Assembly (NCBI GenBank): GCA_021162365.1
Contig: JAGGYW010000003.1
Span: 1-33,970 of the forward strand
Length of the DNA: 33,970 nucleotides
Origin: Nanobdellota archaeon
GTDB lineage: Archaea; Nanobdellota; Nanobdellia; CSSed11-243R1
Reading direction: 5' to 3'
Positions 1-33,970 of this stretch are shown here, in pieces; the stretch's first letter is position 1, and every line of letters starts with the position of its first letter. Both the position numbers and the translations under genes were made by a program. The notes below the pieces were generated by a model. That model made no database searches. It was not told the origin of the DNA and saw nothing but the letters and a program-made list of their open reading frames with translations.

Positions 1-195
1 ACTACGTATTATCTTTATATAATCTGGGTGGAAGCCTATGGATTCCACTCTTTTGAAAAACACATTCATTTTTTTATTAACGAGAAATTCCAGAAGAGAC
101 ATTGCATCTTTTGGATTCACTTTTTTGTCTTCTAAGATTTCACCTACTGTGAAGCAGTACTGAGAAAATTTGTCAACTTCTGTTTTAAATTCCAT
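1..195 (-). CDS. Partial CDS of unknown function, absent from the ORF track
   Basis: Minus-strand frame from ATG (complement of 193-195) reads MEFKTEVDKFSQYCFTVGEILEDKKVNPKDAMSLLEFLVNKKMNVFFKRVESIGFHPDYIKIIRS..., open to the window edge. TATA-like CTTTAAATA lies upstream. Confidence 0.75.
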   Translation of the reverse strand, partial: MEFKTEVDKFSQYCFTVGEILEDKKVNPKDAMSLLEFLVNKKMNVFFKRVESIGFHPDYIKIIRS

Positions 196-249
196 ATTTG
201 GTGTAACCAAAAAATAGTATTTAAAGGTTACTACAAAAAAAGAAAAAAA

Positions 250-282
250 GAAAGACGCCAAGACGGCGTCAAAGAGTCGGGG
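250..282 (-). terminator. Hairpin plus U-tract terminator-like structure
   Basis: Minus strand GACGCC-GTCTT-GGCGTC followed by TTTCTTTTTTTCTTTTTTT, downstream of the 322-1125 gene. Confidence 0.5.
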
Positions 283-321
283 GGATGAAAACAGCCTTAA
301 CTGTTTTTTCCGACAATGAGT

Positions 322-1125
322 TTATTTTTTGGGTAGCCCTTCCCAGACGCGGTCGAACATGTTTGTTAGCGCTGTTGAGATGGGCTGTGAGTTTAGCCAG
401 ACACCGACATCGTAGTTTGGATGCAAGTCTTTGTCGTTAAGTACCATGAAAACTGAGTGCTTTCCATCAATTACTGCAAACCTTGCTTCCAAATCTTTAA
501 GATTTCTAACTTCTGCAACTGACTTTAGTTTCTTCACAGCGTCTGTATTTGCATTGGTGATAGGTGCTGCTATTTTAACAGACACCCCTTTCTTTTTCGC
601 ATGTTCTATTGCAGATTTGAGGGCATCTGCTTTTCTTATTAACCCTTCTTCAGAAGTCACAAGAACAACGCTTCTTTTCGCACCTTTTATTAGTGATTCA
701 AGGTGGGAATAAATATTGTTTCTTCCTTTTAATGCACCTGAGAGCTCGCTCGGCTCTATGAAGTTAATTCCTTTCTTGTAAAGTGTTTCAAGTGTTTTGA
801 GCATTTCGGTTGATTTTACTTTATCCAAATTTTTAACTTTGTTTTCAGCACTTTCTCTTACATTCTTTTTAGCTCGTTCAACCACATCTTTTGGTGAGAC
901 GGCGATATATTGAATTGGCTTTCCAAGCTTCATGATAACAAAACCCTTTCTTTCAAGCGATTCTAGAACATCATATGTTCTTGAGCGTGGGACTCCTGCC
1001 ATGTTGCTTAGTTCCCCTGCGGTTGAAATTCCTCTAGAAAGCAAAGCTACCCAAATTTTAACTTCGTATAAGTTAAGGTCAAAAGTTCTTCTAAGCCTTG
1101 CAAGCATTTCGTCCTTCAAAACCAT
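322..1125 (-). CDS. TrmB-family transcriptional regulator
   Basis: N-terminal wHTH (LNLYEVKIWVALLSRGISTAGELSNMAGVPRSRTYDVLESLERKGFV) plus C-terminal PLD-like sensor region. Confidence 0.85.
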   Translation of the reverse strand: MVLKDEMLARLRRTFDLNLYEVKIWVALLSRGISTAGELSNMAGVPRSRTYDVLESLERKGFVIMKLGKPIQYIAVSPKDVVERAKKNVRESAENKVKNLDKVKSTEMLKTLETLYKKGINFIEPSELSGALKGRNNIYSHLESLIKGAKRSVVLVTSEEGLIRKADALKSAIEHAKKKGVSVKIAAPITNANTDAVKKLKSVAEVRNLKDLEARFAVIDGKHSVFMVLNDKDLHPNYDVGVWLNSQPISTALTNMFDRVWEGLPKK

Positions 1126-1256
1126 TTTACATCATCCCCCTTTTTCAATTCTTATACATAGCATTTTTACATTAATATAGTTTTCCCACCTCACCAGTCA
1201 CAACTTAAACGAACTAAGTTTTTACCATTTCTTAGTTACAAATATTTAGTAACTGT

Positions 1257-1784
1257 TTATTTATAAAGGTTTTGCTTCTTGAAAAGTAGTTTTTTGCTTG
1301 CGGGAGCAATGTTTAATGAAACCATGTTTTCATATTGTGCCCTTGTAAGCACGAGGGGCTTAATTGAGTAGCCAAATTCCTTTTTGATTGCGTCGCATAT
1401 CTCCTGCACTTTCTTTGTTTTTACATTCCCGATTACTAAAAGACTTGCTCTATCCTCTCCTTCATCAAGGAGGTGAATTTCCTCTGTTTTTTCTTTTGAG
1501 ACAATTGTGGTGAAAATATCTAATGGGGATTTCTTAGGAATTAACCTCTCTAAAAGTAGATATGCTTTTGAGTTTTGATTTACTTCATAAAATGAGAACA
1601 CTCCACTTTTTGTTTTTTTGAGCAATCCACTTTTTTCTAATTTTTTAAAAATTCTATAGACGGTTGCAACTGGTATGTTTGTCTTTCTTGAAATCTCTCT
1701 TATACCAATTGTTTTTCTTCCTGGAATTTCAGAGAGTACAGAAATAGTTTTTTCATCAAACATTGATTTTAGTATGTTTTCCAT
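1257..1784 (-). CDS. Winged-helix transcriptional regulator
   Basis: IGIREISRKTNIPVATVYRIFKKLEKSGLLKKTKSG wHTH. Divergent from the nitroreductase gene. Confidence 0.8.
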   Translation of the reverse strand: MENILKSMFDEKTISVLSEIPGRKTIGIREISRKTNIPVATVYRIFKKLEKSGLLKKTKSGVFSFYEVNQNSKAYLLLERLIPKKSPLDIFTTIVSKEKTEEIHLLDEGEDRASLLVIGNVKTKKVQEICDAIKKEFGYSIKPLVLTRAQYENMVSLNIAPASKKLLFKKQNLYK

Positions 1785-1789
1785 TATTT

Positions 1790-1850
1790 TTTCACATGAA
1801 ATTTTTATATAAAAATGTTTCTATTTTGAAACGCTGTTTCATGTGTGGAA
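1790..1850. promoter_or_regulatory. Divergent promoter/operator region
   Basis: TTTCACATGAAA at 1790-1801 and TTTCATGTGTGGAA at 1837-1850. CACATGAAA and TTTCATGTG are 9-bp inverted copies flanking TTTTTATATAAAAA. Confidence 0.5.
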
Positions 1851-1890
1851 CACCTAATATTTTATATTTGAGCGCGGCGTCTAAAAATGT

Positions 1891-2451
1891 ATGGATGTTT
1901 TTGAGGCAATCTTTGATAGGCGAAGCATAAGAAAGTTTATAGATAAACCTGTTGAGGAAGAAAAGATAGCAAAGATATTGGATGCTGCAAGATGGGCGCC
2001 TTCCGTTGGTAATTTACAGGAATGGCAATTTATTGTTGTGAGAGACCCAGGCAGAAAACTTCAGTTGTCTGAAGCTGCTGTTGGTCAGTACTGGATTGCA
2101 CAAGCATCTGTAATAATTGTTGTTTTAACTAAGAATGATAGAGTAACCCGCGCATATGGCCGCAGAGGCGAAGAATACTTCGTAAAATACGATGCTGCTG
2201 CAGCAATTCAAAATATGTTATTAGCAGCGCATGCTCTTGGATTGGGTGCATGCTGGGTTTCTGTTTTTGATGAAACCGCAGTTGAAAGAATTTTAAAAAT
2301 TCCTTCAGAGATAGATGTACATGCTTTGATTCCAATTGGTTATCCTGCAGAGAACCCAATTCCACCTCACAGGATTGGAATAGAATATATAACATTTTTT
2401 GAAGAGTATGGCAAACGCTGGGTAAAAAATGTGCCTAAATTTTTGAGATGA
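1891..2451 (+). CDS. Nitroreductase family protein
   Basis: MDVFEAIFDRRSIRKFIDKPVEEEKIAKILDAARWAPSVGNLQEWQFIVV...GLGACWV: nitroreductase signatures. Confidence 0.92.
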   Translation: MDVFEAIFDRRSIRKFIDKPVEEEKIAKILDAARWAPSVGNLQEWQFIVVRDPGRKLQLSEAAVGQYWIAQASVIIVVLTKNDRVTRAYGRRGEEYFVKYDAAAAIQNMLLAAHALGLGACWVSVFDETAVERILKIPSEIDVHALIPIGYPAENPIPPHRIGIEYITFFEEYGKRWVKNVPKFLR

Positions 2452-2794
2452 CTTTGGAGTAGTTAAAAAAGCTCATTTCTTTCTTTTTTCCATGAGAAAT
2501 GGACGTTTATATGTTTAAATGTAATAATAACAAAATATAACACTAATTACTGAAAAGTATTTAAATAATTACTCTTTAGAATAATTTAATTAAAATTTTT
2601 ACGCGGCTTGAAACAAATTCTACCAGCTTGAGCTTTAAACTTTCAAAAGCCAACGTCACGATTTCTGTTAGCTTTCTAATACCCATATAGATATTGGTCA
2701 TATAAAAACTTTTCGGTTGGCGCATAAATGGGCTCGCCGACCTCAAGATGACGGGTAAAAGGGAGAAAAAAACAAAAAAGAGGAGGAGAGGAAA

Positions 2795-3874
2795 ATGAGT
2801 TTTATCATACAAGACGCTTTGAAAGCGGCTAAGGAACAAGAAGCTAAATGGAATGAAAGCTTCGTTGGTAAAGCCAACATAAAAGTAATTGGTGTTGGCG
2901 GTGCTGGAAACAATATGGGGGACTGGTTGTACCACAAGGGAGTAAAGGGTGCTGAAATCATATTAGCAAACACCGATAAGGCACACCTTGACGCAAGAGA
3001 AGCAGACAAGAAGATTTTGATTGGAAAAGAATCTACAAGAGGACTAGGTGCAGGTGGATACCTTGAAGTTGGAGAACAAGCAGCAAAGGAATCTCTTCCA
3101 GAATTGAAAGAGGCATTGAAGAATTCAGACATGGTATTTGTTTGCGCAGGTATGGGTGGAGGAACAGGAACAGGAGCTTCACCAATTGTTGCTCAAGTAG
3201 CAAAAGAACAAGGTGCAATTGTTATTGGTACTGTCACAATGCCCTTTAAGATTGAGAAGGCAAGAATTGAGAAGGCAGAGGAAGGACTTCAAAAGTTGAG
3301 GAAGAACTGTGACACAGTAATTGTAATTGACAATAATAGATTAATTGAGATCGCAGGTCAGTTGCCAATAAGCCAAGCATTTGGTGTTGCAAACGAGCTT
3401 GTTGCAACAATGATTAAGGGAATTGTAGAAATGATTACGGTTCCATCCCTTGTAAACAGAGACTTTGCAGACATAAAGGCAGTTATGACTGGCGGCGGAG
3501 TCGCAGTAATCGGTGTTGGTGAATCAGACACAGAAAATAGAGTTGATGAGGCAGTAAAGAGAGCATTGTTGAACCCATTGCTTGATGTAAGTTATGAAGG
3601 AGCCCAAGGTGCATTAATCCACATTACAGGTGGACCAGACATGACACTTGAGGAAGTTAACAGAGTTGGTGAAATGGTAACAGCAAGCTTGGACCCAGAT
3701 GCAATGGTTACATGGGGAGCAAGAGTGCAAGACAACATGACTGGAAAGCTAAGAGTAATGACAATTATAACAGGTGTTAAGTCACCATACATCCTTGGAC
3801 CATCAACATCAAAAAAGGTGGCAGAAAAAGCAGCAAAGGTTTCCAGTGAATTGGGAATAGAGATTTTGAGGTAA
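2795..3874 (+). CDS. ftsZ: Cell division protein FtsZ family
   Basis: IKVIGVGGAGNN and tubulin signature GMGGGTGTGASP. Confidence 0.93.
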   Translation: MSFIIQDALKAAKEQEAKWNESFVGKANIKVIGVGGAGNNMGDWLYHKGVKGAEIILANTDKAHLDAREADKKILIGKESTRGLGAGGYLEVGEQAAKESLPELKEALKNSDMVFVCAGMGGGTGTGASPIVAQVAKEQGAIVIGTVTMPFKIEKARIEKAEEGLQKLRKNCDTVIVIDNNRLIEIAGQLPISQAFGVANELVATMIKGIVEMITVPSLVNRDFADIKAVMTGGGVAVIGVGESDTENRVDEAVKRALLNPLLDVSYEGAQGALIHITGGPDMTLEEVNRVGEMVTASLDPDAMVTWGARVQDNMTGKLRVMTIITGVKSPYILGPSTSKKVAEKAAKVSSELGIEILR

Positions 3875-3897
3875 AGGGGTTTTTCCCTTTTTCCATT
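3873..3897 (+). terminator. Terminator-like hairpin after ftsZ
   Basis: AAAGGG-GTTTTT-CCCTTT followed by T-rich sequence. Confidence 0.4.
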
Positions 3898-3912
3898 TTT
3901 CACATTCATTTT

Positions 3913-4145
3913 TCAGCGAGCGCACCCGAGGCAGGTCCTTCCTCCCCCAGGAAGGACCGCCCTCCCTTCCAGCCTTTGTGAAAGAGCTGGTAGAAAAGGA
4001 GAAATCACAAAATCCGAACTTTCCGTTAACGCTTTGCGCGTAGCGGAAAGGGTTATCATGCTCTCATCCTAGAGAGCACCCCTTTGCCCTTTGGCCCGGC
4101 TGTAGACTAGTTCTCACCCCAGATTGGCCGGGCGGGGCATCATAA
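3913..4145. ncRNA. GC-rich structured intergenic region, candidate ncRNA of unknown class
   Basis: Strongly GC-rich against an AT-rich background, with many hairpins: GGTCCTTCC/GGAAGGACC, CCAGC/GCTGG, GCTCTC/GAGAGC, GCCCGGC/GCCGGGC, CCGCCC/GGGCGG. Minus strand favoured because the embedded element lies in that sense. Confidence 0.55.
4017..4055 (-). repeat. Mirror/triplex hairpin element, divergent copy E1
   Basis: Minus strand TAA-CC-CTTTC..CAAAG-CG-TTA-ACG-GAAAG. Linker CGTTAACG; TAA/TTA complementary. Confidence 0.55.
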
Positions 4146-4592
4146 TTATTCGATGTTTACTCTTCGGAATTTGCTCCAATATTTATCAAAGTCTGTATCA
4201 TAGAAAATATCCTCAATTTGGATGTTCCCACTTTCTTTTACGATTAGTGGAGATTCGTATTTTTTAGATCCATTTTCATAGGTACTCATTAATTCTTCTA
4301 TAGTTCTTTTAATTGCATTTCTTAGATCCTCCTTTACAACTAGATCTAATTCGGCCTTTAACGCGTCGCTTCTTTCTGCAAGGTTGGGTAGAGCTAGCTC
4401 AAGCCAATTGATTAAGTCTTCTTCATTTATGGACTTTTTATCATACTGGTTTTTGTATACTGTGGCGAGGACCACCTTACTTAATTCTCTATAGGATATG
4501 TTTGTCCTATAAACTAATTCTTTTTCTATACTTGGTGGGATTTTTCCATATAATTCAAACACTAAATCTTCATCCATAATTTCACCTTCCAA
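4146..4592 (-). CDS. Hypothetical protein, co-oriented with the SWIM gene
   Basis: 148-aa ORF overlapping the end of the upstream ORF. Confidence 0.7.
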   Translation of the reverse strand: MEGEIMDEDLVFELYGKIPPSIEKELVYRTNISYRELSKVVLATVYKNQYDKKSINEEDLINWLELALPNLAERSDALKAELDLVVKEDLRNAIKRTIEELMSTYENGSKKYESPLIVKESGNIQIEDIFYDTDFDKYWSKFRRVNIE

Positions 4593-5646
4593 TTATCCAT
4601 CTTAGTTCGCTTTTGTCAGGGTATTTTAATTCGAACGTTTTGTAAACTCGCATGCGCCTGCGGAGAGGATCTCTACCATAACCGACATTTCTTCCGAATT
4701 TTCTAATTATTTCATCTCTGGACATTCCATCTACATATGTTACTTTCATTACACTGACTGTTCCTTCATCTATGTTGGGCATAATTCTCAAATCTGTATC
4801 TTTATCAATTGAATAGTTCCAATAGCAGTTGCCGTCAAATTCCTTTGCAATTCCTTCTCTTTTGTAGCCCATCTCTAAAAGGTTCTTTCTAATTTTCCAC
4901 ATTTTAATCCCTAATCCGTCTGGATATTCTTCTTTCTTTTTCGAGCAGGTGAATATAACCCTACCATCATCTACGAGGTCTTCTAAATGGGGGGACAAGA
5001 TATCTCTTCTCATGAGCTCTTTATCTATATTGAAAAGTTTTCTTCCATCTATGTATCTGCTTTTAACTACATATGCAGCGAGATCTTCATCTACAACAAA
5101 AGGCAAAAATATCTCCCCTTTAAGCATTGGCTTACATTCTTTTAGGGATTCATGTCCGCTGTATAGCGCGTATAATGCGGCGGCCGCGTGGGCACAGCAA
5201 ACTTTCCTGTTTGTAAATTCGCCTAAGCCTTTGTAAAGTGAATCTTTGCAGTTGCAGCTTATATCAAATGTGTCCTGAAGTTTTCCATCTAAAAGCTGAG
5301 CTCCCTTTACCATAACTGTGTAAGATGCTATTCTGTTTTTGTTTTCATCACTTCTTCCCCCATGCCTTCTTGAGTTGACAATAACAATCCCAACTGTTCC
5401 GCCAACATCCCCCTTTTGTATGCCTCTTCTATTTGTTAATTTTTTACTTCCTTTTACTTTCATAACTTCTTTTTCAAGCTCAGAGTAGTCGTAGTTATTC
5501 CTTTCAAAAATTTCTTTTTTCTCTTCAGGGGGCATTCCAAGAAATATTCCTTCGTAGAAAGTCGAGGGCTGGAAGAATATTCTTTTCCTGTCGTTGAATA
5601 TAATTTCGGGTCCAAATCCGTTTGGGATTATTCCATAAGTAATCAT
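4582..5646 (-). CDS. SWIM-type zinc finger domain protein
   Basis: CNCKDSLYKGLGEFTNRKVCCAHAAAALY (CxC...CxH). Confidence 0.6.
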   Translation of the reverse strand: MITYGIIPNGFGPEIIFNDRKRIFFQPSTFYEGIFLGMPPEEKKEIFERNNYDYSELEKEVMKVKGSKKLTNRRGIQKGDVGGTVGIVIVNSRRHGGRSDENKNRIASYTVMVKGAQLLDGKLQDTFDISCNCKDSLYKGLGEFTNRKVCCAHAAAALYALYSGHESLKECKPMLKGEIFLPFVVDEDLAAYVVKSRYIDGRKLFNIDKELMRRDILSPHLEDLVDDGRVIFTCSKKKEEYPDGLGIKMWKIRKNLLEMGYKREGIAKEFDGNCYWNYSIDKDTDLRIMPNIDEGTVSVMKVTYVDGMSRDEIIRKFGRNVGYGRDPLRRRMRVYKTFELKYPDKSELRWIIGR

Positions 5647-5707
5647 GTTATCACTAAAAAGTTAGTTATTTATATCAATTATGCCAAACCAAAACATTTA
5701 TAAATAG

Positions 5708-5727
5708 TAACTACTATAAGGTAGTTA
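5708..5727. promoter_or_regulatory. Palindromic operator candidate
   Basis: TAACTAC-TATAAG-GTAGTTA, perfect 7-bp arms, next to TTTATAAATA. Confidence 0.6.
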
Positions 5728-5797
5728 AAATAAGTATGCCGAATGGTAATGCTTATAAAGCAGATCAAACATCTGCAAAACTCCGCGAGGTGAAAAA

Positions 5798-6106
5798 ATG
5801 GCAATAAAAATATTTGGAAGATATTCATTGAATATGGAGGATAATCCCAAAGTAGGGGAAGTTGTTGAGGGTAAAATGTCTATTTATAATTCTGAAGCAA
5901 AAGTTGGTCCAAAAGATGTTGGGCTTAACGTTGGGAGAATTCCTTATGCTATAGCGAGAGGGCAGAAAGTTTCAATTGAAGATATTGTGGAAACAAAAAT
6001 GCCTACAACTGGAGCGAGAGTTACACATAGCTATAGCCCAATTGGGAACATTTACAGGCTGATGAGAGACATAATGGAAAATCCCGAGAAGTATAAACAA
6101 AGGTAA
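5798..6106 (+). CDS. Hypothetical protein
   Basis: 102-aa ORF with SD-like GAGGTGA upstream. Confidence 0.7.
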   Translation: MAIKIFGRYSLNMEDNPKVGEVVEGKMSIYNSEAKVGPKDVGLNVGRIPYAIARGQKVSIEDIVETKMPTTGARVTHSYSPIGNIYRLMRDIMENPEKYKQR

Positions 6107-6109
6107 ATT

Positions 6110-6147
6110 GCACTTTTTCTTTGTGAAAGAAAACCTGCACTAAAGGA
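6110..6147 (+). repeat. Mirror/triplex hairpin element, degenerate R2, copy E2
   Basis: GCA-CT-TTTTCTTT-GTG-AAAGAAAA-CC-TGC-ACT-AAAGGA. Confidence 0.6.
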
Positions 6148-6167
6148 CTAAATTAATAAACCGCTTA

Positions 6168-6201
6168 GCACCTTCTTAGAAAGAAGCTGCACCAAGAAAG
6201 A
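6168..6201 (+). repeat. Mirror/triplex hairpin element, copy E3
   Basis: GCA-CC-TTCTT-AGA-AAGAA-GC-TGC-ACC-AAGAAAGA. R2 AAGAAAGA is the mirror of AGAAAGAA. Confidence 0.75.
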
Positions 6202-6236
6202 CTAAATTAATAAACTGCTTATTCTTTTATTTTTGT

Positions 6237-7514
6237 ATGGCTAAGGCAGGAGATTTAGTTGAGATTGTCACAAAAGACAAAAAGTACCGCGGCATTTTGA
6301 TGCCGAAGCCAGAAATTTTAAAGAGTAATTCAATTGTCATCAAGCTTGATTCTGGGTACAACGTTGGGATCGACAAAAAGAAAATAAAGAAAATAAAAGT
6401 TATCAAGAAGGCAAAGCCAAAGAAAGAAAAAAAGAAAAAAATAAAGCAAAACAAAAAGCTCCCGACTGTTTCAATCCTTTCGACTGGGGGAACTATTTCT
6501 TCGAAAGTTGACTATACTACTGGTGGTACTTATGCTTCTTTGACTGCAGAAGATTTTGTTGAGCTTGAGCCAAAACTTTTGAAGTTTGCGAACATCCGCG
6601 CAAAAAGAATCCTCCAGCTTATGAGTGAAGATGTAAATCCAGATGATTGGATTAAGATTGCAAAAGAGATTTACAGGGAATTAAACAAAAAAGATGTTAC
6701 TGGAGTTGTAGTAACTCACGGCACAGACACTTTGCACTACACTGCATCCATACTTTCTTTTATGTTTCCAAAACTTTCAAAGCCAATTGTTTTAGTTGGA
6801 GCGCAGCGCTCTACAGATAGAGGGAGCAGCGATACCTTCATGAATTTGATTTGCTCTGTTATATCTGCAACACAAAATATTGGAGAAGTTCTTGTTTGCA
6901 TGCATGCAACCCCAAATGATGATTTTTGCTATCTGCATCGTGCAACAAAGGTAAGGAAAATGCACACAAGCAGAAGAGATGCTTTTCGTTCAATAAATCA
7001 ATTTCCAATAGCAAAGGTTTTTCCAGATGGTAGAATTGAAATTCTAGTTGACTACAAAAAACCGGATGAAAAAACAGAATTAGATGTGAAAATTGACAAA
7101 AAGGTGGCTCTTGTTTATGTTTATCCTGGGATGGATCCAAAGATTTTAGATTACTATGCTAAGAAAAAATATCACGGTATTGTCTTAATGGGAACTGGGC
7201 TCGGACATGTACCGACGAACGGCAAGCTTTCCTTAATTCCAAAAATAAAATCAATGATTAAAAAAGGGATTGCTGTTTGCATAACCTCGCAGTGTCTTTA
7301 TGGCAGAACTCATGAGTTTGTGTATTCAAACTTAAGGAAGCTTGAAAGTGTGGGCGCCATCTTTTGCGAGGATATGCTTCCTGAAACTGCTTATACAAAA
7401 TTAATGTTTGTTTTGGGAAAGACAAGAAAGCTTGAGAAGGTAAAAGAATTGATGCAAAAGAATTTGAGGGGAGAAATAAACAAAACCCTGAGCGTTAAAA
7501 TGTTTATGAATTAG
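6237..7514 (+). CDS. gatD: Glu-tRNA(Gln) amidotransferase subunit D
   Basis: Asparaginase-like STGGTISSKVDYTTGG and VVTHGTDTLHYTA with N-terminal extension; gatE downstream. Confidence 0.92.
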   Translation: MAKAGDLVEIVTKDKKYRGILMPKPEILKSNSIVIKLDSGYNVGIDKKKIKKIKVIKKAKPKKEKKKKIKQNKKLPTVSILSTGGTISSKVDYTTGGTYASLTAEDFVELEPKLLKFANIRAKRILQLMSEDVNPDDWIKIAKEIYRELNKKDVTGVVVTHGTDTLHYTASILSFMFPKLSKPIVLVGAQRSTDRGSSDTFMNLICSVISATQNIGEVLVCMHATPNDDFCYLHRATKVRKMHTSRRDAFRSINQFPIAKVFPDGRIEILVDYKKPDEKTELDVKIDKKVALVYVYPGMDPKILDYYAKKKYHGIVLMGTGLGHVPTNGKLSLIPKIKSMIKKGIAVCITSQCLYGRTHEFVYSNLRKLESVGAIFCEDMLPETAYTKLMFVLGKTRKLEKVKELMQKNLRGEINKTLSVKMFMN

Positions 7515-7522
7515 GTGGTAGT

Positions 7523-7891
7523 ATGACTCATTTGGTTGTTTATGTTCCAAAAGCAGATGGAAAATCAATAGATGATTTGTTCCCCGAAGATGTTTTGGAT
7601 AAGATCCCCACAAAAAATGAAATAGAGTTAATTGAGGAGCAAAACGGTTACACTTTAAGAACAAATATGGGTGATCTCCCTGAAAGAGACAGGCTTCGGA
7701 TTGCACTTGCCAATTTGGATGTTCACCTTGGTAAGCTTGGGATTACAGAGTATAGATTATGGGTGAGTGTTAATGTGCTTCAGTTGAATGGCGTATTTTA
7801 TCGTGCTTCTCAGGGAGAAGATGTAAATGGAAAAATAGAATCTGAATTAGATAAGGTGTATAACTTTGGACTACAAAAAAATTGGACTTAA
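7523..7891 (+). CDS. Hypothetical protein between gatD and gatE
   Basis: 122-aa ORF, 9 bp after gatD, overlapping the gatE start. Confidence 0.75.
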   Translation: MTHLVVYVPKADGKSIDDLFPEDVLDKIPTKNEIELIEEQNGYTLRTNMGDLPERDRLRIALANLDVHLGKLGITEYRLWVSVNVLQLNGVFYRASQGEDVNGKIESELDKVYNFGLQKNWT

Positions 7892-9728
7892 GTGTGGACT
7901 TGAAATTCACCAGCAGCTGGATACTCACAAGCTTTTTTGTAGCTGTCCCTCTATTTTGAGAGATGATTCTCCTCATTTTGAAGTGCGAAGAAAATTGAAA
8001 GCTCTTGCTGGAGAGTTAGGGAAAGTTGATGTTGCAGCAAAAGCAGAAGAAAAAAGAGAAAAGACATACATCTATCAAGGTTATAATGATACCACCTGTC
8101 TCGTTGAATTAGATGAAGAACCACCCCACAAACTGAATGAAGAGGCGCTTGAAATTGCCCTTCAAATTGCACTTTTACTTAACATGAAGCCGTTTGATGA
8201 AATCCAGATAATGAGGAAAACAGTTGTTGATGGATCAAATACTTCGGGATTTCAGAGAACCGCACTAATCGCAGAAGATGGATATATTGAAACTTCGCAG
8301 GGGAAAGTTAGGGTGAATATGATTGCCCTCGAAGAAGATTCTGCAAGAAGGATAAGCGAAACTCCAAATTCTGTCACCTTTAGATTGGATAGATTGGGAA
8401 TCCCTCTTGTTGAATTAAGAACAGAACCTGACATTTTCACGCCGCAAATGGCAAAAGAAGCGGCAGAGAGAATTGGCTTGCTAATGAGGATGACTGGCAA
8501 GGTAAAAAGGGGAATAGGCACAATTCGCCAGGATGTCAATATTTCTATTAAAGGCGGAACAAGAGTTGAGATAAAGGGAGTACAAGATTTGCGTGAGATT
8601 CCAAAGATGATTGATTTGGAAATCGAAAGGCAGCAAAACCTGATTGAAATTTCAAAGAAGCTTAAGCAGAGGAAGCCGAGGTTTGAAAAGAAGTTTTATG
8701 ACATAAAGAAAATTTTTGAGAAAACAAATTCCAACTTAATAAAAAAGGCAATTGAAAGGGAAGACGACATAATTGCTGTTAAAGTTTCTGGATTTAACGG
8801 ATTATTGAAGAAGAAAATTCAGGGAGAAAAACATCTTGCCCGCGACATAGTTGAATATGTTAAACACTTTACGGGACTTCGTGGATTCATTCATTCAGAT
8901 GAGTTACCTAATTATGGCATCTCAGAGAATGAAGTTTTCCAAATCAGGAAATTTTTAGGTTGTAAAAACGAAGATGCGTTTGCCTTTGTTATTGCAGAAA
9001 GAGAGTTGGCGGAAAAAGCTCTTTCACACTTGATTGATAGATGTCAGCAATATCTTAGGGGAGTTCCAAAGGATGTTAGGGATGTAAGTGATGATGGCAC
9101 AACAAGATTTCTTCGTCCAATGCCAGGTGCTGCAAGAATGTATCCAGAAACGGATGAAATTCCGGTTCCAATTTCAAAAGAGCTGTTAAAGAAAATAAAA
9201 GTCCCTCCAACGCCTGAGGAAAGACTAAAGAGATTCAAGAAGTGGGGGCTTTCCGACGATTTGGCAAAACAAATCTTGCATAGTCCAGAGTTGGTTACAT
9301 TTGAGGAGCTTGTTGCGAAATTCAAAAACATTTCACCAACAATTATTGCAGCAACCCTTGTTTCCACAAGGGATGAAATAAGAAGAAGATATGACTTGGA
9401 TACCTCTGCAATTGAAAAACATCATTTTGAGGAGACTTTTGAGTTGTTAAACAAAGGAAAGATAGCAAAGGAGGCAATTGTTGAAATCCTTGCCCACTTG
9501 GCAGCAAAGCCACAAATGACTGCTGAGGAGGTTATGAAAAAGCTAAAACTTCAAAAAATTTCTATTCGTGAATTGCGAAAAATAATTTCAAAAGTCCTTG
9601 AAGAGAATGAAAAGCTTGCAAAAGAAAAGCAGTTTGGAATTCTGATGGGCTTTGTCATGAGAAAAGTCCGCGGGAGAATCGACGGCGAAATTGTTGCAAA
9701 TGAACTGAAAAAGAAATTAAAGAATTAA
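7866..9728 (+). CDS. gatE: Glu-tRNA(Gln) amidotransferase subunit E
   Basis: GLKCGLEIHQQLDTHKLFCSCPS, RQDVNISIKGGTRVEIKGVQ, C-terminal YqeY-like region. TTG start. Confidence 0.95.
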   Translation: MDYKKIGLKCGLEIHQQLDTHKLFCSCPSILRDDSPHFEVRRKLKALAGELGKVDVAAKAEEKREKTYIYQGYNDTTCLVELDEEPPHKLNEEALEIALQIALLLNMKPFDEIQIMRKTVVDGSNTSGFQRTALIAEDGYIETSQGKVRVNMIALEEDSARRISETPNSVTFRLDRLGIPLVELRTEPDIFTPQMAKEAAERIGLLMRMTGKVKRGIGTIRQDVNISIKGGTRVEIKGVQDLREIPKMIDLEIERQQNLIEISKKLKQRKPRFEKKFYDIKKIFEKTNSNLIKKAIEREDDIIAVKVSGFNGLLKKKIQGEKHLARDIVEYVKHFTGLRGFIHSDELPNYGISENEVFQIRKFLGCKNEDAFAFVIAERELAEKALSHLIDRCQQYLRGVPKDVRDVSDDGTTRFLRPMPGAARMYPETDEIPVPISKELLKKIKVPPTPEERLKRFKKWGLSDDLAKQILHSPELVTFEELVAKFKNISPTIIAATLVSTRDEIRRRYDLDTSAIEKHHFEETFELLNKGKIAKEAIVEILAHLAAKPQMTAEEVMKKLKLQKISIRELRKIISKVLEENEKLAKEKQFGILMGFVMRKVRGRIDGEIVANELKKKLKN

Positions 9729-9734
9729 AAAAGG

Positions 9735-10883
9735 CTACTTCAATCTAAGCTCCCAAATATGATACTTCTCTGGTATTTTTTCACCAAATGTTCCGGTGTA
9801 CATTTTAACTAAATCGTCATAGTATTCTGGCTTTGTTTCTAGTTCTGTTAAGTTCACGTATCCTATCTTTCTGAGAATTGCGTTCATGGGTGCATTTTTT
9901 ATGTGGGTGTCATCAATTATTACTTCAACACCATTCTCTTTGCCTATTTCTACTGTTTTTCCTATGAGCTTTTTACCTAGTCCCATTTTAATGTATTCTG
10001 GGAGTAATGTTATACTTATCCTGTATGTTTTCTCTGGAAGACCATCTATCTCTATTTTGTTTAGTGCACACACACCTATTAGTTTATCTCCAAGCTCAAC
10101 GACTGCTGCATAGGACTCCCCATTCCTTAATGTGTTTGTCCATTTTTCGATGTCCTTGTCTGTGATGTTAAATCTTCTTGGAACGTATGGGTAGTTATCC
10201 AAGAAGTGGTTGAAATATGCTTTAATTTTCTTTAAGTCGCTTTCTGGTTGTATTTCTCTTATCTTTGCAAAGTTGTCTACTTTAATTCTTCTTTTTGCAT
10301 AGTTTAAGAAGTTGTATGCCTCTGCTATAAATTCCTCATCATTTTGTATATTCTTTTTAAATTCAAATCCTAAATCTCTTTCTAATACACTTATTGTTTT
10401 TTCTATGAATTTTCTTCTTTCTTTAATCTCTTTCTCTGGGTCCTTGTATGTGTTTGAATCTAATACCGCAGTTTCGAGCACATTTAATGCATAGTTGATA
10501 TAACCCAGATATGTAGTCGGTGTTATGTTCCCTTCCACAAATTGGAGCAATTCATCTGATATGTCCTCTCCATGTATTAGCTCTGCTCCATCTTTTAGAT
10601 ATTCTCTTATGAAAATTGGGTTTATGTTATACCCTTTTTTGTTGTAGAACAACACATGCACCTTTTCACCCGAGTTTGTGTTTCTAAGGAGAGGATTACT
10701 GAATACATTTTCTTCTAAGAGATCTACTAAGTCTTTTTGTAATTTAATCCTATCAACAAAAGGCATGTCATTTACTATTAAAATATCTAATTCCTCTCCC
10801 TCCTTGCTACCAAATAAATAAACACTTACATCTAAGTTTTTTCTTTCGAAATAATCTTTCACCTTTGGAATTACTCCATTCAT
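9735..10883 (-). CDS. Nucleotidyltransferase-like plus helical plus GNAT acetyltransferase fusion
   Basis: N-terminal VYLFGSKEGEELDILIV (Pol-beta NTase-like). C-terminal GVCALNKIEI..YRISITLLPEYIKMGLGKKLIGKTVEIGKENGV (GNAT). Confidence 0.65.
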   Translation of the reverse strand: MNGVIPKVKDYFERKNLDVSVYLFGSKEGEELDILIVNDMPFVDRIKLQKDLVDLLEENVFSNPLLRNTNSGEKVHVLFYNKKGYNINPIFIREYLKDGAELIHGEDISDELLQFVEGNITPTTYLGYINYALNVLETAVLDSNTYKDPEKEIKERRKFIEKTISVLERDLGFEFKKNIQNDEEFIAEAYNFLNYAKRRIKVDNFAKIREIQPESDLKKIKAYFNHFLDNYPYVPRRFNITDKDIEKWTNTLRNGESYAAVVELGDKLIGVCALNKIEIDGLPEKTYRISITLLPEYIKMGLGKKLIGKTVEIGKENGVEVIIDDTHIKNAPMNAILRKIGYVNLTELETKPEYYDDLVKMYTGTFGEKIPEKYHIWELRLK

Positions 10884-10886
10884 TTT

Positions 10887-10906
10887 ATACCACCTTAAAG
10901 TAGTAA
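10887..10906. promoter_or_regulatory. Operator candidate
   Basis: ATACCAC-CTTAAA-GTAGTAA between TATA and start codon of the 9735-10883 gene. Confidence 0.5.
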
Positions 10907-10952
10907 TATCTAAAGCTAAGATTTATATATTTGCAACCACTTAAGTTGTTGT

Positions 10953-11687
10953 ATGAAAGCCTTTTTAGAAAAAAGCCTTGGGAAAAAGTGGAGTGTGATT
11001 GGGTTAAACAAATATGAAAGCGCAGTTTATGATGCGATAGTAAAAATTGGAAAGGGAACTGCTGCGAGAATAGCAAAAACAAGTGGTGTCCCCTACGGAA
11101 GAATTTACGATGTCCTTGACTCGCTTATTTCAAAGAATTTGGTGAGGATAATCCCTGGCAAGCCAAGAACATACTCAATTGCAAATCCGCAAATAATAGA
11201 GAAAATGCTAAAGGAGAAAGAAAAAGAATTTGAAGAAATTGAAAAAGAGATAAAAAAGCTCAAGAGAATATACGAGAGTGCTCCTGAAGAAGCGGTTTTA
11301 GTTGCAACAGGGAAAAGAGCATGGTATGAACTAGTAAGAGAATTGAAGAGCCCGCCAAAAAAATTTAGTTACAAAATAAGATATACAGCAGAATATCACC
11401 CAGAGTGGGTTAGGGAAGAAAGACGAGAGATAAAAAAAGGAGTTGATGTCAAAGCCTTTGTCAGGTATGATGAAGAAACAAAACAAAATGTGAAGAAATG
11501 GCTGAAGCACACAAAAAACATTAGAGCATATCCAAACAAAGGAGTTGCCTTTTGGATTGCCGATGACTTTGTTTTAATTGCCTTAATAAAATCAAACGCC
11601 ACAGTTTTGATAAGAGACAAAGCATTTGTTGACATGCTAAAGCATTTATTTGAAGATGCCTACAAGAATGCAAAGGTGATAAAGTGA
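10953..11687 (+). CDS. TrmB-family transcriptional regulator
   Basis: LNKYESAVYDAIVKIGKGTAARIAKTSGVPYGRIYDVLDSLISKNLV. Confidence 0.85.
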   Translation: MKAFLEKSLGKKWSVIGLNKYESAVYDAIVKIGKGTAARIAKTSGVPYGRIYDVLDSLISKNLVRIIPGKPRTYSIANPQIIEKMLKEKEKEFEEIEKEIKKLKRIYESAPEEAVLVATGKRAWYELVRELKSPPKKFSYKIRYTAEYHPEWVREERREIKKGVDVKAFVRYDEETKQNVKKWLKHTKNIRAYPNKGVAFWIADDFVLIALIKSNATVLIRDKAFVDMLKHLFEDAYKNAKVIK

Positions 11688-12460
11688 AAATACTTGCAGC
11701 CGGAGACTTTCATGGCAAATTTCCAGACAAAATAAAAAAGTATGCAAGAAATGTTGATGTAATTCTCTGCACAGGTGATTTGTCAGAGAGATATGAGAGA
11801 AAATATTATTTCAAGTATGCAAAGCAACTTTCTACGGGAGCTAAGTTGGGGGAGTTAGTTTCTCCAAAGATATTGTCAAAGATGCTTTTGAAAAATATAA
11901 GAATTGCAGAAAAAATTGTGAGAAAATTAGATTCTATTGGGAGGCCGGTTTATGTTGTTCCGGGGAATGGGGATTTTACTAGGCAAAGACTCAAATACAA
12001 ACTAAAAGAGTATAATGCCAAAGGTGATTTTCCGTCTTTGCAGGAAGTTGTTTCTAAGACAGAAAATATTAAACTGCTATTCCATTCTAAAGTAAGGTTA
12101 GGTAAGTTTGACTTAATTGGATTCTCAAAGTATAATTATTTGAAAAATAAAAGGAAAAGATTAGATCAACTTTTTTCTTCTGCGAAAAATGTGATTTTTC
12201 TAACTCACATCCCACCAAAAGGAAAAGTCGATTTGGTGAATAATCCCTATGCCCCAATAAATGGAGAACATGCAGGACTTAAACTTTATAGAGATGTTAT
12301 TCTAAAATACAAGCCGTTATTGCATGTCTGTGGGCACATTCATGAGGCACAAGGCAAAGCTAAAATTGGTAAGACTATTGTTGTAAATGCAGGGTATGGT
12401 GGAGAAGAACATTTTGCTTTAATTGATATAGATAAAAAGATAAATGTCAAATTCTTTTGA
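11684..12460 (+). CDS. Calcineurin-like metallophosphoesterase
   Basis: AAGDFHGKF, CTGDL, VPGNGD, LTHIPP, CGHIHE motifs. Confidence 0.9.
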   Translation: MKILAAGDFHGKFPDKIKKYARNVDVILCTGDLSERYERKYYFKYAKQLSTGAKLGELVSPKILSKMLLKNIRIAEKIVRKLDSIGRPVYVVPGNGDFTRQRLKYKLKEYNAKGDFPSLQEVVSKTENIKLLFHSKVRLGKFDLIGFSKYNYLKNKRKRLDQLFSSAKNVIFLTHIPPKGKVDLVNNPYAPINGEHAGLKLYRDVILKYKPLLHVCGHIHEAQGKAKIGKTIVVNAGYGGEEHFALIDIDKKINVKFF

Positions 12461-12467
12461 TTGAACT

Positions 12468-13094
12468 ATGATACCATCAAAAAAAGATTTGGCAATCATA
12501 CTCTCTACAATTGAAGGATTTGAAGAACCAGTTGCAGAGTGGGAGCAGTATATGACTCCCTCTGAAATTGCAGCAGAGCTTCTTTGGATTGCATACATGG
12601 ATGGGAACATTAAAGGTAAGAATGTTATTGATTTGGGGTGTGGAACAGGAATTTTTTCTTTTGGGGCTGCTCTTCTTGGGGCGAAGTCAGTCGTCGGCTA
12701 TGACATAGATGGGAAAGCAATAGAAATTGCGGAGAGGAATAGGAAAATTATAGAAGGAACAAAAATACCAATTTGTGAAATTAGATTCATCCAAAAGGAT
12801 GTTAAGGATGTGAATCAAAAGTGCGACACAGTTATCATGAATCCGCCTTTTGGGATCCAAAAGCAAGGGGCCGATAGAGTTTTCCTTGAAAAGGCATTTG
12901 AGATTGCGAAGAATGTTTATTCGATCCACAAGTTTGGCACAGAGAAATTTATAGAGAAGTTTGCGGGCGAGCACGGTTTCCGAGCAATCCAGCTGACGAA
13001 AAGGACAATAAATCTGAAACCAACTATGGGATTCCATGAAGAATTTAAACATCCCATCAAAGTTATGCTTTGGAAATTTACTACTAGTAAATAA
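12468..13094 (+). CDS. METTL5-like RNA methyltransferase
   Basis: DLGCGTGIFSFGAALLGAKSVVGYDID and NPPFGIQKQGADR. Confidence 0.85.
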   Translation: MIPSKKDLAIILSTIEGFEEPVAEWEQYMTPSEIAAELLWIAYMDGNIKGKNVIDLGCGTGIFSFGAALLGAKSVVGYDIDGKAIEIAERNRKIIEGTKIPICEIRFIQKDVKDVNQKCDTVIMNPPFGIQKQGADRVFLEKAFEIAKNVYSIHKFGTEKFIEKFAGEHGFRAIQLTKRTINLKPTMGFHEEFKHPIKVMLWKFTTSK

Positions 13095-13126
13095 CTAAAA
13101 TAGTAAGGTTTATAAACTGACTTTTT

Positions 13127-14164
13127 GTGTATGTGCTTATGATGGAACAAATGGAATTATTGGTTGGAATGCTAAAATCTTTTGATGAGAGTAGACTTAC
13201 TCCTGAACTTATGGGGAAGATAAATTTAATTTACACTCCACCAGAAGAATTTGACTCTAAGATAGAGGATATCCAGAGAAATTTAGACAAAATAGATGAG
13301 GAGATAGTCGGATATCAACGTAAGTTTTTAGAAGCACAAAGAGATTTTTTTGCTGATTTATATGCAGGAGCTATTGGGTATCTTGCCTCTGCTGAAGAAA
13401 CACCTTTAAGCTTTGAAGAAGCGAGGGAGTTATTTGAGGGGAATCCCGAAAAAGAAAGGAATAGCTTGGAAGAAGAACTTCTAGAAGATCTTGCTCCTCA
13501 AAAAGAGATCTTAGAAGAAATAGAATCTCTTTCAAGAAAGAGGGAGGAGCTATCAAAGCAACAAGTGAAGATCATTGAGAACAAAGGAAGATATGGTGAA
13601 TTTAGAATTGAAATTGAAAAAGCGTTGGGCTATATTCAAGAGAAGAAGGAAGAAATATCAGAGATAGATGCAAAGTTATCAAATATACTTAATGAAGTTT
13701 CACATAAGACTATTGAAGCATATTCTTTGTTTATTGAAATAATCAATAAAATACCCTGTAAGGATTATAGCTGGATAGAAAAACTTGGCATTAAAAATAG
13801 TATAAAGCGCAATAAAAATCCTCCACCAGCTTATCGTGTTGTGGAGCGGGATAAGATCAATGTTAGTCATCTTAAAGAATTTATTGGCGAAGAGGGAGAT
13901 GGTGGTATCAAGGGTTATTTCACCGAAGATAAGAAAGACGAATTTATGGAATTTTTAGCTAGTTTAAGGATTCCAAAGGCATATAGGACAAAGTTTGATG
14001 TTGATTCCTTTGTTGAGGCGTTGTATCCATTAGTAGAGAATTCGAAACTAATAAGGAAGGTGAAAACATATCTAAGCACCCTTGAGAGGAAAGAAGATTA
14101 CACTTATCTTGTAAACCAAAAGATGAGTAACTTGTACAAGTTTCTTGAAAGCGTAGAGGTGTAG
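13127..14164 (+). CDS. Coiled-coil hypothetical protein
   Basis: 345-aa ORF, Glu/Lys-rich helices. TTTATAAAC upstream. Confidence 0.7.
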   Translation: MYVLMMEQMELLVGMLKSFDESRLTPELMGKINLIYTPPEEFDSKIEDIQRNLDKIDEEIVGYQRKFLEAQRDFFADLYAGAIGYLASAEETPLSFEEARELFEGNPEKERNSLEEELLEDLAPQKEILEEIESLSRKREELSKQQVKIIENKGRYGEFRIEIEKALGYIQEKKEEISEIDAKLSNILNEVSHKTIEAYSLFIEIINKIPCKDYSWIEKLGIKNSIKRNKNPPPAYRVVERDKINVSHLKEFIGEEGDGGIKGYFTEDKKDEFMEFLASLRIPKAYRTKFDVDSFVEALYPLVENSKLIRKVKTYLSTLERKEDYTYLVNQKMSNLYKFLESVEV

Positions 14165-14196
14165 TTTTATAAACTTCCTGTTTCTTTATTTTAAAG

Positions 14197-14703
14197 ATGG
14201 CAGAACTAAATTTCGAAGAATTAGAGAAAAAATATCCTGAGGCAGCAGCAGAATTCTTAGAGCAACTTGAGCTTCTACCGATTTTTCTCAACTACTATCC
14301 CGATGTTAGAGAAGATTGGCTTGAAGAAATTGGATTATCAAAAAGTGATATACAAAAAATAAAGAAAGTTGTTGATGAGTACGCCAAAAGGAAGGTGGAG
14401 CTTGAGAACAAATACGTGCCAAAGACAAGAGAAGATGTAATCAAAATAGAGGACGAAGTCCTTAGGCAGGTGTATGTTGGGAGGTTAATAAAGATAAAGA
14501 AAACAGATGCCCCAAAGAAAACTGCAAAGGAAATTGTAGAAGGATTGTATCCGAATGCCGCTATAATTGATGATGAAAAGCTTAGGAAATTGGAGACTCT
14601 AACTTTGTTTAAGGAGCACAAAAAAAGATTTCCTATGAATTTTATTGTTTTCGACCCTGATAATCTTAAGATTATTGGTATAGAAATTATTGAGGAGGAA
14701 TGA
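14197..14703 (+). CDS. Hypothetical protein
   Basis: 168-aa ORF. Confidence 0.7.
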   Translation: MAELNFEELEKKYPEAAAEFLEQLELLPIFLNYYPDVREDWLEEIGLSKSDIQKIKKVVDEYAKRKVELENKYVPKTREDVIKIEDEVLRQVYVGRLIKIKKTDAPKKTAKEIVEGLYPNAAIIDDEKLRKLETLTLFKEHKKRFPMNFIVFDPDNLKIIGIEIIEEE

Positions 14704-14900
14704 AAATGGCAACAAAAATGAACAAGACCGAGCAAATTGGCTACCATAAAGGTGCACTTGAAACTTTAATAAAGGAAAGGCAGGAGCTTTACCGCCTTAT
14801 TACAATTGTAGATCAATTGATTAAGTTACATGCAGAGGCGTTACAGAAACTTGGTGTAAAGCTCACAAAGGACGAGGAAGAATTAGAGAAGAAGCTTTAG
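14700..14900 (+). CDS. Small hypothetical protein
   Basis: 66-aa helical ORF overlapping the previous stop. Confidence 0.6.
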   Translation: MKMATKMNKTEQIGYHKGALETLIKERQELYRLITIVDQLIKLHAEALQKLGVKLTKDEEELEKKL

Positions 14901-15151
14901 CCATACATTGGGTTATTATTCTTTCTTTCGCTTGCGTTTTTCATGGATTCTTTTACGGCGTTTTTTAGCATGTATTCTAAATCATATCTTGATTTTATTT
15001 CTTGAAGGATTTCATTTTCTGCAATTTTTAGTTGTATCTGTTGGTATCTTCGGAGTAATTCATCTCCCTCTATGTCAAAATAAGAATTCTTTGACAGCAT
15101 GAATCTTTGGTATATCCTCATCATTTCTTCTATCCCTTTTTCGAGCATCAC
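14897..15151 (-). CDS. Hypothetical helical protein, start uncertain
   Basis: The frame stays open upstream (FEKIDELEEKLNEFPSDYKPKFEELGVTIVMLEKG...), so the true start may lie beyond 15151. Confidence 0.55.
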   Translation of the reverse strand: MMLEKGIEEMMRIYQRFMLSKNSYFDIEGDELLRRYQQIQLKIAENEILQEIKSRYDLEYMLKNAVKESMKNASERKNNNPMYG

Positions 15152-15262
15152 TATTGTAACACCAAGCTCCTCAAATTTTGGCTTGTAATCGCTTGGAAAT
15201 TCATTTAGTTTTTCTTCGAGTTCATCAATTTTCTCAAAAGATATATAAATCTTTAGATTTTT

Positions 15263-15282
15263 TAACTACTTTGTAATGGTGA
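15263..15282. promoter_or_regulatory. Half-conserved operator candidate
   Basis: TAACTAC-TTTGTA-ATGGTGA downstream of TATA (ATATAAATC). Confidence 0.35.
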
Positions 15283-15286
15283 GAAT

Positions 15287-16075
15287 ATGAAACACCCGAT
15301 TGATGCATTTAAGCATACTTCTAAAACTTTGAGAAAGTACGGTATGAATGAATATTTGAGAAGGGATCTAATAAGAAAACCCAAAGAGAGCGTGTCATAT
15401 ATTCCACAGGATTATACAAATGATGTTATTCTTGGAGAAGGATTGGAATACATGCTCAATAGGCTTAGAGAAGAAGGGAATCTTGACAAGAAAACTTTTA
15501 TAATTGTTGAAGAAGGTATGCCGCATATACCATATGGTGCGATTGTTTTAAGACGGAATGATATTGAGCCATTTATTTGGCTTGAAAAGAGAGAAGATGT
15601 TACCCCAACAATGTATTATTCTAACTTCTCATATTTTGCAGATGAGTTTAAAAAGTTTGAGAGGGGAAATTTAGTAGCAAGGGTGTTCGATACACACAGT
15701 AGTATTGATCGCAGTGATTTAATTCCTGATAGCGAGAAGCTTAAAGAGAAGGGAATTGAAAGGGTTGTGTTTTTAATGGAAGGCACTCTTGCTCTTGGAA
15801 GTGAGTATAATACGGATGAAGAATTGGATAGTTTGTTTTCCGGTGAAAGAAGTTCTTTGGCTTCGTTGTATAGGTCATTAAACAAAGCTGGATTTAAGAT
15901 AAAAATTTATGAAATTGACCCACGGTCAACAGAACACAGCTATGAGAAGATGCTTAAATTTGTGAAGGAAAATGATGAGATTTTAGCGTTTCTCGAAGAT
16001 GTTTGGGGGCAAGGAAGAGCAGATAGAAATGAGTTAGTGAAAATCTTAGAAGATTTCAAGAAAAGTTGGTTTTAA
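15287..16075 (+). CDS. Hypothetical protein
   Basis: 262-aa ORF. Confidence 0.75.
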   Translation: MKHPIDAFKHTSKTLRKYGMNEYLRRDLIRKPKESVSYIPQDYTNDVILGEGLEYMLNRLREEGNLDKKTFIIVEEGMPHIPYGAIVLRRNDIEPFIWLEKREDVTPTMYYSNFSYFADEFKKFERGNLVARVFDTHSSIDRSDLIPDSEKLKEKGIERVVFLMEGTLALGSEYNTDEELDSLFSGERSSLASLYRSLNKAGFKIKIYEIDPRSTEHSYEKMLKFVKENDEILAFLEDVWGQGRADRNELVKILEDFKKSWF

Positions 16076-16755
16076 CTCCATTCTTTTTCATATTCGTTTG
16101 TAGATTTGTTTTTTATTGTGGGTCTCCAATGAGTGTTTATCCCCTCTATAAATTCTTTTGGAACATACTTGGCTCTATGTAGGTTATAATCCTCATCATC
16201 TATCCTTAAGTATAGCCCTTCTTTTTTGGGAGCACCAAATTGAGAACCATCTAACAACTTCTCGAGATCTTTTACCCCGTTTATTTTTCCTTCATATATT
16301 ATTGGATTGTATGCGATACTTGTTCTACTTAGCAGTTCAATCACTCTTTTTTGTGATAGGAATCTCTCGTTTTTTAAATCAAATATATCATATGCAATAA
16401 AGTATGAAGGAAGGCTTTGATAGTGTATGGTATGTTTCCAAAAAGCCCACTCACCAATAAGACAGAGTCCTTTTTCAGATATAGATTTTATTTCTTCTTC
16501 ATGTATATTATACCATAAATTTAGATTTTTGAATCTGGCATCGTGTGGAGTTACTATACTTCCCCTACTCTTATAATGGGGTCCATCTTCATCAACAAAA
16601 ATTGCTAAATTATTCCCATCCACTTTCTCTTGGATTATCACTTCTGTATTTGTGAAGATGTCTGTTTCCTTTGGGCCTAATGATTTATCTTCCCTTACCT
16701 CTACTTCTACAAATATATAGGGTGTTTTTGGAAATTCAAATTCTCGCCAGTTCAT
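16072..16755 (-). CDS. ATP-dependent RNA ligase family protein
   Basis: EKVDGNNLAIF (motif I KxDG), LIGEWAFWKHTIHY, FIAYDIFDLK, EGLYLRIDDEDYNLHRAKYV. Confidence 0.75.
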   Translation of the reverse strand: MNWREFEFPKTPYIFVEVEVREDKSLGPKETDIFTNTEVIIQEKVDGNNLAIFVDEDGPHYKSRGSIVTPHDARFKNLNLWYNIHEEEIKSISEKGLCLIGEWAFWKHTIHYQSLPSYFIAYDIFDLKNERFLSQKRVIELLSRTSIAYNPIIYEGKINGVKDLEKLLDGSQFGAPKKEGLYLRIDDEDYNLHRAKYVPKEFIEGINTHWRPTIKNKSTNEYEKEWS

Positions 16756-16789
16756 AATAACACCTTAGTATAACTCCCTTTATAAAATT

Positions 16790-16807
16790 TACTACATAAA
16801 AGTAGTA
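16790..16807. promoter_or_regulatory. Palindromic operator candidate
   Basis: TACTAC-ATAAAA-GTAGTA next to the TATA of the RNA-ligase gene. Confidence 0.6.
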
Positions 16808-16809
16808 TC

Positions 16810-17310
16810 CTATGCTTTTAGAGCTTCTTGGAGATATGCTTCTGATGGTATAACATCAACGCCTTGAGTGTGATACCCACCCAATATTTCTTCAATGTCG
16901 CTGTCTGAGGAAACAATAGTCACGTGCTTGTTTTGTTGTGATAATATGTATGCTAATTTAAGAAGTGCAGCGTCACCTATTCCAACTCTGCTGTTCTTTT
17001 TTGCTGAGTGTTCCCTTAGAGCATCCTCTAAGTTTTTAATATCCTCCTTACTTACACCAACATTTACTAGATCTATTGTTCCACTTCCTATTAAGCTCCA
17101 TAGTTGTTCTATTAGTTGACCAGGCACTAGCAACCTTCCATCGTCGCCGTGACGGTGGTTTAGTTGTTGTTGGGTCAGTTCATTAACTACTTCCATGGGA
17201 ACTAGGTAAGAATTATTGTTTAAGTGCTCAAGCATACCTTTGTGGTAGAGAGATATGATTGCCTGAGTGTCCAGCAAATACACAGTTTGAGCATAGTTAT
17301 TATACATCAT
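16810..17310 (-). CDS. PIN-domain protein
   Basis: VYLLDTQAIISLY, VPMEVVNELT, GIGDAALLKLAYIL, TIVSSDSDI. Confidence 0.7.
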   Translation of the reverse strand: MMYNNYAQTVYLLDTQAIISLYHKGMLEHLNNNSYLVPMEVVNELTQQQLNHRHGDDGRLLVPGQLIEQLWSLIGSGTIDLVNVGVSKEDIKNLEDALREHSAKKNSRVGIGDAALLKLAYILSQQNKHVTIVSSDSDIEEILGGYHTQGVDVIPSEAYLQEALKA

Positions 17311-17422
17311 TCACCTCACCGGGAATTTTAACACATTAATTATTTATAAATGTTACTACTTATAAGTGAATACAATATAGAAAGATTTATAAATAGATTC
17401 GCATTAAGATTATTTGGTGGAA

Positions 17423-17452
17423 ATGATATCAAAAGGCGATTATCGGAACTGA
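17423..17452 (+). CDS. Candidate leader peptide 1 (MISKGDYRN*)
   Basis: GGTGG upstream, ATG...GAT TAT CGG AAC TGA, in the asnS leader. Confidence 0.45.
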   Translation: MISKGDYRN

Positions 17453-17461
17453 ATCTTTTTC

Positions 17462-17496
17462 TAAACTTTTCTTAGAAAGAAAACTTTACCGAAGAA
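17462..17496 (+). repeat. Mirror/triplex hairpin element, degenerate R2, copy E4
   Basis: TAA-AC-TTTTCTT-AGA-AAGAAAA-CT-TTA-CCG-AAGAA. Confidence 0.55.
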
Positions 17497-17518
17497 TTGA
17501 AATCTTGGAGGTGAGACT

Positions 17519-17563
17519 ATGAAGTCTAGAAAAGCTCTTTTAGGTGGTTATCGGAACCGCTAA
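17519..17563 (+). CDS. Candidate leader peptide 2 (MKSRKALLGGYRNR*)
   Basis: Strong SD GGAGGTGA; ATG...GGT TAT CGG AAC CGC TAA; ends 34 bp before asnS. Confidence 0.55.
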   Translation: MKSRKALLGGYRNR

Positions 17564-17597
17564 ACATTTTAAGCATAAAATTATGGGTTATCCTATG

Positions 17598-18863
17598 GAG
17601 TTTGTTGAAATTGGAGAGATTTTAGATGGAAAACATACAGGCGAGAAGGTCGCAATTCGTGGCTGGGTTTACAGAGAGAGGAAGCAAAAGACAGTTTCCT
17701 TCTTTTTAATTAGGGATGACTCCGGAATTATCCAGACGGCAATTAAGCCAGATTCTAAGTTTTGGGATGAAGCCCAGAAGTTGACAATTGAATCCTCTGT
17801 AAAGATTTGGGGAATAGTCAAGGAAGACAAGAGAGCCCCCGGCGGATATGAAATTCAGATAGAGAAACTTGAAATTGTCGGGTTGGCAGAAAGATTTCCA
17901 ATTACAAAAGACAAAAGTGAGGAATTTCTGAGAGATGTCAGACATTTATGGATTCGCAGCAGAAGAATGACTTTAATTTTCAAGGTTCGCAGCGCCGTTT
18001 TTGAAGCCATTCACGAATTTTACAAGCAGAAAGGATATTATGAAATTCAGGCACCAAGCTTTACCGGCTCTGCCTGCGAGGGTGGCTCTACATTATTTGA
18101 AGTGAAATACTTTGACAAAAAGGCGTATTTGACCCAGTCATGGCAGCTTTATGCTGAAGCAATGATATTTTCTTTGCAGAGAATTTACACTATTGCTCCA
18201 AGCTTTAGGGCTGAAAAAAGCAGAACAAGAAGACACCTCGCGGAATACTGGCATCATGAAATGGAAACTGCTTGGATGCAGTTTGAGGAGCTTTTGAAAT
18301 TCGAGGAGGAGTTCATAGCATTCGTGGCACACTATGTTGCAGAAAAATGTGAAAAAGAATTGAAAGAGCTTGGGAGGGATGTTGAAGAACTAAAAAAATT
18401 AAAGCCGCCGTTTAAGAGAATGAAATACGAAGAAGCAATTAAAAAGCTTGGAAAGGAATGGGGATACGATCTAACGGATGCAGATGAGAGAAAGCTTGTA
18501 GCAGAAATTGGAGCGCCAGTTTTTATAACTCACTTCCCGCGAGAGATGAAAGCATTTTACATGAGGCCTGACCCAAAAGACAAAAAAGTTGTGCTGGCAG
18601 CTGACTTGTTGATACCTGGCGTTGGGGAGACAACAGGTGGCAGCGAAAGAATTTATGACTTAAAGGAGTTGGAGGAATCACTAAAACTTTTCAAGCTTGA
18701 CAAAAAGGATTATGAATGGTATCTTGACTTAAGAAGGTATGGAACAATACCTCATTCCGGTTTCGGACTTGGAATTGAGAGATTAGTTATGTGGCTTTCA
18801 GGAGCAGAGCACATAATGGAAACAATTCCGTTCCCAAGGACAATTACAAGGTTATACCCATAG
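17598..18863 (+). CDS. asnS: Asparaginyl-tRNA synthetase
   Basis: Class II aaRS (GSACEGGSTLFEVKYF, SFRAEKSRTRRHLAEYWHHEMETAW, GFGLGIERLVMWLSG). Start refined to MEFVEIGEI from the 17544 track start. Confidence 0.9.
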   Translation, partial: EFVEIGEILDGKHTGEKVAIRGWVYRERKQKTVSFFLIRDDSGIIQTAIKPDSKFWDEAQKLTIESSVKIWGIVKEDKRAPGGYEIQIEKLEIVGLAERFPITKDKSEEFLRDVRHLWIRSRRMTLIFKVRSAVFEAIHEFYKQKGYYEIQAPSFTGSACEGGSTLFEVKYFDKKAYLTQSWQLYAEAMIFSLQRIYTIAPSFRAEKSRTRRHLAEYWHHEMETAWMQFEELLKFEEEFIAFVAHYVAEKCEKELKELGRDVEELKKLKPPFKRMKYEEAIKKLGKEWGYDLTDADERKLVAEIGAPVFITHFPREMKAFYMRPDPKDKKVVLAADLLIPGVGETTGGSERIYDLKELEESLKLFKLDKKDYEWYLDLRRYGTIPHSGFGLGIERLVMWLSGAEHIMETIPFPRTITRLYP

Positions 18864-18896
18864 CACCTTTTTAGGAAAAAGCTGCACCAAAAAGGA
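18863..18896 (+). repeat. Mirror/triplex hairpin element, copy E5
   Basis: GCA-CC-TTTTT-AGG-AAAAA-GC-TGC-ACC-AAAAAGGA. R2 AAAAAGGA mirrors AGGAAAAA. Confidence 0.75.
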
Positions 18897-18906
18897 GAGT
18901 GAAACC

Positions 18907-20043
18907 TTGCCATTTACAAATATATTTCACTGGATGCAAAAGCTGAATAATGAGTTAACAGAGGTTTACCTAACTTTGTATTTAAGGAAGTTTGCAATTA
19001 CTTTGGCGGGAGTTTTTATTCCAATTTATCTTCACACTATTGGGTACAACCTAAACGAAGTCTTGTTTGCGGTTGCAATCATGTATGCTGCGAAAGCTTT
19101 TCTTGCACCTGTTGCTTTGAAAGTCAGTGAAAAAATCGGTGTTAAGCACACTATAGTATTTAATGTTCCTGCGCTCCTTTTGTTTTTTTACTTCTTATAT
19201 CTGCTCCCAGATCACCCACATTATTTCGGGTATCTTGTAGCTCCGTTTATTGCAATGTCAAATGTAATGTTTTGGATACCCACAAATGGAATCTTCGCCA
19301 GATTTTCCCATAAGAAAAAGACAGGCAAGGAAACAAGTTATTTAATTTTAACCTCAAGGTTGAGTGGTGTTCTTGCTCCTTTAGTTGGTGGAATAATCCT
19401 AACAGAGCTTTCATTTAATTATCTTTTTGCAATTGTTGGGGGAATTTTAACTTTGAGTCTTGTGCCTCTTTTCCTTTCGAGAGATTATAGCTGCAAGCGA
19501 AAGGATGTTGGGATGAAAATAGTTCGTGAGCACACAAAATACTATTTTGCATACTTTGTTCAGGGTATTCTTGCAGCAACAACATTTTTAGTAATTCCTT
19601 TCCTTACTTTGTTTCTTCTTAAGTCATATCTTTCAGTAGGTTCAGTTTCCACGCTTTTGCTTGTCGGCTCGTTTTTTGTAATATTTGTTGTTGGTAAGTT
19701 GACAGATAAATTTGAAGGAAAACATCTCATCAAGCTTGGCGGTGCGGTTCTCTCTGTTTCATTCCTTATCCTAGCTTATGCAAAGTCTCCTTTGGTTGTT
19801 TATTCGGCGTCTTTCCTTGTTGGAATAGGTATAATAATGGCATTTCTTCCGATATTTGCAATCTCTTCGATAATTGCTAAGAAGTACAATGAAACAGAAT
19901 TCATGATGCTACGTGAAATTTTTATTGCTGCTGGTTCAACTTTCATGGTTCTCCTGCTTGTTCCCTTCCCAGATGTAGTTAAAATAAAAGTTGGACTTTT
20001 AGTTGCGGCATTGGCTTCCACCTACTTTGTTCTAATGAAATAG
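18907..20043 (+). CDS. MFS transporter
   Basis: Multiple TM segments, MFS-like; TTG start with SD GGAGAGTGA. Confidence 0.85.
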   Translation: MPFTNIFHWMQKLNNELTEVYLTLYLRKFAITLAGVFIPIYLHTIGYNLNEVLFAVAIMYAAKAFLAPVALKVSEKIGVKHTIVFNVPALLLFFYFLYLLPDHPHYFGYLVAPFIAMSNVMFWIPTNGIFARFSHKKKTGKETSYLILTSRLSGVLAPLVGGIILTELSFNYLFAIVGGILTLSLVPLFLSRDYSCKRKDVGMKIVREHTKYYFAYFVQGILAATTFLVIPFLTLFLLKSYLSVGSVSTLLLVGSFFVIFVVGKLTDKFEGKHLIKLGGAVLSVSFLILAYAKSPLVVYSASFLVGIGIIMAFLPIFAISSIIAKKYNETEFMMLREIFIAAGSTFMVLLLVPFPDVVKIKVGLLVAALASTYFVLMK

Positions 20044-20049
20044 AAGATT

Positions 20050-20185
20050 TTGTGGGTAATCTGCGTGCCCAGATGCATCACCTCCGTAGAGGCAACGCAG
20101 AGCTCACAAGATTACCATCCACATCAGAACCACCAGCGGGTTCCGATACCTCCTGCGACCGGAAAACCACCAGCGGGTTCTTCAA
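20050..20185. ncRNA. Structured intergenic region with 16-bp direct repeats, candidate ncRNA
   Basis: GGTAATC/GATTACC, TGCGT/ACGCA, CCTC-CGTA-GAGG nested pairing, then AACCACCAGCGGGTTC at 20128-20143 and 20165-20180. Confidence 0.45.
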
Positions 20186-20220
20186 TAAGTATATTAATTC
20201 CCCCAGATTTAAAATTTTTA

Positions 20221-20435
20221 TGAACAACAAGTTAGTGATTACAGCTTCAAAAACTGCTTTCCTTTTTGGATTGCTTATTTGGCTTTATGTAATTGCAATG
20301 CAGATTGCTCATCCGGAAAGTGTTAGCTGGACTTTTGTGTATTGGCTTCCCATTAGAATGGATTTTGTTGGAGAAGTCGCATTTGTTATTTTATTAGTTG
20401 GATTTTTCGTTTGGCAGTTAAACTCTAAATCTTAG
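20221..20435 (+). CDS. Small membrane protein
   Basis: MNNKLVITASKTAFLFGLLIWLYVIAM...; two TM segments. Track start at 20052 rejected. Confidence 0.65.
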
Positions 20436-21479
20436 CAATGCTCCAATTTGCATTTCGGCAAAGCGCTCTCCTGATTCGTGTTCTTTTGATATTATTACAA
20501 CTTTAGCTCCATTCTTTTCTGCATCGTCCATTATTTTATTTAATTCGTCAAACTTGTTTTCTTCCTTTAACTTTTCAATGTAATCATCTGATACCAAAAG
20601 AGTTTCGACAGCCCCATATTCAACTGCTCTTTTAACTTCATTTATTCCATATGTTGCCAAGCCGTCCTTAGAAACTTCTTCAAAGAATTTTTCAACTAAC
20701 CGTGTCTCCTCGGAAATTCTGCTTCCCTGCATTACTTTTTCAACGGCGCCTCTTTTAATCAGCTCGTTTATACCCGTTTTTCCATGGGTTGAAATTTTAA
20801 ACAGATGGATTTTCTTTTTTAATTCAGGGAATTTCTCAAGGGTTTTCTTAAGATTTTCAGAAAGGAAACCAACTCCCCCAAAAACAATTTTATTCACATT
20901 GTTGTTCTTTGCTGTTTCTTCAAGCAGTTTTGCCAATTCTACTAAAAATTCTTCTCTGCTTTTTTCATACAGCTTTTGAGTTTCTTTCTTTTTCCCTGGG
21001 AGAGATTTTGAAAGGTCAGAAATGTATTCTATCCCAAATTCTTTAAGTAAAGCAATTGTAGCATCCCCGTAATCTGCCGCACATAAAATTAGTTTTGGTT
21101 TTTTTGTGGATTCAACTGCATCTTTTATTCTTTTTATCTGCCAGCCTTGCCAGTTTTCTTTTTTAATAAGAACTACACTGCCTCTTTCAACTGTTACTGT
21201 GTGAAAAGAGCCATGGGGGACATTTGGGTTAGATGATTCAATAATTGTTCCAAGTACTCTAAGCATGTTTTTTTGGAATTCTACTTTTTCTACCTTTAGC
21301 TTTACTTTTAATTTAACTCTTTTTCCCTCTTGCTCGTCTGTTTTTTTGACAATTCTTGTTGTTTCGCTCTCAATTTCATCATTTTTGTCTATGATTCTTG
21401 AGAGTATCCAGATATCATCAAGGGTATCTACCTTTAATTTTAAAATTCCCTCTTTTTTATCTTCAAATATTATTTTCAT
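20418..21479 (-). CDS. pelA: Pelota, mRNA surveillance protein
   Basis: DDIWILSRIIDKNDEIESETTRI... and three-domain Pelota layout. Confidence 0.9.
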   Translation of the reverse strand: MKIIFEDKKEGILKLKVDTLDDIWILSRIIDKNDEIESETTRIVKKTDEQEGKRVKLKVKLKVEKVEFQKNMLRVLGTIIESSNPNVPHGSFHTVTVERGSVVLIKKENWQGWQIKRIKDAVESTKKPKLILCAADYGDATIALLKEFGIEYISDLSKSLPGKKKETQKLYEKSREEFLVELAKLLEETAKNNNVNKIVFGGVGFLSENLKKTLEKFPELKKKIHLFKISTHGKTGINELIKRGAVEKVMQGSRISEETRLVEKFFEEVSKDGLATYGINEVKRAVEYGAVETLLVSDDYIEKLKEENKFDELNKIMDDAEKNGAKVVIISKEHESGERFAEMQIGALLRFRV

Positions 21480-21567
21480 GTTTAATTTTACTCTTAGGGA
21501 ATATATAAAGTAAACTCTATTTTGTTGTTATAGAATACTTATAAATGCAAAATTCCTTTTTAGTATC

Positions 21568-21699
21568 ATGGTGAGGTATGAAGAGGAGCTAATCTGCCCA
21601 AGCTGTGGTTCTACAGAAATTGTTTTGCTTGAATCAACTGGCGAAATGTATTGTAAAAAGTGCGGAACCATACTTGAGGAAGAGCTTTTAAGAGCTTGA
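21568..21699 (+). CDS. Stand-alone TFB/TFIIB-type zinc ribbon microprotein
   Basis: MVRYEEELICPSCGSTEIVLLESTGEMYCKKCGTILEEELLRA*, below the ORF-track length cutoff. TATA CTTATAAATG upstream. Confidence 0.7.
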   Translation: MVRYEEELICPSCGSTEIVLLESTGEMYCKKCGTILEEELLRA

Positions 21700-21783
21700 A
21701 TGCATTAAACTTGCATTTGCTGATTCTAATAGTCATCTTAGGCCTCCACTAACTTTATTAATTTCAATTTGATTGATAATTCT

Positions 21784-22026
21784 ATGTGTTTCAAAGATTG
21801 GAAGAAATTAAAACCATGGGCAAGGGACGGAATTATCGGAGCAGTAGTTGGGGTAATTTTGTATGCATTGAGAGTCGGAGGCGTAACAATTCCATATTTG
21901 TCTGACTGGAATTCAGCAAACTTATCTCTTGGAGTGGTAGGGGTTACAATGGTGGTAGCATACGCTGTTGCAGGTGTATTTATAGGAGAATTAATAGCAC
22001 AAACAACAGGAAAAAGAAGAAAGTAA
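21784..22026 (+). CDS. Small membrane protein
   Basis: Two TM segments. Start uncertain (21769 or the internal ATG at 21784). Confidence 0.65.
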   Translation: MCFKDWKKLKPWARDGIIGAVVGVILYALRVGGVTIPYLSDWNSANLSLGVVGVTMVVAYAVAGVFIGELIAQTTGKRRK

Positions 22027-23130
22027 TCACTTAATTAGCATTAATGTTTGATATAAGATTCCAACTGCAAATATGAGTATTGAGTAATAGATAGGAATGC
22101 TTCCGCCCGGTACAAGCTTCTTGTATCCTTTTCTTTTTCTTGCTTTTAAAACCATAATCATTGTTAGTAATCCAAGTAATCCTCCAGCGTAGGTACCTGA
22201 TATCTGAAGGAATGCTACAAATCCAAGTTTAACATACACATAAATCAAAAATGGTATGAACGCAGAAAGGAACCAGGAAACTCTTTTATCTAACCCCATG
22301 TCATTTACATAAACATGCTTTATTGCATCTGAAAGAGCAATGAACGGAACACCCATAGCAATTAATACGAAGATGTCTCCAAGCACTCTATATATTGGCA
22401 GTCCAACCACTGCTACTTCTTTTACATTTGAGCCAAAGTTTCCAACGAATGTGTATGAGAATAAAATGTAAATTGCTAGTACAATGGCCATAGCAAGGGA
22501 AATTGCAGTTAGCACCTTTCTTTTCTTCTTTCCTAAAACCCTTTTCATTTCTGGGATAACATTGTACCCAAGGCATGAAAATAAAATTATGCCAAATGGC
22601 ACGAAAATTTTTGATGTATCCATTAGTGATGTGTTTGTGCTTTGTGTAGTTGGTATAAACACAACAATTAAGAAGATTAGAATTATTATCTTCAAAGCTG
22701 CAACTGCGAGGTCAAGTTTGTTAAATCTCTTGAAGCCAAAAAGTATGAGTGCTGCTGCAAAAACAAAATAGACGCTACCCATTATAACTGGGCTTCCTCC
22801 AAATAAATCTGCAAGTGCAAGACCTATAGCAATTAAGTAAGCTATCATAGCAGTATAAATTCCAAAGGTTTCAATAATTAATGTGAATATTTTCCCTCTT
22901 TTGCCAAAGTATTTTTTGGCAAGTCCAGATATCATGTGCTCTTTCTTCTCGTTTAGAGATAATTCAGCAATGTAAAGAGTCATTAATGTAGTTGCGATAC
23001 CTACAAGTATAATTGTTGTTAGTCCAGTAAGAAATCCGACCTGCGCAAAAACATATGGGAAGCCCAATATTGATGCACCAGCTACGGTGCTAACCATGAG
23101 TGCAATTGCAATTAAAAGCTTTGAATCCAT
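22027..23130 (-). CDS. Amino acid permease-like transporter
   Basis: MDSKLLIAIALMVSTVAGASILGFPYVFAQVGFLTGL...; start refined because the 23190 start overlaps tRNA-Glu. Confidence 0.8.
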   Translation of the reverse strand: MDSKLLIAIALMVSTVAGASILGFPYVFAQVGFLTGLTTIILVGIATTLMTLYIAELSLNEKKEHMISGLAKKYFGKRGKIFTLIIETFGIYTAMIAYLIAIGLALADLFGGSPVIMGSVYFVFAAALILFGFKRFNKLDLAVAALKIIILIFLIVVFIPTTQSTNTSLMDTSKIFVPFGIILFSCLGYNVIPEMKRVLGKKKRKVLTAISLAMAIVLAIYILFSYTFVGNFGSNVKEVAVVGLPIYRVLGDIFVLIAMGVPFIALSDAIKHVYVNDMGLDKRVSWFLSAFIPFLIYVYVKLGFVAFLQISGTYAGGLLGLLTMIMVLKARKRKGYKKLVPGGSIPIYYSILIFAVGILYQTLMLIK

Positions 23131-23197
23131 AAATAGTAAAGCTTTTAATATATTTATATTATTTTCTAACTTGTGCTTTAGTGCTCCCATAGTCTAG

Positions 23198-23234
23198 GAA
23201 CCCTTTCTTGGGAAGAAAGCGTTCACGGAAAGAA
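23198..23234 (+). repeat. Mirror/triplex hairpin element E6, D-loop intron
   Basis: GAA-CC-CTTTCTT-GGG-AAGAAAG-CG-TTC-ACG-GAAAGAA. Confidence 0.85.
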
Positions 23235-23280
23235 CCAAGAAGGGGATGGACAATCCGGTCAAGGATGCTGGACTCTCGCA

Positions 23281-23317
23281 ACACCCTTTCTTTCCAAGAA
23301 AGCGTGCACGGAAAGAA
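23281..23317 (+). repeat. Mirror/triplex hairpin element E7, anticodon-loop intron
   Basis: ACA-CC-CTTTCTT-TCC-AAGAAAG-CG-TGC-ACG-GAAAGAA; one A.C mismatch in the 3-bp helix. Confidence 0.85.
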
Positions 23318-23352
23318 CTTCCGTGGTGTTGGGGATATCCAGTGACCCGGGT

Positions 23353-23694
23353 TCAAATCCCGGTGGGAGCACTTTTATTTCTATATTCCCTCCTTGTCTC
23401 CTCAAGAATTCTTTCCAATTTTGATTTTGGTGTAAAAATTAATTTTATTGTTGATTTTGATAAGAGAGCATAATATACCGCTTCTGCGTAATAATTTTCC
23501 CACTTCTCTGAAACTTCTCTCAAGGAATTTTCAATTAGTTCTTCTCTAATGTGGAACTCATGAATATCTCCGTTTGGAATTATTTCTTCAACTGGAACAC
23601 AATTGCTGTTCATGTAAAGTCTGTATTTTAGATTGGCAATTGTAACTGCAACGCGTCTTTTGTATTCAAGCCAATCGTAAATTTTTTTCATCAT
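23353..23694 (-). CDS. Hypothetical protein ending antisense inside tRNA-Glu
   Basis: MMKKIYDWLEYKRRVAV...SAPTGI*; ATGA overlap with the MFS stop. Confidence 0.65.
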   Translation of the reverse strand: MMKKIYDWLEYKRRVAVTIANLKYRLYMNSNCVPVEEIIPNGDIHEFHIREELIENSLREVSEKWENYYAEAVYYALLSKSTIKLIFTPKSKLERILEETRREYRNKSAPTGI

Positions 23695-24854
23695 TTTCTC
23701 ACAAATGCAACTAGCATAATGCTTGCAGTTATAGAAAGAATGGCGGCATAGATAAATGGGGCATGTGCACCTAATGTGTCCCAAAGCGCACCCGCAATTA
23801 TACTTGCAGGCAATATTGCTAGACCGGTAGCTGTTTGGTAAACTCCCATCCCTGTTCCTTTCTCGTGCTTTGGAGATAGGTCAGAAACAAATGCTCTTGA
23901 AGTTCCGTTCACGAAAGCAATTTGAAGCCCGTAAAGTGCAAAGATGAGCCAGACGAAAATATTGGATGTGATAAAGGAAAATAAAATTGCTGTTGCTGCA
24001 AGCATAAGGTATCCAAGTAGAATTACTTTTTTCCTTCCAATTTTGTCAGACCAAATCCCAGCAGGCATTGCGAAGATGGCATAAACTATGTTATATGTTA
24101 GATAAACTAAGGGGATGACTGCTGTTGGTATTCCTAAATTTTGTGCCCTTAGAACATAAAATGCATAGCTAAAGTTTCCGAGATTAAATATAACTGATGT
24201 TAGAATGAACATTTTGTAGCTTTTGCTAAATCCTTTTAGCGAGAGCTTTACTTTTTTGTTTATTTTGTGCCTGACATCTTTTACGAAAAGCAGCACCACC
24301 GCCACTGCCAAAAATGCAGGTATTGTTGCGAGCCAGAATATTGTTCTATAGTTGTTGGTAAACCATCTCAAAAGGAGAAACGCAACTACTGTTCCGAGTA
24401 TTGCTCCACTTGTATCCATCATTCTGTGGAAGCCAAACCATTTTCCCCTCCTCTGCTTTTTAATTGATTCGGATATTAAAGCATCCCTTGGTGCGTCTCT
24501 AATTCCCTTCCCTAATCTGTCTATGAACCTTGCGCCTAAAACATGGAAGCCGCTTGTGGCTATTGCAAATAATGGTTTAGTTAATGCGGATAAAGTATAT
24601 CCTGTTGCTACAAGCAATTTCCTTTTCTTTATTTTGTCTGATATCCAGCCGGAAAATACCTTGAGAACTGATGCGCTGCTTTCTGCTATGCCTTCTATTA
24701 AGCCAATAAATGCTTTTGGCACGCCCAGAACATTAGCAAGAAATAATGGAAGGATGGGGAAAATCATCTCGCTGCTTGTATCCATTAAAAAACTTACCCA
24801 TCCAAGAGCAATTACATTCTTTTTAGCATCCTTCTTCAAGTTTGGCACCCACAT
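23691..24854 (-). CDS. MFS transporter
   Basis: IGLIEGIAESSASVLKVFSGWISDKIKKRK and 12-TM-like profile. Confidence 0.88.
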   Translation of the reverse strand: MWVPNLKKDAKKNVIALGWVSFLMDTSSEMIFPILPLFLANVLGVPKAFIGLIEGIAESSASVLKVFSGWISDKIKKRKLLVATGYTLSALTKPLFAIATSGFHVLGARFIDRLGKGIRDAPRDALISESIKKQRRGKWFGFHRMMDTSGAILGTVVAFLLLRWFTNNYRTIFWLATIPAFLAVAVVLLFVKDVRHKINKKVKLSLKGFSKSYKMFILTSVIFNLGNFSYAFYVLRAQNLGIPTAVIPLVYLTYNIVYAIFAMPAGIWSDKIGRKKVILLGYLMLAATAILFSFITSNIFVWLIFALYGLQIAFVNGTSRAFVSDLSPKHEKGTGMGVYQTATGLAILPASIIAGALWDTLGAHAPFIYAAILSITASIMLVAFVRK

Positions 24855-25194
24855 TTTCTACCAGTGTACCAATTCCATTTCCACCATCTCTTAAAAAGAT
24901 TATCTTTTTGTCAGCATTTATAAAGTATAATTCTTCTGCCGCATGAGGTAATCCATGAAAGTGTTTTTTCACAGCATCTACTATTTTTTCTGGAGTTGTT
25001 CGTATGTTAATATCGTGGATATACATTTGCCCCCTTTCAGAGATACTATATGTCCTAATACTGTGTGGAAGAAATTCAATTGCAGTATTGTAATCTCCCT
25101 TTCTTAGCATTTGCTCTATATGTGAGTAATTCTCGAGCTCTCCGGATGCCTCCAGTCCTTCTACAATCCTTTTTAACTCCTCGTCAGTAGTCAT
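24823..25194 (-). CDS. Hypothetical protein
   Basis: 123-aa ORF, TATTTATAAAAG upstream. Confidence 0.65.
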   Translation of the reverse strand: MTTDEELKRIVEGLEASGELENYSHIEQMLRKGDYNTAIEFLPHSIRTYSISERGQMYIHDINIRTTPEKIVDAVKKHFHGLPHAAEELYFINADKKIIFLRDGGNGIGTLVENVGAKLEEGC

Positions 25195-25205
25195 AATATT
25201 TTGAA

Positions 25206-25212
25206 GTAGTAA
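25206..25212. promoter_or_regulatory. Operator half-site in divergent promoter
   Basis: GTAGTAA immediately before TTCTTTTATAAATA. Confidence 0.4.
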
Positions 25213-25266
25213 TTCTTTTATAAATATAACGATTTGAATTTTCCATCAAAAGTCGGAGGTGATTAA

Positions 25267-25713
25267 ATGGCAACTAAGAGGCCAGGGGTTGATTTCCGTT
25301 TACAGGATGGTGAAAAAATACTGAGGAAAATAGCTCCCTCAAGATTAGCATTTTTGGTGTGGTATATCATTGGTGTTATACTTATTTTGGCGGTAATAAC
25401 ATTCCCCTTGGGGATACTCTTAATTTTATATGTGGAATTTGGAAAAGTTAGAGCTAATAAATTTTACATTACTAATAAGAGGATGGTGAGTGTGTACACT
25501 TTCTTAACTAAGAGGCTTTCTTCAGTTAAGTATTCCCAAGTTACAGACATACACTATACACAAGGGATATTAGGTAGGTTGCTTAACTATGGAGATATAC
25601 ACATAAACACAGCAGGAACAACTTTTATGGAGTTAGTTTTCTTTGGTGTTGAGAATCCAGAAGAAATAGAAGAACAAATAGAGAAATTATGGCAAAAGAA
25701 ATCCCATAAGTAA
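25267..25713 (+). CDS. PH-like (bPH2/YdbS-type) membrane protein
   Basis: Two TM segments then VRANKFYITNKRMVSVYTFLTKRLSSVKYSQVTDIHYTQGILGRLLNYGDIHI. Confidence 0.8.
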   Translation: MATKRPGVDFRLQDGEKILRKIAPSRLAFLVWYIIGVILILAVITFPLGILLILYVEFGKVRANKFYITNKRMVSVYTFLTKRLSSVKYSQVTDIHYTQGILGRLLNYGDIHINTAGTTFMELVFFGVENPEEIEEQIEKLWQKKSHK

Positions 25714-25775
25714 TTCTTTTTTCGCTACTTTTTTATACTACTTCTTTTTTGATGATTTTGTGCGGGGGTGCCGGA

Positions 25776-25820
25776 GAGCCTTTCTTTCTCGTGAGAAAGA
25801 AACCCTCGGGAAAGAAAGAG
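25776..25820 (+). repeat. Mirror/triplex hairpin element E8, D-loop intron
   Basis: GAG-CC-TTTCTTTCTC-GT-GAGAAAGAAA-CC-CTC-GGG-AAAGAAAGAG. 10/10 mirror R1/R2. Confidence 0.88.
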
Positions 25821-25850
25821 CACGGTACGGTCAAACGGGCCAGGCTTAGG

Positions 25851-25887
25851 CGACCTTTTCTTAAAAAGAAAAGCTCGACCAAAAGAA
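25851..25887 (+). repeat. Mirror/triplex hairpin element E9, anticodon-loop intron
   Basis: CGA-CC-TTTTCTT-AAA-AAGAAAA-GC-TCG-ACC-AAAAGAA. Confidence 0.85.
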
Positions 25888-25962
25888 GAGGTCGTGGATA
25901 CCTGGTGGGTTAGAGCCGCTGTGCCTTTTGGCACTTGGTGACCAATCCCTGCGGGAGTTCGA

Positions 25963-25999
25963 ACACCCTTTCTTTCCAAGAAAGCGTGTACGGAAAGAA
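25963..25999 (+). repeat. Mirror/triplex hairpin element E10, T-loop intron
   Basis: ACA-CC-CTTTCTT-TCC-AAGAAAG-CG-TGT-ACG-GAAAGAA. Confidence 0.87.
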
Positions 26000-26026
26000 A
26001 GCAGGTCGAAAGTCTCCTCCCCCGCA

Positions 26027-26587
26027 CTACACATTGACATAATAGATCGTTAGAAGTCCATCAATTTCTTCTTTGAATATTTCTGCGCCCTCTCTATAAT
26101 TTGCGTGAGGATCCCTTATATGCAAACTTGCTCTTTTTAGCCATTGAATGAATGTCTTTGGGTATCTTAACTTACCCGTTGTTGGGTATACCTCAGTGTG
26201 GACTTCTACTCTATAACACTTTTCTCCGTGATTTGTTTTGTCCTTCCACATTCTTGCGTGAATTCTTCTTCCATCCCTGATTGCTTTTGCGGCCACAATG
26301 TCTTCTCCAAAGTCATACTCGGGTATTACCCCATCTCCAAGGGATTCAGCAGACAGAAAAGGATGTGTGAAATCTTTTATATCTACAGCATAGCCAAGCG
26401 ATTTTAATATATCATAAACTTTGTATACATCTCTTTCTATTTCGAGGTGTGGCTCTTCTTTGTGGTATTTGTGCTTTAACTTTGCAACTACCTCTCGCGG
26501 TGTAAGGATTGCTGCGTCTAACTTTTCAAGGATTCTTACAAGCCCCGAAGATCTTACTTTCATTTCAATTTCCTTTTCTAAGCCCAT
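26027..26587 (-). CDS. Hypothetical protein abutting the tRNA-Leu 3' end
   Basis: 186-aa ORF; TATA, operator TAACTAC-TAAGGA-GTTGTTA, then ATG. Confidence 0.75.
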   Translation of the reverse strand: MGLEKEIEMKVRSSGLVRILEKLDAAILTPREVVAKLKHKYHKEEPHLEIERDVYKVYDILKSLGYAVDIKDFTHPFLSAESLGDGVIPEYDFGEDIVAAKAIRDGRRIHARMWKDKTNHGEKCYRVEVHTEVYPTTGKLRYPKTFIQWLKRASLHIRDPHANYREGAEIFKEEIDGLLTIYYVNV

Positions 26588-26588
26588 G

Positions 26589-26608
26589 TAACTACTAAGG
26601 AGTTGTTA
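26589..26608. promoter_or_regulatory. Palindromic operator candidate
   Basis: TAACTAC-TAAGGA-GTTGTTA (6/7 symmetric). Confidence 0.55.
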
Positions 26609-26663
26609 ATTTATAAGCTTTTTTCTAGATATATTTTTAACTGCACAACGCCATGAATAATGT

Positions 26664-28940
26664 ATGTCGCTTGAAGGAATTGAGTCCCAACTAAGTAAAA
26701 ACATAGCTGTTTTGGAGCAGATATTTGCGAAACATGAAAAATTCTTGGAGAAATTAGGGTCTGCTATTGCTAAATACGTTGAGGTTGCAGATATTGCAAA
26801 GCCATTAGTTGAAGCTGCGGGTGCAGAGATAGAATCAAAGGGAAGAGCATCTAAAAGAACAGTATACGGAAGAGCTGGCATGTTTAAAGGAAAAAGGGGA
26901 AAAGGGCTTGTTCAGTACCTTGGTGAGAAAAGTTGGGCTTTAAGTACACTTATTCGTTTGGTTGGTGTTGAAAGAGCAGAAGCATCTGAGCAAGCACGAT
27001 ATCTGTACGCCACTTTAAGGGAAATAAATCTTGAAGAGAAAGCGGAAGAAGCAGAAGAAAAGAAATTACCCAAAAAGTTAAAAGCTAGGATAAAGAAAGT
27101 TGAAAAACTTACAAAAGAGTGTGAGAAAATATTAAACAAAGAAGCTGCGAGAGATAAGAAGTTAATTAGGATAACTGCGAAGGAGATCGCAGCTTTAAAC
27201 AACGCATACCATCTTTCTATGAAGGAAGGAATTTTTGCACGACGTCTTGTCAGATTTATTGGCGCGGCTAGGGCGCTGAAAAGATTAGATATCCTGTTCC
27301 AGAAGGAAGAAATCTTCTTTGCGAAGTTTATGAAAGAAGAAAATTGGATTGTGGATGATATTGCCAAAGACCTGAAAGGGATTTTCAAGTTAATAAAAGA
27401 TAATGAAAAAATTGAGAAGCTAATTAAGGGTTCTGCAGCCAAATTCAAAGGTGAGGAAAAACAAGCAAAGAAGGAAGAAAAGGTTTCTAAGAGAATAAAG
27501 AAGTTAATGAAATCGCTTGAGAGGATACAGAAACACTTAGCTAAGGTTAAGAAGGGCGCAGCAAAGTATGGGATTAAAGTTGAGAAATCTGTTGCAATGC
27601 TTGACGCTGAGGAGAAGGCGCTACTTAAGGAGGAAAAAGAAGAAGAAAAAGAATTAAGCGACATTGAAAAGTTGTTTGAAAACATGCAAAGATTTTCTTT
27701 AATGATCTCCCGTTTTGAGAATGCGATTTCTATTGCTGAAGTTAGGTTAGAGCCCCAAATTAAATGGATTAATACTGCTTTAATTTCTGCTTATAAAATT
27801 TCAAAGAAAAATCCTGCAGGGGTTACTTCCTTCCTTGGGAAAGTGGGTAATTTTGCAGAGAGGGCGTTGGTTCCAGCCCTTAAACATATAGACACAGAGA
27901 GACGGGAGTTGTTCAAGGAATTTATTGGCGAAGAGGGGATAATAAAGAGCCTGGAGAAAGACATGAATATGATGTACCAGCTCGAGAATAAAGGTTTTGT
28001 AAACGAGCTTAAGAAAATGGAGAAGAGCTTGGTGCAAATTGAGAAGAATGTGGTTGCAGGCAACAAAAAGGCAATTGCAGACCTAAAAAGAGATATAGCT
28101 GAGCTAAAACGTTCTTTGAAGGAAGAGAAAGAGATTGTTAAGGAAGAGTCTCAGGCTGGCGCTCCAAAAACAGCAGGTGAGGAAGCAGAAACTAGGGCAA
28201 AGATAGCGGAATTAAATAAAAGGATTTTGGAGTTGAAATCTAAGTTTAGGGATATGAAGAAGGAGTTTGATCCTGCTGTCAAGAAGTTTAAGCAAGCAAT
28301 TAAGGATGCCCCACACTTTAAGTTTGCCAAGAAAGGATTGTTTGGTATATTTGGCAAGAACATCGAAGATAGGATGATTAAAGATATCGAAATGGCAGAG
28401 CATTATTTGAGAGCAGAGGAAGGAGAGGATTCGAGAGAATTGCAAGCTCTTCGTGCATGGCTTTCAAATGTTGCTGAAATTGAAAATTATGTTAAATTCG
28501 TAGAAGCAGCATTCAAGTCGTTTGTTGATGAGGACAAGATGCTTAAGAAGATGATTTTCTTTTACAAGGATATAGCCTTGTTTGAAAAAGATTTCTCCAT
28601 GGAAGTTAGAAAGGCGGAGAGAACGATGACTGATTTGGAAGTTGCAGTTAGGGATTTAGAGGAAGTTATGAATAGGCACACTGATATGTTCGGCGAGGAA
28701 GAAAGGGAGTTATTCACGGAATTAAGGGAGATATACAACAACTCTATGATTCTGTTAAACGAATTGAAAAAGACAGAAAATGCATTAAAGGTATTTGCGC
28801 ATAACTTACCGCAAATGATGGGTGCAAGCAAGCGTGCGGAAGGACACATTAAGGAGATTGAGAAGCTTCTTAAGGAATCTGAGAAAAATGCAAAGAAGCT
28901 TAAGAAGATTACAGGGAAAGAAATCCAGGCAAAGCTATAG
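26664..28940 (+). CDS. Large coiled-coil protein of unknown function
   Basis: 758 aa, Lys/Glu/Ala-rich helices almost throughout. Confidence 0.8.
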   Translation: MSLEGIESQLSKNIAVLEQIFAKHEKFLEKLGSAIAKYVEVADIAKPLVEAAGAEIESKGRASKRTVYGRAGMFKGKRGKGLVQYLGEKSWALSTLIRLVGVERAEASEQARYLYATLREINLEEKAEEAEEKKLPKKLKARIKKVEKLTKECEKILNKEAARDKKLIRITAKEIAALNNAYHLSMKEGIFARRLVRFIGAARALKRLDILFQKEEIFFAKFMKEENWIVDDIAKDLKGIFKLIKDNEKIEKLIKGSAAKFKGEEKQAKKEEKVSKRIKKLMKSLERIQKHLAKVKKGAAKYGIKVEKSVAMLDAEEKALLKEEKEEEKELSDIEKLFENMQRFSLMISRFENAISIAEVRLEPQIKWINTALISAYKISKKNPAGVTSFLGKVGNFAERALVPALKHIDTERRELFKEFIGEEGIIKSLEKDMNMMYQLENKGFVNELKKMEKSLVQIEKNVVAGNKKAIADLKRDIAELKRSLKEEKEIVKEESQAGAPKTAGEEAETRAKIAELNKRILELKSKFRDMKKEFDPAVKKFKQAIKDAPHFKFAKKGLFGIFGKNIEDRMIKDIEMAEHYLRAEEGEDSRELQALRAWLSNVAEIENYVKFVEAAFKSFVDEDKMLKKMIFFYKDIALFEKDFSMEVRKAERTMTDLEVAVRDLEEVMNRHTDMFGEEERELFTELREIYNNSMILLNELKKTENALKVFAHNLPQMMGASKRAEGHIKEIEKLLKESEKNAKKLKKITGKEIQAKL

Positions 28941-28975
28941 TAAATTATTAAATTGCTGCTTTCTTTCAATTTTTG

Positions 28976-29572
28976 ATGGGAACTTATATTGAAAAGCTGA
29001 AGGATTTTGAGAAACAATTGGAAGTAAGAAAAGAAGGACCGACAATTACTGTTTCTGGGCTTTCTGGCTCTGGGAAGTCAACAATTGGTAAGGCAATTGC
29101 TAATGCGTTTGGATTAAAACTTAAAAGCATGGGCGACATTTTTCGTGAACTTGCAAAAGAAAAAGGGATTCCTATTGAGAAGTTTTCTAAGATTCGTAGC
29201 GAGGAAGTGGACATAGAATTAGACAAGAAAACCCTTGAGCTTGCAAAGAAAGGCAACATTGTTTTGATAGGTAGATTAACTGGTTGGGTTGCAGGCGACA
29301 ATGCGGATGTTAAGCTTTGGATTGATTGCGAGGATGAAGTCCGCTTTAGTAGAGTTGCTAAGCGTGAGGGGATTTCTGTTGAGGAAGCAAAGAAAAGAAT
29401 TCTTGAAAGAGACAGTGCCGATGCAAAAAGATATGAAGAACTTTATGGTGTTGATGTCAATGACAAAAGCATTTATGACATCTTGTTTGACAACACAACT
29501 GCAACTTACGAAGAAGCAATTACCAAACCTGTCGAAGCAATAAAAGAATTACTGGACACCACCTCAAATTAA
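28976..29572 (+). CDS. cmk: Cytidylate kinase, archaeal type
   Basis: ITVSGLSGSGKSTIGKAIANAFGLKLKSMGDIFRELA. Confidence 0.88.
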   Translation: MGTYIEKLKDFEKQLEVRKEGPTITVSGLSGSGKSTIGKAIANAFGLKLKSMGDIFRELAKEKGIPIEKFSKIRSEEVDIELDKKTLELAKKGNIVLIGRLTGWVAGDNADVKLWIDCEDEVRFSRVAKREGISVEEAKKRILERDSADAKRYEELYGVDVNDKSIYDILFDNTTATYEEAITKPVEAIKELLDTTSN

Positions 29573-29599
29573 ATAAATGCTCATTTTCTTTTTTTATCT

Positions 29600-30193
29600 A
29601 TGATTGAGTTTTCAAAAGATAGTATCCGGCTGAATCGACCATTGACGAAGTTAGATATATTTGTGATAAAGTTTCTATCAATTTTAGATAGTAACGACAT
29701 AAATTATGTTTTGGTTTCAGGTTATGTTCCTATACTTTTTGGTAGGACAAGAATGACTGAAGATGTAGATGTGCTAACAGAGAAACTTAGTTTTGATAAA
29801 TTTAAAGAGTTAGTGAGTAAAATATTAGAAAATGGCTTCTGGTGTTTGAATACTAATGACATCAATGAGATGTATGATATGTTAATTAAGGGTTTGTCTG
29901 TTAGATTCTCCAAAAAAGATGAAGTTATTCCAAATATTGAGATGAGGTTCATTAAAACAGAGATAGATAAGTATGCAATTAAAAATAAAGTGAAAGTGAA
30001 ATTGGAGAAGCACTTTGTTGTGGTATCACCGCTCGAGCTCCAAATTGCATATAAACTTTTCTTGGGTTCTGATAAAGATATAGAAGATGCACGGTATTTA
30101 TTCAAACTATTTGAAGAGCATTTAAATAAGCAAAAGATTAATGAATTTGCACGGATTTTAAATGTTACCGATAAGGTGAAATATCTTGAGTGA
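29600..30193 (+). CDS. Nucleotidyltransferase-fold protein (AbiEii/MNT-like)
   Basis: YVLVSGYVPILFGRTRMTEDVDVLTE and VSPLELQIAYKLFLGSDKDIEDARYLFKL. Confidence 0.7.
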   Translation: MIEFSKDSIRLNRPLTKLDIFVIKFLSILDSNDINYVLVSGYVPILFGRTRMTEDVDVLTEKLSFDKFKELVSKILENGFWCLNTNDINEMYDMLIKGLSVRFSKKDEVIPNIEMRFIKTEIDKYAIKNKVKVKLEKHFVVVSPLELQIAYKLFLGSDKDIEDARYLFKLFEEHLNKQKINEFARILNVTDKVKYLE

Positions 30194-30335
30194 CCTATTG
30201 CGAGAATTAAGGAAACAGAAAAAAATAAACTTCAGGGAGCGACTAAAGTTTATTGATATGTGGGTTGATTTTGTAAAAAAACATCCAAAAAAAAGTGGCA
30301 AGCAATACAAGAGTTTCATAGATAGCTTTTTCTGA
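30186..30335 (+). CDS. 49-aa basic helical protein translationally coupled to the NTase
   Basis: TTG start overlapping the TGA; LSDLLRELRKQKKINFRERLKFIDMWVDFVKKHPKKSGKQYKSFIDSFF*. Absent from the track. Confidence 0.6.
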   Translation: MSDLLRELRKQKKINFRERLKFIDMWVDFVKKHPKKSGKQYKSFIDSFF

Positions 30336-30346
30336 GGTAATTTGCA

Positions 30347-31558
30347 ATGGTAGCTCCTGCGAATCTTTGTGTTATATGTAAGGGTGGAAAGCATCTTTGT
30401 GGTGTTAATCCATGCCCGCTTTTAGCTAAATTTAATGTTAAGCAAAAGTTGGAAATTGGCAGGGAATTTTCCGGACCATCAACTTCTGTTTTTGTCGGGC
30501 ATTCAAATTATCCAAATGTTTTTGTTGGTCCAATTGGTGCAATTGAAAACGAGAATTTAGTTGACAATCCTGCCAAGTGGTTTGGCATGGAATACAGCAA
30601 AATAATTGAAATGCGTTCTCTAACTATTCGCTCAAAGGCAGTTCAGAATGTTAAATCAAAAAATAGATTTGTTGAAGAAAATCAGCTTCTGGCTATGTCA
30701 AAAAAGCCAACAGATGTTGACCTGAAATTTCTGAAAAAGCCGAATTTTAAAGTCAGCTTCTCTGATGTAACTCAACCTATGGGTCCTTCTGCTCCAATTG
30801 AAAAAATGAAAATTGTTGAAAATCCGAAAATACCACATAAAGTCGATAAGGTCGTTGATGATGAATTAAAGGCAGTTGAGCAGGTAAATGTTCTTTACAA
30901 AAATTTTGATATTTATTACATAACAAACATTTTCACAAGCGGGGCTCTTGGGAAGTATGAAAATCAAAAGCTAGTTCCAACCAGGTGGAGCATAACAGCA
31001 GTTGATGACATTTTAGCTAAAGAGATGATGAAAAGAATTCGCGAATATCCTGAAGTAAATTCCTACTTCGTTTATGAGTCAAAATATCTCGACAATCACT
31101 TTGTTATTCTTTTGATGCCTGGTAGGTGGGAGTATGAAAATTTTGAAGCGTGGGCTCTAGGCTCTTCTTGGGCACAACAGGCAAAAGAAACTTTCTTTTT
31201 GGAAGAATACGAGCCATTTGAAGGAAGGAAAACTTATGCGGATAAGGAAGGTGGAGGATATTATGCTGCCCGCTTTGCCGTATGCGAAGCTCTTGACAAA
31301 ATGAAGAGACAGGCGAGAGTAATTGTTTTTAGGGAAATATCTGAAGGATACATAGTTCCCCTTGGTGTTTGGCAGGTTAGAGAAAATGTAAGGAATGCAA
31401 TGAAATCAGATCCTAAAAAGTTCCAAACCCTTGGTGAAGCCCTTTCATATATAAACTCAAAGCTTAGCATCCCGATTTCTAGATACAAGCAGCAAAGTAG
31501 AATTTTGCAGCAGAAGAGCCTTTTTGACTTCGCCGAAAGATTTAAAAATACTACTTGA
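30347..31558 (+). CDS. Nre-family archaeal DNA repair protein
   Basis: CVICKGGKHLCGVNPCPLLAKF zinc-binding N-terminus; C-terminal PIP-box-like QQKSLFDFAERF. Confidence 0.85.
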   Translation: MVAPANLCVICKGGKHLCGVNPCPLLAKFNVKQKLEIGREFSGPSTSVFVGHSNYPNVFVGPIGAIENENLVDNPAKWFGMEYSKIIEMRSLTIRSKAVQNVKSKNRFVEENQLLAMSKKPTDVDLKFLKKPNFKVSFSDVTQPMGPSAPIEKMKIVENPKIPHKVDKVVDDELKAVEQVNVLYKNFDIYYITNIFTSGALGKYENQKLVPTRWSITAVDDILAKEMMKRIREYPEVNSYFVYESKYLDNHFVILLMPGRWEYENFEAWALGSSWAQQAKETFFLEEYEPFEGRKTYADKEGGGYYAARFAVCEALDKMKRQARVIVFREISEGYIVPLGVWQVRENVRNAMKSDPKKFQTLGEALSYINSKLSIPISRYKQQSRILQQKSLFDFAERFKNTT

Positions 31559-31567
31559 GGGTAGTTG
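31548..31567. promoter_or_regulatory. Operator candidate
   Basis: TTTAAAAATACTAC-TTGAGG-GTAGTTG straddling the nre stop, before ATG 31572. Confidence 0.5.
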
Positions 31568-31571
31568 CTTT

Positions 31572-32117
31572 ATGGGATTGGTTGATGAATTAAGCGATTT
31601 GTTTGGAAATAAGGAAACTATAGATACTGTGATGGAGCTAGGCTCAGTTTTCACAAAGTTAGATTTGTTTGCATTAGCTGGAAGAGCTGCAGTTGATATG
31701 CACTTGGAAAATAGTTTAGGAGAGTATAAAATGATTGAGCTTTTATCGACTTGTGATAAAGTTAATTCTGCTGTCAATGAATTGCGGTCTAATGGGTATA
31801 AAATAAAATCTGTTACAAGAGGAAATTCATCCTATGAAGTTGAACTTCAGAAGGGGGTCAAACTTCCAGTTAGAATATATGCATATGATTGCTTGCCAAA
31901 TGTGTTAAAAGATGCAGAAAAAAAGATGATCACAAATGGGAGTGCAGCTTACGACGTGATTCTTGCATCACCCGAAGATATTTTCTTGATTGGATTGCTC
32001 CATGACAAAACATATAATCCTCTTATGTCCAAGGTTGACAGGAAAAAGGCATATGAGAAATATATGCGATTTCCGGAAGAGCTAAAAGAAAAAATGAATT
32101 GGAAGTTTAAGCAGTAG
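31572..32117 (+). CDS. Hypothetical protein, possible degenerate NTase fold
   Basis: MGLVDELSDLFGNKETIDTVMEL...FALAGRAAVDMHL...VILASPEDIFLIGLLHDK. Start refined from 31524. Confidence 0.65.
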   Translation: MGLVDELSDLFGNKETIDTVMELGSVFTKLDLFALAGRAAVDMHLENSLGEYKMIELLSTCDKVNSAVNELRSNGYKIKSVTRGNSSYEVELQKGVKLPVRIYAYDCLPNVLKDAEKKMITNGSAAYDVILASPEDIFLIGLLHDKTYNPLMSKVDRKKAYEKYMRFPEELKEKMNWKFKQ

Positions 32118-33117
32118 CAAGAAGTTCTTCATTTAATACTCCATTTTTATAAACTGTTATTTCTTCCCCTTTGTCGTTACGTGCTATTATTGTTGCATTA
32201 TAAAGCAAGTAATCCTCGTGATCATTACAGGCGTAAATTGAACCAAATTCTGTGCTTGGTCCTCTTGCAATGTGTGGGCCGTGTTTTTCACTTTCAAGAA
32301 TTTTAGATTTAGGATCTGCATTCACATTAAATCCAAGACCCAACTCCCCAATAATATCGTTGTATTCTATTTTTCCAATTTCATCGCTGAGCAGCTTTTC
32401 CAGCTCTTTGTTCTCACTTTCAATTTTTACAACTCTCCCCCTTTTCCATGTGACAATTACGGGCTTTGTCAATAGGTGTTCGCCCGCCCTGCTGTAGGCA
32501 CACATTTCGCCATTTGCAGAATCTTCAAGGGGGCCGATGAATATTTCTCCTGCTGGCAGGTTTCCGAACCCCCTTTCCGCCACAGTTAAATCGTCAAGCC
32601 ATCTTCTTCCGTCTGTGCGCAGAGTCATCTTATACTCTCCGTTTTCACCTGTAATTATTTCAAATTCGGTGTAGTCCTTTAGAACTTCTTTGAGCTTTAT
32701 TGCCTTCTTTTTCATTTCATTATAATCTATATCAAACGGACCTCCCTCTCTTAGCATTTCTTCAGTTATGCCCGGGCAGTGTGCTATTCTTCCAATTTCT
32801 TCAAGCTTTGTTAGAAGTTTAATTCTCATCGGCCTCTCGTCAGAATAAGCTTCAAACAAAGTAATTGTTAAACTTGGATTTAATTCACCAATAACTTGGT
32901 TTAGGTCTTCTGGTATCTCTTTTAGGGGTCTTTTATAGTCGTCTAAATAAAATCTCCTTAGAGTGCCGTCGAAATCGCTGTTGAGAATTGCCCTTTCAAA
33001 TTTTTCCACTACACCTTCTTTGCTTCTATCCATTATTATGAGAATGCTTCCTGCATTTTTAATGTCATAAATTGCTTCTAATGCACTTTCTAATCCAGAT
33101 ATTACTCCCATATGCAC
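32107..33117 (-). CDS. M29-like aminopeptidase family protein
   Basis: FGNLPAGEIFIGPLEDSANGE..ELGLGFNVNADPKSKILESEKHGPHIARGPS. Confidence 0.65.
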   Translation of the reverse strand: MHMGVISGLESALEAIYDIKNAGSILIIMDRSKEGVVEKFERAILNSDFDGTLRRFYLDDYKRPLKEIPEDLNQVIGELNPSLTITLFEAYSDERPMRIKLLTKLEEIGRIAHCPGITEEMLREGGPFDIDYNEMKKKAIKLKEVLKDYTEFEIITGENGEYKMTLRTDGRRWLDDLTVAERGFGNLPAGEIFIGPLEDSANGEMCAYSRAGEHLLTKPVIVTWKRGRVVKIESENKELEKLLSDEIGKIEYNDIIGELGLGFNVNADPKSKILESEKHGPHIARGPSTEFGSIYACNDHEDYLLYNATIIARNDKGEEITVYKNGVLNEELLATA

Positions 33118-33172
33118 CCCTAATTACTATGAAGCAGTAACTAATTTATATGTGTTGTTATTTTATGAATTG

Positions 33173-33406
33173 ATGATAGTTGAAGTTAAAGTTGTTCCAA
33201 AATCGTCTAAAATTTCTGTAGAGAAAAAGAACGGTAAACTTCATGTGAAACTTACTGCTCCTCCGGAGAAAGGAAAAGCAAACAAGCAACTAGTTGAAGT
33301 TTTAGCTGAGCATTTTGGAGTTAGTAAATCAAAAGTTAAAATTTTAAAGGGGGAAACATCTCATAATAAGGTAGTTGAAATCCGCCTAGATGCCTCGGTG
33401 GCGTAG
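33173..33406 (+). CDS. DUF167 family protein
   Basis: MIVEVKVVPKSSKISVEKKNGKLHVKLTAPPEKGKANKQLVEVLAEHFGVSKSKVKILKGETSHNKVVEI. Confidence 0.9.
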   Translation: MIVEVKVVPKSSKISVEKKNGKLHVKLTAPPEKGKANKQLVEVLAEHFGVSKSKVKILKGETSHNKVVEIRLDASVA

Positions 33407-33513
33407 CTGGTAGCGCACCTGCTTGGTAAAACCCTTTCTTAAAAAGAAAGCGTTTACGGAAAGAAGGGGCTCCTGAGAGCAGGAGGTCGTGGGTTCGAAT
33501 CCCACCCGGGGCT
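33392..33513 (+). tRNA. tRNA-Thr(GGT) with one anticodon-loop intron
   Basis: GCCTCGG/CCGGGGC, CCTGC-TTGGTA|A-GCAGG, GTGGGTTCGAATCCCAC. Intron 33429-33477 (49 nt) leaves a 73-nt mature tRNA. Confidence 0.93.
33429..33465 (+). repeat. Mirror/triplex hairpin element E11, anticodon-loop intron
   Basis: AAA-CC-CTTTCTT-AAA-AAGAAAG-CG-TTT-ACG-GAAAGAA. Confidence 0.88.
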
Positions 33514-33520
33514 TTCGATT

Positions 33521-33874
33521 ATGGAATACTCGCTTTCATATTGGAAGAAGAAACTAAGGAAGATATGTGAGAAAGATATTGTTGGCTTGCGAAGCTTTCG
33601 CTCTCATGCATGGACAAGAGCTATAAGTAGAAACATAGGAAGTACCACTGTTTTATATCATCTCACACATCCTGAAAATTTAGAAAAAGTAGAAAAGAGC
33701 AAAAAGTATGATAACACTGTGAATTTATATTTTAAATTAAGCAATGTCCGTTCTCTTTTTGTGGCTTTGATGCCAAAGACTATAGATGGAAAAGAAAAGT
33801 TTATAGTTAAGACAACGTATATAATAAATAAGAAATTTCAGCGTAGGTTGGGGGATAAAAGATGGAAAAAATGA
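33521..33874 (+). CDS. Hypothetical basic protein, possible toxin-like partner of the DUF2283-like ORF
   Basis: 117-aa ORF starting 7 bp after tRNA-Thr and overlapping the next ORF. Confidence 0.65.
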   Translation: MEYSLSYWKKKLRKICEKDIVGLRSFRSHAWTRAISRNIGSTTVLYHLTHPENLEKVEKSKKYDNTVNLYFKLSNVRSLFVALMPKTIDGKEKFIVKTTYIINKKFQRRLGDKRWKK

Positions 33875-33970
33875 AGTTCGAATTTGATTACGATTCTTAT
33901 GGAGATTCGTTGTTTATTCACAAGAGAGATGCTAATGTAAGGTATTCTATAGAGCTTGGAGATGATTATG
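33862..33970 (+). CDS. DUF2283-like protein, partial
   Basis: MEKMKFEFDYDSYGDSLFIHKRDANVRYSIELGDDY...; overlaps the upstream stop; truncated by window end. Confidence 0.6.
   Translation, partial: MEKMKFEFDYDSYGDSLFIHKRDANVRYSIELGDDY

Follow-up and report, generated by a model that had tools for sequence, protein, structure and literature searches.

A dispersed archaeal family of mirror-repeat hairpins with intrastrand triplex potential in tRNA introns, rRNA, intergenic DNA and protein genes

Elements and host genes in the window

The analyzed window is a stretch of 33,970 nucleotides from a Nanobdellota archaeon (assembly GCA_021162365.1, contig JAGGYW010000003.1, positions 1 to 33,970 of the forward strand). 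About 12 copies of a short mirror-repeat element were found in it, in introns of the tRNA-Glu, tRNA-Leu, and tRNA-Thr genes as well as outside tRNA genes (Table 1). Each copy includes a pyrimidine arm (Y), a purine arm complementary to it (R1), and a further purine arm (R2), enclosed or accompanied by short outer arms (NNN and N'N'N'). A sequence-only reading had described an eleven-copy family. Judged directly from the sequence, all the copies it named were found at their positions with minor redefinition, and the family is real, but the count was too low: the 723-kb genome contains 106 elements, and one genome of the same genus contains 99. The long loop ascribed to the first copy (E1) was recovered, being 11 nt, and this copy is now placed on the minus strand, from 4055 down to 4019. 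A degenerate copy is present at 6110-6149, and the copies at 10957 and 17463 had no clear entry in the earlier list.

At the gathering score, the tRNA-Thr gene was the sole match of the window to the curated Rfam covariance models, and the element itself matches none of these families. No tRNAs were found by ARAGORN in the raw window, as is expected if introns interrupt the tRNA genes. In the same-genus genome, the site of the copy at 18863..18893 carries only GCACC-AAAAA, and the tRNA-Thr gene has, at the same kind of site, TGA CC TTTCTTT gga AAAGAAA GC TCA ACC AAAGAAA.

Table 1. Element copies and their host tRNA genes in the window (loops in lower case).
Feature	Positions	Strand	Element	Remarks
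E1, long-loop type	4019..4055	-	TAA CC CTTT-(11 nt loop)-AAAG CG TTA ACG GAAAG	Direct reading
Degenerate copy	6110..6149	+	GCA CT TTTTCTTT gtg AAAGAAAA CC TGC ACT AAAGGACT	Mirror broken; few nt past a stop codon
Intergenic copy	6168..6198	+	GCA CC TTCTT aga AAGAA GC TGC ACC AAGAA	
Copy at ORF start	10957..10987	+	AAG CC TTTTT aga AAAAA GC CTT GGG AAAAA	In-frame reading MKAFLEKSLGKK; stem short, chance origin possible
Intergenic copy	17463..17496	+	AAA CT TTTCTT aga AAGAAA AC TTT ACC GAAGAA	One mirror mismatch
Copy at gene end	18863..18893	+	GCA CC TTTTT agg AAAAA GC TGC ACC AAAAA	Begins within the stop codon of an asparaginyl-tRNA synthetase-like gene
tRNA-Glu gene	23183..23371	+		Two element introns (D-loop, anticodon loop)
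tRNA-Glu D-loop intron copy	23198..23234	+	GAA CC CTTTCTT ggg AAGAAAG CG TTC ACG GAAAGAA	
tRNA-Glu anticodon intron copy	23281..23317	+	ACA CC CTTTCTT tcc AAGAAAG CG TGC ACG GAAAGAA	Outer helix a near miss
tRNA-Leu gene	25762..26026	+		Three element introns
First tRNA-Leu copy	25776..25820	+	GAG CC TTTCTTTCTC gt GAGAAAGAAA CC CTC GGG AAAGAAAGAG	Mirror 10/10
tRNA-Leu anticodon-loop intron copy	25851..25887	+	CGA CC TTTTCTT aaa AAGAAAA GC TCG ACC AAAAGAA	
tRNA-Leu T-loop intron copy	25963..25999	+	ACA CC CTTTCTT tcc AAGAAAG CG TGT ACG GAAAGAA	
tRNA-Thr(GGT) gene	33392..33513	+		One element intron; Rfam RF00005, 56.4 bits
tRNA-Thr intron copy	33429..33465	+	AAA CC CTTTCTT aaa AAGAAAG CG TTT ACG GAAAGAA	

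Architecture of the unit and co-variation of its strands

The unit consists of an outer helix of 3-4 bp, a C-rich switch of one or two layers, a Y-R stem of 4-11 bp closed by a tiny loop, and then, after a tight linker, R2, which repeats the purine strand of the stem in backward order. The whole element spans ~31-60 nt, with 8 nt separating R1 from R2 in all but a few copies. Genome-wide, 54 of the 378 pyrimidine-arm hairpins have an exact 6/6 mirror of R1 placed 8 nt past R1. For the same hairpins, other spacers gave 0-7 mirror matches and the direct repeat gave 10, while tails swapped among hairpins gave a mean of 9 and a maximum of 14. A stem of at least 6, an outer 3-bp helix, and a perfect mirror were found together at 76 places, versus none in 8 dinucleotide shuffles; CC-type elements numbered 69 in the true genome and 0 in the reversed, uncomplemented one. 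The constant linker and mirrored R2, first noted in the window, thus hold genome-wide in excess of composition controls, and a direct or random R2 is excluded.

When stem, mirror, and junction alone defined the elements, Watson-Crick pairs filled 347 of 351 positions of the outer NNN/N'N'N' helix, which bears out the co-variation noticed earlier among the window copies. With selection on the outer helix and stem alone, 113 of 124 elements carry a perfect mirror R2. The third strand follows the stem as strictly as a Watson-Crick partner does: in all sets pooled, stem A faces R2 A at 1,041 of 1,054 positions and stem G faces R2 G at 261 of 269. As the sequence-only reading had pointed out, an antiparallel purine third strand would need just such a mirror. 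The same reading had offered a competing fold with R2 re-paired to Y. This did not stand for R2, since direct-repeat matches are near background, and both direct-repeat and complement relations between R2 and R1 were rejected; a second partner does exist for NNNCC, namely the distal GGN'N'N', with which it makes the inner helix of a bulge-helix-bulge (BHB).

Between the two species, 51 pairs of elements share flanks, and Y/R2 is altered in 40 of them. Hairpins at the same site differ in sequence, length, and junction type, yet each has a perfect mirror R2, and therefore the three strands co-change. Thus, at a 23S site TTTCTCTT/AAAGAGAA corresponds to TTTTTCTT/AAAAAGAA, with the junction changed jointly from GC..ACC to CG..ACG. 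The elements form a family under strict three-way co-variation.

Genomic settings, mobility and related systems

The copies in tRNA genes sit where BHB excision yields tRNA, as in archaeal BHB tRNA introns. By such excision, 24 and 20 tRNA genes were rebuilt in the two genomes, with 45 and 36 element introns; some isotype calls of the rebuilt tRNAs are imperfect, and the BHB definition applies to tRNA-gene copies only. One EndA gene was found in each of the two genomes. Copies in RNA genes probably persist because splicing removes them. Outside the tRNA context, a strict BHB was found for 82 of 205 versus 47 in the control; being weakly discriminating, it was dropped as stand-alone proof of splicing.

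In total, about 118 matching stretches were found, archaeal throughout among the matches listed. The family is present in ANME-1, other Methanomicrobia, Aenigmatarchaeota, Altiarchaeota, and others. Confinement to tRNA introns is thus too narrow a description: besides BHB-spliced tRNA introns, copies occur across many archaeal phyla in 23S rRNA, in intergenic DNA (including facing pairs), next to start and stop codons, and as in-frame insertions in protein genes. Both orientations occur next to and within genes.

Orthologous sites show both gain and loss of copies. A 23S element pair present in genome G000 is missing from G001, an in-frame insertion in PurL is common to four close genomes and missing from others, and an AsnB-like gene has the element in two genomes and lacks it in another, about 89% identical in protein. 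Direct repeats of at least 7 nt are few, 9 and 7 versus 3 and 3 in controls. Possible target-site duplications, e.g., GCTCCCAT[..]GCTCCCAT in a tRNA-Glu gene of G001, are slightly above control overall and inconsistent. No match to the Y1 (HUH) transposase (PF01797) was found in genomes G000-G003/G004, and an IS200/IS605-type transposase (or RAYT/REP) was rejected as the driver. An integron-like explanation was rejected as well, since the second tyrosine recombinase of G000 is unlinked to element copies. The element is dispersed and probably mobile.

No description of this element family was found in the open-access literature. The bacterial intrastrand triplex repeats PIT, BoxC, and TM_ECO (Hoyne and Maher; Holder et al., 2015, PMC4666352), rightly named earlier as a precedent, are likewise multicopy and interspersed, with Y-loop-R1-linker-R2 on one strand in purine-motif antiparallel geometry; in the archaeal element too, R1 complements Y, and R2 mirrors R1 so as to permit A.A-T/G.G-C triads. 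However, TM_ECO is a single G/C-rich sequence with the consensus CCCTCNCCC N3-6 GGGNGAGGG N3 GGGNGAGGG and a second loop of 3 nt, whereas the archaeal element is A/T-rich and variable, includes a junction code as well as an outer helix, and sits in archaeal RNA-gene introns and coding genes. Its second linker of 8 nt also lies outside the ITxF definition (loops of 1-6 nt). Recurrent G-rich repeats of Methanomicrobiaceae (PMC8044849) are archaeal, interspersed, and of intramolecular antiparallel triplex potential as well, but they are G-rich units with a 3' C-run and the order R2-R1-Y; an outer helix was not seen in them, and no link to tRNA introns is reported. Rickettsia palindromic elements (Ogata, 2000, 2002; PMC10969869) and similar organelle hairpin elements share the short hairpin and the in-frame insertion into protein genes; as in PurL and the AsnB-like gene, homologues without the insertion exist. 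The Rickettsia elements are set apart by a length of about 150 bp, sequence families, and an unrelated host, and no mirror third strand is reported for them. Like archaeal BHB tRNA introns, including the transposed ones of Thermoproteales, the tRNA copies occupy BHB-type sites in the D, anticodon, variable, and T regions; those introns, however, are not known to have in common a three-strand unit that is found outside RNA genes as well. By analogy, the element may behave as PIT/TM triplex repeats and Rickettsia palindromic elements combined, while matching neither definition.

Readings of the conserved fold

Under the reading to which we give an even chance, this is a DNA element dispersed in archaea and under selection to form a Y-R-R intrastrand triplex, with a pyrimidine-motif triplex on the opposite strand. 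The selected object would be the triplex of A.A-T and G.G-C triads on one strand and of T.A-T/C+.G-C on the other, arising while the strand is single. The element would spread as a selfish hairpin recognised by structure and not by sequence, and would survive between genes, as in-frame insertions in protein genes, and, through removal by the splicing endonuclease, in RNA genes. The deviations in the local helices point to DNA: G-U accounts for 4 of 24 (three in the outer helix, one in the stem; other mismatches, 6 and 14) and is no commoner than other mismatches, and both orientations occur. By a loose count, the BHB inner helix of the same introns has 69 G-U among 505 pairs. Against the DNA reading, purine-motif triplexes rich in A should be weak, target-site duplications are inconsistent, and G000-G003 gave no Y1 transposase match.

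The main rival is a triple helix at the RNA level, in which the Y-R-R fold of transcripts would stabilise or time intron splicing, or protect 3' ends past stop codons or those of tRNAs; we entertain it as a tentative possibility. The precise geometry agrees with it. Solitary tRNA copies are always in sense orientation, and element starts concentrate around the stop codons of sense genes (34 of 329 within -3 to +4 nt), both of which hint, against the DNA reading, at a role in RNA; solo intergenic copies favour sense by 25 to 12. The lack of preference for G-U speaks against RNA, as do antisense copies directly 5' of ATG (hisH in three ANME-1 genomes) and within genes. Moreover, according to Semerad and Maher (1994, as cited in PMC4666352), no purine-motif helices form with RNA. 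An unlikely alternative in our estimate is that a protein recognises the hairpin and R2 on DNA or RNA, as integron integrases do with attC, so that the mirror rule would reflect protein contacts and not base triples. Structure is indeed kept more than sequence, the start of the element near stop codons resembles that of attC, and G000 has the second tyrosine recombinase; nevertheless, protein contacts could not easily produce a mirror that follows every stem base over lengths of 4-11, no cassette array was found, and the recombinase is unlinked to the copies.

Ordinary archaeal tRNA introns with a common nucleus, spread by intron transposition and nothing wider, are very improbable and contradicted as a full explanation. 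Identical T-loop introns do occur in several tRNAs, and Thermoproteales introns are known to transpose (Fujishima, 2010, as cited in PMC3293823), but distant archaea carry copies in protein genes, rRNA, and intergenic DNA, and introns at the same site differ in sequence while keeping the three-way fit. Least credible, and already contradicted, is R2 as a by-product of low-complexity purine runs, of alternative pairing with Y, or of hairpin-correcting replication errors. Although the A content of R2 is high, pairing of some tails with Y is possible, and quasi-palindrome correction could account for the lack of G-U in stems, the background-level direct repeats, the empty shuffles, and the G positions that follow the mirror all oppose it. 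We know of no copying process that yields a parallel complement.

Genomic triplex-forming repeats have been proposed for decades on the basis of sequence potential and oligonucleotide chemistry. Here, many divergent copies have three strands matched at each position, at the same sites in two species and in distant archaea. To our knowledge, this is the first comparative evidence of cells conserving a built-in triple-strand fold; it argues for selection on that fold and supplies hundreds of natural variants to test. The element also provides a concrete candidate origin for the burst of non-canonical tRNA introns seen in certain small archaea, which has long been a question. More speculatively, it could be a structure-recognised selfish DNA element, widespread in Archaea, that moves as an intrastrand triple helix and makes tRNA and rRNA introns on landing in RNA genes, like eukaryotic introners. 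Unlike ordinary MITEs, the copies diverge yet stay perfect, without decay, which counts against the reading as a spreading DNA element selected for the triplex.

Mirror Third Strand in Pyrimidine-Arm Hairpins

Descriptor scans covered the whole genome holding the window (G000, an archaeal genome of 722,724 bp in 22 contigs, with the window as contig C8) and nearly all of the same-genus genome G001 (684 kb). The strict scan gave ~75 distinct element places, and the relaxed scan gave 106 elements in G000 and 99 in G001. The sequence-only reading had proposed hairpins in which the purine arm R1 is followed, after 8 nt, by its own mirror R2, and this family stands well beyond chance: 76 elements were observed, vs. 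0 in block-wise dinucleotide shuffles. A 6/6 mirror of R1 was found exactly 8 nt downstream in 54/378 pyrimidine-arm hairpins, compared with 0-7 at other spacers and 9 with shuffled tails; direct repeats numbered only 10, confirming R2 as a mirror. Whole-stem mirrors occurred at all stem lengths, up to 11/11 (TTTTCTTTCTT/AAGAAAGAAAA/AAAAGAAAGAA).

The proposed outer helix (NNN/N'N'N') also held, being Watson-Crick at 347/351 positions in elements chosen by stem, mirror, and junction only. R2 was perfect in 113/124 elements chosen by outer helix and stem only. For the elements of G000, G001, and further archaea, with each sequence counted once, the two local helices had 4 G-U and 20 other mismatches in ~1,880 pairs, and R2 kept A in 1,041/1,054 and G in 261/269 cases. 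In the second of the two sets behind these totals, the count is influenced by the pattern used for retrieving the loci.

With the 5', middle, and third strands labeled x, y, and z, a stem layer (x,y,z) reads either (T,A,A) or (C,G,G), and therefore z = y. In the innermost layer of the outer helix, (A,T,A) and (G,C,G) predominate, giving z = x there. Thus, z in most cases repeats whichever Watson-Crick partner is the purine, which is what the putative structure, an alternate-strand purine-motif triplex, would need. Stem and outer helix are separated by a switch of one or two layers, each being (C,C,G), (C,G,C), (C,C,C), or (T,C,T). Each junction class (CC/GC/ACC, CC/CG/ACG, CT/CC/ACT, GC/CC/AGG, CC/CC/GGG, and GC/GC/AGC) switches between species as one unit.

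Copies in RNA Genes and between Genes

Element excision at bulge-helix-bulge (BHB) cuts rebuilds 24 tRNA genes in G000 and 20 in G001, with 45 and 36 element introns, respectively, every one sense; where a gene has several introns, its isotype is assigned only roughly. NNNCC also pairs with a distal GGN'N'N', forming the BHB inner helix, and the two folds therefore compete for NNN. By a loose count, G-U makes up 69/505 inner-helix pairs. Copies in 23S rRNA are facing pairs, and intergenic copies in many archaea are single or facing pairs, at times nested. In 34/329 elements, the start falls at -3 to +4 nt relative to a sense-gene stop codon. Three ANME-1 copies (L113, L122, and L126, in three related genomes) are antisense and immediately 5' of hisH, their ends abutting its ATG; two of these loci have an additional antisense CT-class element with a half element adjoining. 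The second hairpin type listed below has a mirror R2 with an 11-nt spacer and recurs at several tRNA genes.

Individual features and their positions
Locus	Position	Feature
L107 (Methanosuratincola)	6474	Copy immediately after tRNA-Thr gene, before integrase-like reading frame
L054	~3780	Second hairpin type, CCGCCTTCTTTagaAAAGAAGGTAGGTTGCCAAGAAA
L023	~17590	Second hairpin type
L032	~19800	Second hairpin type
L218	4676-4830	Tandem repeat of 77 bp; unit, one CT-class element plus spacer
Window	6100-6220	Two-copy version of the L218-type repeat
Window, minus strand	3900-4141	Unannotated, structured-looking intergenic RNA candidate with long-loop copy; no Rfam match
L217	7090-7330	Direct repeats of 8-9 nt flanking element insertion
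L214	1790-2200	Direct repeats of 8-9 nt flanking element insertion
L054	~3720-3800	Direct repeats of 8-9 nt flanking element insertion

Turnover at Shared Sites and in Protein Genes

The elements, strict in three-way covariation, turn over at their sites, are widely spread in archaea, and in tRNA genes have a context that would permit splicing. A left flank is common to 51 element pairs of G000 and G001, an upper bound on true orthologues because some of the matches link separate tRNAs whose flanks are alike. Stem and R2 differ in 40/51 pairs, and nearly all still fit their own R2 perfectly. Among clear orthologues, 23S site 2 differs at a single stem column, with x, y, and z all altered and the junction class changed as well, and stem lengths are 11 vs. 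8 (L049/L226) and 6 vs. 9 (L034/L192). A sense-antisense pair occupies 23S site 1 in G000, with none in G001.

In-frame elements were found in an AsnB-like gene of G280 and G289 (VSFGKAFLSKKRF), with none in G288 (~89% protein identity), and in PurL of G281, G303, G304, and G307, with none in G280 and others. PurL of G304 (L245) has tandem CAAACTTT..AAAGTTTGATCAAAA elements in the coding frame, of a class with a fully paired junction.

Proposed DNA-Level Reading, Probable Mobility, and Relatives

The conserved object is probably an intrastrand triplex relevant as DNA, because G-U is not preferred among deviations, both orientations are present in transcripts, and RNA is reportedly excluded from purine-motif triplexes (in a passage of PMC4666352 citing Semerad and Maher 1994). 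However, the sense-only tRNA copies and the alignment to stop codons argue against a DNA-level role. Presence/absence and copy spread suggest that the element is mobile. No Y1 transposase was found in G000-G003; tyrosine recombinases are present in G000. Direct repeats of 7 nt or more, candidates for target-site duplications, numbered 9 and 7 vs. 3 and 3 in controls, with no consistent pattern.

The element works like the bacterial PIT/TM_ECO intrastrand triplex repeats but lacks the defining loop length and the sequence of TM_ECO, and its insertion habits are similar to those of Rickettsia palindromic elements (PMC10969869). No Rfam family matches the window copies. A G-rich archaeal repeat with triplex capacity has been described in Methanomicrobiaceae (PMC8044849).

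The 8-9 nt repeats, which resemble target-site duplications, flank insertions close to the 5' ends of three tRNA genes: tRNA-Glu, tRNA-Leu, and one other.
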